From assembly GCF_030538595.1 (NCBI RefSeq), contig NZ_JAUNTS010000006.1, positions 114,929 through 178,928 on the forward strand: 64,000 nucleotides of DNA, given 5' to 3'. Source of the DNA: Kocuria sp. Its GTDB lineage: Bacteria; Actinomycetota; Actinomycetes; Actinomycetales; Micrococcaceae. The notes under the pieces are model-generated. The model was not told where the DNA came from and searched no databases. It saw only the letters and a list, made by a program, of their open reading frames with translations. The position numbers and the translations under genes were made by a program. Shown piece by piece: positions 1 to 64,000 of this stretch; the stretch's first letter is position 1, and each line of letters begins with the position of its first letter.

Positions 1-1104
1 GGGGATGTCTGAACCATCGCTCACCAGCTGAAAGGCGTCCATGCTGGCTATTTCCCCGGACAGATAGAGGGCAACCTTTTGACTGCTCTCCTGAACCTCA
101 GTGAAGCCAGCCCTACCCAACCTCAGAAAGTTGTAATACTGCAAAAGCACCTGCGCGCCGGGCCTGGAGAAATTCAAAGCAAACGTGGGCATTTCACCAC
201 CCAAGTAGGAAACCTTGAACACCAGGTCCTCTGGCAGTTGGTCCGAGTCACGCCACACAACCCAGCCCACACCAGGAAAAACCAGTCCGTACTTGTGCCC
301 GCTGGTGTTGATGGAGACCACTCGCTTCAAACGAAAATCCCATTTCACCTCCGGCTGCAGGAACGGTGCCACAAAACCACCGGAGGCAGCATCCACATGG
401 ATGGGGATGTCCCACCCCTTGGTCTCTTGAATCCGGTCCAGCGCGGCAGCAATCTGATCCACGGGCTCATACATCCCGGTGTAGGTCACTCCCATGATGG
501 CCACTACGCCAATGGTGTTCTCATCAACGTAGGATTCCAGGTCATGCCCGTCCAGACTCATGTGTTCGGCACTCACGGGGACGTAACGCGGCTCAACATC
601 CCAGTAGTTTGCAAACTTCTCCCAACACACTTGAACAGCGGAACTCATGACAATGTTGGGCTGCTGCGTGGACTGACCCGCCGCCCGGCGCGCGTTTTGC
701 CAACGGCGCTTCATGGCCAGGCCACCCAACATGCACGCTTCAGAGGACCCGATGGTGGAGGTGCCAATGGCTCGCTGCGGCGCTGGAGCATTCCACAGAT
801 CGGCCAAAATCCGCCAGCACCTTTCCTCGATTTCGGCCGTGGCGGGATATTCATCCTTGTCAATCATGTTTTTGTCGTAGGTTTCGCCGTACAACTTTTG
901 TGCTTCCGGATCCATCCACGTTCCCACAAAGGTGGCCAGATTCAACCGGGCATTACCATCCAGCATGGCCTCGTCGTGGATGACCTGATAGGCAGTTTCC
1001 GGCAACATGGCGGAGTCTGGAATTTTGAATTTTGGCAGCTGGGTGGTTTCTCCGGGGCGGGCAAATAACGGATTGATGGTGAGGTCGTCGTCGTGAGTGG
1101 TCAT
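1..1104 (-). CDS. gadB: Glutamate decarboxylase, 3' end cut by the window edge
   Basis: PLP-dependent enzyme that converts glutamate to GABA and CO2 and consumes a proton, a common acid-stress function in the cytosol. The reverse strand reads from ATG at 1104 (GGAGGA ribosome site just upstream) for 368 codons to position 1 without a stop, so about 90 residues of the usual ~460 are missing. Seen in the translation: the N-terminal stretch with FVGTWMDPEAQKL, the substrate loop GTSTIGSSEACMLGG, the HVDAASGGF segment that holds the cofactor-binding Asp, and SINTSGHKYGLV with the PLP lysine. No glutamate/GABA antiporter lies on the visible side. Identification is firm; whether the C-terminal pH-sensing tail is present cannot be seen. 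Confidence 0.95.
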   Translation of the reverse strand, partial: MTTHDDDLTINPLFARPGETTQLPKFKIPDSAMLPETAYQVIHDEAMLDGNARLNLATFVGTWMDPEAQKLYGETYDKNMIDKDEYPATAEIEERCWRILADLWNAPAPQRAIGTSTIGSSEACMLGGLAMKRRWQNARRAAGQSTQQPNIVMSSAVQVCWEKFANYWDVEPRYVPVSAEHMSLDGHDLESYVDENTIGVVAIMGVTYTGMYEPVDQIAAALDRIQETKGWDIPIHVDAASGGFVAPFLQPEVKWDFRLKRVVSINTSGHKYGLVFPGVGWVVWRDSDQLPEDLVFKVSYLGGEMPTFALNFSRPGAQVLLQYYNFLRLGRAGFTEVQESSQKVALYLSGEIASMDAFQLVSDGSDIP

Positions 1105-1158
1105 GCTGTTCCTCCTTGTGGGGGGTGGATGCAATCGTGTGCAGGTGTTGCACTCAAA

Positions 1159-1746
1159 TCAGGTAGCCAAGCGGCCTTCCAAACCGTGGCGAACAGACGG
1201 CCACTCGGTGTTCAAAATGGAAAACACCACGGTGTCGCGCATCGTGCCATCGGGCCGGATGCGGTCGTTACGCAGTACTCCGTCCTGCTTTGCGCCCAGC
1301 CGGGCAATCGCGGCGCGGGATTGATGGTTGTGCCAATCAGTGCGGAACTGAACGCAGAGACAGTCCAGGTCTTCAAAGGCGCGCTGCAGCAGAAGCAACT
1401 TCATGGCCGGGTTGACCCCGGCTCCTTGGGCGTAGCGCGCCAGCCAGGTGTAGCCGATCTCCAGCCTGCGATGCTCCGGCTCCAGATTGCAGTAGGTGGT
1501 CATCCCCATGGCTTTGCCACTGCGCGGATGAACAATCGCCCACGGCGCCATCCTGCCTTCACTGTGCAGTTGGAGCCTCCGGTCGATTTCGGCTTCCATG
1601 GTTTTACGCCCCGGCACAGCGGTGTACCAGGTGCGGTAGAGCTCATCCACTTCCGCGGCGGCCACCAAGTCATCATGGTGGGTATGGCTCAGCGGTTCCA
1701 GGCGAACTGCAGGATGTTCCAACACGGGTACGGTGGCAAAGTTCAC
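1159..1746 (-). CDS. GNAT-family N-acetyltransferase (RimJ/RimL type)
   Basis: A 195-residue protein of the GNAT fold, expected to move an acetyl group from acetyl-CoA to an amine; the substrate is unknown. The RimJ/RimL-like layout is visible: N-terminal VRLEPLSHTHHDDL, a central MGMTTYCNLEPEHRRLEIGYTW strand pair, and a late FRTDWHNHQSRAAIARLGA segment typical of the CoA-binding and C-terminal part. The ATG at 1746 overlaps the stop of the small ORF upstream (ATGA), so it is the last gene of a three-gene minus-strand unit led by an amidotransferase-like gene. Protein N-terminal or small-molecule acetylation are both possible. Confidence 0.85.
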   Translation of the reverse strand: MNFATVPVLEHPAVRLEPLSHTHHDDLVAAAEVDELYRTWYTAVPGRKTMEAEIDRRLQLHSEGRMAPWAIVHPRSGKAMGMTTYCNLEPEHRRLEIGYTWLARYAQGAGVNPAMKLLLLQRAFEDLDCLCVQFRTDWHNHQSRAAIARLGAKQDGVLRNDRIRPDGTMRDTVVFSILNTEWPSVRHGLEGRLAT

Positions 1747-1901
1747 TCGGCCACCGTACCCCGGTGCTTGTCTTTTGAGAGGACAACGCGATTGACGCCC
1801 ACATCCATCCCGAACGTTCCGCTCTCTGCGGCCGTACCCCAGCGATCATCGCGCACCGGTGTGGCTCCGACCGGGTAGCCGAGCAAACTCACACCTGGCA
1901 C
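1743..1901 (-). CDS. Small ORF (52 codons) between amidotransferase and acetyltransferase
   Basis: A GTG start at 1901 lies five bases after the amidotransferase stop and follows an AGAGGTGA ribosome-site-like stretch. The frame runs 52 codons and ends in an ATGA overlap with the acetyltransferase start. The product would be soluble and charged, with RDDRWGTAAESGTFGMDVG near its middle. I do not recognise a family. Its spacing on both sides is what a real operon gene would have, but a spacer read by chance cannot be excluded. Confidence 0.45.
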   Translation of the reverse strand: MPGVSLLGYPVGATPVRDDRWGTAAESGTFGMDVGVNRVVLSKDKHRGTVAE

Positions 1902-1905
1902 GTTG

Positions 1906-2601
1906 TCACCTCTGTAAGCCGTCCAACCAGGCATTGACCGTGGCTTGCATGGCCCGCTCCAAGGCAGGGCCGTGATGAGCTGCCTCATACCTGATCACTT
2001 CAGGCGGCACCCCGGCGCCTGACAGTTCCACCGCATGCCCAATGAGCCACTGTTCAATGCGTCGGTAATCGGCTTCCAGATGAAATTGCAGCCCCAGCAC
2101 ATTGGGGCCCAGCTGAAAAGCCTGGTTGGGAAAGCCGCGAGTTTCTGCCAGTCGGGTGGCGCCTAAAGGAATCTCGAATTGGTCCCCGTGCCAATGCAAC
2201 ACAGGTGTCTCCTGCAACTGCGCCAACACCGATTCAGAGCCCTCTTCGGTGAGGTCAACGGGAGCGTAACCAATTTCCTGGTGAGGTGCAGCAGTGACCT
2301 CAGCGCCCAGCGCATGCGCCATCAATTGAGCCCCCAGGCAAATACCCAGCGTGGGGCGATTGGCGCTGAGCCGCGCCGCCAGAACGGACCGTTCCTGCAC
2401 CAGGAACGGGTAGGAATCCATGTCATAGGCCCCCACTGGCCCACCCAAGACCACCAGAAGATCGGCGTCCATCACAGTGTGCGGCTCCAACGGGTCCACC
2501 CCGGCATCCAGATACCGCACTGCGTACCCGCGCTTGCCTAGGACAGTTTCCAAGCTGCCCAGATCCTCAAAGGCAACGTGTCGGATTGCCACAGCGATCA
2601 T
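1906..2601 (-). CDS. Class I glutamine amidotransferase-like protein (GMP-synthase-like domain)
   Basis: Stand-alone class I amidotransferase domain of 231 residues. The nucleophile elbow TLGICLGAQLMAHALG carries the catalytic Cys, and LGLQFHLEAD carries the His and Glu of the triad, so all catalytic residues are present. Free-standing members of this family act on glutamine or gamma-glutamyl compounds, but the substrate cannot be read from sequence. I chose ATG 2601 because an AAGGGGGAT site precedes it; a GTG-type start at 2628 in frame is possible but has no such site. It heads a unit with a 52-codon ORF and a GNAT acetyltransferase. Confidence 0.85.
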   Translation of the reverse strand: MIAVAIRHVAFEDLGSLETVLGKRGYAVRYLDAGVDPLEPHTVMDADLLVVLGGPVGAYDMDSYPFLVQERSVLAARLSANRPTLGICLGAQLMAHALGAEVTAAPHQEIGYAPVDLTEEGSESVLAQLQETPVLHWHGDQFEIPLGATRLAETRGFPNQAFQLGPNVLGLQFHLEADYRRIEQWLIGHAVELSGAGVPPEVIRYEAAHHGPALERAMQATVNAWLDGLQR

Positions 2602-2739
2602 GACCGATCCCCCTTGGTGGGTATCCACAATGTCCAGCTCATGAAACCCGCACGCTCAGCTTTGGGGCAACCCCTGTTACCGGATTGATAGTGCTTTGAC
2701 ATGAAATGCCAGAGATTACCGTCCGGTATTCAGGGTCAT

Positions 2740-3072
2740 TCACCAGAAATTGACCAGCACCACATACGTCAGGGTGCCCAGTCCAACACTGAGCAAGGTC
2801 CGCCGTCCGCAACTGAGATGGACCACCAGCGTCACCAGAGCTGCCACCACCGCCTTACCCAGTTGCCCACCGTGAGCGGACTCCGCAAACGTTGCAGCCG
2901 CCAGCACTGCCAACACCCCCACGGGCATCCACACCGCCAGCGTGAGAACAAATCTGGATTCACGGAGTGGCTTCAACAGCGCGAATGGCAAGGCACGCAG
3001 GCAGAACGTAACGGCAAACATGATGGCCATAACGGCCAGGATGTAGCCCGTGGATGTATCGGTCTGCGTCAC
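2740..3072 (-). CDS. azlD: AzlD-type branched-chain amino acid exporter subunit
   Basis: 110-residue integral membrane protein with about four hydrophobic segments, matching AzlD in length and in the LRALPFALL motif followed by WMPVGVLAVLAAATF. AzlD is the small partner of AzlC; the pair exports branched-chain amino acids or analogues such as 4-azaleucine. The GTG start at 3072 lies two bases after the azlC stop, so translation is probably coupled. Confidence 0.92.
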   Translation of the reverse strand: MTQTDTSTGYILAVMAIMFAVTFCLRALPFALLKPLRESRFVLTLAVWMPVGVLAVLAAATFAESAHGGQLGKAVVAALVTLVVHLSCGRRTLLSVGLGTLTYVVLVNFW

Positions 3073-3074
3073 AG

Positions 3075-3884
3075 TCAGTTCACCCCCGGTGAGGGCTCGG
3101 GTCCACGTCGCCCAAAGCCAGGCTCTGAGTTCTGTTCCGAACCTCGGTCTGGCTCCTGGCCCGGACCCGAGTGTGTCTTGCTGCCTGGACCGCCGTTACC
3201 GAACCGTCCACGGCGCACCGCAATGACAAACCGCAAGACCAGCAGGAGTACAAAGATCAGCAATGCCACGAACAGCGCCGATTCAGGAACCACCAAGTAG
3301 GCCACCGTAAAACTCAATCCCGCCAAGATCAGGGACGGTACGTGTTCACGTGAGCGCAGGGCGTCCAAGGTCAAGGTGATGAACAGCGCGCAGAGTGCGA
3401 ACTCCAGCCCTTGGATGGGCGCCGGAAGGAGGGACCCTGCGGCAACGCCCAGTAGACCACCCGTGATCCAGTAGAGCTGGAAGGAAATTTGCATGGCAAG
3501 CAGTCGAGGTCCTGTCCAGGAACCTGGGTTTGCCGCTGTTACGGCGTAGGCCTCATCAATCATGGCGTACACCGAATAGAACCGTGCCAACGGGTGCCGC
3601 ACCACGCGCAAGGGAAAGGAAAAAGCGTAAAAGACGTGCCGAAAGTTCACCAGAAATGTGGTCAGCGCAATGGTGGCCAGTGGTGTTCCGGTCGATATCA
3701 ACCCCACCATCAGCAGCTCCAGGGAACCCGCAAATCCAGCGATGGACATGGCCGGAGCCACCCACCACGGAAGACCGGCCTGTTGCACCAAGAGCCCGAA
3801 TGCCAGCCCTAGCGGAAACAACCCCAACCCAGCCGCCAGGGACAGGCTGATTCCTCGCCTGACCTCCTGCCCCGTACTGTTCAT
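3075..3884 (-). CDS. azlC: AzlC-type branched-chain amino acid exporter subunit with long hydrophilic tail
   Basis: 269-residue membrane protein of the AzlC family, large subunit of the AzlCD exporter. Visible family marks are GLGLFPLGLAFGLL near the N-terminus, TTFLVNFRHVFYAFSF, and YAMIDEAYAVT. About eight hydrophobic stretches end near residue 220 and are followed by about 45 charged, Gly/Pro-rich residues, an unusual cytosolic extension. ATG 3884 is preceded by GGAG; a TTG 12 codons upstream lacks a ribosome site. Confidence 0.93.
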   Translation of the reverse strand: MNSTGQEVRRGISLSLAAGLGLFPLGLAFGLLVQQAGLPWWVAPAMSIAGFAGSLELLMVGLISTGTPLATIALTTFLVNFRHVFYAFSFPLRVVRHPLARFYSVYAMIDEAYAVTAANPGSWTGPRLLAMQISFQLYWITGGLLGVAAGSLLPAPIQGLEFALCALFITLTLDALRSREHVPSLILAGLSFTVAYLVVPESALFVALLIFVLLLVLRFVIAVRRGRFGNGGPGSKTHSGPGQEPDRGSEQNSEPGFGRRGPEPSPGVN

Positions 3885-3950
3885 GGCTCCATCATGGGCC
3901 ACTGAGTGAAGGGCCACCAATTGACGCCCAGCCCACGCCGTGCTCGCCCC

Positions 3951-3987
3951 TTGACCCTGACGCAGCGTGAGGCATCACGCTGCGTGT
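3951..3987 (+). promoter_or_regulatory. MerR-type promoter with palindromic operator, leaderless start
   Basis: TTGACC (3951-3956) and CACGCT (3976-3981, the -10 pattern xAnnnT) are 19 bp apart, the over-long spacing typical of MerR-controlled promoters. The spacer holds nested dyads: CGCAGCGTGA and TCACGCTGCG are perfect inverted repeats around GGCA (3961-3984), and an overlapping dyad runs 3956-3972. Only six bases separate the -10 from the ATG at 3988, as in leaderless actinobacterial mRNAs. The MerR regulator encoded in the same operon is the likely ligand-dependent activator. Confidence 0.7.
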
Positions 3988-4455
3988 ATGAGCACCTTTT
4001 ATGACGCTTTTGAGCACAGTCCCGTTCCAGTTCCCGGCCCAGATGCACAGCCCCCGGAAGTTTTCCGGGGTATTTACGGGATGCCGATGTTCGTTACTGT
4101 TCCCACACCGGACCTGGACCGGTCAGCGGATTTCTGGACCCGAGGTTTGGGCTTTGTCAATCTGTTCTGTCTGCCCCAACAGCTCATCCACTTGCGCCGG
4201 TGGGCGTTTCAGGACGTTCTGCTGGTACCCGGGGAGGCGGACTCGCGCGCAGCCAAACTTTCGGTGAGCTTTGCGTGTGTGCGCTCACAAATCGAGTCCC
4301 TTCACAGCGATTGCCAGACTCTGCTCCCAGGAGCTTCCTCCGGTCCGTTGGAGCGACCCTGGAATTCCACGGAGCTGGAGATCACCACACCGGAGGGCAC
4401 ACTGGTTGTGATGACTGCCGCCAATGCTGTGGAGCAGAAAGCCTGGCCGCTATGA
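3988..4455 (+). CDS. VOC/glyoxalase-fold protein
   Basis: 155-residue protein of the vicinal-oxygen-chelate superfamily: MPMFVTVPTPDLDRSADFWTR is the usual first beta-alpha-beta module, and a second half ends with ELEITTPEGTLVVMT. Members are glyoxalases, dioxygenases or drug-binding resistance proteins; the metal-ligand set is not clear here, so a binding or sequestering role is equally possible. It is transcribed directly from the MerR-type promoter, its ATG is probably the first codon of the mRNA, and its stop overlaps the MerR gene (ATGA). That layout suggests a small ligand-inducible detoxification unit. Confidence 0.8.
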   Translation: MSTFYDAFEHSPVPVPGPDAQPPEVFRGIYGMPMFVTVPTPDLDRSADFWTRGLGFVNLFCLPQQLIHLRRWAFQDVLLVPGEADSRAAKLSVSFACVRSQIESLHSDCQTLLPGASSGPLERPWNSTELEITTPEGTLVVMTAANAVEQKAWPL

Positions 4456-5291
4456 CAAGCTCCGATCAGATCAACAACCACCTCCGAACCAACGCCTGGG
4501 AGACACCCACCGGACTCACGGTGGGCGCCGTGGCAAGCGCACTGGGTCTGACGGTGCGGACTCTGCATCACTGGGATCAGCTGGGATTGGCCAGTCCATC
4601 GCAGCGGTCCACCACGGGCTATCGGTTGTACTCCGCACAGGACATTGGGCGTCTTCAGAGGGTGGTGATTTATCGGGATTTAGGGATGGACCTGGAGCAG
4701 ATCGCGGAAGTTCTGGAGCAACCTGGCATGGCAACAACCGATGCTCTCCGTGCTCAACGCCAGAAAGTGCAAGAACACATTGAGGTCATGACTCAGCGGC
4801 TGGACAGCATTGACCGAATGCTGCACACGCAAGAACACGGAATCTTGCTGACACCGCAGCAACAGCTGGAAATCTTTGGAACGGGCTGGGACCCGGAATG
4901 GGTGGAGGCAGCTCAGGACCGCTGGGGCACCACGAGCGCATGGCAGGAATACTCCGAACGCAGCTCCACACGGACTGAAGCAGACTGGGCAAGCATTGCT
5001 GACACGGTGCAGCAGTTGGAGCGTGAACTTGCCGCGGCTGCACGCCACGCCACGGGCCCAACGGACCCGCAGTGGGGCAATCTGGTGGAACGTCACCGTG
5101 CTTCCATCCAGCAGTACTTCACGTGTTCCCATGAGCGCCACGTGCTGCTGTCCCGGATGTATGTGGCCGAACCCGCGTACCGGCAACACTATGACGCCCT
5201 TGCACCCGGCCTGGCGCTGTGGCTCAATCGCGCCGTGGAGGCTCACGCACACCGCAACGGTGTAGATCTGCAACACGTGCACTGGGACTGA
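4452..5291 (+). CDS. MerR-family regulator with TipAS-like ligand-binding domain
   Basis: 279-residue transcription activator. The N-terminal winged helix is clear (LTVGAVASALGLTVRTLHHWDQLGL, then GYRLYSAQDIGRLQRVVIYRDLGMDLEQI), followed by a dimerisation coiled coil at about residues 95-125 and a C-terminal TipAS-like helical domain (GWDPEWVEAAQDRWG through HERHVLLSRMYVAEPAYR). TipAL-type regulators bind thiopeptides or other hydrophobic drugs. Start at 4452 overlaps the VOC stop. It probably controls its own operon through the dyad at 3956-3984. Confidence 0.92.
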   Translation: MTSSDQINNHLRTNAWETPTGLTVGAVASALGLTVRTLHHWDQLGLASPSQRSTTGYRLYSAQDIGRLQRVVIYRDLGMDLEQIAEVLEQPGMATTDALRAQRQKVQEHIEVMTQRLDSIDRMLHTQEHGILLTPQQQLEIFGTGWDPEWVEAAQDRWGTTSAWQEYSERSSTRTEADWASIADTVQQLERELAAAARHATGPTDPQWGNLVERHRASIQQYFTCSHERHVLLSRMYVAEPAYRQHYDALAPGLALWLNRAVEAHAHRNGVDLQHVHWD

Positions 5292-5490
5292 AAAAGCCCG
5301 TGACGTACCTACATACCATTGCATGATGATCGCCGCGGGCATCATTCTCTTGCATCAAAAGTGGTGATGCGCACAGCATCAATTCTGCCGAACAACGCCA
5401 GGAACGTATGATCGCCGTGACAACTACTCGCCACAGACAATCCCAGACAACAATTCCTCAGTCACCAGTTCAGCAGTGAGGAAACACTGA

Positions 5491-6318
5491 ATGGCCCACA
5501 GAAAAGCCACTGCATCACGCAGCAAGACTCCCAGAGGACAGCGTGTCCTGCTGGTTATTTTTGTGACCTCACTGACTATTGTCGGAATTTTGACCATCGA
5601 CTACATGGCGGACGGACAATCAAATGTCCTCCAAAGTATTGGCATTGAAGATCGTCCACTGGGTCCAGCAGACATGGCAACATCTCCCGGCTCCGCCACC
5701 GCCCCCGCGGCGGAGCACATCACCGCCACGGGAACCCCCGCCCCGGATTACAGCGCCAATGCAGACGGCCTCCCAAACAACGGTATGGAGGGTGTGGATC
5801 TCAGCGGAATTTCACCGGGCGGCGGCCAGGGCCCCCCGGAGCATGACTGGGCCACCATGAACAGATCAGAATTGGCAGTTCCACAAGCAAACTTGATCAT
5901 CCCGGTCGTACCGCGCGACCTGGTCAACCTGGATGGCAACTCTCTGGAAATGGACCTACCCGTGTCCTTCCAGGCGGGGTGGTTGACGTCGTCGTCGCCA
6001 GTATCTGCGCAGTCCGGGACAACAGTGGTGGCCGGGCACGTCAACTGGGCGGACGGTTCGTGGGCGCCCATGTCCAACCTCTACAACACCACGCCAGGCA
6101 TGACCGTACTGACCAGTGATGATTTCGGTTCCGTTCAAGAATGGACCGTAACCCGCAGCGAAGGCGTCCCCCAAACAGAACTTTCACATTTATTTACATT
6201 GACCGAAACCTCTGGACCTCGCCAACTAATTCTCATCACCTGTGAAGCCACCGTGGACAGTCAAGGAAACCTGGTTTTTGACAAAAACCACGTGGTCACT
6301 GCTTCGCCGAAACAATAG
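5491..6318 (+). CDS. Class F sortase-like transpeptidase
   Basis: 275-residue membrane-anchored sortase. One hydrophobic segment (about residues 18-38) is followed by a long Pro/Gly/Ala-rich linker and a C-terminal sortase domain. Catalytic His lies in VVAGHVNWADGSW and catalytic Cys in LILITCEATVDS. The position where class F enzymes have the third residue, Arg in a Y-R-x-N-V-V-V context, reads FDKNHVV, so Arg seems replaced (Asp or Lys depending on alignment). Start is ATG 5491 with GTGAGGAAA upstream. A possible -10 (TATGAT, 5407-5412) is the only promoter-like signal in 5292-5490. The next gene encodes an LVRTG-bearing surface protein, its probable substrate. Confidence 0.85.
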   Translation: MAHRKATASRSKTPRGQRVLLVIFVTSLTIVGILTIDYMADGQSNVLQSIGIEDRPLGPADMATSPGSATAPAAEHITATGTPAPDYSANADGLPNNGMEGVDLSGISPGGGQGPPEHDWATMNRSELAVPQANLIIPVVPRDLVNLDGNSLEMDLPVSFQAGWLTSSSPVSAQSGTTVVAGHVNWADGSWAPMSNLYNTTPGMTVLTSDDFGSVQEWTVTRSEGVPQTELSHLFTLTETSGPRQLILITCEATVDSQGNLVFDKNHVVTASPKQ

Positions 6319-6446
6319 CCAAACCGAATCGTTTTACTGTTAGGCTCCAAACACATATCTGACCCCTTTGCAGATATGTTGTCATGTCACCGGTTGTTGC
6401 TCTCAGGGGATCGGGAGCACGCCGACGCGACGCAAGGAGCAACGCA

Positions 6447-7919
6447 ATGCCCTTTTCCATGCACCAAAAACGCCGAGTGCGCGCTACGGGACTGGTTTCT
6501 GTCCTGGCTTTGGCGGCATCACCTCTGGTTTTCGCAGGTCCGGCCTGGGCGGCTGAGATTCCGGATGCCGTAACCTCCGTGGAGACCCAGGGGAACATCA
6601 GAGTTGGCGATTCGCTGACTCTGGTGGCGCAGTGGTCCGTACCCGATCATTCCCAGCCCGGGGACACCTTCTCCCTGGCACTGCCACCGGAACTATCACC
6701 CATGCAGACGGAGTTTGATGTCCTCAGTGACACCGGGGCCGTGGTGGCCACAGCACAGGTTCAAGACGGCAGCGTGGCGGTGACGCTCTCCGATTATGTA
6801 GCTCAACATCCCATGGACCTCCAGGGCCAGCTACGGTTCAACGCCACCGTCAATGAGACTGCTGTACCGGGACAGCCCATTGTGATCGCGTGGGGTGAGT
6901 CCACCACAACCATCACGCCGGGTGAGCCCTCCGGCATCGGAGACATCACCCGGCCCTCCAAGTTTGGCTGGGTCAATCAATCCGGGACCAATTCCTGGAG
7001 TGTTCAGGTGCCCGGCCCGCTGACCAACGTGACGGTCACGGACACCCCGGTAGGCCACCAGATCGACTGCGGAACCTTGCGGGGACTGGTGGGTGAATCC
7101 ATCGACGGCGCCTATCCCACCTCCTGGGAACCCCGCGAGATTCAGGTGCTCACCTGTGATGATTCCGGTTGGACCGTTTCCGCGGGTGATATTGCTGCCG
7201 GCCAGTTGGTCTTGGTCCTTGGGGACGTTGACGTTGCCGCGGGGATCACCCCCGATACCGACGGTCTGCTACGCAACGGATGGAGTGTCACAGCAGATCA
7301 GGGATCGTCGGACGGCTCTGGGGTCTCCGTGCTTTACGGTGCGGACGGCACCGGCGGCGGCAACCCGCCGCCACCCGCGCCCAGCCCGGAGCCAACGCCC
7401 GAACCAACGCCGGAGCCGACTCCCGAACCAACTCCCGAACCGACATCAGAGCCAACTCCGGAACCGACCCCCGAACCCACTCCTGAGCCCAGCGAGACTC
7501 CCTCAACAGAACCAACCGCTGAGCCCAGCCCGGAGCCTACTGTGACTGCGGAACCATCGACCACACCGGAACCGAGTGCAACACCTGAGCCATCGGTGAC
7601 TCCAACTCCCACCACCTCCACTGAGCCATCGGTGTCCCCTACTCCGGAGGAATCGCCGTCGCAGGAGCCTTCCGCTACGCCAAGCCACACAGCTCCCTCT
7701 GCGTCGCCATCTCACTCCCCTGAGCCCACGGATTCGCATCCGCCGGTGGCTTCCCACCCGGAGCAAGGCCCCACTGAGCAGAAGCCGATTCTGGTGCGGA
7801 CCGGTTTGGCCAACTCGAACGGTGGTTTTGGGCCCACCGCGTGGGTTCTGATGAGTACAGCGGCGGTAGCTGCAGCATCGGGTGCGGTACTGGTGTACCG
7901 GCGTCGTGCCCAGGGCTGA
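6447..7919 (+). CDS. Cell-wall-anchored adhesin-like protein with LVRTG sorting signal
   Basis: 490-residue secreted surface protein. The signal peptide (RRVRATGLVSVLALAA then cleavage near PAWA|AEIP) is followed by two Ig-like halves of the fibrinogen/collagen-adhesin type (SLTLVAQWSVPDHSQPGDTF; later GWVNQSGTNSWSVQVPGPL), to about residue 310. A long PEPT-type stalk follows to about residue 440. The C-terminus has a sorting signal: LVRTG, a hydrophobic segment (AWVLMSTAAVAAASGAV), and a YRRRAQG tail. ATG 6447 is preceded by AAGGAG; longer frames upstream lack a site. It follows the sortase gene, which suggests a dedicated enzyme/substrate pair. The ligand is unknown. Confidence 0.85.
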   Translation: MPFSMHQKRRVRATGLVSVLALAASPLVFAGPAWAAEIPDAVTSVETQGNIRVGDSLTLVAQWSVPDHSQPGDTFSLALPPELSPMQTEFDVLSDTGAVVATAQVQDGSVAVTLSDYVAQHPMDLQGQLRFNATVNETAVPGQPIVIAWGESTTTITPGEPSGIGDITRPSKFGWVNQSGTNSWSVQVPGPLTNVTVTDTPVGHQIDCGTLRGLVGESIDGAYPTSWEPREIQVLTCDDSGWTVSAGDIAAGQLVLVLGDVDVAAGITPDTDGLLRNGWSVTADQGSSDGSGVSVLYGADGTGGGNPPPPAPSPEPTPEPTPEPTPEPTPEPTSEPTPEPTPEPTPEPSETPSTEPTAEPSPEPTVTAEPSTTPEPSATPEPSVTPTPTTSTEPSVSPTPEESPSQEPSATPSHTAPSASPSHSPEPTDSHPPVASHPEQGPTEQKPILVRTGLANSNGGFGPTAWVLMSTAAVAAASGAVLVYRRRAQG

Positions 7920-8024
7920 GTAGCCCCACGGCCCAGGGGTGGCCCGGGCGAGGTTTTGCCCAGGCCACCCCTGAGCGCCTGAGATAATCCTGACGCACCA
8001 CTGTGAACTGCAAGAAAGGATGCC

Positions 8025-8642
8025 GTGTCCACCGTCACGCCTGCATCTCGCGCGGACATTGATGATCTGTCCCGCCTGTTGGCTTTGTCTTTTCAATTCG
8101 ATCCGCCGTCGCGGGCTGTGCTGCAGCCCCGAGATGACCAGGACATGCTGGTACGTGCCTTCCACCTCTTCCGGGCCATGCTGGCCGCAGGACCCGTGGA
8201 TCGCGGAATGGTGGACACCATCCGTGACGGGGAGGACATCTTGGGGGTGGCCGTGTGGGAAGCGCCGGGTGACAAAGCGTCCTCCTCCCCGCGTTCCTAC
8301 CTCAACCACCTGCCCGATTACGTGAAAGCGATAGGCTGGACGGGGCTGCCACGGGCCATCGGCATCCAAACCTCGATTGCCCGCCACAAGCCGGGGGTTC
8401 CCGCCTGGTACCTGCACGCCATCGGTGTCAGCCCGCAGGCACGTGGCCGCGGTGTGGCCTCCCAATTGCTGGAATATCGCCTGGCCACCGTGGATCAGCG
8501 CCGGGAACCGGCCTACCTGGAGTCCTCCACGGCACTGACCGGCAAGCTCTACCGGCGGCACGGCTTCCAGACATTACGCCCCATCCCCATCACCGCTGAG
8601 GCCAAACCCCACGCCATGTGGCGGCCCGCCCGCACTGCATGA
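8025..8642 (+). CDS. GNAT-family N-acetyltransferase
   Basis: 205-residue GNAT protein. The acetyl-CoA signature is plain: YLHAIGVSPQARGRGVASQLL (Q/R-x-x-G-x-G/A), followed by PAYLESSTALTGKLYRRHGF, the typical last helix and strand. The N-terminal half (ADIDDLSRLLALSF) is also usual. The substrate is unknown. GTG 8025 with GAAAGGA upstream is the likely start. The last seven codons and the stop lie inside a 38-bp sequence that recurs at 11053. Confidence 0.88.
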   Translation: MSTVTPASRADIDDLSRLLALSFQFDPPSRAVLQPRDDQDMLVRAFHLFRAMLAAGPVDRGMVDTIRDGEDILGVAVWEAPGDKASSSPRSYLNHLPDYVKAIGWTGLPRAIGIQTSIARHKPGVPAWYLHAIGVSPQARGRGVASQLLEYRLATVDQRREPAYLESSTALTGKLYRRHGFQTLRPIPITAEAKPHAMWRPARTA

Positions 8643-8659
8643 CCACTTCCGGGTCACGG
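8622..8659. repeat. 38-bp direct repeat, copy 1
   Basis: Starts CGGCCCGCCCGCACTGCATG and ends with CTTCCGGGTCACGG. It matches 11053-11090 with one mismatch. The two copies bracket the ABC/DUF6297 operon in the same orientation. Copy 1 supplies the final RPARTA codons and the stop of the acetyltransferase. Confidence 0.85.
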
Positions 8660-8702
8660 ACTTGTCCCCGGGTACCCGGTACCTGGCCTTTAGACTCGAT
8701 TC

Positions 8703-9395
8703 ATGGCCCATGTCAACGCAGTGTTGGAAGCTCGCAACCTCTCCTGCGGCTACGGCGGTGTCCCCGTGTGCGGAAGGGTCAATTTCAGCATTCAGGCGGG
8801 CGACATCCTGGGTGTGGTGGGGTTCAACGGAACCGGAAAGTCCACGGTGTTGCGCAGTGTCGCAGGCCGACAGGAACCCTTGGAGGGACACGTTCAGTTT
8901 GATGCCAGGCCGCGGTCAGAGGGCTCCACACGGTGGCGCCGAGCCGTGGCCGCTGTGTTCGACGACGACGCTTGGTTCCCCGGACTGACCGTCACCGAAC
9001 ACCTGAACCTGGTGGCAACCGCGCATGGCATTGCTGATCCCATCAGCGCTGTGGAACACGAACTGGACTTCTTTGGCCTGGCCGAGCGTTCCCATGCCTT
9101 CCCCGAGGCTCTTTCCTCCGGGCAACGCCGCCGCCTCCTGCTGGCCGCTGCCATGATCCGCCCAGCCCGGCTGCTTCTGTTCGATGAACCAGAGCAACGT
9201 CTTGATCCGGCCATGGTCTCCGCCCTGGGAGAGCGCATTCTGACTGCCCAGGCGCAGGGCTGCGCCGCTGTGGTGGTCACCCACGATCCCGATTTTCTGC
9301 GGCAGATTGCTCAACGTTGCCTGGTGATTGACGACGACGTCCGCCAAGTCACCCCGCATGAAGGTGCACTCGTGATTCAGACGCAGCGCCCGTGA
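8703..9395 (+). CDS. ABC transporter ATP-binding protein
   Basis: 230-residue ATPase subunit. Walker A GFNGTGKST, a short signature SSGQRRRLL, Walker B LLLFDEPE and the switch His in VVVTHDP are all present. The Q-loop region has a less usual VAAVFDDDAWFPGLTV. The partner is the large DUF6297 membrane protein whose GTG start overlaps this stop (GTGA). The pair resembles actinobacterial exporters of unknown substrate. Confidence 0.92.
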   Translation: MAHVNAVLEARNLSCGYGGVPVCGRVNFSIQAGDILGVVGFNGTGKSTVLRSVAGRQEPLEGHVQFDARPRSEGSTRWRRAVAAVFDDDAWFPGLTVTEHLNLVATAHGIADPISAVEHELDFFGLAERSHAFPEALSSGQRRRLLLAAAMIRPARLLLFDEPEQRLDPAMVSALGERILTAQAQGCAAVVVTHDPDFLRQIAQRCLVIDDDVRQVTPHEGALVIQTQRP

Positions 9396-11041
9396 ACGCC
9401 GAGCACCAAGAGGGCCAAGATGCCAGTGAATTTGATCCCTGGCTGCACGCGCATGATCTGACACGCAGGCGCAACGTCCCACCGTGGACTCATCGGCTGG
9501 AAGATCTTTACACCCAGATATTCGCTTTTCTGGTGGCCACGGCCATAGCCGCCAGCGTGGTGCACTTCAGTGAGGCGGCCTTTTCCGGCGTCGCTCATGT
9601 GTTCCTGCCCGTCTGGGACACCAACCTGGGGCTGCCTCCCTGGGCTGCGCTGTTCCTGTATGCCGTTGCAGGGTTGTGCCTGGCCATCTGGACGGTGCTC
9701 TCCACGGGTCCTATGTGGGCAACCCGCCCCGAATTGGTCTGGGGCTTTCAGCTGCCAGTGGATCGTGCACCTTTCCTACGACGGCGGCTGGTTGCGGTCA
9801 TTCGTCGTTCCGGAATGCTCAGCATGGTCAGTGCCGCAGCCCTGACTGTGATGATCTGGGCAGGTGCTGCCTCACCATGGGCATGGATGGGTTGGGTCCT
9901 TGCAGTGGCATTTTCCGGTCCCGTCATTGCTTCCTTGGCGGTACGAGCCCAGTGCCGACAAACCGCAGAAACCGCACCCAGGACTGCCGGGACTTTTGCC
10001 TATACGTCTTGTCTTCTGTGGACTCCTGTCACGGTGCTCACGGTGGGATTGCTCAGCATCGCCGTGTGGCAGTGGATGCCCACCCCACTTCCAGCCCTGG
10101 GGAGTTGGAGCGTAGGGGTGTGGAGCGGCGTCGTCGCCCTGGTGGTGGGGCTGGTCGTGACTGCTGCAACGCTCAGATGGGCTGCCAGAGGCATCCACGT
10201 TCTGGGCTGGCCTGCGCTGGAACGTGCTGGAGGTAGGGCCCAAGTGGCCCAGGCTGCACGGATGAGCCTGGACATCCAGGAGATGTATCGGTCGGTCTTG
10301 GGCCCCGGACAAGCCGGGCGCGGTGGCTGGATGCTGCCCCATGCGTCCGATTGGCCCCGTGCGCCCCATTGGCTCCATGTGTCCAACTGGCCCACTGCCG
10401 CTCTGGCACGGGCTGAAACCGTGGCCTGGCTGCGAATGAGCGGGCCGTTGCCCCTGTGGGCAGCCTCTGCAGCAGCAGCGCTGCTTTTCCTGGCCGTTCC
10501 ACAGTGGAGCGCACCGGTGCTCGTGGTGACCGCCCTGATCGCCTTGCTGTTGGCAGCTGCGGATTTGGCTGCCAGCTCTGCACGAACCTCCGCACTCAAT
10601 CCCCATGTCGAGTCCGTGATCCCCGTGAGCGCCACAGCTGCGCGCATGGTTCGGACAGCAGTGCCGTGCACGATCATGGCCGTGTGGGGCGCCGCTGTTT
10701 TCGGCGCGCTGTCTCTGCTGTTCTCAGCCCCTCTCCTGATGCTCATGGGAGTACTGGCCGCAGTTGGTGTTGGCGCCACTGCCACCGCCGGAGCTCGCAG
10801 ACCCCCGGTGGACTGGGCCGGGGCCACCATCATGACGGATGCCGGCCCCCTACCTATCGGCGTGGGCTCCCAAATTGCGGGCGCGCACCTGGCAGGTCTG
10901 GTGGCCGTGGTTCCCACCGGGGTTGCAGTGGCCCTGGGCAACGCATTCCCGGACGCCCAGTGGTTATTGCTCGGCATCCAAGCAGCGCAGACCGCAGTGG
11001 CCATGGGGTGGTCGCTCCATCAGCAACGCCGCACAACGTGA
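9392..11041 (+). CDS. DUF6297-like polytopic membrane protein, partner of the ABC ATPase
   Basis: 549 residues with about ten to twelve hydrophobic segments spread from residue 45 to the end, with a hydrophilic loop near residues 270-340 rich in Trp and Pro. I place it with the DUF6297 family, which sits beside ABC ATPases in actinobacteria and is thought to form the membrane part of an exporter. GTG 9392 overlaps the ATPase stop. No substrate-binding protein is near, which fits export rather than uptake. The family call rests on context and topology more than on motifs. Confidence 0.7.
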   Translation: MNAEHQEGQDASEFDPWLHAHDLTRRRNVPPWTHRLEDLYTQIFAFLVATAIAASVVHFSEAAFSGVAHVFLPVWDTNLGLPPWAALFLYAVAGLCLAIWTVLSTGPMWATRPELVWGFQLPVDRAPFLRRRLVAVIRRSGMLSMVSAAALTVMIWAGAASPWAWMGWVLAVAFSGPVIASLAVRAQCRQTAETAPRTAGTFAYTSCLLWTPVTVLTVGLLSIAVWQWMPTPLPALGSWSVGVWSGVVALVVGLVVTAATLRWAARGIHVLGWPALERAGGRAQVAQAARMSLDIQEMYRSVLGPGQAGRGGWMLPHASDWPRAPHWLHVSNWPTAALARAETVAWLRMSGPLPLWAASAAAALLFLAVPQWSAPVLVVTALIALLLAAADLAASSARTSALNPHVESVIPVSATAARMVRTAVPCTIMAVWGAAVFGALSLLFSAPLLMLMGVLAAVGVGATATAGARRPPVDWAGATIMTDAGPLPIGVGSQIAGAHLAGLVAVVPTGVAVALGNAFPDAQWLLLGIQAAQTAVAMGWSLHQQRRTT

Positions 11042-11052
11042 TGGCGCAATAC

Positions 11053-11090
11053 CGGCCCGCCCGCACTGCATGACCGCTTCCGGGTCACGG
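11053..11090. repeat. 38-bp direct repeat, copy 2
   Basis: Differs from copy 1 (8622-8659) at one base. Read in the reverse direction it contains the TGA stop of the Lrp-type regulator at 11085. Read forward it would encode the same RPARTA-stop ending as the acetyltransferase, which suggests it came from duplicated 3' DNA. Confidence 0.85.
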
Positions 11091-11555
11091 GCTCAAAAGC
11101 TGTTCGATCCGGTACGGAATCAGCTCCCGCAGGACCAGGGTGGTTGACGTTCTGCGGATTCCCGGACAGCTGAGCACCGCCTGGTTGACCTGGTAGAGAT
11201 CGTCGGCATCCCGCGCCACCAACTGCATGAACAGATCTGTTCCACCTGTGGTGGCAACGCACTCCAGGACTTCAGGTAGTTCGCGGAGGGCGGCCACGGC
11301 GTCGTCGAAAAGTTCCTGTTCCACCTCCGCCACACAGATGGCACGCAGACCGTACCCCAGCGTTTCCGGGGGCACGGTGACGCTGTGGGCGCGTAAGACT
11401 CCTGGCTCAAAGAGTTGACCCATGCGACTTTGGACGGTGCCGCGCGCCAGACGGAGTTTCTGCGCCATCCATCCCACGGTGGCGCGGGGGTGGGTGTCCA
11501 ATGCTCGTAGTACCCGGCGGCTGGTGTCATCCAACTGAGTCACCGTTTTGCTCAT
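11085..11555 (-). CDS. Lrp/AsnC-family transcription regulator
   Basis: 156-residue feast/famine regulator. N-terminal helix-turn-helix LDDTSRRVLRALDTHPRATV...LRLARGTVQSRMGQL is followed by an Lrp-type ligand-binding (RAM) domain with EVLECVATTGGTDLFMQLVARDADDLY. Start at ATG 11555 has a strong AGGAGG site; an in-frame upstream extension lacks one. It is divergent from the 2-oxoacid decarboxylase at 11650, with TTGACCA repeats in between, so it probably responds to an amino acid and controls that gene, as seen for Lrp-like regulators beside Ehrlich-pathway decarboxylases. Confidence 0.9.
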   Translation of the reverse strand: MSKTVTQLDDTSRRVLRALDTHPRATVGWMAQKLRLARGTVQSRMGQLFEPGVLRAHSVTVPPETLGYGLRAICVAEVEQELFDDAVAALRELPEVLECVATTGGTDLFMQLVARDADDLYQVNQAVLSCPGIRRTSTTLVLRELIPYRIEQLLSP

Positions 11556-11580
11556 GCCAGCCTCCTGAGTGCCGGGTGTT

Positions 11581-11640
11581 TTGATCAGTTTGACCAATAC
11601 ATCAGTCACCTATTGACCAGATTGGTGATCTTTCTACAAA
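11581..11640. promoter_or_regulatory. Divergent control region with TTGACCA repeats
   Basis: TTGATCA (11581), TTGACCA (11590) and TTGACCA (11613) are spaced about one and two helical turns apart, and an inverted ATTGGTGAT follows at 11621. TTGACC at 11613-11618 can also act as the -35 for the decarboxylase gene, with TACAAA (11635-11640) as -10, giving a nearly leaderless mRNA. These are plausible binding sites for the adjacent Lrp-type regulator. Confidence 0.5.
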
Positions 11641-11649
11641 TAGTCTGAC

Positions 11650-13356
11650 ATGAACACTTCCGTTGACACAGCTCACACCGCGCCCACCGTTGGCCAGTAC
11701 CTGGCCCAGCGCTTGACCCAGTTGGGCGCCACCAACCTTTTTGGGCTGCCCGGGGATTTCAACCTGACCCTGCTGGATCAGATGCTCACCGTGGAAGAGC
11801 TCCAATGGGTGGGTTCCACCAACGAACTCAACGCCTCCTATGCCGCAGACGCCTATGCTCGCGCAGGACGTGGTGTGGGGGCCTTTGTGACCACCTTTGG
11901 GGTGGGGGAACTTTCCGCCGTCAATGGGATGGCGGGCAGTTATGCCGAGGACGTCCCGGTGGTGCACATTGTGGGGATGCCGTCCCGTGCGGCCATGGAG
12001 CAGGGCGTCCCGCTTCATCACACACTGCTCGACGGGGACTTTGAGCACGGCCTGCGCGTGGCCCGCGAATTCACCGTGGCGGATGCCGTACTACGTCCCG
12101 AAAGTGCCGCCCGGGAGATTGATCGTGTCCTGACCGCAGTGCTGTCCGCCTCCAAACCCGGGTTCATCGGTGTGCCGCTGGATGTTGCCGCCGCCATGGT
12201 TCAGGACGCCAGCGACCCCCAACCGCTGACCGTGGCCTCCACCCGACCGGATGTTCTGGCAGCCTTTGAGCGCGCCCTACGGGATCACGTGGCACGCTGC
12301 TCCCAGGCAACGCTGTTGGCCGGACCCCGCATTCACCGCCGCGGCTTGGAGTCCGTGGTGCGCCAGATTGCCGAACTCCCCGGGGTCCAGGTGGCCAGCC
12401 AGTCCGCTTCCAAAGCGATCCTGGATGAACGTCACCCTGCCAGCCTTGGCACCTACCTGGGCAAAACGACGGCGGACCCCGCCACCCGTGATGCCGTTGA
12501 CCAGGCGGAACTTCTGATCATGGTGGGCACCATCACCAGCGACTTCACCACCGGGTTCTTCTCCCACAAGTACGTACCGGAGGAAGCTGTGGAACTGGCG
12601 CTGGACCACGCGCGGATTGCACACGCCCACTATCCAGGTGTGATGCTCCACGATGCACTGGAGGTGCTGCAGCGGGTGATCGGCCAGGCGGAGTTTGCTG
12701 CGTTGGAGGGCGGGGCGTCGTCGTCGGTGCCGTCTCAGCTGAGCACAACCCATGCCGCTGAGGATGCCGCACTGACCCACGAACTGTTCTGGCCGGAGAT
12801 TCAGAACTGGATTGCGCCGCAGACCACCGTGATTGCAGAAGCCGGCACCAGTTTTTACGGGGCGCTGGATTTGCAGTTGCCCGCGGACAGTGACCTTTTG
12901 GGACAGCCGGTGTGGTCCTCGATCGGTTACACGCTGCCCGCTGTTCTGGGTGCAGGGTTGGCGCAGCCGCAGCGGCGGCCGGTGCTGTTCATCGGTGACG
13001 GATCAGCCCAACTGACCGTGCAAGAACTGGGGACCATTTTTCAGCGCATCCCCAACTCCGTGACCTTCCTGATCGAAAACCGGGGGTACACGGTGGAGCG
13101 TTACATCCAAAGCCCGGATGCGGTCTACCAGGACGTCATCACCTGGGACTGGCCCGCCATTCCAGCAGTTTTGGGTGCCCCGCACGTGCACACCCCGCGT
13201 GTGGGTACCGTGGGCGAGCTGCGCGCGGTCCTGGCCGAATCGGCTGCGAACCGGGATGCCAGCTACTTCATCACCGTTGACTTGCCGGAACGGGATGCTC
13301 CGCGCCTGCTGAAGGTGCTGGCCGAAGGCATCGCCGCCACCAACACCGCCACCTGA
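11650..13356 (+). CDS. ThDP-dependent 2-oxoacid decarboxylase (pyruvate/indolepyruvate decarboxylase family)
   Basis: 568 residues with the three-domain ThDP layout. The Pyr domain has the cofactor-activating Glu in VGSTNELNASYAADAYAR and the His-His pair in PLHHTLLDGDF. The PP domain carries the Mg/ThDP motif GDGSAQLTVQELGTIFQ ending in ENRGYTVER. Members decarboxylate pyruvate, phenylpyruvate, indolepyruvate or branched 2-oxoacids to aldehydes. Substrate cannot be fixed by eye; the divergent Lrp-type regulator favours an amino-acid-derived 2-oxoacid. It is not a phosphonopyruvate decarboxylase, which is a smaller two-domain protein. Confidence 0.9.
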   Translation: MNTSVDTAHTAPTVGQYLAQRLTQLGATNLFGLPGDFNLTLLDQMLTVEELQWVGSTNELNASYAADAYARAGRGVGAFVTTFGVGELSAVNGMAGSYAEDVPVVHIVGMPSRAAMEQGVPLHHTLLDGDFEHGLRVAREFTVADAVLRPESAAREIDRVLTAVLSASKPGFIGVPLDVAAAMVQDASDPQPLTVASTRPDVLAAFERALRDHVARCSQATLLAGPRIHRRGLESVVRQIAELPGVQVASQSASKAILDERHPASLGTYLGKTTADPATRDAVDQAELLIMVGTITSDFTTGFFSHKYVPEEAVELALDHARIAHAHYPGVMLHDALEVLQRVIGQAEFAALEGGASSSVPSQLSTTHAAEDAALTHELFWPEIQNWIAPQTTVIAEAGTSFYGALDLQLPADSDLLGQPVWSSIGYTLPAVLGAGLAQPQRRPVLFIGDGSAQLTVQELGTIFQRIPNSVTFLIENRGYTVERYIQSPDAVYQDVITWDWPAIPAVLGAPHVHTPRVGTVGELRAVLAESAANRDASYFITVDLPERDAPRLLKVLAEGIAATNTAT

Positions 13357-13370
13357 CCCCTTTCCCTCCC

Positions 13371-13437
13371 ACTGCCGAGTGTGTGGTTTTGGTCGCTTCA
13401 GGTGTGCTCAGGCGACCAAAACCACACACTCGGCAGT
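13371..13437. terminator. Perfect 26-bp inverted repeat between convergent genes
   Basis: Arms 13371-13396 and 13412-13437 are exact reverse complements around a 15-base loop. It lies between the convergent decarboxylase and maltose acetyltransferase genes, where it could end transcription both ways, though no U-run follows. The arm core CGAGTGTGTGG and the CTCGGCA edge resemble the dispersed repeats at 18756, 19699 and 34530. Confidence 0.75.
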
Positions 13438-13462
13438 CGAGTTGGCGGGAGGGTGGTGTGGG

Positions 13463-14119
13463 TCAGATGTTCTCCTTGATGACCCGCGCCGGGTTACCCA
13501 CGGCCACCACATTGGCCGGAATGTCCTTGGTCACCACGGCGCCGGAACCGATCACCGAGTTCTCCCCGATACTCACTCCGGGACACACAATGACTCCCCC
13601 ACCGAGCCAGACGTTGTTGCCAATGGTGATGGGCTTCCCAGCTTCCAACTTGTCCCGGCGCTGCGTGGGGTCAATGGGGTGTGTGGGCGCCAGCAGTTGC
13701 ACGTGGGGGCCTAACTGGCAGTCCTCCCCGATTCTGATGGGCACCACGTCCAAGGCCGTGAGACCCATGTTGATGAACGTGCGGGCTCCCACGGAAATGA
13801 ACTGCCCGTAGTCCACGTGAACCGGGCCGCGGATATGAGCGTGCTCGCCCACCTCACCGAACAGTTCCCGCACAATGGACTGACTGCCCTGCGGATCACG
13901 GTAATACTCCGTGTTGAAGCGGCCCATGAGCTCTATGGCACGGGCGCCGACTCTTGCCAGTTCCGGGTCCTCGGCCACGTAGTCGTCTCCAGCCAGCATG
14001 CGTTGATAGTTGCTGCGATCATCCCCCGCAAAGAACTCCGTCAGACGTTGCTGACGGTCCTGCTCCCAAGCATCAGACTCGGACAGAGGGGGCTCAACGG
14101 GAGAATGCTGGTCAGTCAT
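13463..14119 (-). CDS. Maltose/galactoside O-acetyltransferase (hexapeptide-repeat family)
   Basis: 218-residue left-handed beta-helix acetyltransferase. An N-terminal mac domain (RMLAGDDYVAEDPEL...) precedes hexapeptide coils, with the catalytic His in LLAPTHPIDP and CoA-binding coils ending in SVIGSGAVVTKDIPANVVAVGNPARVI. It acetylates sugars with acetyl-CoA in the cytosol. ATG 14119 has AAGGAG upstream; the longer in-frame reading has no site. Maltose versus other sugars cannot be told apart here. Confidence 0.92.
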   Translation of the reverse strand: MTDQHSPVEPPLSESDAWEQDRQQRLTEFFAGDDRSNYQRMLAGDDYVAEDPELARVGARAIELMGRFNTEYYRDPQGSQSIVRELFGEVGEHAHIRGPVHVDYGQFISVGARTFINMGLTALDVVPIRIGEDCQLGPHVQLLAPTHPIDPTQRRDKLEAGKPITIGNNVWLGGGVIVCPGVSIGENSVIGSGAVVTKDIPANVVAVGNPARVIKENI

Positions 14120-14315
14120 GACGTAACTCCTTGCTGCATTGTTGTGACTGTGCCGGACCCTACCGGACCGCTTGCCCCCGCATTGCCGAATTGCTCCCTT
14201 GCATCCCACATTTCGAGGCAGCGGTGAAGCCTGCTGCACAAGATGGAACGCGTAGGCGTGAACTATTTGGTGGCCTGCGGGCAATACAGGGTATGAACAC
14301 CGAAAATGAGACTCC

Positions 14316-14957
14316 ATGAGCACGGACAGTGATGTCATCAGAGGTTCGTTGGAGACACCGGAGCAATTTGCCGTGCTCTACGACCGGCACGCCACCCCGG
14401 TGTACCGCTACCTCACGCGCCGCTTGGGCCGGTTGTCTGCCGAGGACATCACCTCCGAGACGTTTTTGGCCGCGTTCGATTCCCGCACCACCTTTGATCT
14501 CTCCCGTGAATCAGCCCTCCCGTGGCTGCTGGGCATCGCCACCAACCTGGCAAACCGGCATCTACGGCAGTCGGTGCGTCAAGAGCAGATCCAACAGAAA
14601 GCCGCGCGACTTGATCCCGGGCATCCCGCAGACCTGCTGGAACCGATCACGGAGCAACTGGATCACTCGCAAGGCACGTCACAAGTCATGCGGGCGCTCG
14701 CGCACCTTTCCCCCACCAACCGCGACACTCTCCTCTTACATGTCTGGGGCGAGCTCACCTATGACCAAATCGCTGCCGCCACGCATGTGCCCGTGGGCAC
14801 CGTTCGGTCACGATTGCATCGGGCACGGCTCACCTTGCGCTCCCACCTTTCTGCACCCGCTGATTCCACACCCACGCAGCGAATAGCCGAGCGCCTCTCA
14901 TCACCGTCTTCGGCTTCACCCGAAGCCACCGCCACGCAGGAGCCCCACCATGCATGA
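14316..14957 (+). CDS. ECF-type RNA polymerase sigma factor
   Basis: 213 residues. Region 2 (FAVLYDRHATPVYRYLTRRLG...AEDITSETFLAAF) and region 4 (LAHLSPTNRDTLLLHVWGELTYDQIAAATHVPVGTVRSRLHRAR) are intact, and a Ser/Thr/Pro-rich tail follows. The next gene overlaps it and encodes a membrane protein of the CU044_5270 type, its usual genomic partner and probable regulator. That partner is interrupted by a stop codon, which could leave this sigma factor unrestrained. Confidence 0.93.
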   Translation: MSTDSDVIRGSLETPEQFAVLYDRHATPVYRYLTRRLGRLSAEDITSETFLAAFDSRTTFDLSRESALPWLLGIATNLANRHLRQSVRQEQIQQKAARLDPGHPADLLEPITEQLDHSQGTSQVMRALAHLSPTNRDTLLLHVWGELTYDQIAAATHVPVGTVRSRLHRARLTLRSHLSAPADSTPTQRIAERLSSPSSASPEATATQEPHHA

Positions 14958-16068
14958 TCTAAAAATCTTGGAGAACGCCGGCCGTGAGTCCGTCCACGCC
15001 CCCCAAGAGCAGGCACTTGCTCAGGGGCGAACAAAACTTCTCACACATATTCACGCCCAACAGGACGCCACTGCGCAGTCCACTGTGGTTCCCGTGACTC
15101 CACTGCCTGAAGTCTCGCAATGACGACGTCGTCGTGCCCCCTGGCTACTCACCGCAGCTGCCGCTGCGGCGGCGGCTGGTCTCCTGGTACTCAGCCAGAT
15201 CGGTGGGGATGCCGGTGCTGGTGCCACACCTGCGGCTGCCGCAACCCTGGAGGAAGCGGCGCTGAACAGCATGGAGATCTCTGACCCGCCGGTGGAGCCG
15301 GGGCAGTACCGCCGTGTGGAAACAACATCCCACGGTATGGCCACGGCCACGGTGGAGTCCGGTACCTACACCGTGTTTCGGGAGGCCACCACGGACGTCA
15401 TGTACATCCCGGCGGACCCGGGAGATGCCTCCGACCTCTGGTACTGGGATCAGCGTCGGGAAGGTCAGGAGGGCCAAGTCCTCAATGCGGATGATCTCCC
15501 TGCTGACGTGGTTCAGGCCTTTGATCCGGTGGGGCATGGGGACGCCGGAACAGTGTTGGAAGCTCCGCAAGGCCGTTGGTACGGTTCGCCCGCACAGTTC
15601 ACCGCCGAGGATTTGGATGCTCTCCCCCGTGATCCCCAGGCGCTGATGGAACACATCCACCGGGTCAAAGCAGGCCAAAGCGCGTCTGAGGACGAACAAG
15701 TATTTACGTTCATCACAGATGCCATGCGTACCGGGCTGGTGGATGCAGAACTGCGCGCAGTGTTCTACAAAACCTTGTTGCTGGTCCCCGGTGTTGACGT
15801 CACAGCATCCTCGGTCACCGTGGATGGACACAGCGGTGTGGCCATCGGGCGGTGGGAGTCGGTGCGCAGTGAGCGGCAGGAAGTGATCATAGACCCCACC
15901 ACTGGTGCCTGGATCGGCGAGCGCACGGTTGCCACGCAAGACATGGACGGGATCACGGCCGGGACAGTTCTGCAATCGGCGACTTGCACCACCGTGGTGG
16001 TGGACCAGGTTCCTGCAGATGTGATTGCAGCCGCGGTGGACGTGCCGGAGGGGTATCCCCAGGGCTGA
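14950..16068 (+). pseudogene. CU044_5270-type membrane partner of the sigma factor, with an in-frame TGA
   Basis: ATG 14950 overlaps the sigma gene and reads 57 codons to TGA at 15121-15123. The same frame continues directly with RRRRAPWLLTAAAAAAAGLL, a membrane anchor, and then about 290 residues of secreted domain (EEAALNSMEISDPPVEPGQYRR and onward) to the stop at 16068. The intact protein would have a ~58-residue cytosolic part, one membrane span and an outer domain, as expected of an anti-sigma-like protein. A C-to-T change (CGA to TGA) in a run of Arg codons explains the stop. It may be a real nonsense mutation, a sequence error, or an internal restart could give a truncated protein. Confidence 0.8.
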
Positions 16069-16087
16069 CTTCACCGGACCGCCCACG

Positions 16088-17566
16088 TCAGGTCGTAGCC
16101 TCGCCCTCCGCCTTCTTCTGCTGCGCCAACTCCTGGGTATGCGCTTCCCGGTCTTTCATCTCCCGGGGCCGGAAGTACAACAGCCCGGAAAGCACTGCGA
16201 TCAGGAAGACCACCAGCATCACAAAGAACAGGGGCCACGGCCCGGTCAGATAAATGACTGGAATTGCCAGGGCCGTGACCATACCGCCGCCAAAGAACGG
16301 TTCAAAGAGCAACTGCTTGTAGCCGAAGGCCTCAAAGGCCGGGGACTCACCCTCCGGGTCCACCACGCGCATGAGGATCAAACCTGTTGCCGTGACACCC
16401 ATGGACTGGCCAAAGTCACCGATGCCGCGCTCAAACCAGTACCGGCCGATGATTCGCGGCGCCAACCACAGGAAGATGAACACGTTGAAGGTGATGCCGG
16501 CAACAGCCAGGATGGCGAAAGTTGCCAAGTTGTCCCCCACAGCTTGCAGAGACAGGGTGGCAATCGCGGAGACGATCAAAAAGTCCAGAGCCCAACCTTG
16601 AATACGCAGCATGATCTGGTGGTCGATGTAGTGATCGGCACCCACCGCGCGGGCAATCAGCTGCAGGATCACACCACCCAGCAGCGCCATGGGGAACAGC
16701 GGAACGTAGGCAAAAATCTCCAACGGGGTGGTGTCGTCCAACATCACGGAGGCATAGGTCATCTGCTCAATCCAGCGCAGCCCTTCCAGGATCAGCCAGC
16801 CGATCAGGACGGCCACGGCCATGATGGCCATGTGCAGGGACAACGGCTCCACGGAGGATGGGCGGCTGGTCATCTTGCCTGCCGAATAATGTTCGTCAGC
16901 CCGGAACAGGCCCTTTTGCTCAGCAACGGACATTTTGACGTCGCCCTTGAGGATTTCCGTCTTACCCGTCCGCACGCCCCAGTTGATCAGACCGATGCCA
17001 ATGATCACACCGCCCACAATGCCCACCGTGGCCAGGCCAACGGCAAGGTCCGCGCCGTCGCCAAAACCAAGGTCTTCCATGACACCGCGCATGCCCGCTG
17101 CGGTGCCATGGCCACCCTCGAAGGCAATTTCGATCAGCGCCCCGGTCATGGGCGAGGCCGCAAAGATCGGTACCAGAACCAGTGCCGCCAGCAGTAGACC
17201 GATCACGTACTGTCCGGAGCCAAACGCCACACCCAGGGAAAGCTGTGGCCCCACCAGCTTGGCGGCTCGTTTGGGCGATGGCAGGTCTTGACCCAGGAAC
17301 ATGGTGGCAAAAATGACGCTGATCAACAGCCCGGGCAGCGCTGCCCAGGTGGTGATCATGGGCTCGGTGAACAGCCCATTCTCACCCCACGGGCCGTTGA
17401 ATCGCCCCAGAACTTGGGGGCCCAACAGCAGCAGGAGCGCACCCGCAATGATGGAGCTGGGCAGGAACAGACTTTGAATCCACCCCACCTTCACGCGAAT
17501 GACCTTGCCGAGCAGCAACGCCGCCCCCAAGATCAGTAGGGCAAAGCCAATGGCGTTGGCAGACAT
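16088..17566 (-). CDS. gltS: GltS-type sodium/glutamate symporter
   Basis: 492-residue secondary transporter with about eleven to twelve membrane spans. The two inverted halves show GltS marks: SLFLPSSIIAGALLLLLGPQ in the first, AASPMTGALIEIAFEGGHGTAAGM (the reentrant-loop glycine-rich motif), and IIGRYWFERGIGDFGQSMGVTATGL in the second. It imports glutamate with sodium. I chose ATG 17566, preceded by GAGGTGG, over ATG 17587, which has no ribosome site. It is divergent from the aldo/keto reductase gene. Confidence 0.88.
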   Translation of the reverse strand: MSANAIGFALLILGAALLLGKVIRVKVGWIQSLFLPSSIIAGALLLLLGPQVLGRFNGPWGENGLFTEPMITTWAALPGLLISVIFATMFLGQDLPSPKRAAKLVGPQLSLGVAFGSGQYVIGLLLAALVLVPIFAASPMTGALIEIAFEGGHGTAAGMRGVMEDLGFGDGADLAVGLATVGIVGGVIIGIGLINWGVRTGKTEILKGDVKMSVAEQKGLFRADEHYSAGKMTSRPSSVEPLSLHMAIMAVAVLIGWLILEGLRWIEQMTYASVMLDDTTPLEIFAYVPLFPMALLGGVILQLIARAVGADHYIDHQIMLRIQGWALDFLIVSAIATLSLQAVGDNLATFAILAVAGITFNVFIFLWLAPRIIGRYWFERGIGDFGQSMGVTATGLILMRVVDPEGESPAFEAFGYKQLLFEPFFGGGMVTALAIPVIYLTGPWPLFFVMLVVFLIAVLSGLLYFRPREMKDREAHTQELAQQKKAEGEATT

Positions 17567-17746
17567 CAGTACCACCTCGTAATTCATGGGTGCGGGGCGG
17601 GTCAGTGCGGACAGCACCACACGGGATGCTGAGGTGTACGACGTCGGGTGCGTTGCGCCGTCGTTGTGGATCCCCTGAGCGCGCGTGGAGCCATCAGTCT
17701 AAGCTGAGTGCTGGCTGGGAACTACTGAAGGGTTGCCGTACGGCCT

Positions 17747-17781
17747 GTGACACCAGGCTGGCGTGTGCATACCGTGGGCGT
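17747..17781 (+). promoter_or_regulatory. Predicted leaderless promoter for the aldo/keto reductase
   Basis: GTGACA (17747-17752) and TACCGT (17770-17775, the TAnnnT pattern) are 17 bp apart, and six bases later comes the ATG at 17782. No ribosome site precedes that ATG, which agrees with a leaderless transcript. Confidence 0.5.
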
Positions 17782-18672
17782 ATGAGCACTCAGAATTTGA
17801 CCCTGAACAATGGCGTAGAGATCCCGCAGCTGGGGTTTGGTGTTTTTCAATCTGAACCGCAGGAGACCGTGCAGGCGGTGTCTGATGCGTTGGATGTGGG
17901 TTATCGCCACATTGACACAGCAGCTGCCTACTTCAATGAGCGTGAGGTGGGGCAGGCCATCCGCGATTCTGGGGTGGCCCGTGAGGACGTTTTTGTTGAA
18001 ACCAAAATCTGGATTTCCGATTACGGCTATGAGCAGACCTTGCACGCTTTTGATAAATCTGCGGGCAAACTTGGCCTGGACCAGATTGACCTTCTGATTC
18101 TCCATCAAGCCCTGCCTGAAGCGTTCGACCGGACCATCGCCGCATATCAAGCACTGGAGAAGTTACTGGAGGACGGCAAAGTCCGCGCCATCGGTGTCTC
18201 CAACTTCATGCCGGAACATCTGGACACACTACTGGCTCAGACCACAGTGATCCCTGCTGTCAATCAGATAGAGGTCCATCCGTACTTCCGTCAAACGGAA
18301 CTGCTCAACAAGAACCGTGAACTGGGGATTGTTTCCCAGGCGTGGTCACCCATTGGCGGGATCACTTTCTACCCGGGATTTGGCGAAGATCGGAAATCCA
18401 CCTTGGAAAACCCGGAGATCCTGGAAATCGCTGAGGCGCACGGTAAGACTCCAGCGCAGGTGATGTTGCGCTGGCATCTGGAGCAGGGGCGTCAAGCCAT
18501 CCCCAAGTCAGTCAAGCGCCACCGCATCCAAGAGAACTTTGAGGTCTTTGACTTTGAACTGACCAACGATGAACTCACCCGCATTGATGCCCTGGACACC
18601 GGTGTGAGGGGTGGCCCGGAGCCAGAGGACGTCACGTTGGAGGCCTTCGGCCGGGAAATCCCGGAGGCATGA
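17782..18672 (+). CDS. Aldo/keto reductase (2,5-diketo-D-gluconate reductase-like)
   Basis: 296-residue NADPH-dependent reductase with the (beta/alpha)8 AKR fold. The catalytic tetrad is complete: Asp and Tyr in GYRHIDTAAAYFNE, Lys in VETKIWI, His in LLILHQALP. The C-terminal NADP loop reads IPKSVKRHRIQENF. It reduces small aldehydes or ketones; the natural substrate is not evident. Confidence 0.93.
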   Translation: MSTQNLTLNNGVEIPQLGFGVFQSEPQETVQAVSDALDVGYRHIDTAAAYFNEREVGQAIRDSGVAREDVFVETKIWISDYGYEQTLHAFDKSAGKLGLDQIDLLILHQALPEAFDRTIAAYQALEKLLEDGKVRAIGVSNFMPEHLDTLLAQTTVIPAVNQIEVHPYFRQTELLNKNRELGIVSQAWSPIGGITFYPGFGEDRKSTLENPEILEIAEAHGKTPAQVMLRWHLEQGRQAIPKSVKRHRIQENFEVFDFELTNDELTRIDALDTGVRGGPEPEDVTLEAFGREIPEA

Positions 18673-18755
18673 GCGACACGGTCCTGCGGGAGAAGTACGG
18701 GGCAGCCCAATGGTAGGGAGTGGGGCCGATCGGCTGTCTCCCGTAGGCCGCTAGT

Positions 18756-18852
18756 CGAGTGCGCAGTTGTGTGGCCCCTGAGTCAGTCAGGGGCCACAAA
18801 CTTGGCAACTCGGCGGGTGGATGGCGGAAGCGGCCGCACAACTGCGCACTCG
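18756..18852. repeat. Nested palindromic intergenic repeat (copy A)
   Basis: The outer arms CGAGTGCGCAGTTGTG (18756-18771) and CACAACTGCGCACTCG (18837-18852) are exact reverse complements. Inside lies a hairpin, GTGGCCCCTGA/TCAGGGGCCAC with a 5-base loop. It sits between convergent genes. Near-identical copies occur at 19699 and 34530. Confidence 0.9.
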
Positions 18853-18877
18853 GCGCGGGTGACCACTTGGAACCCGA

Positions 18878-19660
18878 TCACCCGTGCCAAGTCCCCTGCC
18901 AGGCGCGCTCTCGACGCACCCGGGCCCACTGGATCAGCAGGCCGCAGACCAAAACCGCCAACTGGCTCAGTAGCACCAGGACGGTCATGATCAGCACTGA
19001 CATGGCAGAGCTGGCCTGCACAGGATTAGCTTCTGTCCAGATCACCATCCAGATGACACCGCCAACGATCACAGCCAGCCAAGGCACGATCAACAACAGC
19101 TTCAGGCCTACCGATGGCACCTCCGCAAAAACCGGGACCCCGAACGTCAGCCCCAGGTTGACCAACACCCAACACGCAAGGCTCAAAACCAGGATCCCCA
19201 TGGGGTAGGTACCCAAGCTGCCCGTCAGGGTGGACGGATCAGCGTTTTCCCCCAGAGCGACTGGCCACACCATGAATGCCGCGCCTGAAACCACCGCGTA
19301 GGTAGGGCCGCACAGCATCAGCAACGCCACGAGCCCCCGACGTGGGAAGCCGTGGTCCGCACGGTCTGAGTCGAACAGAAGCCACGCCCACAGACTGGCA
19401 AACGCTGCCAGAAGAACCGTCCCCAGCAGAGCACCGTCCTCAATAACTCCACCGTGTCGCGAACGCAGGACCCCCAGTTCTCCAACCAGCACGGCGAGCA
19501 CACTGACGACGGCCATCACGAGCGCAAAAACAGCTTGATACCGCAAACGCTTCCAAAAGTTGGAGGTCTGAGGGGTCAGAGGACGTTCCGTCTCATGACT
19601 GTGCTGCGGAACGTCTGGCATGACCCTCCAAGCCTCTCTAGGGCTTCCGATAGCGGACAT
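18878..19660 (-). CDS. Hypothetical membrane protein
   Basis: 260 residues, not recognised. A charged N-terminal stretch of about 35 residues precedes about six hydrophobic segments (AVFALVMAVVSVLAVLVG; LGTVLLAAFASLWAWLLF; MGILVLSLACWVLVNLGLTF; LLLIVPWLAVIVGGVIWMV; and others). It ends in a basic tail (RVRRERAWQG). Start taken at ATG 19660; a GTG two codons upstream is equal in merit. Palindromic repeats flank it on both sides (18756 and 19699). Confidence 0.75.
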   Translation of the reverse strand: MSAIGSPREAWRVMPDVPQHSHETERPLTPQTSNFWKRLRYQAVFALVMAVVSVLAVLVGELGVLRSRHGGVIEDGALLGTVLLAAFASLWAWLLFDSDRADHGFPRRGLVALLMLCGPTYAVVSGAAFMVWPVALGENADPSTLTGSLGTYPMGILVLSLACWVLVNLGLTFGVPVFAEVPSVGLKLLLIVPWLAVIVGGVIWMVIWTEANPVQASSAMSVLIMTVLVLLSQLAVLVCGLLIQWARVRRERAWQGTWHG

Positions 19661-19698
19661 CGTCACACGAGAGTCTAGGCCTGACCCTCAGCCCCGCA

Positions 19699-19794
19699 CC
19701 GAGTGCGCAGTTGTGTGGCCCCTGACTCAGTCAGGGGCCACACACTTGGCAATTCGGCGGTGGATGGCGGGAGTGGCCGTACAACTGCGCACTC
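19699..19794. repeat. Nested palindromic intergenic repeat (copy B)
   Basis: Same design as copy A: outer arms 19699-19714 and 19779-19794 (one mismatch) and inner hairpin GTGGCCCCTGA/TCAGGGGCCAC. Copies A and B bracket the hypothetical membrane protein gene. Confidence 0.9.
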
Positions 19795-19827
19795 GGCGGC
19801 TACGGTTCAAGAGACCGTAGCCCGTGC

Positions 19828-22452
<2,625 letters not shown>

Positions 22453-22456
22453 GGGT

Positions 22457-23944
22457 TTACCTCCGTTGTCCTTGGTTCTCAGCGGCTGACCTGGGTTCAT
22501 AGCGCCGCAGTTGGGCGGTGTTCTTCACGATCGAGCGCATAGCCTCAAGAGAGCCTGTGGTCTGCCCCGTGGCCCGCAACTGCACCAGCAGATTTCCCAT
22601 GGCGGTGGCTTCCACGGGCCCAGCGATCACCGGCAGACCGGTTCGGTCGGCTGTGAGCTGGCACAGCAGATGGTTCTGAGAACCACCTCCCACCACGTGA
22701 ACGGTTCTGATCTGACGCCCGGAGAGCTCCTGGGCCTGCTGAATCGTGTGGGCGTAGCCTTCTGCCAGAGATTCCAGGATGCTGCGCACCGTTTCAGCCC
22801 GATCACGCGGTGGTTCAACATCGTGTTCAATGCACCACTGTCTGATCCTGGCGGGGATGTCCCCCGGTGGGGTGAACCGTTCATCGGTGGTGTCGAAGAC
22901 TGGAACTGGGCGAGTGACAGCCTCAGCTTGAGAAATCAATTCAGCTAGATCACTGGTCCGTTGGGAATCCGTGACGGTGGGACTCTCCCAGCGGCGGATA
23001 CTTTCGCTCAGCAGCCACAAGCCGGAGACGTTCTTGAGAAAGCGCACCCGCCCGTCCACACCGAGTTCGTTGGTGAAATTTGCCGCTCGACTTTCAGCAG
23101 TCAGCACAGGTGTTTCGAGTTCCACACCTACCAGGGACCAGGTCCCTGCTGAAATGTAGGCGCTGTCCTCATCCAAAGGGACAGCAGCCACAGCAGAGGC
23201 GGTGTCATGGGACCCCACCGCAATCAGCTCCGGTCCGGGTTCATCGCCCAACCCAAGCTCTGCGCGCACCGAGGGCAACAGAGGCCCCACCGCAGTTCCC
23301 GGTGGCACCAAGGGCGCCAACAGTTCCGTCGAGTAGTCCAACCGGTTCATCAGTTCCCGGTCCCAGGTTGAACTGCCAACGCTCAGAAGGCCCGTGGTGG
23401 AGGCGTTGGTGACCTCCGAAAACTCCACGCCGGCGAGCCAGTATCCGATCAGATCCGGGATCATCAGCATTCGGTCTGCCATACCGAGTGCGCCCTCAGC
23501 GTGGTCAACAGCCAGCTGAAAAATCGTGTTGAAGGGAAGGTGCTGCAGCCCGTTGCGCGGATAGAGCTGGGCATGGTCAATGACAGCATGCACAGCCTCG
23601 ACGCCGAGCCCGTTATGCGGATCTCGGTAATGCCGGGGCACCCCCAGCAACCGCCCATTCCGCAGCAACCCGTAATCAACGGCCCAGGTGTCCACGCCCA
23701 CACTGGCCACACGCGGGTCCAGCGAACAAGCCTGAGCCAGACCGGAGACCACATTGCGGTAGAGCTCGATCATGTTCCAGTACAGCCCGGCGCTCTCCCC
23801 CTGGTACAGCTTCACCGGCTGGTTGGGGAACCTTGCCACGTGGCGCATCTGGAGACAGCCATTGGCCATGTGACCCAGAATCACCCGTCCGCTGGTGGCC
23901 CCCAGGTCAACGGCAACCACACCGCGTGAATCCGACTTAGCCAT
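22457..23944 (-). CDS. rhaB: Rhamnulokinase
   Basis: 495-residue FGGY-family kinase that phosphorylates L-rhamnulose at C1 using ATP. Visible: VAVDLGATSGRVILG phosphate loop, VASVGVDTWAVDYGLL with the catalytic Asp region, SHDTASAVAAVPLD, and VHVVGGGSQNHLLCQLTADRTG in the C-terminal ATPase half. ATG 23944 with GGTGAGGG upstream was chosen over a TTG two codons earlier. It lies nine bases after the aldolase gene in the same operon. Confidence 0.95.
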   Translation of the reverse strand: MAKSDSRGVVAVDLGATSGRVILGHMANGCLQMRHVARFPNQPVKLYQGESAGLYWNMIELYRNVVSGLAQACSLDPRVASVGVDTWAVDYGLLRNGRLLGVPRHYRDPHNGLGVEAVHAVIDHAQLYPRNGLQHLPFNTIFQLAVDHAEGALGMADRMLMIPDLIGYWLAGVEFSEVTNASTTGLLSVGSSTWDRELMNRLDYSTELLAPLVPPGTAVGPLLPSVRAELGLGDEPGPELIAVGSHDTASAVAAVPLDEDSAYISAGTWSLVGVELETPVLTAESRAANFTNELGVDGRVRFLKNVSGLWLLSESIRRWESPTVTDSQRTSDLAELISQAEAVTRPVPVFDTTDERFTPPGDIPARIRQWCIEHDVEPPRDRAETVRSILESLAEGYAHTIQQAQELSGRQIRTVHVVGGGSQNHLLCQLTADRTGLPVIAGPVEATAMGNLLVQLRATGQTTGSLEAMRSIVKNTAQLRRYEPRSAAENQGQRR

Positions 23945-23953
23945 GTTCAACCC

Positions 23954-26038
23954 TCACCGCAAGAAGGCCGCAGCCACACCGGCATCAACGGGCACATGCA
24001 GGCCCGTGGTGTGCGAGAAGTCATCCGTGCACAATGCGTACACCGCGTTGGCCACGTGTTCCGGGAGAACTTCACGTTTGAGCAGCGTCCGCTGGGCGTA
24101 GTAGGAACCCAGGTCGTCCTCGGCCACGCCGTACACTGCGGCCCGCTGCGCTCCCCAACCTCCGGCAAAGATTCCAGATCCGCGCACCACGCCGTCGGGA
24201 TTGATGCCGTTGACGCGGACACCGTATTCCCCCAATTCAGCAGCCAGAAGGCGTACCTGGTGAGCCTGGTCGGCCTTGGTTGCCGAATACGCAATGTTGT
24301 TCGGACCGGCAAAGATCGAGTTCTTGGAGGAGATGTAAACGATGTCTCCGCCCATGCCCTGGTCCATCAGAATCCCTGCGGCATTCTTGGCCACCAGGAA
24401 CGAACCCTTGGCCATGACGTCGTGCTGCAAATCCCAGTCAGCCTCGGTGGTCTCCAGCAACGGCTTGGACAGCGACAAACCCGCGTTGTTGACCACAAGG
24501 TCCACACCGCCGAAGGCCAGAACGGCTGTATCGAGTGCCGCTTGCACCGCGGCCTCGTCCGAAACATCCACGGCCACACCCACAGCCGTGTCCGCACCAC
24601 CGATGTCCGCGGCAGCGGCTTGAGCTTTGCCCGCATCCAGATCAGCGACGACGACGCAAGCTCCTTCCGCCGCCAACCGAGTGGCAATGGCCTTGCCGAT
24701 GCCGGAGGCAGCACCTGTGACCAGTGCAATTCGAGTGGCCAGCGGCTTGGGCGCTGGCATCCGTGCGAGCTTGGCCTCTTCCAATGCCCAGTACTCGATC
24801 CGGAATTTCTCCGCCTCGTCGATCGGAGCGTAAGAGGAAATCCCCTCGGCACCGCGCATGACGTTGATGGCATTGACGTAGAACTCCCCGGCCACCCGGG
24901 CGGTCTGCTTGTTGCGACCGTAGGAGAACATCCCAACTCCCGGGACCAGCACGATCGCGGGATCGGCACCGCGCATGGCCGGTGAATCCGGGGTGGCGTG
25001 ACGCTGGTAGTAGGCCCGGTATTCCTCCCGGTACTCGGCATGAAGTTCTTTGAGCCTGGTCACGGATTCTTCAATCGTGGCCTCGGCGGGCAAGTCCAGG
25101 ACCAGCGGACGGACCTTGGTGCGCAGGAAGTGATCAGGGCAAGAGGTGCCCAGAGCTGCCAGGCGCGGGTGCTCCGCGTGAGCCAGGAATTCCAAGACCT
25201 CGGCAGAATCCGTGAAATGTCCCACCTGCGGTGCGTCGGTGGAAGCCAGACCACGGATCACCGGGGCAAGTGCAGCCGCTTTGGTCCGTCGTTTCCCCTC
25301 TGGCAGTGCCTCGTATCCCTCCAGGACCGGCCCGAACGGTTCTGGTTTCGAGTGTTCAGCAATGTAAGCCTCAGCAGTTCGGATGATCCACAGGGAGTTC
25401 TGCTCAGCTTCAGCGCTGGTGGCACCCCATGCCGTGATGCCGTGTCCACCCAGGATGCAACCGACCGCTTGCGGGTTGGCTTCTTTGATCTCAGCGATGT
25501 CCAAACCGAGTTGGAAGCCCGGGCGGCGCCAATCAACCCAGACCACACGGTCGCCGAAAATCGTCGTCGTCAGTTCCTTGCCATCACGGGACGTGGCCAC
25601 GGCGATTCCCGAATCGGGATGCAGATGATCCACGTGAGCGGCATCCACCAACCCGTGCATGGCGGTGTCGATCGACGGCGCTGCTCCACCTTTTCCATGC
25701 AGGCAGTAGTCAAAGGCCGCCACCATGTCATCTTCCTGCTCAACACCGCCGTACACGCCACGCAGTGCTCGCACGCGATCCAGCCGCAGGACGGCCAGGC
25801 CGGACTCTGTCAGAGTGCCCAGATCACCGCCGGAGCCCTTGACCCACAACAGTTCAACCTCTGTGCCCGTGACAGGATCGGTCACCGTGCCTTTGGCCGA
25901 AGTGTTGCCGCCGGCAAAGTTGGTGTTCTTGGGATCCGAGCCCACACGGTTGGAACGATCAATCAGCTCCTTCACCGCGGGCGGGGTCTTCGATTCTCCG
26001 GTGAAGCTGGACGTGGTCGAGGCAGATGATGCAGTCAT
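23954..26038 (-). CDS. Bifunctional rhamnulose-1-phosphate aldolase / lactaldehyde dehydrogenase
   Basis: 694-residue fusion. The N-terminal class II aldolase domain (about residues 30-400) has FAGGNTSAKG, SIDTAMHGLVDAAHVDHLHPD with metal-binding His residues, and ILGGHGITAWG. The C-terminal short-chain dehydrogenase domain (about 435-694) has ALVTGAASGIGKAIA and VNNAGL, with an active-site Tyr in IAYSATKADQAHQVRLLA. It splits rhamnulose 1-phosphate into DHAP and L-lactaldehyde and oxidises or reduces the latter. This RhaEW-type fusion replaces separate RhaD and AldA. Second gene of the operon, after rhaI. Confidence 0.93.
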   Translation of the reverse strand: MTASSASTTSSFTGESKTPPAVKELIDRSNRVGSDPKNTNFAGGNTSAKGTVTDPVTGTEVELLWVKGSGGDLGTLTESGLAVLRLDRVRALRGVYGGVEQEDDMVAAFDYCLHGKGGAAPSIDTAMHGLVDAAHVDHLHPDSGIAVATSRDGKELTTTIFGDRVVWVDWRRPGFQLGLDIAEIKEANPQAVGCILGGHGITAWGATSAEAEQNSLWIIRTAEAYIAEHSKPEPFGPVLEGYEALPEGKRRTKAAALAPVIRGLASTDAPQVGHFTDSAEVLEFLAHAEHPRLAALGTSCPDHFLRTKVRPLVLDLPAEATIEESVTRLKELHAEYREEYRAYYQRHATPDSPAMRGADPAIVLVPGVGMFSYGRNKQTARVAGEFYVNAINVMRGAEGISSYAPIDEAEKFRIEYWALEEAKLARMPAPKPLATRIALVTGAASGIGKAIATRLAAEGACVVVADLDAGKAQAAAADIGGADTAVGVAVDVSDEAAVQAALDTAVLAFGGVDLVVNNAGLSLSKPLLETTEADWDLQHDVMAKGSFLVAKNAAGILMDQGMGGDIVYISSKNSIFAGPNNIAYSATKADQAHQVRLLAAELGEYGVRVNGINPDGVVRGSGIFAGGWGAQRAAVYGVAEDDLGSYYAQRTLLKREVLPEHVANAVYALCTDDFSHTTGLHVPVDAGVAAAFLR

Positions 26039-26107
26039 GTGTCAGTTCCGTTCTCACGGTGCAGTGAATGGGGCTGTGGGTAAGGCGTGTGGTTAAGGCG
26101 CTGTGGA

Positions 26108-27274
26108 TCAGGAAGCCCACGACGCCTGGGTACCGCCCACGCGTTCCTCAGCGATCCGCGCTGCGTGACCGGATGCCGCATAGGCGACCATGGGGTCCTC
26201 TGGCAGTCCACGGGAGGCTCGCCATTGAGCCAGGTCCGGGCGGACATCCGTGTAGAAGGCGTCCATCAGAATCTGGTGGGCGCCCAGGACGTCGCCTGCT
26301 TCTTGGGCCGCCGTCAGGGCCACCCGATCCAGCAGCAAGGCGCGTGCGGTCATTTCCTGGACGTTGAGCACGGAGCGGATTTGGCCGGGGATCTTCTCCT
26401 CCACGTTGTGGCATTGATCGAGCATGAACGCCACTGACGACGACGGCTCCAGGCCACCCCCACGCAACACCTCAACCATGATCCGGAAGAGCTGGAATGG
26501 ATCGGCTGCGCCCACAATGAGGTCGTCATCGGCGTAGTTACGGGAATTGAAGTCAAAGGAACCGAGCTTGCCCAGCCGCAACAGCTGCATGACGATGAAC
26601 TCAATGTTGGTCCCCGGTGCATGGTGGCCGGTATCCAGGCACACCATGGCCCGCTCCCCCAGCGCAGCCACCTGACAGTAGGCCGTCCCCCAGTCCGGTA
26701 CATCGGTGTGGTAGAAGGCCGGCTCAAAGAACTTGTATTCCAGCACCAACCGCTGGTCAGCTCCGAGCTGGGTGTAGATTTCCGCCAGGGATTCAGCCAA
26801 GCGGTCTTGGCGACCGCGCATGTCCTGTTGACCGGCGTAATTGGTGCCATCAGCCAGCCAGATCTTCAAATCCCGCGAGTTCGTCTGGGACATGATCTCC
26901 AGGCACTGCAGGTGGTGGTCGATCGCCTTTCGCCGCACGGCGGGGTCGGTGTGGGTGAGTGAGCCAAATTTGTAGGCGTCGTCCTGGAAAGTGTTCGAGT
27001 TGACGGTTCCCAACTCGATCCCCTGGTCTCCGGCGTACCGGCGCAATGCGGTGTAATCCTCCACGGCATCCCACGGAATGTGCAGGGCCACTGATGGTGC
27101 CAAGCCGGTGTAGTGGTGGACCGTGGCTGCATCAGCGATCTTCTCTTCCACAGTGCGGGGCGTGCCCGGGGTGGAGAACACCTTGAACCGGGTGCCGGAG
27201 TTCCCAAACGCCCACGAAGGCAGCTCGATGGCCTGCTGTGCCAATGCTGAGGTGATCTGATCGAAAGACGGCAT
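26108..27274 (-). CDS. rhaI: L-rhamnose isomerase
   Basis: 388-residue metal-dependent isomerase converting L-rhamnose to L-rhamnulose. It belongs to the shorter non-enterobacterial type (Pseudomonas stutzeri-like), not E. coli RhaA. Metal and substrate residues sit in LVLEYKFFEPAFYHTDVPDWG, MVCLDTGHHAPGTNIE and SFDFNSRNYADDDL. ATG 27274 is preceded by AGGAG. It opens the operon rhaI-aldolase/dehydrogenase-rhaB-GH78, and a LacI-type operator lies about 55 bases upstream. Confidence 0.95.
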   Translation of the reverse strand: MPSFDQITSALAQQAIELPSWAFGNSGTRFKVFSTPGTPRTVEEKIADAATVHHYTGLAPSVALHIPWDAVEDYTALRRYAGDQGIELGTVNSNTFQDDAYKFGSLTHTDPAVRRKAIDHHLQCLEIMSQTNSRDLKIWLADGTNYAGQQDMRGRQDRLAESLAEIYTQLGADQRLVLEYKFFEPAFYHTDVPDWGTAYCQVAALGERAMVCLDTGHHAPGTNIEFIVMQLLRLGKLGSFDFNSRNYADDDLIVGAADPFQLFRIMVEVLRGGGLEPSSSVAFMLDQCHNVEEKIPGQIRSVLNVQEMTARALLLDRVALTAAQEAGDVLGAHQILMDAFYTDVRPDLAQWRASRGLPEDPMVAYAASGHAARIAEERVGGTQASWAS

Positions 27275-27327
27275 GGGCTCTGGCTCCTGGGAGAGAAGTG
27301 CGGGGTGCGGCGCGGGCCACACAAAAT

Positions 27328-27339
27328 TGAATCGTTTCA
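27328..27339. promoter_or_regulatory. Predicted LacI-type operator of the rhaI operon
   Basis: TGAATCGTTTCA, an imperfect palindrome (reverse complement TGAAACGATTCA), in the gap between rhaI and the divergent LacI gene. The same 12-mer recurs exactly at 31585 and with one change at 31727. Confidence 0.75.
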
Positions 27340-27530
27340 TACAGTATGGCGTGCGGCCGATCACGTCAAGACGAGCAGCCTCTGGGGCCGTTTTGAGACA
27401 AGCCCCGGTAGGCCTGTCTCCTAAGATCGGAATCAGGATCCGATCACGCTGCAGACCGGGTCTACCAGCCACGTAGCCACCAGCCCGCGCAGTCACTAGT
27501 CCAATACAGCCACCAGCAAGGGGAACACCA

Positions 27531-28586
27531 GTGCCGTCACCGGCGAGTATCAAGGACGTCGCACAGGCCGCCGGCGTCTCCATCGGCACCGTGTCAAACG
27601 TTCTCAACCGCCCGGACATGGTTTCCGAAGCACGACGTCGCCGTGTTCTGCAAGCCATCGAGGATCTGGGGTACGTGCGCAATGACGCCGCACGGCAGTT
27701 GAAGGCTGGCCGCTCCTTGACGGTGGGGTTGATTGTTCAAGATTCCGGTAACCCCTACTACCATCAGCTTGCCCAAGGAGCAGAAGAAGGCGCGGAGGCC
27801 CTGGGGCAGGCCGTGATCGTGGGAAGTGCTGGGTACACGCCCGAGCGCGAACAGCTCTACCTGGACCTCTTTGAACAGCAGCGAGTCCGAGGTGTTTTGC
27901 TGACACCGCAAACCGCAGACCACACCCGCACCGACGCTCTGCGTGAGCGCAACATTCCCGTGGTTCTGGTGGATGAACACGCTCCCCCCGGGGACTACTG
28001 TTCGCTGGCCGTCGACGACGTCGAAGGTGGTCGGATGGCTGCCGAGCATCTTCTAGCTCAAGGAGCACGCAGTATTGCCTTCGTAGGTGGCCCCAACACC
28101 CTGCACCAGATCGTCAACCGCCGCGCCGGAGCCCAAACCGCCGTGGACGCCGTCCAGGGTGCGAGTCTGGAATCTTTCAACACCGCCGCGTTGAGCATCC
28201 TGGAAGGGCGACGCATCGGGGAAATCATCCGTGAGCGGCCCCGCAAACACCTCCCGGATGCCGTGTTTGCCGCCAACGACCTTCTGGCCCTGGGACTCCT
28301 TCAGGCCTTCGTCTTTGGCAATCACCTGCGGGTGCCGCAAGACATCCTTCTGATCGGCTATGACGACATCGACTACGCCGCCTCCGCCGTGGTGGCCCTG
28401 AGCTCAGTCCACCAGCCGAGCAAGCTGATCGGGCGGACCGCCGTCGATCTCCTGGAAGATGAGATCACCGATCCGGGCCACCGGCACCGTCACGTCAGTT
28501 TTCCGCCCGAGCTGGTGATCCGGGATTCAACCACTCAATCCTTGCCCGCCACACTGACCAGTCGAACCGGCCCCAACAGACCGTGA
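27531..28586 (+). CDS. LacI-family repressor of the rhamnose locus
   Basis: 351 residues. The N-terminal helix-turn-helix and hinge (SIKDVAQAAGVSIGTVSNVLNRP ... LGYVRNDAARQLKAGRS) are followed by a periplasmic-binding-protein-like effector domain (TVGLIVQDSGNPYYHQL; FVGGPNTLHQIVNRRAG; FAANDLLALGLLQAF; IGYDDIDYA). GTG 27531 follows AAGGGGA. It is divergent from rhaI, and three TGAATCGTTTCA-type sites in the locus are its probable targets, with rhamnose or a phosphorylated derivative as inducer. Its last 52 bases overlap the convergent GH106 gene. Confidence 0.92.
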   Translation: MPSPASIKDVAQAAGVSIGTVSNVLNRPDMVSEARRRRVLQAIEDLGYVRNDAARQLKAGRSLTVGLIVQDSGNPYYHQLAQGAEEGAEALGQAVIVGSAGYTPEREQLYLDLFEQQRVRGVLLTPQTADHTRTDALRERNIPVVLVDEHAPPGDYCSLAVDDVEGGRMAAEHLLAQGARSIAFVGGPNTLHQIVNRRAGAQTAVDAVQGASLESFNTAALSILEGRRIGEIIRERPRKHLPDAVFAANDLLALGLLQAFVFGNHLRVPQDILLIGYDDIDYAASAVVALSSVHQPSKLIGRTAVDLLEDEITDPGHRHRHVSFPPELVIRDSTTQSLPATLTSRTGPNRP

Positions 28587-31564
28587 GCTTGCGGGCTGGT
28601 CTGCACTGTTGCCGGTGGTTGACCACCCATGACGGTCACAATGTCCAGGACGTCGTCGTAATAGCCACGCGCCAGCAACCGATTGTTGAGTGAACTGGCC
28701 ACCCGGATCACAACGGTGTTCTGACCCGCCACCAGAAACTGTGTGACATCAGCCTTCGAAACGGAGGTGTCCACCCCGATGGCGGGGGAACCGTTGACGG
28801 ATGCTGAAGCCAGGCCACCGCAGGTTGAACCCAATTCCAGATACCAGCGTTCACCATGTGCCGGCGCCCGGTCCAGATGCCACCGCGCGGTATAGGTACC
28901 CACCCCCGAAACCTCCGGTCCAATACCGGGAAGTTCAGACCAGGGTTTGAGCTGGTCCACCTCGGAGTGCAGGACCGTCACTTGGGTCTCCGGTACCACT
29001 TCATGCGTCACGTAACCCAAGCCGCGATCTTCTGTGATCACCCTGGATTCCCCGGCGTCCCAGCTCTCCACGGTGATCTCGAACTGTTCCAAGCGTGCCC
29101 GCTCGATGGGCTCATCAGCCGGACGAACTGATGCGAGAGGTTCAGCGTGGTCCACGGTGATCACACAAGATTCACCGGGCGCCAAGGTCACGGTGACGTA
29201 GGTGGCTGCATTGTCCTGCCGAACATCGTGCAGCACTTGTGCTGTGCCGTCTTGGGTATCCATCACGTAAACCTGCCCGACGCCCGGAATCCGCACCTCC
29301 GCAGAGGTCACCTCACCCGTTTCATAAAGGAAGTTGTACGCGTAGAGGTGAGAGAGCTCATCCTCCTCACGCAGATGGGTGAGCAAGGAGGTGTTCGGTG
29401 CTGTGAATCCAGCCCGTGCATGGACGCCCAGCTGCTGCAGAGCCTCCACCGTCCGGGCAGGGTCTTCCACTCGCAGGACACTGGGCAGCTGCGTCAGGGC
29501 TTCCACGGTCTCAACAAGCTCGGCATCCCGCTCATCCAGTCCGGATGTGCCGGCGGCCGCGCGGACATGCGTGTGCCAGCGGTCCTCCGCAAGATAGAGC
29601 AGGTCAGACGCACCATCTACGATCACAACCTTTAAGCCTGCCCGAGCTTGTTCCAGCAGCCACAGTGCGGCATCCGCATCCAGGTGGTCTTGATAGACCA
29701 GCAACGCTTGGTAACCGGGCCCGTGGGGCTGAACCACACCGTCGTCGTAGGAAACTTCCGGGTGCAGCAGCAAAGCTGGGTCCAGGAATTCGTAGGTGTA
29801 GCCGTTGTCCTGCATCCCCAGATCCCGCCACCAGAAGTTGTTGCGGTCCCGCATCCACCGGGTGGCATAAGCAACCTCGTCCGGTACTCGAGTGCCGTCC
29901 GGGTCCAGGAAAGCCGTACCAGACAGGGTGTCCACCAGGTAGTCACGGCGCAGAATGCCAACGTCGATTCGAGGCCGCCCGCGCCGCAGTAGGTACTGCT
30001 TCCGCGCCAGGGACCGAGTCCAGTGCGGGTAAAACTCCACCGATGGTTGCCGAGACCCGAATCGCTCCGAGAACATCGCATACATGCCTTCGTGTCCGGG
30101 CCAGGTGGTCGCCGGCTCCGGACCTGCTGTGCTGGACCAGCCGTGCAGAACAGTCTTGGTGATTCCCGCCGCCAATTGTGTTGCGATGATCTGGTCATAG
30201 AACCGGTGATCCAGGATGTGGTTGCGCGTGGTGGCCCCGGTTTCCGAGGAATATTGCTTGCCAAACAGGTGAGCGGGTCCGGCCAGCAACCGGTAAGCAT
30301 CAATCTGGGAGCCAAACTCCAAGGATTCAGTCTCTATGCCATCAACCTCCGGCCCCGGTTGAGTCAGTTCGAACGGCAGCCCGTACGAAATCTCAGCCCG
30401 CAGTTGTATGCCCACGGAGTGCAGGTACTGAGCAAACGGGCGCAACATGTTCTCCATGTAGAGTTCCGTATAGGTCTGGTACAGGTCACGGCGCACTTTC
30501 TCCACCCGACCGCGGTGGAAGGCCTCCGGTTGATAGGTGTAAGTCAGAGCCACTGCCATGAACGTGGGAAGGTGAACCACAAAGGGCAACCAGGGGATGA
30601 TGCTGTAGCCCCGGCGACTCTCAAACTCCCGCACCATCTGAGCTGACCAGAGCTGCCCACCGTCTCCGAATGTGCTGACCTCCAAAGAGTCCATGTACAT
30701 CTGGACCCTTGGATTCCTGGCGATGGTTTCCCGCAACTGTGGGGTCAGAACGTGACGGTCCCAGTAGTCGATCACCGCTTCCACCCCAGCGCGGTCCAGG
30801 TAGTTGACCGTGTAATTGACGGTTGCGGACGGATTCGCGGTCTGACCTGTTCCGTGGCGCCAGAAAACCATGAGGGTCCACCCCGGCTGATCAGGAACTG
30901 TCCATGCCAGATGTGTCCCGTTGAGCTCGGTGGTCAGATCAAGGGCGGAATCAGCATCCAGGACAGTTCCCGGTGCGGCCTGGCTGCTTGGGCCGCCGTG
31001 TCCGTGGCTTCCGTCGTCGTTGTCCGGGTCATCTCGACTGCCGACATCCTCCACCTCGGCCCGGCGGACGGCCACCACAGCCACCAGATGTTGTTGATGC
31101 ACCTCACCTCGGGTGCTGATCGGGCCTTCTTCCGGCTTTAGTGCAGCTAGGTCCACCCTGGGAAGTTCACCGTCAAAGACACCTCCCGGTACAAGGTCTT
31201 TGACCACCACGTTGAGCTCCTGGGAGGCTGCGGCGTCGTCCCCGGTGATGGTGGGCAAATTGGCGTTGGACCAGTTGGCTCCCGAGGTGAAACTCACTCC
31301 CATACCCCGCGCTGTGGTTTCTTCCAGGACCACTCCGGTGCTGTGCGACCATGCCTCCGAACCCCAGCCGTAACGCGCATGATCCACCCCTGGTTCGTCC
31401 ATGGCCAAGAACTCCATGGCTCCAAACCCCAGACGATGCGCATGGGCGATCTCCGCACGCAGGGTCTCTTCCGTGTGGGCACCCTCGGCCAGCCACCACC
31501 GCAGCTCTGGACGGTATTCGATTCCCGGGTCTTGGAACTCCCGTACAAGTCGCTCAAACGGCAT
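28535..31564 (-). CDS. GH106-type alpha-L-rhamnosidase
   Basis: 1009-residue glycosidase. The start (GIEYRPELRWWLAEGAHTEETLRAEI...GFGAMEFLAMDEPG) and the central YDQIIATQLAAGITKTVLHGWS and EGMYAMFSERFGSRQPS blocks fit GH106, and a C-terminal galactose-binding-like domain (WHLDRAPAHGERWYLELGS...VNGSPAIGVDTS) ends the protein. An Asp/Gly/His-rich insert (about residues 165-200) looks poorly conserved. No signal peptide, so it acts in the cytosol. ATG 31564 is preceded by a LacI-type operator at 31585. Together with GH78 it gives two rhamnosidases of different fold, perhaps for different linkages. Confidence 0.85.
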   Translation of the reverse strand: MPFERLVREFQDPGIEYRPELRWWLAEGAHTEETLRAEIAHAHRLGFGAMEFLAMDEPGVDHARYGWGSEAWSHSTGVVLEETTARGMGVSFTSGANWSNANLPTITGDDAAASQELNVVVKDLVPGGVFDGELPRVDLAALKPEEGPISTRGEVHQQHLVAVVAVRRAEVEDVGSRDDPDNDDGSHGHGGPSSQAAPGTVLDADSALDLTTELNGTHLAWTVPDQPGWTLMVFWRHGTGQTANPSATVNYTVNYLDRAGVEAVIDYWDRHVLTPQLRETIARNPRVQMYMDSLEVSTFGDGGQLWSAQMVREFESRRGYSIIPWLPFVVHLPTFMAVALTYTYQPEAFHRGRVEKVRRDLYQTYTELYMENMLRPFAQYLHSVGIQLRAEISYGLPFELTQPGPEVDGIETESLEFGSQIDAYRLLAGPAHLFGKQYSSETGATTRNHILDHRFYDQIIATQLAAGITKTVLHGWSSTAGPEPATTWPGHEGMYAMFSERFGSRQPSVEFYPHWTRSLARKQYLLRRGRPRIDVGILRRDYLVDTLSGTAFLDPDGTRVPDEVAYATRWMRDRNNFWWRDLGMQDNGYTYEFLDPALLLHPEVSYDDGVVQPHGPGYQALLVYQDHLDADAALWLLEQARAGLKVVIVDGASDLLYLAEDRWHTHVRAAAGTSGLDERDAELVETVEALTQLPSVLRVEDPARTVEALQQLGVHARAGFTAPNTSLLTHLREEDELSHLYAYNFLYETGEVTSAEVRIPGVGQVYVMDTQDGTAQVLHDVRQDNAATYVTVTLAPGESCVITVDHAEPLASVRPADEPIERARLEQFEITVESWDAGESRVITEDRGLGYVTHEVVPETQVTVLHSEVDQLKPWSELPGIGPEVSGVGTYTARWHLDRAPAHGERWYLELGSTCGGLASASVNGSPAIGVDTSVSKADVTQFLVAGQNTVVIRVASSLNNRLLARGYYDDVLDIVTVMGGQPPATVQTSPQAHGLLGPVRLVSVAGKD

Positions 31565-31584
31565 CTTTTACCCCAACTCTTTTG

Positions 31585-31596
31585 TGAATCGTTTCA
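31585..31596. promoter_or_regulatory. Predicted LacI-type operator of the GH106 gene
   Basis: Exact copy of TGAATCGTTTCA, 21 bases upstream of the GH106 start, flanked as GTGAATCGTTTCACT, which lengthens the palindrome. Confidence 0.75.
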
Positions 31597-31726
31597 CTCG
31601 AATGAAGGCAGGCTATGCGCGCATTCAGTAGGCAGTCAAGGTGTTCATTCCGCCCGTTTCCGCGACTCACCCTCATCATCTTGTGAGTTGGCTCACGATG
31701 AGCTACTGTCACACTCATCATGAAAT

Positions 31727-31738
31727 TGAGTCGTTTCA
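31727..31738. promoter_or_regulatory. Predicted LacI-type operator of the MFS gene
   Basis: TGAGTCGTTTCA, one base different from the other two sites, inside the longer dyad TGAAATTGAGTCGTTTCA. It lies 32 bases before the transporter start, where a repressor would block transcription. Confidence 0.72.
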
Positions 31739-31769
31739 ATTTCGTCCTGGACTCAAAGGAGAAGGACAC

Positions 31770-33134
31770 ATGTCTCCCACCTCAGATCTCGCCCGCCGGG
31801 CACCGAACCCCTGGTGGGTTGGTGTGGTTGCGGGCATGGCCTCCTACATTGACGCCGCAGCCATCGTGAGCTCAGGTATTGCTCTGGTCCTGTACCAGCA
31901 CACCATCGGGATCACTGAAACCCAGATCGGCATTCTCTCCGCCACTCTGACCTTGTGCATCGCCATCGGTGCTTTGACCGGTGGACGGTTGGGCGATCAG
32001 TTCGGCAGGCGCGCCGTGTTCATTGCCACCATGGCCATGATCGTGGTGGGAGCAACCTTGTTGGTTTTCGCCGGTGGCTTCACCGCACTGCTGATCGGCA
32101 CCATCCTCCTGGGCCTGGGCAGTGGCGCAGATCTACCCGTGTCCCTGGCAACCATTGCTGAGGCCGCCAATGACCAGAACAGAGGAAAGCTGCTGGGCTT
32201 CTCCCAGGTGCTGTGGTTCATGGGCATTCTGGCCTCAGTGGGGCTCTCCACCGTGGTGGGAGGAATGGGTCAGCTCGGGGCTCAGATCCTCTTTGCCAAC
32301 GTGGGTCTGTCCGCGCTGGTGGTTCTGATCCTGCGTTTGAGCATCCCCGAATCAGCGTCCTGGCAGGCGGCACATGCCGAGCGGTCCGCTGGAATCCACA
32401 CGGTTCGCGCTGAACGATCCAGCATCAAGGATGTTCTGACGCAGCGCATTTACCTGGTGCCCTTCCTTGCCCTGCTGGTGTTTTACTCACTGACGAACGT
32501 GGGGGCCAACACCGGCGGCCAGTTCGGCACCTATATCGCCGTCAACGTGGTGGGGCTCTCCGTCCAGACGAACTCGTTGATCGGCCTCATCGGGTTCCCA
32601 CTGGGTTTGTTGTGGGCACTGCTGTTCATGAAGATTGCAGACGGCCCGCGTCGCATGAACTACTTCGCCATGGGCGCCATAGTCCTGGTGATCTCATACC
32701 TGTTGCCCGTCATCTTGGGCTTCACCGTGCCTGTCTGGATCGCCGTGCAGGTGCTCCAAGGACTCGGTTCGGCATTTGCCTTTGAGGCCATCATGAAGAT
32801 CTGGACGCAGGAGTCCTTCCCCGTTCTGCTCAGGTCATCGGCCCAGGGCACCATCATCGCCGTCGCACGTGTGGTTGCTGCCGGTGCCGCTCTGGTCACC
32901 CCCACCCTGGCCAATACCCCCGCCGTGTTGTACGGGGTACTCAGCGCAGTGGTGGCTATCGGCCTGGTGGTCGGGTGGTTGGCCTTCCGCAACAGCCGGT
33001 TCAATGCCTTCGACGTTGAAGACATGGACCTGACCGAAGCCAAGCAACAGCTCTACGACGAGGGCATCCGCAAGAACCCTCCCACGGAAGCCACCACGCT
33101 GGTCACCGACAGCAGCGCAGAGCCACGTAGCTGA
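31770..33134 (+). CDS. MFS sugar transporter, probably for rhamnose or rhamnosides
   Basis: 454 residues with twelve predicted membrane spans. The sugar-porter signature GGRLGDQFGRRAVF follows span 2, and its weaker repeat KIADGPRRMNYF lies in the second half. AAGGAGAAGGAC precedes ATG 31770. Gene order (LacI-type operator, transporter, GH1 glycosidase) suggests uptake of rhamnose or small rhamnose-containing glycosides that the cytosolic rhamnosidases then split. Exact substrate is inferred from context only. Confidence 0.88.
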   Translation: MSPTSDLARRAPNPWWVGVVAGMASYIDAAAIVSSGIALVLYQHTIGITETQIGILSATLTLCIAIGALTGGRLGDQFGRRAVFIATMAMIVVGATLLVFAGGFTALLIGTILLGLGSGADLPVSLATIAEAANDQNRGKLLGFSQVLWFMGILASVGLSTVVGGMGQLGAQILFANVGLSALVVLILRLSIPESASWQAAHAERSAGIHTVRAERSSIKDVLTQRIYLVPFLALLVFYSLTNVGANTGGQFGTYIAVNVVGLSVQTNSLIGLIGFPLGLLWALLFMKIADGPRRMNYFAMGAIVLVISYLLPVILGFTVPVWIAVQVLQGLGSAFAFEAIMKIWTQESFPVLLRSSAQGTIIAVARVVAAGAALVTPTLANTPAVLYGVLSAVVAIGLVVGWLAFRNSRFNAFDVEDMDLTEAKQQLYDEGIRKNPPTEATTLVTDSSAEPRS

Positions 33135-33162
33135 TCGTCAGCTGAACCCAACACCTTCCACA

Positions 33163-33201
33163 ACGGTGGTGGTCAACCTGTTCTCGGTTGGTCACCACCG
33201 T
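33163..33201. terminator. Hairpin between MFS and GH1 genes
   Basis: ACGGTGGTG (33163-33171) and CACCACCGT (33193-33201) are exact reverse complements, and the stem continues inward with TCAACC/GGTTG-type pairing. There is no U-run. It may weaken read-through or stabilise the upstream mRNA. Confidence 0.45.
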
Positions 33202-33246
33202 CCCCGTCCTCCGTCAACAACACCGCAACCGCAGGAGAATCGACCC

Positions 33247-34491
33247 GTGACTTCCCGCTTTCCCGCAACTTTCCTCTGGGGTGCCGCCACTGCGGCCCAC
33301 CAGGTTGAAGGTAATAACACCAACTCCGACGTGTGGTTCCTGGAGAATCTGCCCCACACGGACTTTGCCGAACCGTCCGGAGCCGCCATTGAGCACTACG
33401 ACCGCTACCGGGAAGACATTGCGCTGCTAGCCGGCCTGGGCTTCAACACCTACCGTTTCTCCCTGGAGTGGTCCCGCATTGAGCCGGAAGAGGGCCAGTT
33501 CAGCCCAGAGGCGATCAGCCACTACCGGGACGTTCTTCTGGCCTGTCGTCAGCACGGGCTGACAACAGTGGTCACACTTTTCCATTTCACCTCGCCCCGC
33601 TGGTTGCTGCATTCCGGTGGATGGGAAAGCGAACAGACCGTTGAGTTCTTTGAGCGTTATAGCCACCGTGTGATGCGGGACCTGGGCGATCTGATCGACG
33701 TTGTGTGCACCATCAACGAACCCAATCTGACCTGGTTACTGGCCACCTTCGGCGTCGTGGAGAAGGATGCCGAAGCACGCGCACGTACACCCATGATTCT
33801 CAGCGCCGCGCAGGAATTGGGGGTCGCCGCCCAGGGACTGGCTCCGTTTCTGTCCTGTGCCACCGAGCGCAGTTACGACGTCGTACTAGCCGCCCACCGT
33901 GCCGCAACACGCGCCGTGAAAAGCACACACCCGGACACCCCAACCGGGTGGACATTGGCCAACTCCGCGATTCACGCCGCGCCGGGTGGTGAACAGCACG
34001 CTGCGGCCGTGCGGGAAGAGGTCAATCTGCGATTCCTCCGGGACTCCCGCGGAGACGACTTTGTGGGAATCCAGAATTACGGGCGCACGGTGTACGCAGC
34101 TGACGGACTCGCACCACCTCCCCCGGACGTTGAACTCGATCAAATGGGACGTGAAATTTACCCGGACGGTCTGGCCGAAACCATCCGCGAAGCCGCTGAG
34201 GTTGCACAGATACCCGTGATGGTCACAGAGAACGGAATGTGCACCGACGACGACGCACAACGCCTGGCCTATCTGGAAGCCGCGTTACGGGGCGTGGCTG
34301 GCTGTCTGACGGAAGGTGTGGATGTTCGTGGCTACATGGCATGGTCAGCTTTCGACAATTACGAATGGACCTTTGGCTACGGCCCTAAGTTCGGCATCAT
34401 CGCGGTGGACAGGCACACCCAACAGCGGGAGCCCAAACCCTCTGCCCGGTGGCTGGGACAGGTGAGCCAGACCAACGGGTCAAGTTTGTGA
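33247..34491 (+). CDS. GH1-family beta-glycosidase
   Basis: 414-residue retaining beta-glucosidase-like enzyme. N-terminal FPATFLWGAATAAHQVEG, acid/base Glu in VCTINEPN, nucleophile Glu in IPVMVTENGM, and the aglycone/sugar-binding WSAFDNYEW with FGIIAVD near the end are all present. GTG 33247 has GCAGGAG upstream. No signal peptide. In this operon it may remove glucose after rhamnose is taken from rutinosides or neohesperidosides. Confidence 0.92.
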   Translation: MTSRFPATFLWGAATAAHQVEGNNTNSDVWFLENLPHTDFAEPSGAAIEHYDRYREDIALLAGLGFNTYRFSLEWSRIEPEEGQFSPEAISHYRDVLLACRQHGLTTVVTLFHFTSPRWLLHSGGWESEQTVEFFERYSHRVMRDLGDLIDVVCTINEPNLTWLLATFGVVEKDAEARARTPMILSAAQELGVAAQGLAPFLSCATERSYDVVLAAHRAATRAVKSTHPDTPTGWTLANSAIHAAPGGEQHAAAVREEVNLRFLRDSRGDDFVGIQNYGRTVYAADGLAPPPPDVELDQMGREIYPDGLAETIREAAEVAQIPVMVTENGMCTDDDAQRLAYLEAALRGVAGCLTEGVDVRGYMAWSAFDNYEWTFGYGPKFGIIAVDRHTQQREPKPSARWLGQVSQTNGSSL

Positions 34492-34529
34492 TGGGCCAGA
34501 TGCCCTGAGCCGCTGGCCTTTGTGCCCGT

Positions 34530-34634
34530 CGAGTGCGCAGTTTTGTGGCCCCTGAGTCAGGCGGTTTCAGGGGCCACATAACTGGCAACTCGGCGGGAGG
34601 GTGGGCGGAGCAGCCACATAACTGGCAACTCGGC
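34530..34634. repeat. Palindromic intergenic repeat (copy C, diverged right arm)
   Basis: It starts CGAGTGCGCAGTTTTG and carries the inner GTGGCCCCTGA/TCAGGGGCCAC hairpin of copies A and B. The right side differs: CATAACTGGCAACTCGGCG occurs twice (34576 and 34617), so the outer arms no longer pair well. Confidence 0.85.
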
Positions 34635-34668
34635 GCGCGCGAACTGCGCCAACGCATAGGGTCGAATC

Positions 34669-36282
34669 ATGGTTTCCCCCGGCACCTCGCATGCAGTCAC
34701 TCGTCGCCGTCTGCTGAAGACCAGTGCCGTCACCGCAGGCGGGCTGACGCTGACCACGCTGTTCACGGCGTGCAGCGGGGGCGCCCGGGACAACCGGCGA
34801 GCGCAGGGAAGTGCGGGGGCTCTGCTGACCAGTGAGCTGGAATTACCCGAGCCCTTCCAGGTGCCCCTGCCCATCCCGGAGGTGCTGGAACCCACTCGGA
34901 CGGATGCGGACACGGACTACTACCGCTGACCTGGAGATCATCCCCCACACCACCACGCAAGTGTGGGGTTACAACGGCACCGTCCCGGGCCCCACGCTGA
35001 TCTCCCAACGGGGGCGCCGCACTGTGGTGACGCATCGCAATGAACTGCCCGTGCCGGTGGTGGTTCATCTCCATGGCGGGGTCACCGCACCGGAGCACGA
35101 CGGCTACCCACGGACGTCATCTTCCCCACCACTACCGACCACGGCGATCACGCCACCCACGACGCCGGCACCGACTTCGAGCACTCCGACCATCTGGCCA
35201 GCGGAGACACCAGCGATGGGGAGCGCGAATACATCTATGAGATGAACCAGCCCGCCGCCACCCTCTGGTACCACGATCACCGCATGGACTTCACCGGCCC
35301 CCAGGTTTACCGCGGCCTGGCCGGTTTTCACCTGATTCACGACCACGCCGAAGACGCCCTCGGTCTCCCATCTGGCGACCGCGACATCCCCCTGATGATC
35401 ATGGACCGAGCTTTTGCGGCAGATGGATCTTTTCTCTACCCCTCCGTTGACCCAGACCTGGTGGATCCACCCGGTGTGGAGGCTGAGTACATGAGTGGCG
35501 TGCTGGGCGACTGCATCCTGGTCAACGGGGCACCTTGGCCCGTGCTGGAGATTTCCAACACCAAGTCCCGGTTCCGAATCCTCAACGCGTCCAACGCCCG
35601 CCGGTACCGGCTCAACCTGGACGGTGGCATGCCGTTTGTGCAGATCGGCAGTGACCTGGGCCTGTTGGAAGCTCCCGTTGAGCACGGGACATTGGACATT
35701 GCCCAAGCGGAGAGGTTCGACGTCGTCGTTGATTTCTCTGAGGTGGCGATAGGTGAGGAAGTCACGCTGCGCAACCAACACGGGACTGACGGCACTGATG
35801 TGATCATGCGGTTCAAGGTCACCCGCCAGGAGGAAGATTCCGGCCCCATCCCTGACCGACTAGCCGAATTGGAGACGCTGTCAGAGGACGATGTGGTGGC
35901 CGAGCGCGAGTTCGTGTTTGCCCGCGGTGGCGCGCAGGCCCACGGGATGGCCCTGTGGACGGTGAACAACCAGGCTTTTGACCCGGACACCATCCTGGCC
36001 GACCCCCAATTGGGCACGGTGGAGCGGTGGCGGATCCGTGGGCTGGATGTTGAGCATCCCTTCCACATCCGCATGGCCCCGTTCCAGGTGATTGGCCAGG
36101 ACCGGCAGCAGTCCGTGAGCAGTTTCAACCACGGGTGGAAGGACACCGTCAGCATGGACACCGGCGGTCAGGTGGACCTGCTGGTGCGCTTTGACGGGTA
36201 CCGCGGGAAGTACGTGTTCCACTGCCACAACCTGGAGCACGAGGACATGATGATGATGATGGCCAACTTTGAGGTGGTGTGA
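34669..36282 (+). pseudogene. Multicopper oxidase with two compensating frameshifts
   Basis: Periplasmic/cell-wall copper oxidase of the CotA/bilirubin-oxidase type. A Tat-like RRRLLK leader with lipobox-like FTAC is followed by cupredoxin domains. Copper ligands are seen in VVHLHGGVTAPEHDGYP, WYHDHRMDFTG, HPFHIRMAPF and FHCHNLEHEDMMMMM. The first frame stops at 34927; reading resumes one frame over (ADLEIIPHTTTQVWGYNG), then returns to the original frame near 35105-35110 (TDVIFPTTTDHGDHATHD). One extra base near 34927 and one missing base in the CCC run near 35107 would explain it. All copper motifs are otherwise preserved, so recent decay or sequence error are both possible. Confidence 0.85.
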
Positions 36283-36354
36283 GTCCAAGAGATGCTGGGT
36301 CCGGAGACTCGAGTGTTGCTTGGCCTGAAAGGCACGCGCTCCGCAGCCATAGCG

Positions 36355-36786
36355 ATGGTAAAACGATTTCGTATCAGGCTCTCGGGGGCGCTCATGCCAG
36401 CAATCCGGTCGACGGCCGCCAGCCAGGCTGCTTACCCCGCACCGGTCTTTACCGGGCTATAGACGCTGGGAACCTCACTCACATAGCTCGAGGGATTTAC
36501 CTTCCCAAGGAAGCAACGGCTGCTGACTGGGACCTGGTCAAAGCCGCCGACCGGACGCGATGAGATCTCGATCGCGGGCAGCGACCTGTCCATTGGGCTC
36601 TACTCTCCGGAACTTTGTATCGCTGACGCTTTTCGCCTACGAAGGCAGCTCGGTTACGAAACTGTACGTGATGCCCTCATGCAGTGGCTGCGTCGCGGCG
36701 GAAAGCCCACTAAATCTGTTGAATATCGCTCTGAAGAGCCCCGAGCCAAGGCACCTATTCGCCAAGCGTTGGATGTCATGTCATGA
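36355..36786 (+). pseudogene. AbiEi-type antitoxin remnant
   Basis: Pieces of a type IV AbiEi antitoxin occur in three frames: an N-terminal RSTAASQAAYP region from ATG 36355, then GLYRAIDAGNLTHIARGIYLP in a second frame, then IAGSDLSIGLYSPELCIADAF through a terminal LDVMS in a third (36562-36786). The middle of the protein is missing between the last two. It is a frameshifted, internally deleted antitoxin gene. Confidence 0.8.
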
Positions 36787-36796
36787 CCGGAGGTGA

Positions 36797-37180
36797 GGAT
36801 TCTTCAAGAAGTTGCAGACCAAAGCAAGATCGGTGGCCGCCAAAACTGGCACCCCGACACCCACCCAAAAGTAATTGGTACGGCATCTACTCGAATCGTT
36901 GTTGGACCGTCTCAGCCGCGCAGAGCACAGCCAAGACTTCGTTCTCAAGGGCGGTATTCTCCTGGCGTCCTACGGTGTTTGGTGTCCCACCAAAGATGTC
37001 GACGCGAATGCGATCAGTGCCGATGTCATGCCTAAGTATTTGCGACTCGTCATTCCCTCCTCGCTGAGGTCCCGACTGACGATGGCGCGACTATGTCGAC
37101 GTTGTGCAACTGTGCCGCTAGGACTTCGAACCAACGGAACTACGGCGATCCGCTGAGGCCGTCTCGCTTTCGCGGTGTCC
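36797..37180 (+). pseudogene. AbiEii-type toxin remnant
   Basis: LVRHLLESLLDRLSR and FVLKGGILLASYGVW followed by PTKDVDANAISADV are the nucleotidyltransferase core of AbiEii/AbiGii toxins. An in-frame TAA (36872) precedes it, and upstream codons (FKKLQTKARSVAAKTG) look like its lost N-terminus. After the core the reading jumps to DYVDVVQLCR, a stop, and DFEPTELRRSAEAV, the C-terminal part, so most of the middle is deleted. Companion of the AbiEi remnant. Confidence 0.75.
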
Positions 37181-37777
37181 CTGCCGGTGTTGAAGCTCTC
37201 CCGCCAGCCCTACTACCGCTGGCTGACCTGCCCAGTCAACGACACCTTACTTGTGGAGGCATACCGGGAGACCGCATTGTTCAATGGGCACTGCGCATGA
37301 TCCCGACTCCGGCTACCTGCTCCTGCTCGAGAAGGCGGGTGAGGTGATGTTCGAGCGGAGCGAGTAGCGAATCTGCTCCGAGATAGGCAGGTGGTCAGCG
37401 TCCGAGAAACCCCAGCAGGGCGAGGCGAAGAAGCCCGGTGCACCGGTCCATGATGGACTGTGCGCTGTGGCCGACATGTCCGGCGTGACCCGGAACGTCT
37501 TCGCACCAGACCACTAAGGGGATGCCTTACGTTTGTGCGGTCATGGACATTCACTCTAACCGGATCGTGGGCAACTCCATTGATGACGGATGAAGTCCCC
37601 GCTCTCACGTCACAGCACTCAACAACGGCGTCGCCACCCGCGAAGAACTCCGCATCACCAGCGTGCGATTAATCGAGAAAATTTATCATCGACGCCGGCG
37701 CCAGGACACTCTTGGCAAGTTTGACCCCCATCGGATACGAGATAATCATGACCACACCAACCACTCAGGCTGCTTGA
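37181..37777 (+). pseudogene. IS3-family transposase (orfB) remnant
   Basis: Broken pieces of an integrase-core transposase in several frames: LPVLKLSRQPYYRWLTCPVND and LVEAYRETALFNGH, then SEKPQQGEAKKPGAPVHDGLCAV, then IEKIYHRRRRQDTLGK, ending LTPIGYEIIMTTPTTQAA-stop at 37777. Stops and deletions rule out function. It abuts the AbiEii remnant. From 37778 to 38018 I see no gene. Confidence 0.75.
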
Positions 37778-38018
37778 CCCAACTTGTAATCTACCCGCGC
37801 AACAGTCACCACTGGCCTCCTACCCCGGCCGCACACAGCAAGCATCCAATCCAAACACGCACCCCAGCGCCCCAAGATGTCTCAACCGTAAGCCTCTCCC
37901 TGGGCCGGACCGGGCTGGAGTGAACAATGAACTTCACCTCCCGTAACCCATCCACCGCGAGTGGCCTTTCCGTCGTTAATTTTCGAACAGCTCCATTGCG
38001 CCCTCGAACTACCGCCAA

Positions 38019-38756
38019 CTACTTGACGCGGGGTAACGGAGCCCACGCCGGCAGGGCTGTCGCACGGCGGCGCCCTTGCACAAGGTCTTCCTGGGTGTCG
38101 ACCTCCCACCACTCCTCTGGCCCAACAGCCACCTGAAGCAGGAGAACACGCTTCGCGGCCTCGCTCATCGCGTAGGGATACCACAGATCTTCCCCACCAC
38201 AGACAAGCATGCTTCGCACCTCCTCGGCCAGCACTGCCGCATCGGCGGATCGCCAGATCGACATCCCGAGCCCCTCTCCGCTCGCCTCAGACACGGGAAT
38301 ATTCTTACTTAGTTTCACGACTCTTCCCTCCTCGACTTGCGCCCCCAGATCGAACGTGTCACTTCGAGAAGTATCGACTACGATGCCGCTACCTGGGGTG
38401 TCCCACAGTCGCCGGACCACGGCGGGGGATGTGAGCAGGTCGCTGTCGCTCACGAGGAAACCCTCGTCCCACCACGGAATGGTCAAGCTCAAGGAGTACA
38501 GGTTATTCGTAGTTTGATAGCACTCGTTCACGATGAACTCCACTGGATGACGCAGGTCGAGACCCTCTACATGACTCCGAACTGCCTTCTCAGCGTGACC
38601 AAGCACCACCACGATGCGCGTGATCTCCATCTCGTCGAGTCGACTGAGGACTGTTCCGATCAAGCTATGACCACCCAGCTCCAGTAAGGGCTTTGGCATA
38701 TCCAGGGCGGTCCCCAGCCGCCGACCCAACCCGGCCGCAGGCACAATCCCGATCAT
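38019..38756 (-). CDS. LicC/PntC-like phosphonate cytidylyltransferase
   Basis: 245-residue sugar-phosphate-type nucleotidyltransferase. N-terminal VPAAGLGRRLG and MPKPLLELGG bind NTP; FIVNECYQTTNNLYSL and LVSDSDLL match phosphocholine cytidylyltransferase LicC and its phosphonate relatives (PntC), which make CMP-phosphonates from CTP. In this operon the likely acceptor is the cluster's own phosphonate, giving a CMP-activated intermediate or handle. Last gene of the 15-gene operon; its start overlaps the stop of the Fe-type alcohol dehydrogenase (ATGA). Specificity is inferred from family and context. Confidence 0.82.
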   Translation of the reverse strand: MIGIVPAAGLGRRLGTALDMPKPLLELGGHSLIGTVLSRLDEMEITRIVVVLGHAEKAVRSHVEGLDLRHPVEFIVNECYQTTNNLYSLSLTIPWWDEGFLVSDSDLLTSPAVVRRLWDTPGSGIVVDTSRSDTFDLGAQVEEGRVVKLSKNIPVSEASGEGLGMSIWRSADAAVLAEEVRSMLVCGGEDLWYPYAMSEAAKRVLLLQVAVGPEEWWEVDTQEDLVQGRRRATALPAWAPLPRVK

Positions 38757-39892
38757 CGCGTGTCACCCGTCATCAGCGCGTTGTTTAGGACAACGTCCAA
38801 TCCCTTCGCATTCACGCCGGTGATCGGGTCATTGTCCAGGTTGCCCCCCAGGACGCCACGGGCGAGGTCTACATGCTCCTGCTCATAACCCATGACGGCG
38901 AGGGAAATGGGCAGGCCAAGCTGGCAAATCACGTCGCGGATGACATCCCGCAAGTCAGTTCCACCCAGGAGCGCTGCGATCTCGTTCATCGGCTCGGGCG
39001 GTAGGTCCATGTAAAGCTGATCGACCCATGCCGGATAGACCGCCGCCAAGCCACGCCCGTGGGTGCTGGGTACGCGCGGGTCCCCACCAAGTGCCTGCTG
39101 AATGCGGTGCGGGTAGCCGGTGCTGGCATTAGCGACGGTATACCCACCAAGGAGTGAGGCCGTGGCCTGTGCTTCCCATGCCTCGCGTGTGGCGCACCCC
39201 TCGGCGATGGCTGGGAGGGTACGACGGAGAATTTGCAGTGCCTCACGGCACCACATGCGGGAAATAACCGATGCGCGGCGCGCCATGAATCCCTCGATGG
39301 AGTGAGACAGCGCGTCAAAGCTCGTCTGCGCGGCAACATTCTGTGGCATCGTGGGCAGCCATATTGGGTCCACTACCGCCACACGTGGCAGCAAGCACCG
39401 TCCACGGATACCCGATTTCAGGCCTCGATCAGGGTCTGTGATGATGGCCCCTCGTGTCACCTCGGCACCACTACCCGCCGTCGTCGGAATCGCCACAACA
39501 TCGATGGCGCTCGTATTGTCCGGCAGGGTCATGCCCACCAGCTCTGCCGAAGAGTTGCGATGAACAGCGACACTGATCGCCTTGGCCGTGTCGATCGCAC
39601 TACCGCCACCCACAGCGATAATAAGGTTGATATCTGCACTGCGGGCCAACTCAACACCGCAGTCCACGTCTTGGGTTGTCGGCTCTGGACGCACGGAGTC
39701 GTGCAGGGTAATGGTGCAGCGCGCCTTATCAAGCTGTTCACGGACCGCATCGAGAGCACCCGATTCGCCCGCGCTGGCCGAACCGGAGACGAGCAGGCAA
39801 TTTTTACCGAACCCCTCGATCATAGTGGCGAGCTCCGTCGTTGCTTCCGCACCGAGCATGACCCGGGTGGGCGTGCAGATTTCCGCTGTCAC
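38753..39892 (-). CDS. Iron-type (group III) alcohol dehydrogenase, phosphonate aldehyde reductase candidate
   Basis: 379 residues. NAD-binding IIAVGGGSAIDTAKAI and the metal site region (TSFDALSHSIEGF, then VPSTHGRGLAAVYPAW) are intact. Enzymes of this family reduce phosphonoacetaldehyde to 2-hydroxyethylphosphonate in several phosphonate clusters. Here, with kinase-like and ArgC-like genes upstream and no phosphonopyruvate decarboxylase, the more likely substrate is phosphonolactaldehyde, giving 2,3-dihydroxypropylphosphonate. ATG 39892 overlaps the upstream stop. Confidence 0.85.
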   Translation of the reverse strand: MTAEICTPTRVMLGAEATTELATMIEGFGKNCLLVSGSASAGESGALDAVREQLDKARCTITLHDSVRPEPTTQDVDCGVELARSADINLIIAVGGGSAIDTAKAISVAVHRNSSAELVGMTLPDNTSAIDVVAIPTTAGSGAEVTRGAIITDPDRGLKSGIRGRCLLPRVAVVDPIWLPTMPQNVAAQTSFDALSHSIEGFMARRASVISRMWCREALQILRRTLPAIAEGCATREAWEAQATASLLGGYTVANASTGYPHRIQQALGGDPRVPSTHGRGLAAVYPAWVDQLYMDLPPEPMNEIAALLGGTDLRDVIRDVICQLGLPISLAVMGYEQEHVDLARGVLGGNLDNDPITGVNAKGLDVVLNNALMTGDTR

Positions 39893-41082
39893 AGACTTTC
39901 CCTTCTTCGATCTCGAACCCGTCTCAAGTCTTCGACAACAGGTGAGAATCCCTTGCTCAAGTACACCAGGGCCGCTCCACCACCGGCCGATGCAGTCCCC
40001 GTGACATCCAGCTCGGTACAGGTGTCACCGCCGAGAAAGACCGCCTTCTCCCCGAGGGGTTCCAGGAGCCGTCCTACCTCGCCAGCTGCCTCAGCATGAC
40101 CTTCACCTATGTGCCCAGGGGGCCCCGCCACCACTGCGCGCGGCGCCACCAGGAGAGCGTGGGCCACGCGCTGCATGTCACGTGTATCCCACCGCACGTC
40201 CACGACCGCCCATCCAGGCTTCGTGGGCGCTGTCACGGGGATCCACTGCAGCCGCCCCGTGGCGCTCTCCCGCTGGCACACCTCGGTGGGAAGCACGAGC
40301 CGATCCCCAAGGCTGCGCGTGGCCTTCAGAAAGCGGGTAGAGTCACCTGCCGAGAGGGTGGGCCGGGACGAGTTCCCGAGCTCGAGACCCCGAGCGCGCC
40401 GCAGGGAGTTGAGCACGCCCCCAGCCAACAGCACGCATGCGGTGCGATCCGCTAGGGCGCCCGTCACAGCCATGGCTTTCTCACGCTTCATCCCTCCTAG
40501 GACGAGCGCACCCAAGGAACCGTGCCGCAGCGGTTCAAGGGCAGCGACCTCCCGGGCCAAACCCCGACTCAACCATGTCGGCATGTGCTGGAGAATACCG
40601 GTATTCGAAGCGTTGCGACGGTGGCTCTTGGAAAACCCACCGATGATCGCGCGCGGCGCAAGCGTCGCGTACGCGCGGGCCAAGGCCTCGTCGCACCTCT
40701 CCTCTCCCGGATCGAGCCGTGTGTTGCGCAGCAGAGTGATTGTTCCGGGCCCAGCGCCAACGGACCGGATGTTCCTCCAAGGGTCAGAGTCGTAGCGCAC
40801 GGGCAAGCCCATTCGCTGCCACGCGCTGGCGATATGCTCCTGGTCCCCTGCCGTGCCATCTTTTGCCGAACCCTGGTGGTTGAGAACGATAACCTCAGCG
40901 CCCGCCTCCGCAAGCGCTGCGAGATCAGGGATTTCCTCCGTCAAGCGCTCGGGCGCCCCACCCCACGGGGGTACGTTGGCACCAGCAGAGTAGAGCCAAC
41001 GCTGTCCAACCTTGACGCGTGCGGGATCGAAGATGAGCTGGGCATACTGCGAATCGTGGTTGTCGGGCACTACTCTAGCCAT
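39889..41082 (-). CDS. Phosphoglycerate-kinase-like enzyme for a phosphonate carboxylate
   Basis: 397 residues that follow phosphoglycerate kinase throughout but are strongly diverged. N-terminal IPDLAALAEAGAEVIVLNHQGSAKDG, LLRNTRLDPGEERCDE, GALVLGGMKREKA and the C-terminal nucleotide loop FLGGDTCTELD...ASAGGGAALVYL align with PGK blocks. Phosphonolactate differs from 3-phosphoglycerate only by the bridging oxygen, so this enzyme is well suited to make phosphonolactoyl phosphate. It overlaps the ArgC-like gene by 13 bases, and the two should work together as kinase and reductase. Known precedent: the kinase of the valinophos pathway. Confidence 0.85.
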   Translation of the reverse strand: MARVVPDNHDSQYAQLIFDPARVKVGQRWLYSAGANVPPWGGAPERLTEEIPDLAALAEAGAEVIVLNHQGSAKDGTAGDQEHIASAWQRMGLPVRYDSDPWRNIRSVGAGPGTITLLRNTRLDPGEERCDEALARAYATLAPRAIIGGFSKSHRRNASNTGILQHMPTWLSRGLAREVAALEPLRHGSLGALVLGGMKREKAMAVTGALADRTACVLLAGGVLNSLRRARGLELGNSSRPTLSAGDSTRFLKATRSLGDRLVLPTEVCQRESATGRLQWIPVTAPTKPGWAVVDVRWDTRDMQRVAHALLVAPRAVVAGPPGHIGEGHAEAAGEVGRLLEPLGEKAVFLGGDTCTELDVTGTASAGGGAALVYLSKGFSPVVEDLRRVRDRRRESL

Positions 41083-42149
41083 TCCAACCCAGCGGATTCA
41101 GGGAGACCGAACGCGACATTCATGTTCTGGACCGCGCTACCGGCGGCCCCCTTACCGAGGTTGTCAGACACCGCGACCACCTTGATCGAGTGAGTTCGAG
41201 GGTCCACGTCTGCACCTATCTGGCAGTTGTTGGTCCCCGTCACAGACGAAACCCAGGGGTAGAGGGAGTAGTCCTTGTGGTTGAGTGCGCCCTGACGCTC
41301 GGGGGCGATGACTTGGACGAATCGCTCCCCTTCTCGGCCAGCCCCGTAGGCGTCGCAGAAGACATCCAGCAGGTCCGCACGCGAGGGAGATTCGCCGCCA
41401 GTGACCTCAATCGATGCTGTGAGGTGGATTCCGCGGGGAAAGTCCGCATGAGCGGTCGACATGTCCACCACCGTGTTGACACCACCCCAGATCCTCACGG
41501 CAGCCTCGATCTCGGGCGCATGTCGGTGCCCGTCCAGACCGTACGAGAGCAACGTGCCGCTCGCCACAGCTGCGCTCGTCTCGCGTCGAGGGCTACTTCC
41601 CGCACCTGTCATGCCGTTCACCGCATAGATGGTCACACGGCTGTCGGGCTTGAGCATCCCCGCACAGGCAAGCGGGATGAGCGCCAGCTCAGCTGTGACG
41701 GCGAAGCAGCCGGGGTTGGCAACCAGTCGTGCGCCGTAAAGTTCCTCGCGCGCCATCTCGGTCAGACCGTAACGTGCTGTAGCCAGGAGCGCAGGCGCCG
41801 GATGTCGAACACCGTGCCAGCGCTCCAGGTCTTCCGCGTTAGGGAAGCGGTGGTCCGCACTGAGATCGATCACGCAGCTGCCTGCGGTCGTGAGCTGCTC
41901 GCTGATCTGCATGGCCTCCCCGGTGGGGGTGCACATCAGTACGGCATCGAGGTCGTCGCGCTCCAGCACTTCGGACACGGGCTGCAGGAGAAGGCGGTCC
42001 GACAGGCGCCGGTGCAGGGTCGCGAGGTCGCCATCGGACCGAGCGAACGGAATCACGGTCCCGACGGCGGGGTGGCGCAGAAGCAGACGACACGCCTCAA
42101 CTCCGGCTGCCCCTGTGGCCCCCACGACTCCCACGGTCAAAGTTCTCAC
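41070..42149 (-). CDS. ArgC-like acyl-phosphate reductase
   Basis: 359 residues of the N-acetyl-gamma-glutamyl-phosphate reductase family. NADP loop VGVVGATGAAGVEACRLL, catalytic Cys in VANPGCFAVTAELAL, and His in LSYGLDGHRHAPEIE are present. With no other arginine gene around and a PGK-like kinase next door, it is expected to reduce an acyl phosphate of a phosphonate to the aldehyde. ATG 42149 overlaps the MDR dehydrogenase stop (ATGA). Primary arginine biosynthesis is the weaker alternative. Confidence 0.87.
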   Translation of the reverse strand: MRTLTVGVVGATGAAGVEACRLLLRHPAVGTVIPFARSDGDLATLHRRLSDRLLLQPVSEVLERDDLDAVLMCTPTGEAMQISEQLTTAGSCVIDLSADHRFPNAEDLERWHGVRHPAPALLATARYGLTEMAREELYGARLVANPGCFAVTAELALIPLACAGMLKPDSRVTIYAVNGMTGAGSSPRRETSAAVASGTLLSYGLDGHRHAPEIEAAVRIWGGVNTVVDMSTAHADFPRGIHLTASIEVTGGESPSRADLLDVFCDAYGAGREGERFVQVIAPERQGALNHKDYSLYPWVSSVTGTNNCQIGADVDPRTHSIKVVAVSDNLGKGAAGSAVQNMNVAFGLPESAGLEWLE

Positions 42150-43192
42150 TGCGGCACTTCCTTCTCCTCGATATCGAGAATGACCCGACCTGCGGGGCGG
42201 GACACCTTCGCGGTAAGCATCTCGAACGCTTGCGCTATCTCGCCGATGGGGCGGCGGTGGGCAATCATCCCCAAGGCGTCGAGACCACCCTCCAGTAACG
42301 CAACCACCTCATAGACGTCGCGGCGTGTGGCAAGATGCGAGGTGAAGAGCGTGAGCTCGTGGGCGACATAGGCATCGAGCGGGATGGGTACATCCTGCCC
42401 GGCATAACTCACGACGACAACGTGTCCGCCCGGGCGTGTCAGTTCCAGCGCCTCTCGTAGACACGAGGGATGGCTATTCGTTACCAGGGTGAGATCCGCC
42501 TGCACCTCGCCATACCGCGCCCGGTCCTCTGGATCTGAGGCACTGAGGAAGCACTCTGCCCCTAAATGCTCGGCGTAGTGCTCTTTCTCCTTTCCTAGGT
42601 CGGTAGCAGTGACATGCAGGGCCCCGGCCGCACGGGCGAGGACTAGGGCGGCCGAACCTATACCCCCTACGCCGACCACAGCTACACGCGGTCGCCCCAG
42701 CGACGTGCGACGCCACGCATGCCAAGCAATCGAGAGAGGTTCGACGAGGACCCCCTGGAGTCGGGGCAACTGTGCCGAGAGGCGCACAATCATCGGTTCC
42801 CGTAAAGTCACATGGCGCGCGAATGTGCCTGCCCATCCCTCATGTGAGAGGTTAGTTCGTCGCTCACACAGGTTGATCAGCCCGACCCGGCACTGACGGC
42901 ATACCTCGCAGGGGCAGAAGGCGGAAGTCGCAACCAGGTCCCCTGGAAAGACAGATGTCACGGCAGCACCGACTCCGACCACCGTGCCGCACATTTCATG
43001 GCCGAGCACTACCGGAGGCCTTTTATAAGGGTGCCGACCGAGGAAGGCTCCAATATCGGAGCCGCATATCCCCGTGTGGTGCACCTGAACCAGGACTTCG
43101 TCTCCTGTAGGAGGCCGTAACTCCACGAGTCGCCGTTCAAAAGTGCTCTGCAGGGTGAGCTCGTAAACCCACGACTCAGGCATGGTTACCAT
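42146..43192 (-). CDS. Zinc-dependent medium-chain alcohol dehydrogenase
   Basis: 348-residue MDR enzyme. Catalytic zinc residues lie in HHTGICGSDIG and VVLGHEMCG; a structural zinc lobe is seen in CPCEVCRQCRVGLINLCE; the Rossmann loop is VAVVGVGGIGSAAL. It oxidises or reduces a polyol or aldehyde. In this operon it is the second candidate, beside the Fe-type enzyme, for the phosphonolactaldehyde step, or it could oxidise a hydroxyl of the product. ATG 43192 follows AGGGGAG and overlaps the upstream gene by 17 bases. Confidence 0.85.
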   Translation of the reverse strand: MVTMPESWVYELTLQSTFERRLVELRPPTGDEVLVQVHHTGICGSDIGAFLGRHPYKRPPVVLGHEMCGTVVGVGAAVTSVFPGDLVATSAFCPCEVCRQCRVGLINLCERRTNLSHEGWAGTFARHVTLREPMIVRLSAQLPRLQGVLVEPLSIAWHAWRRTSLGRPRVAVVGVGGIGSAALVLARAAGALHVTATDLGKEKEHYAEHLGAECFLSASDPEDRARYGEVQADLTLVTNSHPSCLREALELTRPGGHVVVVSYAGQDVPIPLDAYVAHELTLFTSHLATRRDVYEVVALLEGGLDALGMIAHRRPIGEIAQAFEMLTAKVSRPAGRVILDIEEKEVPQ

Positions 43193-44135
43193 GGGCAACT
43201 CTCCCCTCACACTCGAGTCGACGAATCCGACTAACAACCTCGCGTGCGATCCTCTCTTGGGCCTCGTCTGTAGACCCGCCGAGATGAGGGGTGAGCACGG
43301 CACGCTCATGCTGGGCTAGGACGGGAATCCCCGATTCTTCGGCATGGACGTCTACGGCGACGCCTGCGAGGCGTCCAGAGTTCAACCCCGCGAGAAGCGC
43401 GTGATGATTTACCACACCGGCTCGGCTCACGTCGACCACCATGCATCCCTGACGCACCCGTTCGAGCAGGGCGGCGTCGATCAGATTGCGCGTCTCCGGA
43501 GCGCCTGGGACCTGGACGGAGATGGCGTCGGAGCGCTCAATCAGCTCTTCCAACGGGCACAGCTCAATACCCCGGGCGGCGAGTTCCGTACGCCGGGCGG
43601 GATCCTGGCGAGCCACGCTGGCCAGAGTGTGCATTCCGAATCCCTGCGCGAGTTCGGCCACGCGGGAGCCGATCTTGCCGCACCCGACGATTCCCAGGGT
43701 CCGTCCACCGAGTTCCGTACCGCAGAGGAGCGCTTTATTCCACTGCCCCTCCCGCACCTGCCGATCAGCCTCCACGATGTGCCGACTCAACCCCAGCAGG
43801 TGGCCGATCACGAACTCGGCCACGGCGTTCACTCCGGGGCTGGGAATCGAGGAGAGCTCCACACCGTCGGCCTCGGCGCGGGTCACATCGATGTTGTCTA
43901 ACCCATTGCCAGCGCGGATCACGGCGCGCAGGTGGTTAGCGACATCGAACGCCTCTGCGTCGACCTTCACGCTACTGCGGCACACGAGCACATCAGTGTC
44001 CGCGAGCTGCCCCAGGAACTGGGCACGGGTCGGCCGGTTCACCACGGCGAGTTCGGTGAAGCTCGAAAGCTCCTTGATGCCGGTCTGGTGCATTGGGTCA
44101 GTGACGAGAACCTTCAGCACAACGCGGCGATTCAT
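43176..44135 (-). CDS. D-2-hydroxyacid dehydrogenase, candidate phosphonopyruvate reductase
   Basis: 319 residues of the phosphoglycerate-dehydrogenase family without the C-terminal ACT regulatory domain. NAD loop GGRTLGIVGCGKIGSRVAEL and catalytic Arg (VVDVSRAGVVN), Glu (AVDVHAEES) and His (LTPHLGGSTDEAQ) are present. Phosphonopyruvate resembles 3-phosphohydroxypyruvate, the natural SerA substrate, so reduction to phosphonolactate is the expected reaction and would pull the unfavourable PEP mutase equilibrium forward. Start 44135 overlaps the flavoprotein stop. Confidence 0.85.
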   Translation of the reverse strand: MNRRVVLKVLVTDPMHQTGIKELSSFTELAVVNRPTRAQFLGQLADTDVLVCRSSVKVDAEAFDVANHLRAVIRAGNGLDNIDVTRAEADGVELSSIPSPGVNAVAEFVIGHLLGLSRHIVEADRQVREGQWNKALLCGTELGGRTLGIVGCGKIGSRVAELAQGFGMHTLASVARQDPARRTELAARGIELCPLEELIERSDAISVQVPGAPETRNLIDAALLERVRQGCMVVDVSRAGVVNHHALLAGLNSGRLAGVAVDVHAEESGIPVLAQHERAVLTPHLGGSTDEAQERIAREVVSRIRRLECEGRVAHGNHA

Positions 44136-44761
44136 GGCTCTAGGCGGCATGCGTCCCACGCTCCATTCGCCCCCCGACGATAGCAGAGGCGACGGTGGAG
44201 CCGGTTGGCGCTCCCGTGCCAGAACTCGACCTCATCAGGGATCACGTGCCAGGCGTGCCATTCGTCGGGCCGCTGGAGTTCACCGCTCTCTTCGATGATC
44301 TTAGCGCGCTCCCGCAAGGTATCCTCGTCCTGGAGCGGGCGGCTCTGGTGTGAGGCGATCACGGCGGCGCGGGCCGCCGCCGGTCGAGCGTCAAACCGCG
44401 CGTCGGACTCCTCAACCGTCGCCTTCACGGCCCGGCCCTTAACGGAAATTTGCTGCATAGTCTCGCGCCAATAGAAGGTCAGTGCGCAGCGGGGATCTGT
44501 CTCGAGCTCACAACCCTTGCGGCTCGCCGCGCTGGTCGTGAAGACAAGACGAGTATCGTCCACATCCTTGATCAAGACGGTTCGAGTGGAGGGCCCTTCC
44601 TGCCCCGCCGTCGCGAGCGTGGCGGCAGCGAGTTCGCGGACCCCGACGGCCTGAGCGCGGTCCATCCACTCCCGAACGATCGGGAGGGGCGCTGACGGAG
44701 GGATGTCGAACTCGGGAAGATCAAGCTGGATGTCCCCAGACAGGGTTTGTGGAGAGGTCAT
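44132..44761 (-). CDS. Pyridoxamine-5'-phosphate-oxidase-like flavoprotein
   Basis: 209 residues of the PNPOx/PhzG split-barrel FMN family. Family marks: STRTVLIKDVDDTRLVFTTSAASRKGCELE for FMN binding, LTFYWRETMQQISVKGRAVK, ASHQSRPLQDEDTLRER, and a C-terminal VIPDEVEFWHGSANRLHRRLCYRR, close to PdxH. It may supply PLP for the operon's aminotransferase or oxidise an intermediate, as PhzG does in phenazine clusters. The context cannot decide. It overlaps both neighbours by four bases. Confidence 0.82.
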   Translation of the reverse strand: MTSPQTLSGDIQLDLPEFDIPPSAPLPIVREWMDRAQAVGVRELAAATLATAGQEGPSTRTVLIKDVDDTRLVFTTSAASRKGCELETDPRCALTFYWRETMQQISVKGRAVKATVEESDARFDARPAAARAAVIASHQSRPLQDEDTLRERAKIIEESGELQRPDEWHAWHVIPDEVEFWHGSANRLHRRLCYRRGANGAWDACRLEP

Positions 44762-46023
44762 GGGAGTCCCTTCTGCTCTTGCTGGTCATTGATCAAAATC
44801 CGAGCGGGGTCGAGTAGGTCGTCGAGGAGGTGGGAGAGCGCAGCATCGTCGGCCGCGCGCACGATGGCATACGCGACTCGGTCTGCGGACGACTCCGCCG
44901 GTTGCACCTGATGCCCGGGAGGGAAACGCTCCCCCCAACGCACGACCCCCGCGGACGTACGCAGTTCACCCCACTCGATTCCCTGCAGGGCACCCCGGCG
45001 GTGGGCCACAAGAAAGCACGTGCCGTACCGGCCGCCGACCTGGTCCGGCCTACGGACATGGGGGAACCTTTCCAGACTCGGGGTCTCGATCCCGAGTGCG
45101 GCCTGGATATGCGCCGCGTAAAGGTCCCTGTCATAGGCTCGGGAAATAGCCTCCATGAGATGGTCACCAGGCATGCGCACCATGGTTTCCATCACCACGA
45201 CACGCTCGCCGCTCTCCCGGAATTCCATGCTCATCATGGCGTCACGCACCCCCAGGTGGGACAGCACCTGGCGTAGAGCCCCACAAGCGACTTCGGCCAA
45301 CGCTGGGTCGACCACCTCGAACCCCACGCGGTGCGCCACCTCCACGAAGTGCTTCTGGTCCTGAGTGGTCTTGTGCGTCAAATTGGTCAGCACGGGCTCG
45401 CCCGCCACCACAAGTGCCTCGACGCTGTACTCCTGACCCTCGACGTACGTCTCGCACAGCACGGGCCCCTCGACGCCTCTGCGCGCCACGACGTCCTCAA
45501 TGTCGCTCGGTGCCACCACGCGCTCGACCCCGTGGCTACCCATCCCGTCAAGCGGTTTGACCACTGCCGGCAGGTGCTCCTGCAACCAAGGCGCAGCGTC
45601 CGTTATTGAGGAAGCCAGTAGGTGCTCTGGTTGATCCACTATCCCGTCCAGCTGCGCGCGCTGGAGCGCCTTATTCCGGCTCGTTAGCGCTGCCCGCATG
45701 CCCGGTCCCGGGATTCCGTAGGTGTCCTGTACCAGGGCCGCCGCCAACACATGGGGTTCCGAAAAGGCGAGACAACCCCAGCGCTCACCACCAGCCGCAA
45801 GCCTGGCGGCGAGGGCCAACGCGGGGCGCACCCAACCGGTCTCGTGACCAGCTTCCCCGTCTGGGAGCACCTCTTGGTCGATGAGTGGATAGCGCTCGGC
45901 GAGGGTCGCGAGGCGTCCCGCAGTGTCCACCACCGCGATCTGCAGCCCGTTACGCCGGGCAGCGTCGAGGTAGGGCTCGGCCATCACGCCAGCGCCGACG
46001 AGTAGAATAGTGGGGGGAACCAT
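44758..46023 (-). CDS. ATP-grasp ligase C
   Basis: About 421 residues. ATP-grasp marks: PAVVKPLDGMGSHGV (ATP lid), CETYVEGQEYSVEALV, and VVVMETMVRMPGDH. In the last block the usual Glu-x-Asn-x-Arg reads E-T-M-V-R, so the metal-binding Asn is replaced, as in some amino acid ligases of this fold. Known phosphonopeptide clusters use such enzymes to add amino acids to phosphonates by amide or ester bonds. Start is uncertain: GGAGG precedes ATGATG, and 46023 gives the better spacing. Confidence 0.82.
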   Translation of the reverse strand: MVPPTILLVGAGVMAEPYLDAARRNGLQIAVVDTAGRLATLAERYPLIDQEVLPDGEAGHETGWVRPALALAARLAAGGERWGCLAFSEPHVLAAALVQDTYGIPGPGMRAALTSRNKALQRAQLDGIVDQPEHLLASSITDAAPWLQEHLPAVVKPLDGMGSHGVERVVAPSDIEDVVARRGVEGPVLCETYVEGQEYSVEALVVAGEPVLTNLTHKTTQDQKHFVEVAHRVGFEVVDPALAEVACGALRQVLSHLGVRDAMMSMEFRESGERVVVMETMVRMPGDHLMEAISRAYDRDLYAAHIQAALGIETPSLERFPHVRRPDQVGGRYGTCFLVAHRRGALQGIEWGELRTSAGVVRWGERFPPGHQVQPAESSADRVAYAIVRAADDAALSHLLDDLLDPARILINDQQEQKGLP

Positions 46024-47243
46024 CATACCTCCGAGGACATCGCAGTGGCACGGCGGGTGCGTTTCCACGCAACCAGCAAGGGCACCAGTGCCAAGGCGCT
46101 GAACACCGCCGTGAAGAGGAGAAGTTGGTGGCTATCAACCCGGTCGCCCAGCACCGCAAGCAGTAAGCCCGCCACCGGTGTGGACCCCAGGATGATCGCC
46201 ACGAAGAACCCCAGAGTTCTGCCGACACGTGCGGGGTCGATGAACTCTAGCCTTCGGGTTCGCATCCAGATCGTGAAGATGACCATCCCACTGCTCCACA
46301 ACGCGTAACCGAGGCCGAAGAGGAACACCGAGTGCGACAGGCAGAGGAGGAACACTGCGGTCGTCATTAGGATCGGGGCCGCGATCACCACGTGCGCGAT
46401 AGGTGTCTTTCGGGTGACCCAAGTGACCGCCGCAGCCGTGGCCAGGCTTAGGCCGGCCGCGACGCCCGCGAGCGTGCCCGCCATGGCTGGCCCGCCGCCA
46501 AGGTGGCCCACCACGATGACGGGCAGTGTCGCTAGGGCCATGCCGCCGGTGAGATTCACCAGCATCGTGATCGCCAGGAGGAGGACTAGCTCCCGGCGGC
46601 GGAAGAGTTCGAACGCGCCGTCTTTTAGCCGCTGGAGGGGAGCACCCCCCTCAGGGCTTCGTTCCGGAGTCCCGACGGCGTGAATGACCATGGGCGTCAA
46701 CACCATGCAGAGGAAAAAGGTCACCGCAAAAAGCAGGATTGCGCTCCGAAGACTAAGAAGACCGAGGGCCCAGCTCCCGAGCGCGGGACCAAGAACCAGG
46801 GCAGTTTGGAAAGCCATCTGCTGCTGCGACTGGGCCTGCGCGACGTCATTGTCGTCCACTGCGGTACTCACGACCTGCTCGGTGACGATGGACGAGTAGC
46901 CGTTGGCCAAGGTGAGGACGGCTGATGCGGCGATGAGGCTCCACGTCTCGGGAACGATGAAGAGCACCGCCAGGACGACGGCCCTTACCAGGTCAGTCAG
47001 CATGAGTTGTGGTTTTGACGGAAAGCGATCCACGATGGTACCGAAGAGCGGTGACAGGATGATCCGTGGCAGCCACTGGACCATGAAGGCGAGGCCGGAT
47101 AGCTGAGCGCTGCCTGTCAGTGCGTAGACTGAGAGGGGAATGAGGAAAGTAGACCCTTGGTCCGCAACAAAACTCAGGAAGCGCACGCTGACGAACGGCG
47201 CGATGCCGTGCGGCAAGCGGTTGATGGCCTCCGCATCCCTCAT
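46023..47243 (-). CDS. MFS exporter
   Basis: 406-residue major facilitator with about twelve spans, of the drug-export kind (RFLSFVADQGSTFLIPLSVYALTG at the start, LFGTIVDRFPSKPQLMLTD after span 2, and GFFVAIILGSTPVAGLL late). In a biosynthetic operon its natural role is export of the finished phosphonate and self-protection; no other resistance gene is evident. ATG 47243 overlaps the stop of the CDP-alcohol phosphotransferase gene; a longer reading upstream lacks MFS character. Confidence 0.85.
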   Translation of the reverse strand: MRDAEAINRLPHGIAPFVSVRFLSFVADQGSTFLIPLSVYALTGSAQLSGLAFMVQWLPRIILSPLFGTIVDRFPSKPQLMLTDLVRAVVLAVLFIVPETWSLIAASAVLTLANGYSSIVTEQVVSTAVDDNDVAQAQSQQQMAFQTALVLGPALGSWALGLLSLRSAILLFAVTFFLCMVLTPMVIHAVGTPERSPEGGAPLQRLKDGAFELFRRRELVLLLAITMLVNLTGGMALATLPVIVVGHLGGGPAMAGTLAGVAAGLSLATAAAVTWVTRKTPIAHVVIAAPILMTTAVFLLCLSHSVFLFGLGYALWSSGMVIFTIWMRTRRLEFIDPARVGRTLGFFVAIILGSTPVAGLLLAVLGDRVDSHQLLLFTAVFSALALVPLLVAWKRTRRATAMSSEV

Positions 47244-47884
47244 GCCATGACCCACTGAAGGACGTGCGCCGCTGCGATGGCACACGCGACGCACGCCAGC
47301 AGGGCCATCCACACCCCGCGAGGCTTGGGTACCCGCAGCATAGACACGTTGGCCGCCGCGGTAAGAATCATGAGACCGCCTACCACGTAGTGGGCTAAGC
47401 CGTCCTGGCGGACCCACGGCACGAGAAGTAGGCCTGCAACCAAGAGTTGGTTAGCGACCACCGGCACACCGATGAAAGAGTGGCCGTCCAAGCCCACCAC
47501 GGTGAAGTACGCCAACCGGCAGGCCAGCGCGCAGGTAAAGATCACCGCCACGACAACGGAGAAGACTGACCCCCCGCCCAGAAGCACGAAGCAGGCGCCC
47601 CCAAGTAAACCTCCTGCCGCTAGGTCCACGAGCGAGTCGAGCACCCCGCCGATTCGGGACTTCAGCTCTGATCGCTTCGACATCGCCCGAGCCAAGAAAC
47701 CATCACCGATATCACACACGGTGGAGCCCATAATACCAAGGGCACCCTGATGCAGATTGCCCTCGAGCACGCCAGCCAGTCCCCACACGGTGAAGACCAG
47801 TCCGGCCAATGTGCAGAGGTTGGCGGGGTCAACGAACTGCGCCAGAATCTGCGGTGATCGCTGCGGAACTACATGAGTCTTCAT
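47240..47884 (-). CDS. CDP-alcohol phosphotransferase family membrane protein
   Basis: 214 residues with about six membrane spans. The signature appears as CDIGDGFLARA, then GGVLDSLVDL: Asp-x2-Asp-Gly-x2-Ala-Arg, twelve residues, Gly-x3-Asp-x3-Asp. Twelve rather than eight intervening residues match a PssA-like branch. Enzymes of this family move a CMP-bound phosphate head group to an alcohol, or use CDP-diacylglycerol. Its co-occurrence with a LicC/PntC-like cytidylyltransferase suggests transfer of the phosphonate from its CMP ester to a lipid or other alcohol. ATG 47884 shares a base with the upstream TAA. Confidence 0.85.
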   Translation of the reverse strand: MKTHVVPQRSPQILAQFVDPANLCTLAGLVFTVWGLAGVLEGNLHQGALGIMGSTVCDIGDGFLARAMSKRSELKSRIGGVLDSLVDLAAGGLLGGACFVLLGGGSVFSVVVAVIFTCALACRLAYFTVVGLDGHSFIGVPVVANQLLVAGLLLVPWVRQDGLAHYVVGGLMILTAAANVSMLRVPKPRGVWMALLACVACAIAAAHVLQWVMA

Positions 47885-49095
47885 TATTCCACTCTCACCT
47901 TTGCCCGGATGTCCTCTGCCACAGCCTCGGCAACCGAGCTCGCTTCCTGACAACTGTCGCCGTGCGTGACAACGAGCGCCATACCATCGATGGAGGACCC
48001 AGGCGATATCAGCGTGTCGCCCACTTCCACGCGTAGCTCGATGGAGTCCAGCCCGTCTCGGCTGGAAAACAGCGTGGGATCAATCTCGAGGACACGCCCC
48101 GGGCGGGGAGGCACAAGACAGTATGCGTGCGGGCGGAAGGGCGCGTCGGGGAGTCCCCCCAGGGACATTCCGACGCCGAACGCCTCCCGTACGTACCATT
48201 CGACGGGATCGGTTCCAAAGCCGCGCGACACAAGCTCACGCACCTTCGCGCCTCCGATCCGGGCGCCAATCTCGTTCAAAAGATAGTGACCATCAGGCGA
48301 CCTGAAGGCCTCGGCGTGGAAGATCATGCGGTCGTGTGATGGGAGGGCGGCAACCGTATCACGGACAAGTCCTTGGAGGACGGGCACCCGCTCATCGTCG
48401 GTGTCGAGCTGGCTGGCGATCAGCAACTGGCCGGACTCGAAGCCCAAACACGACGACGTTCCGGAAGGCCAGCAGATGTGCATCGCGCCGTTCATCGAAA
48501 TACCGTCAATATTGAACATCTCGTTATCGATGAACTCTTCGGCCAAAAGGTAGGCGGGATCGTCACCCTTCAGAGCCCCAACGCTCCTGCAGTACTCCTC
48601 CAGGTCCGTTCCCGTCCTCAGCACTGTGACCCCGATTGAGGAGGCCCCGAGCCGGGGCTTGACAACCACCGGGCCTTGGATGTCTCGCCAGAACGCAAGC
48701 AACTCCGTGAACTCGTTCACGGGTGCGAACCGCGCGACGGGAATGCCCGCGTCGTGCAGGACCTCCTTCATTAGCAGCTTGTCGCGGTAAGGTAATGTCT
48801 GTGCCAAGGTGGGGCCAGTCATATCGTTCGCATCGCGCAGCCGCGCGGCCCGCAGGAGGTCGAACTCAGAGAGGGCCACTAAGGCATTACAGCCATGCTG
48901 GTGAATGAGGCGCTCCAGGATCAGACACGTCCTCGCCGACATGTAGTCATCCACCACCGCGACGTCCCGGTATGCAGACAGATCTAAAGGGTGTGACAAG
49001 GCGTCACGAGACGTCACCATGACGACGTCATCATCGACCCACGTGGGGTAGTCCACCAGCGCAAGGGGGAATCGGTTGAGGACAGCTGTTGTCAT
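47884..49095 (-). CDS. ATP-grasp ligase B
   Basis: 403 residues. RDKLLMKEVLHDAGIPVARF leads into PVVVKPRLGASSIGVTVL, then LAEEFIDNEMFNIDGIS and YLLNEIGARIGGAKVREL. The EIGAR form of the metal motif is typical of a subfamily of carboxylate-amine ligases. Expected to activate a carboxylate as acyl phosphate and join it to an amine or hydroxyl. Start 49095 overlaps the stop of ligase A; the two may act in sequence on the same product. Confidence 0.83.
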   Translation of the reverse strand: MTTAVLNRFPLALVDYPTWVDDDVVMVTSRDALSHPLDLSAYRDVAVVDDYMSARTCLILERLIHQHGCNALVALSEFDLLRAARLRDANDMTGPTLAQTLPYRDKLLMKEVLHDAGIPVARFAPVNEFTELLAFWRDIQGPVVVKPRLGASSIGVTVLRTGTDLEEYCRSVGALKGDDPAYLLAEEFIDNEMFNIDGISMNGAMHICWPSGTSSCLGFESGQLLIASQLDTDDERVPVLQGLVRDTVAALPSHDRMIFHAEAFRSPDGHYLLNEIGARIGGAKVRELVSRGFGTDPVEWYVREAFGVGMSLGGLPDAPFRPHAYCLVPPRPGRVLEIDPTLFSSRDGLDSIELRVEVGDTLISPGSSIDGMALVVTHGDSCQEASSVAEAVAEDIRAKVRVE

Positions 49096-50351
49096 TGCCC
49101 GTCTCCTTCAGCAGCGGTCCACGAAAGGTCCAGCAACCCCAGGGCCTCTTGCGCACGAAGCCGGGCCTCGGTTGCGTCCTCTCCTGTGGCGATGCACCAG
49201 GCGACGCGATCCTGGTTGGAATCGTTGAGTCGGTGCTCCTGCCCCTGTGCGATCCGCACGTGTACCTCGCGGACTCCCGGAACGGCGTGCGCCCGGTCCT
49301 CTCCTCCGACGCGATCGAGGCGACCTCCCGGCCCTTGACGGAAGCAGATCATCGCAGTGCGCGCCCCACAACACGGTGCGCGGTCAACTTCCCGCCCGAG
49401 GGCGGCGCAGATCTGTTCTTGCACTAGATCACGCCCCGTCACCAGCCGAACGAGCTCGGGGATGCGGTCCCCGGCCACCCGGGCATTGACCTCGATGACG
49501 ACGATACGGCCTGAGTCCTCTCGACGCACCTCCACATGCGCCGGACCCCATCCGAGGCCGATCATCTTGCAGGTCGCTTCTGCAGCGGAAGCCAATGCCG
49601 CGTGGATGCCGTCGTGGATCGGTGCCGGCACTGTGTGGGCAATCTCAATGACGGTGCCTGCGGCCAACTCCTTGCCCGTGACCGCCACGGCTTGGCCATG
49701 CATCAGCTCGACCGAGTACTCCCGGCCCTCTATGAACTCCTCGACCACGACCTCAGGTGTGACAGGAACTCCGAGATAGGACTCCTGGTGGAGGACAGCA
49801 GCGGCAGCTTCAGCCGCTTCCTCGGGGGTTTCGCACCGGCGGACAAGCACGCTACCGGTGAGATTGGTCGGCTTGACGACGACCGGCCTCCCCATGTCTC
49901 GGGCAGTCTGGGCGGCTTCTTCGGGTGTTCCGCATCTCGCGTATCGGAGGGACAGGTTGGTACATCTCAGGGTGTCCCGTTGATCCGCCTTGTTGCGGCA
50001 CACCCTGACCGCCTCCGGGTTAGGACCGGGGAGGCCCAGCTCGTCAGCGAGCTCCGCAGCCTGCGCCGCGTAGTACTCGTAGAAGCTGAGCACTGCGGCT
50101 GGCTCGCCGTCGACTTCGGTGCAGATCGTTGCGCGCATGGCCGCCACACTCTGCGTGTCCGTGCGCACGACGCGAACGTCGTGTTTGTCAAGCTGATCAC
50201 GCAGATACTCAGGCATCGCGTCAGGGTTATGGGCGAGCAACAGGGTACGGAACCCCAAATGGTCCAGGAAGCGTGCCGCATCCGCGCCCGCCCCGGTCAC
50301 GGGGGACTCAACCATAATGGCGACTGCGCCGGACAGGCGGCCCCCATTCAT
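49092..50351 (-). CDS. ATP-grasp ligase A
   Basis: 419 residues. CRNKADQRDTLRCTNLSLRYAR, PVVVKPTNLTGSVLV, VVEEFIEGREYSVELM and a complete Glu-x-Asn-x-Arg motif (VIEVNARVAGDRIPEL) make this the most canonical ligase of the three. In clusters for amino acid conjugates of phosphonates, one ligase couples the first amino acid and another extends it. Start 50351 overlaps the FAD protein stop (ATGA). Confidence 0.85.
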   Translation of the reverse strand: MNGGRLSGAVAIMVESPVTGAGADAARFLDHLGFRTLLLAHNPDAMPEYLRDQLDKHDVRVVRTDTQSVAAMRATICTEVDGEPAAVLSFYEYYAAQAAELADELGLPGPNPEAVRVCRNKADQRDTLRCTNLSLRYARCGTPEEAAQTARDMGRPVVVKPTNLTGSVLVRRCETPEEAAEAAAAVLHQESYLGVPVTPEVVVEEFIEGREYSVELMHGQAVAVTGKELAAGTVIEIAHTVPAPIHDGIHAALASAAEATCKMIGLGWGPAHVEVRREDSGRIVVIEVNARVAGDRIPELVRLVTGRDLVQEQICAALGREVDRAPCCGARTAMICFRQGPGGRLDRVGGEDRAHAVPGVREVHVRIAQGQEHRLNDSNQDRVAWCIATGEDATEARLRAQEALGLLDLSWTAAEGDGQ

Positions 50352-52543
50352 CGGGGAACCGCCGTGTCTGAGGCAGTGAGGAGGCCCTCGGCGTCCAGCT
50401 TGGCCACCCAGGTGAGGATGTCCTGCATCACGTGGTGGTTCTGCTCGGGCCGTAGCGCGCCGAGCTGGAAAAACACCACTCCCTCGCTAGGCGGCCCGAG
50501 CACGGTAATTCGGGAGTCGACCTTGCCCGAGGCCCCACGTGGGCTGAATGACTCGTCAAGGTCAAGGCCGCCGGGGACAAAGATTTCGGATAGCCCTTCC
50601 CCACCGACGTTCTCCCAGAGGCGGACCACGCCCCTATTCAACAGGTTACGGTACAGCACCGCAGTGTCCAGACGCGGATCGAAGGCATGGACAGTGGCGT
50701 CCACGAGCACTCCGGCGTGTCCTTCGTACCCCGTGAGCGGGCCGCTAATCATGTACCCCTTGTCGTCGAGCCGAACGCTCCCTCCTGGGCCGACCCCCAC
50801 ATCCAGGAGGCCGCATTCCGCGACCGCGCGAATCTTTGCCATGACCTCACGAGCGGCACCATTGGCGAGTCGGTTGTGATGGCGCATGTAGACCTCAAGG
50901 AAGCGCCGATGGGAACTAGGGGTGAGACCGCCTCGGTCTACCGCGTGCGCCAGAACGTCGCGCAGATCTCGCCACACCCCGTCGGCCGCTGCTTTAGCCG
51001 GATGGGCTAGGTTACCGCGCGCGGCAGCTGTGTCATCCTGTCCGAAGAATTCGAGCATGGCAGCGCGGTAGCGCTCGGGTGTATCGCAGGCGCTGCCTGG
51101 GATCGGCCGGATGGTGCGGTCCCAGTCGAAGGGACTCTCTAAGGCCCGGGGCGCCAGGCCGAACGGGGACTCGGACGTTAGGTAGCGGCGGGGTTGCTCT
51201 GCCGCTACGACGGTGCCCACGGGAGCACGAGCTGCCTTGCCCCATACGCAATGCACGAAGGATGCGGCGGCGAGGCCGAAATCCCACCCGTTCGCCTGCA
51301 CGCGGCATTCTTCCAGGGATATGGTGCCGTCCAGGCGCTGGTCAATCAGTGCAGCGATACGGGCGATCTCTTCTTGGAGTTGCTTCTGGGCAATCTCGGC
51401 GCTCGCCGGTGCCTGGGCGATCGAGGCGCTGAGGAACGCCGACACCGACTCCTCAACGGTTTGCCGTAAATAGCCCCTCGTGTCCCCCCCGAACAGTGTG
51501 GTTGCGTGTAGCAACGCCATCTCCAGAAGAACCAACGGAAAAATGTCTCGCTCAAAATCGACCTGTGTGCCTTCACGCCCGGGCTCCCCGCGGTGTGCAC
51601 GGATGATGTCCACTGCTTGCTTTGTGAGGAACACACCTCGGTGCTCGTAAAGCGCGAGGTCAACCTGTTTATGATTGTCGGGTCGCGCAAAAGTAAATAA
51701 CCCTGAGCCTGAGAAGGGAATGATTCGGGACGGTTCATCTCCCGATGGGACGTACTTCACCTCGGAACCCTCCGTGATGAAGGTCCCGCCCCTACCTTCC
51801 GTGAGATACAGGACTATATCGATGGCTGTCAGGCCCATACCTTCGCATGCCACAACGCTCCCCGCAGGCGCAGCTTCCACGGTGAGCCCACGTTCCAGTG
51901 GATAGGCGCTCCCGATGTATTCGACGCCTGCTCGCTTCGCATGCTCAGCCTTGCCGTGACGACGCTTGTCGAGTTGGGGGTCGTTCCACGAGTGCCCCGT
52001 GACTAAGAGGACCTGATCGACGTCTCCCACCGAGGAACTATCGCCACACAGCAACTCAATCCGCGCGCTGGAAGTGTCGATGTCCACCACTTCCAGGGGA
52101 TGCAAAACGACCTTCACGCCTGCCTTCCGCAGGAGACCCACATACGCATAGAAGTGATGCCGCAAAGCTTCCCCATGCACATACCGTTTCGGCCAATCCG
52201 CGGCCCCAACGGAATAGCGCTGATCATGAGTCTCTGCGTATCTTTGCCCGCACCACTGCGCGAGGTTTAGTCGGTACTCGGGTTCCAGTAGGGGATTTGC
52301 CCCCTTGATCGTCTCGTCGGCGGCGAAAGATACCTGCCCGGCAATACGATTAAGGAAACTTACCTGGGACTGTCGCGCACTGTGGACTTCGCCGTCGCCG
52401 AAGTTTCCACCCTTATCGAAGACATGAATCAGCAGCGGCTTGGTCAACCGGCCCGCAGACGCCAGGGCCGCCAACCGTTCCATCGAATAGACGGCACTTG
52501 GACCAGCCCCCACAATGGCAAGGACATAGTGAGACTCACTCAT
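50348..52543 (-). CDS. FAD/NAD(P)-binding protein (NAD_binding_9 type)
   Basis: About 731 residues. An N-terminal Rossmann motif LAIVGAGPSAVYSMERLAAL and VSFLNRIAGQVSFA, a middle LLVTGHSWNDPQLDKRR and VVACEGMGLTAIDIVLYLTEG, match the large FAD-NAD(P)-binding family related to COG4529. A long C-terminal half has no motif I know. Members are suspected monooxygenases or oxidases, mostly uncharacterised. It might hydroxylate or oxidise the amino acid or phosphonate part. A GTG at 52552 has a better-spaced AGGAGG and is a possible start. It overlaps the aminotransferase gene. Confidence 0.78.
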   Translation of the reverse strand: MSESHYVLAIVGAGPSAVYSMERLAALASAGRLTKPLLIHVFDKGGNFGDGEVHSARQSQVSFLNRIAGQVSFAADETIKGANPLLEPEYRLNLAQWCGQRYAETHDQRYSVGAADWPKRYVHGEALRHHFYAYVGLLRKAGVKVVLHPLEVVDIDTSSARIELLCGDSSSVGDVDQVLLVTGHSWNDPQLDKRRHGKAEHAKRAGVEYIGSAYPLERGLTVEAAPAGSVVACEGMGLTAIDIVLYLTEGRGGTFITEGSEVKYVPSGDEPSRIIPFSGSGLFTFARPDNHKQVDLALYEHRGVFLTKQAVDIIRAHRGEPGREGTQVDFERDIFPLVLLEMALLHATTLFGGDTRGYLRQTVEESVSAFLSASIAQAPASAEIAQKQLQEEIARIAALIDQRLDGTISLEECRVQANGWDFGLAAASFVHCVWGKAARAPVGTVVAAEQPRRYLTSESPFGLAPRALESPFDWDRTIRPIPGSACDTPERYRAAMLEFFGQDDTAAARGNLAHPAKAAADGVWRDLRDVLAHAVDRGGLTPSSHRRFLEVYMRHHNRLANGAAREVMAKIRAVAECGLLDVGVGPGGSVRLDDKGYMISGPLTGYEGHAGVLVDATVHAFDPRLDTAVLYRNLLNRGVVRLWENVGGEGLSEIFVPGGLDLDESFSPRGASGKVDSRITVLGPPSEGVVFFQLGALRPEQNHHVMQDILTWVAKLDAEGLLTASDTAVPR

Positions 52544-53645
52544 TGCTTGCACTGGTCGCACCTCCTTGTGGAACCAGCACAGCTGTCATGGCGTGAAGCA
52601 ATCCCTCAACGTGACTCTCTTTGAGCTGCCCCATCGTCGCAATACGAACGACATTGCCCATCCGGGGCGGACAATGGTAAATAATGTAACCGCGGTCCCG
52701 CATCTGGTCGTGGAACGCTGAAAACGGCATGGACTCCGGCAAATGGAACACGCTCGTGCAACACGACAAATCACCGTCGCTCACGAATGACTTCATGCCC
52801 AATTCCTGCATCCGCTCGCGGATCCGAGCGGTGCTACGGCTGTAGCGCTCGCGTCTCCCGATAACACCCTCAGCGAGGAGGACATCGAGCGCACATTCCC
52901 ACGCGGCGAGCACTTGCACCGCGGGAGTGAAAGCGGGCTCTTGCCGACCCACCTGCGCGGAAAAATTGGCGTGCAAGTCCAGATAGAGCCCCGCGTTGCT
53001 GCCCTCGGCCGACTCGAGGAGCGCGGTCTTCGCGCACACGAAGCTCATGCCCGGCAAGCCCTCAAGGCACTTATTCGAAGAACCGACCAGCCAGTCGACA
53101 CCCATCGCGCGAACGTCGATCTCCTCCGCGCCCACGCTGCTCACAGCGTCGACGATGACATCACACCCGTACCGGTGGGCGATAGCCGCGACCTCGGCAA
53201 GTGGATTCAGCATGCTCGTGCTTGTCTCATGGTGCACCATCAACACGTGGCTGAACGTACGAGCCTTCAGCACACGCTCGATCTCAATAAGATCAAAGGT
53301 CTGGCCCCAACCCATGCGGAGCCACTCATGATCGATAGCGCGCGAGGCCACGATCTGCCGCAGACGCTCTCCATAATTGCCGTTGTCCAGAACGAGTGCC
53401 GTTCCTAAGGGGGGCACAGCTGTAGCGATAGCCGCCTCAAGGGCGCATGTTCCAGAGCCGGTAAGTAGGATCGCGTCGTGCGTCCCGTCCCCGTTGCAGA
53501 TCTCCACCAGCTTCTCCCTCACCCTGGTCAAGCGGGAGAGGGTCTCCATCTCCCGATGACAGAGATCTCCGGTATTGAGTGCTTCCCACACAGAAGGGTG
53601 AACCCGAACGGGCCCCGGGTTGAAGAGAAGAGCAGAGTCGTTCAT
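52536..53645 (-). CDS. PhnW-like class V aminotransferase
   Basis: 369-residue PLP enzyme close to 2-aminoethylphosphonate:pyruvate aminotransferase. LFNPGPVRVHPSVWEAL, LCHREMETLSRL, ILLTGSGTCALEAAI and the PLP lysine in VGSSNKCLEGLPGMSFV are the PhnW blocks. With PEP mutase next door and no decarboxylase, the substrate could be phosphonopyruvate (giving phosphonoalanine) or phosphonolactaldehyde (giving 3-amino-2-hydroxypropylphosphonate), rather than phosphonoacetaldehyde. ATG 53645 overlaps the pepM stop (ATGA). Confidence 0.85.
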   Translation of the reverse strand: MNDSALLFNPGPVRVHPSVWEALNTGDLCHREMETLSRLTRVREKLVEICNGDGTHDAILLTGSGTCALEAAIATAVPPLGTALVLDNGNYGERLRQIVASRAIDHEWLRMGWGQTFDLIEIERVLKARTFSHVLMVHHETSTSMLNPLAEVAAIAHRYGCDVIVDAVSSVGAEEIDVRAMGVDWLVGSSNKCLEGLPGMSFVCAKTALLESAEGSNAGLYLDLHANFSAQVGRQEPAFTPAVQVLAAWECALDVLLAEGVIGRRERYSRSTARIRERMQELGMKSFVSDGDLSCCTSVFHLPESMPFSAFHDQMRDRGYIIYHCPPRMGNVVRIATMGQLKESHVEGLLHAMTAVLVPQGGATSASNE

Positions 53646-54583
53646 GCGGAGGTCCTGTTGTTGGTGGGCACTGACCTTTCGACAGAGCCTTCCATGCACG
53701 ACTCGACGAACCCCACAAGCCGTCGTTCCGCCTCGTCCATCTCGGGGTAAGCGTAGTGCTCGAAAATCTCCTGCACCTGGATCATTTCCGGGAGACTAAC
53801 CAAGCTGCGATTCTTGCTGAGGTGACAGGCAACCTTTTCCATCGCCTTGTAGGCAGCCCGCAATGACTGATTGGCCCAGATCACCATGGAGACCCCGAGT
53901 TCCTCGAAGGCCTGGGGATCAAGATCACGTCCGTAAGTTGTCGGCGCAATGACGAGTGGAGCGCAACGATCCCACCGACGACAAAACTCGGCAATCTCGT
54001 TAACTTCCTCTTGCCGAGAATGAATGAACAGCGCGTTCGCGCCAGCGGCAATGTAGGCACGGCCACGCTCAAGGGCTTCATCCACACCCGCACCCGCGAT
54101 GAGGCTCTCCGTACGAGCTACAATCATAAAGTCGTCTTCCACCACCTCCCGGGCGGCGGCAATCTTAACCATGAACTCTCGCGTCTCGATGAGATCTGGG
54201 GCGTCACCGTAGAACGAGTTCATCTTAGGGAACTGCTTGTCCTCGTAACACACACCTTGCGCGCCGGACTCCTGCGCGTGCCGGGCAAAAACCCGCGCTG
54301 AATTGTAATTTCCGTGCCCGCTATCACCGTCCACAAGGATTGGCAGGTTCGTACACAGGCTAATGGAACGCACCCTGTCGAGCATGTTGCTCCAGGAAAT
54401 CTCGTTGGAATCACGCACACCGCACGACGTCGAGATACAGAGCCCTGAAGCCCACAAAACTGGGAAACCTGCGCCCTCGGCGATCCGCGCGGACATCCCG
54501 TCATGGGCTTCCATAGCATAGGTAACATCAGGTTCCTTCAAGAGCCCCTCAAGGCTCATCCTGGTCGCTTCATATCGCGGCAT
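53642..54583 (-). CDS. pepM: Phosphoenolpyruvate phosphomutase
   Basis: 313-residue isocitrate-lyase-superfamily enzyme that rearranges PEP to phosphonopyruvate, the entry step of nearly all phosphonate biosynthesis. The diagnostic motif EDK-x5-NS is intact (YEDKQFPKMNSF), with SISLCTNLPILVDGDSGHGN for Mg binding and ARTESLIAGAG. The motif separates it from isocitrate lyase and methylisocitrate lyase relatives. ATG 54583 follows CGGAGA; a longer in-frame reading lacks a site. First gene of the operon, so its promoter should drive the whole cluster. Confidence 0.96.
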   Translation of the reverse strand: MPRYEATRMSLEGLLKEPDVTYAMEAHDGMSARIAEGAGFPVLWASGLCISTSCGVRDSNEISWSNMLDRVRSISLCTNLPILVDGDSGHGNYNSARVFARHAQESGAQGVCYEDKQFPKMNSFYGDAPDLIETREFMVKIAAAREVVEDDFMIVARTESLIAGAGVDEALERGRAYIAAGANALFIHSRQEEVNEIAEFCRRWDRCAPLVIAPTTYGRDLDPQAFEELGVSMVIWANQSLRAAYKAMEKVACHLSKNRSLVSLPEMIQVQEIFEHYAYPEMDEAERRLVGFVESCMEGSVERSVPTNNRTSA

Positions 54584-54907
54584 CTTGTGATTTCTCCGAT
54601 CTCCATTGACCAGCCTCTGACTAGCCAATACAAACGAACCTCCAAAGAGCATCAACAGCTGAGGCCTCCTCTGTCAACCCACAGTTTTAGCTTCTAGCCG
54701 CGAGATTGCCCGTCGCCGTTGGCTTTCGGCCTCAAGTGGGGCAGGACGAAGGCGTCCAGGCCGGACTGGGTTACTCCTGGGGCTGTCGAAGTGGTCGGTA
54801 ACATTCCGGCTCATGAGCTTAATAATCGGTCCAGGCTCCCAAAGGGACTGCTGCGCGAAGAGGCGACAAATTGACCTGCTCCACGAAGCTGATTCCAGTT
54901 CTGGTCG
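54584..54907. promoter_or_regulatory. Upstream region of the phosphonate operon
   Basis: No gene is visible in these 324 bases. On the minus strand TTGACA (54672-54677) could be a -35, with GATGCT (54648-54653) as -10 at 18 bp, reading toward pepM; the -10 match is weak. A GAGGCCTC palindrome (54661-54668) lies in the spacer. The remainder up to the IS3 fragment shows nothing I recognise. Confidence 0.35.
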
Positions 54908-55171
54908 CTAACTCACGGCGGGGATGTTGTTGACGATGAGTGTCTGGTGCTCGGTCGGGGCGAGGTAGCCGAGGGCGGAATGTCGGCGCTGGCGGTTGTG
55001 GAAGATCTCGATGTACTCGAAGATCGCGTTGGCGAGTTCGACTCTCATCTTCCGCTTTAGCAGTTCGATCTGCATCGATGACCAGAAGCTTTCCATCAGC
55101 GCGTTATCGAGCCCGTCGCCGACTGTCCCGAACATGGCCAGCACCCGGCAAGAGATCATCACATGGTTCAT
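54908..55171 (-). pseudogene. IS3-family transposase C-terminal fragment
   Basis: 87 codons matching only the end of an IS3 integrase-core transposase: VGDGLDNALMESFWSSMQIELL, then RVELANAIFEYIEIFHNRQRRHSALGYLAP, with the catalytic Glu region (MESFW). A few residues usually found between ELL-K and RVELAN are missing. The 5' four-fifths of the gene is absent. It differs in sequence from the IS3 remnant at 37181. It marks the right edge of the phosphonate island. Confidence 0.8.
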
Positions 55172-55223
55172 GACGGCCCTTAGAAGAACACTTCACCGTC
55201 CACCGCTCAGTAGCCTTCTAGGT

Positions 55224-56444
55224 GTTGTGGGTCATGAGGTTGTCGGATGTGGTGGGTCAGTGAGATGACGAACGGGCTCCTGCCCGCAGGATGGAAATCG
55301 CCAAAGATCCGCCTGCTGCAACAAGGAGCCCGTCCGTGTCCCACGCTATCGCTGTCCACCCCAATTCCGCTCTCACTCCGACGGGCCGGTTGCAGATGGT
55401 CCAGCGCCATCTGCGCGACGGGTCCCCCGATCGCCCACGTCGCCTCTGAATTCCGGGTTTCCTGGGAAACCGTGAGCAAATGGGTCATCCGGTACCAGGA
55501 GCGCGGCGAGGCCGCGTTGGCTGATATCTCCAGCGCTCCGCGGCGCATGCCGACACAGATCTCAGGCCCGGTGGTGGAGAGAATCGAGGCACTACGTCGG
55601 GTGCTGAAGTGGTCTGCTCGCCGGATCCACCACCACCTGACTGGCGGCGGGATCGACCCCCTGCCGGACAGGCACGCCCTGGCCACCGGCGTGATCCACG
55701 ACGCCGTGGTCATCAGCCTGCGCACCGTGGGCCGTTGGCTGCACCGACTAGGCATCAGCCGGCTGCGCCACCTCACCCCAGCCGGCGACACCCTCCGAGG
55801 CACCGACCCCTCAGGTGAGCCCGCAGCGGCTGTTGCGCCACCACAACGGATCGATGCCCGGCACCCCGGGTACATGGTCCACCTGGACGTGAAGAAGCTC
55901 GGCAAGATCCCGGACGGAGGCGGTTGGTGGGCCCACGGCCGCGGGACCAGTCCGGCGCTGGCCGGCAAGCGTGGCAAGGGCGCCAGAGTCGGATACACCT
56001 ACCTGCACTCGGCCGTGGACGGGCACACCCGACTGGCCTACACCGAGTCGCTGGAGGACGAGAGGGCCGAAACCACGGTCGGATTCTGGTACCGGGCCCG
56101 CGCCTTCTTCGCCGCCCACGGGATCGAGATCGACCGGGTCATCACCGACAACGGCAACAACTACCGCTCCAACATCTTCAACGCCGCCGTGACCGGGCTG
56201 GGGCACCGTCACCACCGGATCCCCCCGTACACGCCCAAGCACAACGGCAAGGTCGAGCGCTACAACCGGCTCATGGTCGACGAGGTCCTCTACACCCGCC
56301 CCTACCCCTCAGAGACGGCACGCCGAGAAGCGCTCCAAGTCTGGGTGAACCACTACAACTACCATCGACCCCATACCGCCTGCGACGGATACCCCCCGGC
56401 ATCACAAGCCCCGGCCACTATCAACAACGTCATGGCCTCCTACA
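55224..56444 (+). mobile_element. IS481-family insertion sequence with 6-bp target duplication
   Basis: The ends are imperfect inverted repeats of about 30 bp, both starting TGT: left TGTTGTGGGTCATGAGGTTG, right (reverse complement) TGTAGGAGGCCATGACGTTG. Directly outside both ends is TCTAGG (55218-55223 and 56445-56450), a 6-bp direct repeat fitting the NCTAGN target of IS481. The element is 1221 bp. Its single transposase gene is frameshifted near the N-terminus. The insertion lies in the degraded AraC-type gene. Confidence 0.85.
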
Positions 56445-56449
56445 TCTAG
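55336..56449 (+). pseudogene. IS481-family transposase with one frameshift
   Basis: GTG 55336 (AAGGAG upstream) reads 32 sensible codons (RLQMVQRHLRDGSP), then leaves frame at a run of five C (55429-55433) and would stop at once. One frame over, the protein continues IAHVASEFRVSWETVSKWV (helix-turn-helix) and the DDE integrase core: HLDVKKLGKIP, RVITDNGNNYRS, HNGKVERYNRLM. Four C instead of five would restore it, so this is a one-base slip or an error. The stop codon TAG falls five bases beyond the right end and uses the target duplication. Confidence 0.8.
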
Positions 56450-56450
56450 G

Positions 56451-56694
56451 CTGCCCTCATCGAGTACTCGGAGCGCAACCCTGAACCGGGCCGTGAAAAT
56501 CTTTCCGGGGTCACGCCAAAGACTTCACCGATCAGCGGGTGATCCTGGAAGCTCAGCGTCTTCTGGCCCACGAATCCATATTAGCTGCCACCATGGCCAC
56601 CCGGCTAGGATTCGACGACGCCACTAACTTCTCTAAGTACTTCAAGCAACGGGTGGTCCTGACCCCAGGAGCATTTCGTTCACAACACGCCTAA
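56451..56694 (+). pseudogene. AraC-family regulator C-terminal remnant
   Basis: The frame KDFTDQRVILEAQRLLAHESI and MATRLGFDDATNFSKYFKQRVVLTPGAFR to TAA 56694 is the second helix-turn-helix of an AraC/XylS regulator. Upstream, LNRAVKIF is visible one frame away, so a base is lost near 56517. The rest of the gene is gone, and the IS481 element sits at the break. Confidence 0.75.
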
Positions 56695-56716
56695 CCGCAA
56701 GACCCTTGCCGCGGGC

Positions 56717-58561
56717 TCAGCCCCAGGGGCCGCGCACAATGTCGACGACGGCCTCCCCGTAGCGTTCCAACTTCTTGGCCCCGATTCCGCTGATGCCGCG
56801 TAATTCGTGCACGGCGGTGGGTGCCGCCTGGGCTATCGCCATCAACGTGGCATCACCGAACACCACGTAGGCCGGCACCTTCTGCTCACGGGCCTGATGA
56901 GCACGCCATTCACGCAGGGACTCGAACAGGGAGGACTGTTGGGGCGTGAGGGCGGCCGTCGTCGTTGTGGAAGTCCGCCGTGTGCCGCTGAGTGAGCCGC
57001 GTTTTTTGCGGGCCGAACGCCTAAGTTCCAGGGTGGTCTCTCCGCGTAGCACCGGGCCTGCTCCCGGGGCCAGGCCCAACGTGCCGTATTCGCCGTAGGT
57101 GCTGATCACGTTGCGGGCCAGGAGTTGGCGGATCACGCTGCGCCATTCCGTTTCGCTCAGATCCGCGCCCACGCCCCATACGCTGAGCTGATCGTGGCGG
57201 GAGGCCGTGGAGCGGTCATTGACCTTGCCGCGCAGCACATGAATCACCTGGCCGGCACCAAAGTGCTGATTGCGTTCCCGGTCAAGGCGAATCAGTGCCG
57301 AGAGAAGTTTCTGGGCGGCCACAGTGGCATCCCAGCCGGTGGGCGGGGTCAGGCAGTTGTCGCAGTTGCCGCACGGTTGGGCGTCCTGGCCGAAGTACCG
57401 CAGAATCTCCACGCGGCGGCAGGTCAGTGACTCGCACAGGGCCAACATGGCATCCAGGTGCGCGCGCTGTCCGCGCAGGTGCGTTTCGGTGGCCTCCGAA
57501 GAGTCGATCATGCGGCGCAGTTGAACGACGTCGTGCAACCCGTAGGCCAACCACGCCGTGGCCGGAAGACCATCGCGGCCCGCGCGGCCCGTCTCCTGGT
57601 AGTAGCCCTCCACGCTCTTGGGCAGATCAAGATGAGCCACAAAGCGGACGTCAGGTTTGTCGATCCCCATGCCGAAGGCGATGGTGGCCACCATGACCAC
57701 ACCGTCCTCCTGCAGGAACCGCGTTTGGCGCTCGGCCCGCTCGGATTCGGTGAGCCCAGCGTGATAGGCCATGGCATCAACACCCTCTTTACGCAGGGCT
57801 TCTGCGGTCTGCTCCACGCTGCGGCGCGACAAGCAATAGACGATCCCGGACTCCCCCGCATGTTCGGCGCGGATCAGGCTCAGCAACTGCGAGCGCGCGT
57901 TGTCCTTTTCCACAATGCGGTACTGGATATTGGGGCGGTCAAAGCTGGCCACAAAGTGCTGCGCCTCCCCCAGGCTCAGCCGCTCGGTGATCTCCCGGTG
58001 GGTGGCCTGGGTGGCGGTGGCGGTCAGGGCGATCCGCGGGGTTTCCGGGAAGCGTTCGGCCAGGACGGACAGCCCAAGGTAGTCCTTGCGGAAATCGTGG
58101 CCCCACTGGGACACACAGTGGGCCTCGTCAATGGCGAACAGCGCCAGCTGCGCGTGACTCAGCAGGTCCAATGTGCGGGACTGCACCAGGCGTTCGGGCG
58201 CCATGTAGAGCAGGTCCAGTTCACCGGCCAGCAGTTGGGTCTCCACCTGGGCGGCTTGCTCCGGGCCCAGGGTGGAGTTCAGAAATGCTGCCCTGACACC
58301 CACCGCCGCCAGGGCATCCACCTGGTTCTGCATCAGCGCGATCAACGGGGAGATCACAATGCCCGTACCGTCCCTGACCAGCGCCGGAATCTGGTAACAC
58401 AGGGATTTTCCGCCGCCGGTGGGCATGAGAACGACGGCGTCGCCACCGGCCGTGACATGCTCCACGATCTGTGCCTGGTCCCCGCGGAAGGAGTCATAAC
58501 CAAAGACCTCTTGCAGCACACGCAACGGAGATGCGGTCGGTGCTGAGGTCTGGGAAGTCAC
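56717..58561 (-). CDS. recQ: ATP-dependent DNA helicase RecQ
   Basis: 614-residue 3'-5' helicase. SF2 motifs in order: [19 protein letters not shown] (I), [18 protein letters not shown] (II), ALTATATQ (III), [16 protein letters not shown] (V), [12 protein letters not shown] (VI). A RecQ zinc site ([11 protein letters not shown]...CGNCDNCL), winged helix and C-terminal HRDC domain ([24 protein letters not shown]) follow. It acts in recombination repair and fork processing. Gene is complete. Confidence 0.96.
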
Positions 58562-58621
58562 CGCACCAACCTACAGGCTTGATGGACCCGACGCCGCAGC
58601 CCGCCCCGCCGTCGTTGCCTC

Positions 58622-58760
58622 CCCCTGGCGGCCTCCCCCTGTCGCGCGCGCCCCCCCCCCGCGGGGGGCACCCCGGGTGTGGGTGGGGCCCCCGCCGGGG
58701 GCGGGGGGGGGGGCGCCCAACCCGGGGGCCGCCCCCGCCCCCGCCCCCCCCCCCCCGGCG
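58622..58760. other. Homopolymer-rich GC stretch, possible sequence error
   Basis: The 318-base gap between recQ and the alkylation-repair gene contains runs of 10 to 14 identical C or G bases over about 110 bases, with almost no A or T, unlike anything else in the window. Just after it (58788-58823) lies the right half of the CACCGG-type palindrome seen intact at 61497-61568, while the matching left arm is garbled (CACCGGTTTTGTTTGAC). A hairpin that sequenced badly is a likely cause. Confidence 0.6.
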
Positions 58761-58879
58761 TGACAACACCGGTTTTGTTTGACACCCCCGGCTGTAACCG
58801 GTGGTCTCAACAACAACCGGTGAACTCGACCCCGTGGCATCCTGGCTGGGACACATCCACCTTTCCCAGAGATGAGCCC

Positions 58880-59995
58880 ATGCCCACCGCGAATGAAATG
58901 CTCGGCCCGTCAACCGTCCAGGCTCTGGCCCACATGCTGACCGCCGTTGCGCCCCAGCGCGCTGACCACATCACGGCCGCACCCGATCAGCTGGCGGGCC
59001 TGGCCATGCGGCAACGTGTGAACTTGGTGGCTGACGCCCTTCTGGAGGACTTGGGCCCCAATTATGCTGACCTGGCCGATACCGTGCGCCACGCAGCAGC
59101 CATGGAACCTGACGGGTTCTCCGGCTGGTTGATCTGGCCCGTCACGGAAGCCGTGGCGCGCTGCGCGGTGGCTGACGGAGGTGACCACGCATTCCGCGAT
59201 GCCCTGGCCTTACTGGCCGAGCTCACCCACCGTTTCAGTTCGGAGTTTGCCATCCGCATCCTGCTCAATCACAACGTGGATGCCGCGCTGAGCACCATCA
59301 ACACCTGGCCCAGTGCACAGGACGAACACATCCGCCGCTTGGCTTCCGAAGGCACACGCCCGTTCCTGCCGTGGGGGCAGCGTGTCCCCCAGCTGCAGGC
59401 AGACCCGGAGGCCACGCTGCCCATTCTGTCCGCGCTGCAGGATGATCCCAGCCCCTACGTTCGTCGTTCGGTGTCCAATCACCTGAATGATCTGAGCCGC
59501 AATCACCCGGATCTTGTTGTGGCCACCGCCCGTCAGTGGTTGGTTGAACCCGGTACGCACACCGCGGGAACCGTCAAGCATGCCTTGCGGTCCCTGATCA
59601 AACAGGGCCACCCGGAGGCGCTGGCCGTCATGGGCTACGGCAGCGCCACGGTGGACATTCGCGGCCCGCACGTAGCGGAGTCTCCCCTGACCTGGGGCGG
59701 GACACTCACCTTCACGGTCACTCTGCGCAACGACGACGTCGCACCCGCTCGCCTGCTCATCGACTACGTCATCCACCACCTCAAAGCCAACGGCACCACC
59801 TCGCCCAAGACCTTCAAATGGACCACGGCGAAACTGGCTCCCGGACAGACACTGACGTTGACCCGCGAACACTCATTCCGCGAGATCACCACACGCACCT
59901 ACTACCCCGGTGTTCAGGCGGTTGCCGTCCAGGTCAGCGGCGTTTCCTGCCCGCCCGTCGAGTTCAGCCTGCTGCCGCGCGACTCACCCAGCTGA
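58880..59995 (+). CDS. AlkC/AlkD-superfamily DNA glycosylase
   Basis: 371 residues. HEAT-like helical repeats make up about residues 1-255 (RFSSEFAIRILLNHNVDAALSTI; DDPSPYVRRSVSNHLNDLSRNHPDLV, the hallmark block), and a C-terminal Ig-like domain follows (LTWGGTLTFTVTLRNDDVAPARLLIDY). That architecture is AlkC, which excises 3-methyl-type alkylated bases without flipping them. Start at ATG 58880; the frame runs open upstream through the GC-rich stretch, but that part is not protein-like. The 3' end overlaps the convergent DUF418 gene by 12 bases. Confidence 0.85.
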   Translation: MPTANEMLGPSTVQALAHMLTAVAPQRADHITAAPDQLAGLAMRQRVNLVADALLEDLGPNYADLADTVRHAAAMEPDGFSGWLIWPVTEAVARCAVADGGDHAFRDALALLAELTHRFSSEFAIRILLNHNVDAALSTINTWPSAQDEHIRRLASEGTRPFLPWGQRVPQLQADPEATLPILSALQDDPSPYVRRSVSNHLNDLSRNHPDLVVATARQWLVEPGTHTAGTVKHALRSLIKQGHPEALAVMGYGSATVDIRGPHVAESPLTWGGTLTFTVTLRNDDVAPARLLIDYVIHHLKANGTTSPKTFKWTTAKLAPGQTLTLTREHSFREITTRTYYPGVQAVAVQVSGVSCPPVEFSLLPRDSPS

Positions 59996-61261
59996 GACCC
60001 GCGCACGACGACGGTCCAGCACCGTGCCAATGCCGTCATACGTTGCGTGCCACAACCACTCCACGGGACCGCGTTTGAAGTACCTCTGCCAGACCAGGCT
60101 CAAGGCCACCAGGAAGCCAGCGATACCCAGATAGATCAGCATGGTCAACCACACTGCGTACTCGCCCTGAATACGGCCAGCCATGCCAAAGCCCCAGTCG
60201 TAGAAGATGATTGAGGCAATCAAGTTCTGCAAGATGTAGCAGGTCAGGGCCATCTTTCCCACAGCGCTCAGTCCGGTCCCCACCACGCCAGTGGAACCTC
60301 GGCGCACGTAGAACTGCGCCACCAGGGCCAAGATGCCAAAGGCCACCAAGCTGGAAGTTATGTAGCGGGTGATACCACCCGTGTAGTCGGAGAGGAACAA
60401 ACGCAAGGTCCAGTCCAAAGGCAGGCCGATGCCGAAAGAGAGCAACATGATGCGTCGTCGTAATTGCCGACCCCGCTCCTCAAAAATACCGGCGCGGTAG
60501 AGGTGCGCGCCCACCAGGAAAAGCCCTATCCCCATGAGAAACATGATGGGGATTTCTGCGCGCCCACCCACAAAGGTGATCAAGCGTTCGTGCACCATGG
60601 CCCAGTAGGAGTCGGTGGAACCCGATCCCATGGCATCCAGTGCTGGGCCGGCCGCACCCACCGCATTTTCAGCCTCCGAGGCACGGTCACCAATGTCCGT
60701 CGGAACACCGCCCAGGAACACAAAGACAGACTGCAACAGATCAAAACCGACAATCACTGCAACGTGTACCGCCAACCCAACGATCATCCATATTTTCTGC
60801 GCTTTGGGGCTGGTCATCATGATGGCGGAAACAGCCAAGGCGGTCAGGCCGTAACCCATCAACACATCGAATTCAAAAATGAAGATGTAATTGAGCAGCC
60901 CGTCCAACACCAAAATGCCGGCCCGCCACGGGTAACGTCCCGGCCAGGTTTCGCCCCGTCGAAGTGCCGACTGGCGCTGGATCTCCAAGCCAATACCAAA
61001 CATGATGGTGAGCAGCCCAATGAACTTACCGTCGGTGACCAGGCCCAATGCAGTTTGGAAGGCATTGGCCCACACTCCACCATCCGCTATGGCACCCAAC
61101 TCGGATTCGGACATGGACGCCATGTTCCGCGGCGTGGCAAAGATCCAAATGTTGGTCAGCAACGTGCCCAGGATGGCAATACCGCGCAAAACGTCCAGTG
61201 CGGGGAGGCGATGTTTTGAGCTGGGTGGAGCAGAGGCGGTGGGGGCCGCAGTGGTGGTCAC
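59984..61261 (-). CDS. DUF418-family membrane protein
   Basis: 425 residues with about nine to ten hydrophobic spans. RLPALDVLRGIAILGTLLTNIW at the N-terminus and the C-terminal DUF418 half (LSAVGKMALTCYILQNLIASIIFYDWGFG ... RYFKRGPVEWLWHATYDG) are typical of this putative transporter or acyltransferase-like family, of unknown function. Start is GTG 61261 after AAAGGA; a longer reading crosses the palindromic repeat and is not credible. Confidence 0.88.
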   Translation of the reverse strand: MTTTAAPTASAPPSSKHRLPALDVLRGIAILGTLLTNIWIFATPRNMASMSESELGAIADGGVWANAFQTALGLVTDGKFIGLLTIMFGIGLEIQRQSALRRGETWPGRYPWRAGILVLDGLLNYIFIFEFDVLMGYGLTALAVSAIMMTSPKAQKIWMIVGLAVHVAVIVGFDLLQSVFVFLGGVPTDIGDRASEAENAVGAAGPALDAMGSGSTDSYWAMVHERLITFVGGRAEIPIMFLMGIGLFLVGAHLYRAGIFEERGRQLRRRIMLLSFGIGLPLDWTLRLFLSDYTGGITRYITSSLVAFGILALVAQFYVRRGSTGVVGTGLSAVGKMALTCYILQNLIASIIFYDWGFGMAGRIQGEYAVWLTMLIYLGIAGFLVALSLVWQRYFKRGPVEWLWHATYDGIGTVLDRRRARVSAG

Positions 61262-61496
61262 GCGGGGTCCTTTCAGATGGGGAACGATCCTGTGCAGAGG
61301 TCTTGATTGCAACTTGATCAGCCTAAAAATAGGCGGCCCCGCCCAACAGCTTCCAAGGGATGAATTCGTGTCCACCCGTCGGTCCGTCTTGAACCTACGG
61401 CCGTGGACCCGGGTCATCCTGCGGAGGATGCGCTCCTGCTTTGGAATGATCCGAGGCCGTGCGTGCTTCCGTGACCGCCGCGCCCCCGGCACCACC

Positions 61497-61568
61497 CGTG
61501 AGGTCACCGGTTGTTGTTGAGAGCACCGGCTGTAACCGGTGGTCTCAACAACAACCGGTGACCTCACG
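61497..61568. repeat. Long palindromic repeat, CACCGG type
   Basis: Arms 61497-61522 and 61543-61568 are exact 26-bp reverse complements; the 20-base loop holds a second small palindrome, CACCGG/CCGGTG. A damaged copy lies at about 58768-58823. It sits in the 448-base gap between the divergent DUF418 and GntR genes; apart from this repeat and the GntR operator I see nothing else in that gap. Confidence 0.88.
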
Positions 61569-61669
61569 CGGCAGGGGTTAAGAAACACTTCCCCCACAAG
61601 CAGGCCCTTTCGCCAAAATCTGCGCAACCGCGGATGCAAGCCTTGCCATCACCCAGGTTCCATGGTTAA

Positions 61670-61685
61670 TTAGTTGAGTAACTAA
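61670..61685. promoter_or_regulatory. Predicted operator of the GntR/ABC operon
   Basis: TTAGTT-GAGT-AACTAA is a perfect 6-bp inverted repeat with a 4-base centre, 25 bases before the GTG start of the GntR gene. YtrA-type regulators bind such sites and repress their own operon. Confidence 0.65.
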
Positions 61686-61709
61686 CCTAAGAGCATCGAG
61701 GAGGTGCCC

Positions 61710-62180
61710 GTGACTCCCCCTGCACCACGATCGGATCGCCCGATCTTCCTGGACCTGGCCGACACCATTGCCGATGACATTCTGGCCGGGGCATACCCGC
61801 CGGGCACCCAGGTGCCCTCGACCACAGAACTCTCAACACACTTCCGAATCAATCCGGCCACTGCGGGCAAGGCCCTCAACCGTCTGGTGGATCAGGGGGT
61901 GTTGGAAAAGCGTCGCGGCTTAGGGATGTTCGTCACGGCGGAGGGTCCCAACATTTTGCGCGCGCAGCGCCAGGCAGATCTTCTGGACGCCTACATCAGC
62001 CCGCTATTGGCGGAAGCACAACGACTAGGCATGACCACAGCCGATGTCCTCACCCTAATTCAGAGCCACGCCGCTATGACGGCATTACCAACCACTCGCA
62101 CGCCATCGACATCGGGTAATCCAGCTTTGCCCACCAGCACCCGCACACCGTCACACGCCGCAAGTCCAATGGAGGCATGA
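61710..62180 (+). CDS. YtrA-subfamily GntR regulator
   Basis: 156 residues. The winged helix is clear (IFLDLADTIADDILAGAYPPGTQVPSTTELSTHFRINPATAGKALNRLVDQGVLEKRRGLGMFVT), followed by a short helical dimer region as in YtrA and a low-complexity Ser/Thr/Pro tail. GTG 61710 lies after GAGGAGG. It overlaps the ABC ATPase gene by ATGA. YtrA-type repressors control ABC operons in response to cell-wall antibiotics or related stress. Confidence 0.9.
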   Translation: MTPPAPRSDRPIFLDLADTIADDILAGAYPPGTQVPSTTELSTHFRINPATAGKALNRLVDQGVLEKRRGLGMFVTAEGPNILRAQRQADLLDAYISPLLAEAQRLGMTTADVLTLIQSHAAMTALPTTRTPSTSGNPALPTSTRTPSHAASPMEA

Positions 62181-63190
62181 CCATGACTACAACCACCGCC
62201 CCTACCAGTGGAGTCACAGCGGGTGAGACAACGTCCCATCAGACCCGGACCGATCGTGGCATCACCTTGACCAACGTCACCAAGTCCTACGGCAAACAGC
62301 AAGTCTTGGCAGGCATCAACCTCCACTTGGAGCCAGGCAAGGTATACGGACTCCTGGGAGCCAACGGAGCGGGCAAGACCACGCTCATGTCGGTGATCTT
62401 GAACCACACCTTTCGCAGTTCTGGCCAGATCACCATCGACGGTCAGAACCCGGCGGAGAATGCTCGCGTCCTTGAGCGCACGTGCTTCATTCACGAGGAC
62501 CAGCGGTGGCACGACGACTACCTGGTCAAGCACATCCTCCAGACCCTTCCGCACTTTTATCCCCGATGGCAATCGCAACTTGCAGATCGTCTCCTGGACC
62601 GGTTCTCCATACCCCGCGAGACGCCCTTGAAAAAGCTGTCAAGGGGACAACGCTCGGCGTTTGCCATCAGCATCGCTTTGGCGTGCCGCACGGACTACAC
62701 GTTCTTGGATGAGCCCTACCTGGGGCTGGATCCGAGCGCGCGCAACATCTTCTACGAAGAGTTGATGCGGGAAGTTGCCGAGCATCCCCGCCTGATCTTG
62801 ATGTCTACTCATCTAATTGATGAGGCAGCCAATCTGCTGGAGGAAGTCATCCTCATCCGCCAGGGACGCGTTGACCTCCATGCACCTGTAGATGAGGTCA
62901 CCGCCAACATGACTGCGGTTCGCGGCCTGGATGAGGCAATGGACCGATTCCTCAACGGCCACAACCTGATCTCTTCACAAGCCCTGGGCCGTATTCGCTC
63001 TGTCTTGATCCGTGGGGCGCTGTCCCCGGATGATCTCGAACTTGCAGCGGACTTGCACCTTTCCGTTGAATCACCGAGCTTGCAAGAGATCGTGGCCTCC
63101 CTGGGAACCCTGGATCACCCGAACGGCTCGGCCTCCCCTTTCCCCGAGAAATTCATTGGCAACTACCTCAATCGCGGAGATCGACCATGA
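62177..63190 (+). CDS. ABC transporter ATP-binding protein (YtrB-like)
   Basis: 337 residues. Walker A LLGANGAGKTTLM, signature LSRGQRSAFAIS, Walker B YTFLDEPYLGLDP and switch His in LILMSTHLIDE are all present. The extra C-terminal ~100 residues (from HAPVDEVTANMTAV) resemble those of BcrA/YtrB-type exporters. It pairs with the following membrane protein; both are downstream of the GntR gene and overlap by four bases. Confidence 0.92.
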   Translation: MTMTTTTAPTSGVTAGETTSHQTRTDRGITLTNVTKSYGKQQVLAGINLHLEPGKVYGLLGANGAGKTTLMSVILNHTFRSSGQITIDGQNPAENARVLERTCFIHEDQRWHDDYLVKHILQTLPHFYPRWQSQLADRLLDRFSIPRETPLKKLSRGQRSAFAISIALACRTDYTFLDEPYLGLDPSARNIFYEELMREVAEHPRLILMSTHLIDEAANLLEEVILIRQGRVDLHAPVDEVTANMTAVRGLDEAMDRFLNGHNLISSQALGRIRSVLIRGALSPDDLELAADLHLSVESPSLQEIVASLGTLDHPNGSASPFPEKFIGNYLNRGDRP

Positions 63191-63903
63191 CGTACTCATT
63201 GCGCAGCTTCCGGATCTACATGGCCCAACGCACGTTCTCCGTCTATGTGGCTCCTGTGATGCTCTTGGCCGTCCTGGCACTGACTGTCATCGCTGGTCTG
63301 ATCACGGGCATGGTGGTTGGTCTTCCACTCCCACCCGAAGTCGCAGACGGCTTTCAGGGCATTTTCATGGTGGTCAGCGTGCTGATCGGGTTCTTCATCT
63401 CATCCTCAGCCTTGGCCGTGAATCGGACTTTTGCCACAGTGCTCGCCTTTGGCGGGACACGGCGCGACTTCTGGTTAGGTTCTTCCCTGGGATTCGTGGT
63501 CACCGCCATGATCGCCGCAGTGTGTGGAACTCTGCTCCTGGGTCTTGAACGTCTCACCGACGGCTGGTTCATTGGTGTGCCGGTTTTTGACACACCGTTC
63601 TTGGGCGACGGGAACCTGTTGATCACGTTTGTCTCAGTACTGGCCTATTCCCTGGCTGCGCTCTTCATGGGTGCTGCCTTCGGCACGATTTTCCGCGCAT
63701 TCGGAGCTCGTGCGGTCACAGCCGCAATTGTCTCGGCAGTTCTGTTGGTCGCCGGCGTCGTCGCTGTGATTGTGTGGCAAAGAGAATTCACCCTGGAATT
63801 CGCCACCGACCTCGGTCCCTGGTTACCCACTGTCACAGCCTCTGCTTTTGGGGTCGGGTGCCTGGTCATCAGTTATCTGGCCAACAAACGGGCGACCATC
63901 TGA
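63187..63903 (+). CDS. ABC transporter permease-like membrane protein
   Basis: 238 residues with about six spans (VMLLAVLALTVIAGLITGMVVG; IFMVVSVLIGFFISSSALAVN; SSLGFVVTAMIAAVCGTLLLG; ITFVSVLAYSLAALFMGAAFG; and so on). The short loop with ATVLAFGGTRRDFWLG between spans 2 and 3 is common in ABC-2-like permeases that follow YtrA regulators. It is the last gene of the operon. The final 97 bases of the window hold no gene. Confidence 0.82.
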   Translation: MTYSLRSFRIYMAQRTFSVYVAPVMLLAVLALTVIAGLITGMVVGLPLPPEVADGFQGIFMVVSVLIGFFISSSALAVNRTFATVLAFGGTRRDFWLGSSLGFVVTAMIAAVCGTLLLGLERLTDGWFIGVPVFDTPFLGDGNLLITFVSVLAYSLAALFMGAAFGTIFRAFGARAVTAAIVSAVLLVAGVVAVIVWQREFTLEFATDLGPWLPTVTASAFGVGCLVISYLANKRATI

Positions 63904-64000
63904 GCCAAGCATCCGCCGTCATTCTGCTCACCAGCAGATGCGAAAGCGGCTCTTCACAGATGAGGGTGTAGTTGGGGGCTGGCGCGTCGGTGTGGGGTAG

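Follow-up and report, generated by a model that had tools for sequence, protein, structure and literature searches.

On the minus strand, from position 54583 to 38019 of the window (the 64,000-nucleotide stretch of Kocuria DNA analysed here), runs a fifteen-gene operon whose predicted product is a natural phosphonate of a new type. The operon is real. All 14 of its gene junctions overlap, by 1–19 bases each with the gene starts chosen in this analysis, and its gene set is found again in other genomes, so the grouping of these genes is not due to chance. We judge it about an even prospect that the product is an amino-acid-conjugated, N-oxygenated three-carbon phosphonate on 2-amino-3-hydroxypropylphosphonate, made by the steps proposed below. 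Two phosphonate modules seen apart in other genomes are joined here: the cassette carried by a phosphonothrixin producer, and a transaminase/N-oxygenase pair of putative PcxL type. It is this pair, missed by the first-pass annotation, that defines what is new.

Gene content and predicted route

The coordinates and gene content given by the first-pass annotation hold, as does its PEP mutase with an intact EDK-x5-NS, the motif that defines that enzyme (PMC6697681). The first gene, pepM (53642..54583), is preceded by an SD-like GGAG; its product reads EDKQFPKMNS, scores 190 bits with Pfam PEP_mutase, has PEP mutase 1m1b as its closest PDB match and reaches 290.5 bits with TIGR02320, under the 319.55 cut-off of that model. 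It would make phosphonopyruvate. As had been noted earlier, no phosphonopyruvate decarboxylase is present among the 15 operon genes, and none scores above cut-off genome-wide (best score 43 bits); thus the operon would not reach AEP via that route. Instead, a SerA-like dehydrogenase (43176..44150; 327 aa with 2-Hacid_dh domains and, as first described, no ACT domain listed by Pfam) is predicted to reduce phosphonopyruvate to phosphonolactate. The PGK-like kinase (39889..41082; Pfam PGK 107.9 bits, relatives linked to PepM) and the ArgC-like reductase (41070..42149; TIGR01850 279.9 bits, above cut-off, with an NPGC motif), both recognized at first pass, would convert this through an acyl-phosphate to phosphonolactaldehyde. 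The two alcohol dehydrogenases reported earlier prove to be one of the iron type (38753..39892; Fe-ADH 159 bits), which would reduce phosphonolactaldehyde to DHPPA, and one of the zinc type (42146..43192; ADH_N and ADH_zinc_N), which is predicted to oxidise C2 of DHPPA and so form 3-hydroxy-2-oxopropylphosphonate, in parallel with the phosphonothrixin route.

The remaining genes had been omitted or merely hinted at. A class V aminotransferase like AEP transaminase (PhnW) (52536..53645; TIGR03301 328 bits, under the cut-off of 360.8; closest PDB match the AEP transaminase 1m32) is predicted to aminate this ketone. AEP transaminases usually act on an aldehyde, so a ketone substrate would be an extension of their chemistry; its carbonyl is beta to phosphorus, the same place as in phosphonoacetaldehyde, and for this reason we favor it as the substrate. 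An FAD/NAD(P) N-oxygenase of the PcxL/FzmM/CreE type (50348..52543; NAD_binding_9; match to the aspartate N-hydroxylase PDB 8cp2/8cp5 at E 2e-37) is predicted to act next, converting the amine probably to a ketoxime and possibly to a nitro compound, and a PhzG/PdxH-like FMN oxidase (44132..44761; NF038138 PhzG 229 bits against a cut-off of 270) is likely a further oxidant, this role being a guess. Amino acids would be attached by three ATP-grasp ligases, of which the first (49092..50351) and third (44758..46023) have ATP-grasp_4 and LAL_C2 domains, and the second (47884..49095) has LAL_C2 above and ATP-grasp under cut-off, with matches of 40% in locus L042 and 46% in genome G1747. A predicted MFS exporter (46023..47243; MFS_1 88 bits) would export the product. 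Finally, a PntC-like NTP_transf_3 nucleotidyltransferase (38019..38756; PF12804 49 bits; closest PDB match 6pd1, a nucleotidyl transferase/aminotransferase fusion, 37 bits) and a CDP-alcohol phosphatidyltransferase (47240..47884; PF01066 32 bits) may, again as guesses, activate or transfer the phosphonate.

Scans of the entire window found no tRNA and no Rfam match reaching gathering score. Between 37500 and 55300, promoter-like sites (4, against 3.3 in shuffles) and terminator-like sites (6, against 9.9) are not above expectation.

The five-gene block and the predicted three-carbon core

The order SerA-ZnADH-ArgC-PGK-FeADH is identical, with a constant ZnADH slot, in all nine ZnADH-bearing loci (the window, L052, L053, L054, G1672, G1636, G1673, G1682 and G1747), of which L052 and L053 both belong to Streptomyces sp. 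WM4235, the named phosphonothrixin producer, and are not independent of each other. The phosphonothrixin (ftx) cluster of that strain has PepM and this block in the order of the window, which makes it a closer likeness than the valinophos pathway named by the first-pass annotation. It differs in that the window has neither the TPP-enzyme gene of L052 and L053 nor the transketolase-type gene of L052, and has the transaminase/N-oxygenase pair instead. The phosphonothrixin pathway reportedly uses a TPP-dependent ketotransferase and acetolactate-synthase-like genes, none of which is found among the 15 operon genes, and its synthesis is said to pass through 3-hydroxy-2-oxopropylphosphonate, there too the probable product of the ZnADH.

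The valinophos (vlp) pathway, whose product is a DHPPA-amino-acid ester, shares the phosphonolactate, kinase/reductase and DHPPA logic and the ATP-grasp ligases, and the valinophos-type gene set (PepM, reductase, kinase, ArgC-like enzyme and alcohol dehydrogenase) is together in the one cluster; by comparison with that pathway, the window adds the ZnADH, transaminase, N-oxygenase and PhzG genes. The locus that we labelled valinophos-type is without a ZnADH. Since the block order is that of the phosphonothrixin producer and the valinophos-type locus is without this enzyme, 3-hydroxy-2-oxopropylphosphonate is the likely final product of the block. The DHPPA-type core first proposed is thus retained but not as an end point: the Zn-dehydrogenase, together with the gene order shared with the phosphonothrixin producer's cassette, suggests that the core probably goes one step past DHPPA to the ketone.

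The transaminase and N-oxygenase pair in a probable cluster family

In three clusters of the genus Streptomyces (L047, L065 and L045) the pair comes after PEP mutase and a decarboxylase, whereas in the window and six Saccharothrix-family clusters the same pair has the block in place of the decarboxylase, for which those six give no match above 40 bits. L047 and L065, which we labelled the Pcx/Hpx kind, have a PcxL-type N-oxygenase beside a PhnW-like transaminase, as in phosphonocystoximate and hydroxynitrilaphos (PcxL, HpxL); a part of PMC10404684 places PcxL-type N-oxygenases in these pathways. The six clusters come from 190 Saccharothrix-family genomes, in which the N-oxygenase was found six times, each time with the same nine genes: PepM, the pair, the PhzG-like gene and the block. 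This core is present in 7/7 block-bearing N-oxygenase clusters, window included, with EDK-x5-NS in every PepM, and all fifteen genes are present in one of the six relatives (G1747). The PhzG-like gene, matched in all seven, has no match at E 1 in three decarboxylase clusters. That seven genomes share this nine-gene set suggests a distinct cluster family that makes a product of its own.

A transaminase-N-oxygenase fusion, suspected from long open frames in L054, G1672, G1636 and G1673, was rejected because in 4/4 loci the two genes lie in different frames, adjacent and separate; Pfam finds the N-oxygenase domain alone in the L054 frame, the sole one tested.

The N-oxygenase is 42–50% identical to homologues in PepM clusters, and it may be PcxL-type by its likeness to decarboxylase-linked homologues (42–46%), yet it lies outside their Arg clade. 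At least nine PepM-N-oxygenase fusions occur among the 120 homologues listed of 193 found. Its sequence is also homologous to the aspartate N-hydroxylases FzmM and CreE, with which it has site residues Arg293, Arg531, Arg534, Arg704 and Asn71 in common; in contrast, aspartate-binding Arg13, Arg276, Asn413 and Arg416 are replaced by Ser22, Glu306, Asp535 and Ala538 in a pairwise alignment that has gaps near Arg276. At the Arg13 position L047 and L065 (G1322) have Arg, a form confined to a single clade (28/28, support 0.997), and 7/7 block-linked proteins have Ser/Thr, which fits an altered substrate. Ser/Thr is not unique to the block context, since a protein encoded on a Streptomyces cadmiisoli plasmid shows it too, and no PepM match lies within 12 kb of that gene; nor are the block-linked proteins one clade in the tree.

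FR-900098, FR-33289 and fosmidomycin are N-oxidised three-carbon phosphonates, as is the product predicted here, and CMP-bound N-hydroxy-3-aminopropylphosphonate belongs to the FR-900098 route. The latter compound appears in a figure legend of PMC13302981, and a part of PMC12871164 takes the FR-900098 route via 2-phosphonomethylmalate, unlike the route proposed for the window. It is possible, if rather unlikely, that the transaminase instead acts on phosphonolactaldehyde to give 3-amino-2-hydroxypropylphosphonate, which would be N-hydroxylated and acylated to a compound like fosmidomycin or FR-33289 (the latter named in PMC12288639). An aldehyde is the usual kind of substrate for these enzymes, and the carbon skeleton would be that of FR-33289; however, the Zn-dehydrogenase conserved in 7/7 clusters would be left without a role, and the amine would lie in the gamma position relative to phosphorus, which differs from AEP, the amine on which PcxL acts.

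Three further readings are each improbable. The product might end at DHPPA, coupled to amino acids in the manner of valinophos, with the other genes as minor decorations; PepM, SerA, PGK, ArgC, FeADH and ATP-grasp genes are indeed present, as in L055, but transaminase, N-oxygenase, PhzG and ZnADH are kept in 7/7 clusters and the ATP-grasp ligases have matches in only 3/7 (the window, G1682 and G1747). There is a similarly small chance of a cell-surface or lipid phosphonate, in which the PntC-like enzyme would form a CMP-phosphonate for transfer to lipid or glycan by the CDP-alcohol enzyme: these two genes occur together in the window, G1747 and L042, but match in only one of six relatives (about 21 kb of L054 was searched), and the exporter and amino-acid ligases suggest a small diffusible product. 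Equally improbable are two branches from phosphonopyruvate, the transaminase giving phosphonoalanine and the block DHPPA, to be joined by the ligases. Phosphonoalanine is similar to aspartate, on which the solved homologue of the N-oxygenase acts, but the four aspartate-binding residues are lost, and the known phosphonopyruvate transaminase PnaA is, by a part of PMC11867202, of the aspartate-aminotransferase superfamily, whereas the operon's enzyme is PhnW-like.

The kinase family and a possible enolase target

Members of the kinase family have Gly (Gly34) where true PGK has Asp, in 9/9 members examined (G1636, whose match is split, is left out of the count, and the Asp was read from an alignment with 1v6s). 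This Asp is a substrate-site residue in the signature of the glycolytic phosphoglycerate kinase, and it is absent from all nine. In a kinase scan, 5/5 genomes found, S. durhamensis not among them, also carry a PepM match with EDK-x5-NS. It is therefore barely credible that the operon is a chance neighborhood of ordinary primary-metabolism genes, as the family-level names SerA, PGK and ArgC might suggest: PepM linkage, a gene order constant across genomes and Gly34 all contradict it. The kinase Gly and the PepM linkage also support the dedicated PepM pathway through phosphonolactate and phosphonolactaldehyde that was first proposed. The genome has a second PGK-type match, on contig C1. A first scan of genome contigs with the kinase alone gave no relatives; when the kinase alignment was used to search one phylum, a single match (124 bits, G140) turned up outside the window's own genome. 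None of 32 plasmid records spans 80% of the query, and at least 12 are annotated phosphoglycerate kinase among the 20 matches listed of those 32. A search of 5.8 billion proteins had pointed to just three relatives of the kinase; this count was rejected, as only 7998 candidates were scored and relatives found later were missing from it.

A more tentative suggestion, which we think unlikely, is that the clusters produce a natural enolase-blocking antibiotic, namely amino-acid-conjugated (3-hydroxy-2-nitropropyl)phosphonate or the oxime that precedes it, and that a second enolase in Umezawaea tangerina would be the producer's resistant target. The nitro form of the predicted warhead would be identical to a synthetic enolase inhibitor, reportedly designed by chemists in 1984 as a reaction-intermediate analogue. 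Parts of PMC6863902 and PMC13302981 give SF2312 as enolase's natural phosphonate inhibitor. In Umezawaea tangerina the second enolase adjoins the cluster's PhzG gene. Enolases of this type are widespread in the family, with homologues of at least 80% in many Amycolatopsis, Saccharothrix and Actinosynnema (best 120 of 7984); two enolases are found in 3/7 genomes, with one inside the cluster in G1673 only, and two enolases per genome were accordingly rejected as a signature of the cluster. The window's own genome has one enolase, unlinked to the cluster. Within 20 kb around the G1673 cluster enolase, no further gene matches the enolase flanks in G1672 or G1092, which have one 51% and one 31% gene in common at different spacing.

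The putative cluster family yields a precise and testable product prediction, one version of which points to enolase; if that version were true, the warhead of a natural antibiotic aimed at glycolytic enolase would be identical to the chemists' synthetic compound.

The phosphonate operon and its distribution

The operon runs from 54583 to 38019 on the minus strand and contains fifteen genes: pepM, a class V aminotransferase, an FAD/NAD(P) protein, two ATP-grasp ligases, a CDP-alcohol phosphatidyltransferase, an MFS protein, a third ATP-grasp ligase, a PhzG-like protein, and then SerA-like, Zn-ADH (ZnADH), ArgC-like, PGK-like, Fe-ADH (FeADH) and NTP_transf_3 genes. All fourteen junctions overlap, by 1-19 bases, with the start codons that we chose. 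The first-pass annotation had read this stretch as a valinophos-like phosphonate operon; every gene and the motif that it listed are present, and its interpretation holds for the core, which is a phosphonate cassette, but is incomplete. The GC content of the operon (62.7%) is like that of the remaining window (61.5%). An IS481-family transposase lies upstream (55247-56449), its DNA aligning to copies on plasmids of Rhodococcus, Prescottella and Actinomyces at ~72-73% identity across no more than 41% of the query, and this adjoining element is compatible with recent gain of the operon.

PepM matches at E 1e-50 occur in one of the 27 genomes searched in the genus, the window's own, and in 2 of 297 in the order, its own included. 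The FAD/NAD(P) protein, below called the N-oxygenase, has matches at E 1e-80 in its own genome alone among 245 of the family and in two genomes among the 394 of the class, one of them its own; its nearest named homologue, among 120 listed of 193, is from Micrococcus sp. FDAARGOS_333 (67%).

The SerA-ZnADH-ArgC-PGK-FeADH block in other loci

In the genus that includes Streptomyces sp. WAC 01529, 19 of 392 genomes have PepM matches at E 1e-50, and we examined 20 stretches, comprising 19 of the 22 listed matches and that of genome G848 (G684, G475 and G701 were omitted). WAC 01529 itself (locus L041, the same as L055) carries PepM with SerA (41%), ArgC (47%), PGK (34%) and FeADH (38%) and lacks ZnADH, an arrangement that we label valinophos-type. 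Another PepM cluster of this genus (L042, G447:C285:2000-21900) is without the block; it has ligases 1 and 2 and the MFS, CDP-alcohol and NTP genes in common with the window, as well as AurF-, aldehyde-dehydrogenase- and asparagine-synthase-like genes.

A kinase scan of named genomes gave five loci. Each of these genomes also carries a PepM match with EDK-x5-NS, which lies within ~11 kb of the kinase in four. In L056 it lies ~26 kb away on the same contig with a SerA match between, and the remaining block genes were not seen in the stretches examined. L053 belongs to Streptomyces sp. WM4235, which PMC12723261 names as a producer of phosphonothrixin. These phosphonothrixin-type loci, L052 and L053, share the order of the five-gene block with the window, with PepM upstream, but differ from it in a three-domain TPP-enzyme gene (labelled here acetolactate-synthase-type); L052 also has a transketolase-type gene. 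At L052:5399-7894 an AMP-binding and a SerA-like domain (Pfam) occupy a single open frame, and a similar long frame spans the SerA match at L053:5180-7885.

The DHPPA (2,3-dihydroxypropylphosphonate) steps reportedly come from the valinophos (JACS 2022) and phosphonothrixin (J Bacteriol 2023) papers, in which DHPPA is also said to be oxidised to 3-hydroxy-2-oxopropylphosphonate. Since the phosphonothrixin-type loci carry ZnADH and the valinophos-type locus lacks it, we infer that this enzyme catalyses the oxidation.

The transaminase and N-oxygenase pair

The sole solved match of the 737 aa N-oxygenase at E 0.001 is aspartate N-hydroxylase (8cp2/8cp5), which PMC10404684 groups with FzmM, CreE and PcxL, the last converting AEP to 2-hydroxyiminoethylphosphonate. 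Three loci (L047, L065 and L045) combine PepM and a phosphonopyruvate decarboxylase with a transaminase (41-45% identical to the window's) and an N-oxygenase (42-46%; in L045 some 6 kb further along), and the decarboxylases of L065 and L045 are 70-71% identical to that of L047. In Saccharothrix sp. NRRL B-16314 (L054) the pair occurs together with the five-gene block, and that locus has no decarboxylase match.

N-oxygenase matches at E 1e-80 were found in 6 of 190 genomes of the Saccharothrix family, that of L054 counted. All six clusters have the nine core genes (PepM with EDK-x5-NS, transaminase, N-oxygenase, PhzG-like protein and the block) and none has a decarboxylase match above 40 bits in the ~40 kb covered per cluster (~21 kb for L054); PhzG matches are absent from all three decarboxylase clusters even at E 1. 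All fifteen window genes are present in G1747 (31-48% identical), and ligases 1 and 3 of G1682 are clearly common to the window (42% each). Tailoring varies, with NRPS-type domains in G1672 and G1673, AMP-binding, OCD and PALP genes in G1682, and an NTP_transf_5 protein in L054, G1636 and G1682.

Mapped on 8cp2, the window protein keeps Asn62, Arg266, Arg409, Arg412 and Arg577; at Arg13, Arg276, Asn413 and Arg416 it carries Ser, Glu, Asp and Ala, respectively. The Arg13 position is Arg in both readable decarboxylase-linked proteins (the match of the third is split there) and Ser or Thr in all seven block-linked ones. Among 131 aligned sequences (11 from the loci and window, plus 120 listed of 193 homologues) it is Arg in 29 and a gap in 10, nine of these being PepM fusions whose sequences were cut. 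Without a Pantoea outgroup, the 28 Arg-bearing proteins form a single FastTree clade (support 0.997); the seven block-linked proteins form no clade of their own. Because Ser/Thr occurs elsewhere too, as in a PcxL-type Streptomyces cadmiisoli plasmid protein (L069:11986-14250) with no PepM match within 12 kb, it marks a "not decarboxylase-linked type" rather than the block pathway alone. Eight fixed differences separate the seven block-linked transaminases from the three decarboxylase-linked ones.

That L069 gene lies near genes annotated as thymidylate kinase and MFS transporter. Precomputed Pfam domains mark nine PEP mutase/N-oxygenase fusions of 982-1118 aa (P0022, P0025, P0027, P0033, P0037, P0038, P0045, P0049 and P0051), two named as Solirubrobacterales. 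On a Pantoea agglomerans plasmid (L070:6682-18094), a distant N-oxygenase homologue (35%) adjoins genes annotated as putative PEP-binding protein, alkaline phosphatase family and aminotransferase; this may be a phosphonate-type cluster not yet described.

A predicted nitro-phosphonate and the enolase lead

A carbonyl at C2 would give the O=C-C-P spacing of phosphonoacetaldehyde, the AEP-transaminase substrate, and amination of this ketone would give AEP with a CH2OH group; if 2-amino-3-hydroxypropylphosphonate then went through three N-oxygenation rounds, the product would be (3-hydroxy-2-nitropropyl)phosphonate. By chemical reasoning, the ketone route would explain both dehydrogenases and the altered N-oxygenase pocket.

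Anderson, Weiss and Cleland (1984), a study cited in PMC5193436, reportedly found this nitro compound to be a tight enolase inhibitor, and we therefore searched seven genomes for enolases. In G1673 (Umezawaea tangerina) the gene for a second, full-length enolase immediately precedes the PhzG gene of the cluster in the same orientation, with 88 bp between the two open frames; since AAA-ATPase and methyltransferase genes lie beyond, it may mark the cluster edge. It groups at 81-85% identity with the second enolases of G1672 and G1092, neither of which is linked to its cluster (identity to the other seven enolases is 57-60%), and this enolase type is common in the Saccharothrix family among the matches listed. 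Six of the seven clusters have no linked enolase, and the window's genome has a single, unlinked one. A rough count (10 enolases, ~10 neighbouring slots per cluster, ~6500 genes) puts the chance of one such neighbour at ~1-2%, and we regard this enolase as a lead.

"Nitropropyl" occurs in none of the literature matches listed (15 of 33). Nor did the combination of the PepM block with the transaminase/N-oxygenase pair appear among the papers listed on valinophos, DHPPA/phosphonolactate, phosphonothrixin, phosphonocystoximate/PcxL and FR-33289; key phosphonate papers lie outside that set and may mention such clusters. The operon yields a specific product prediction.
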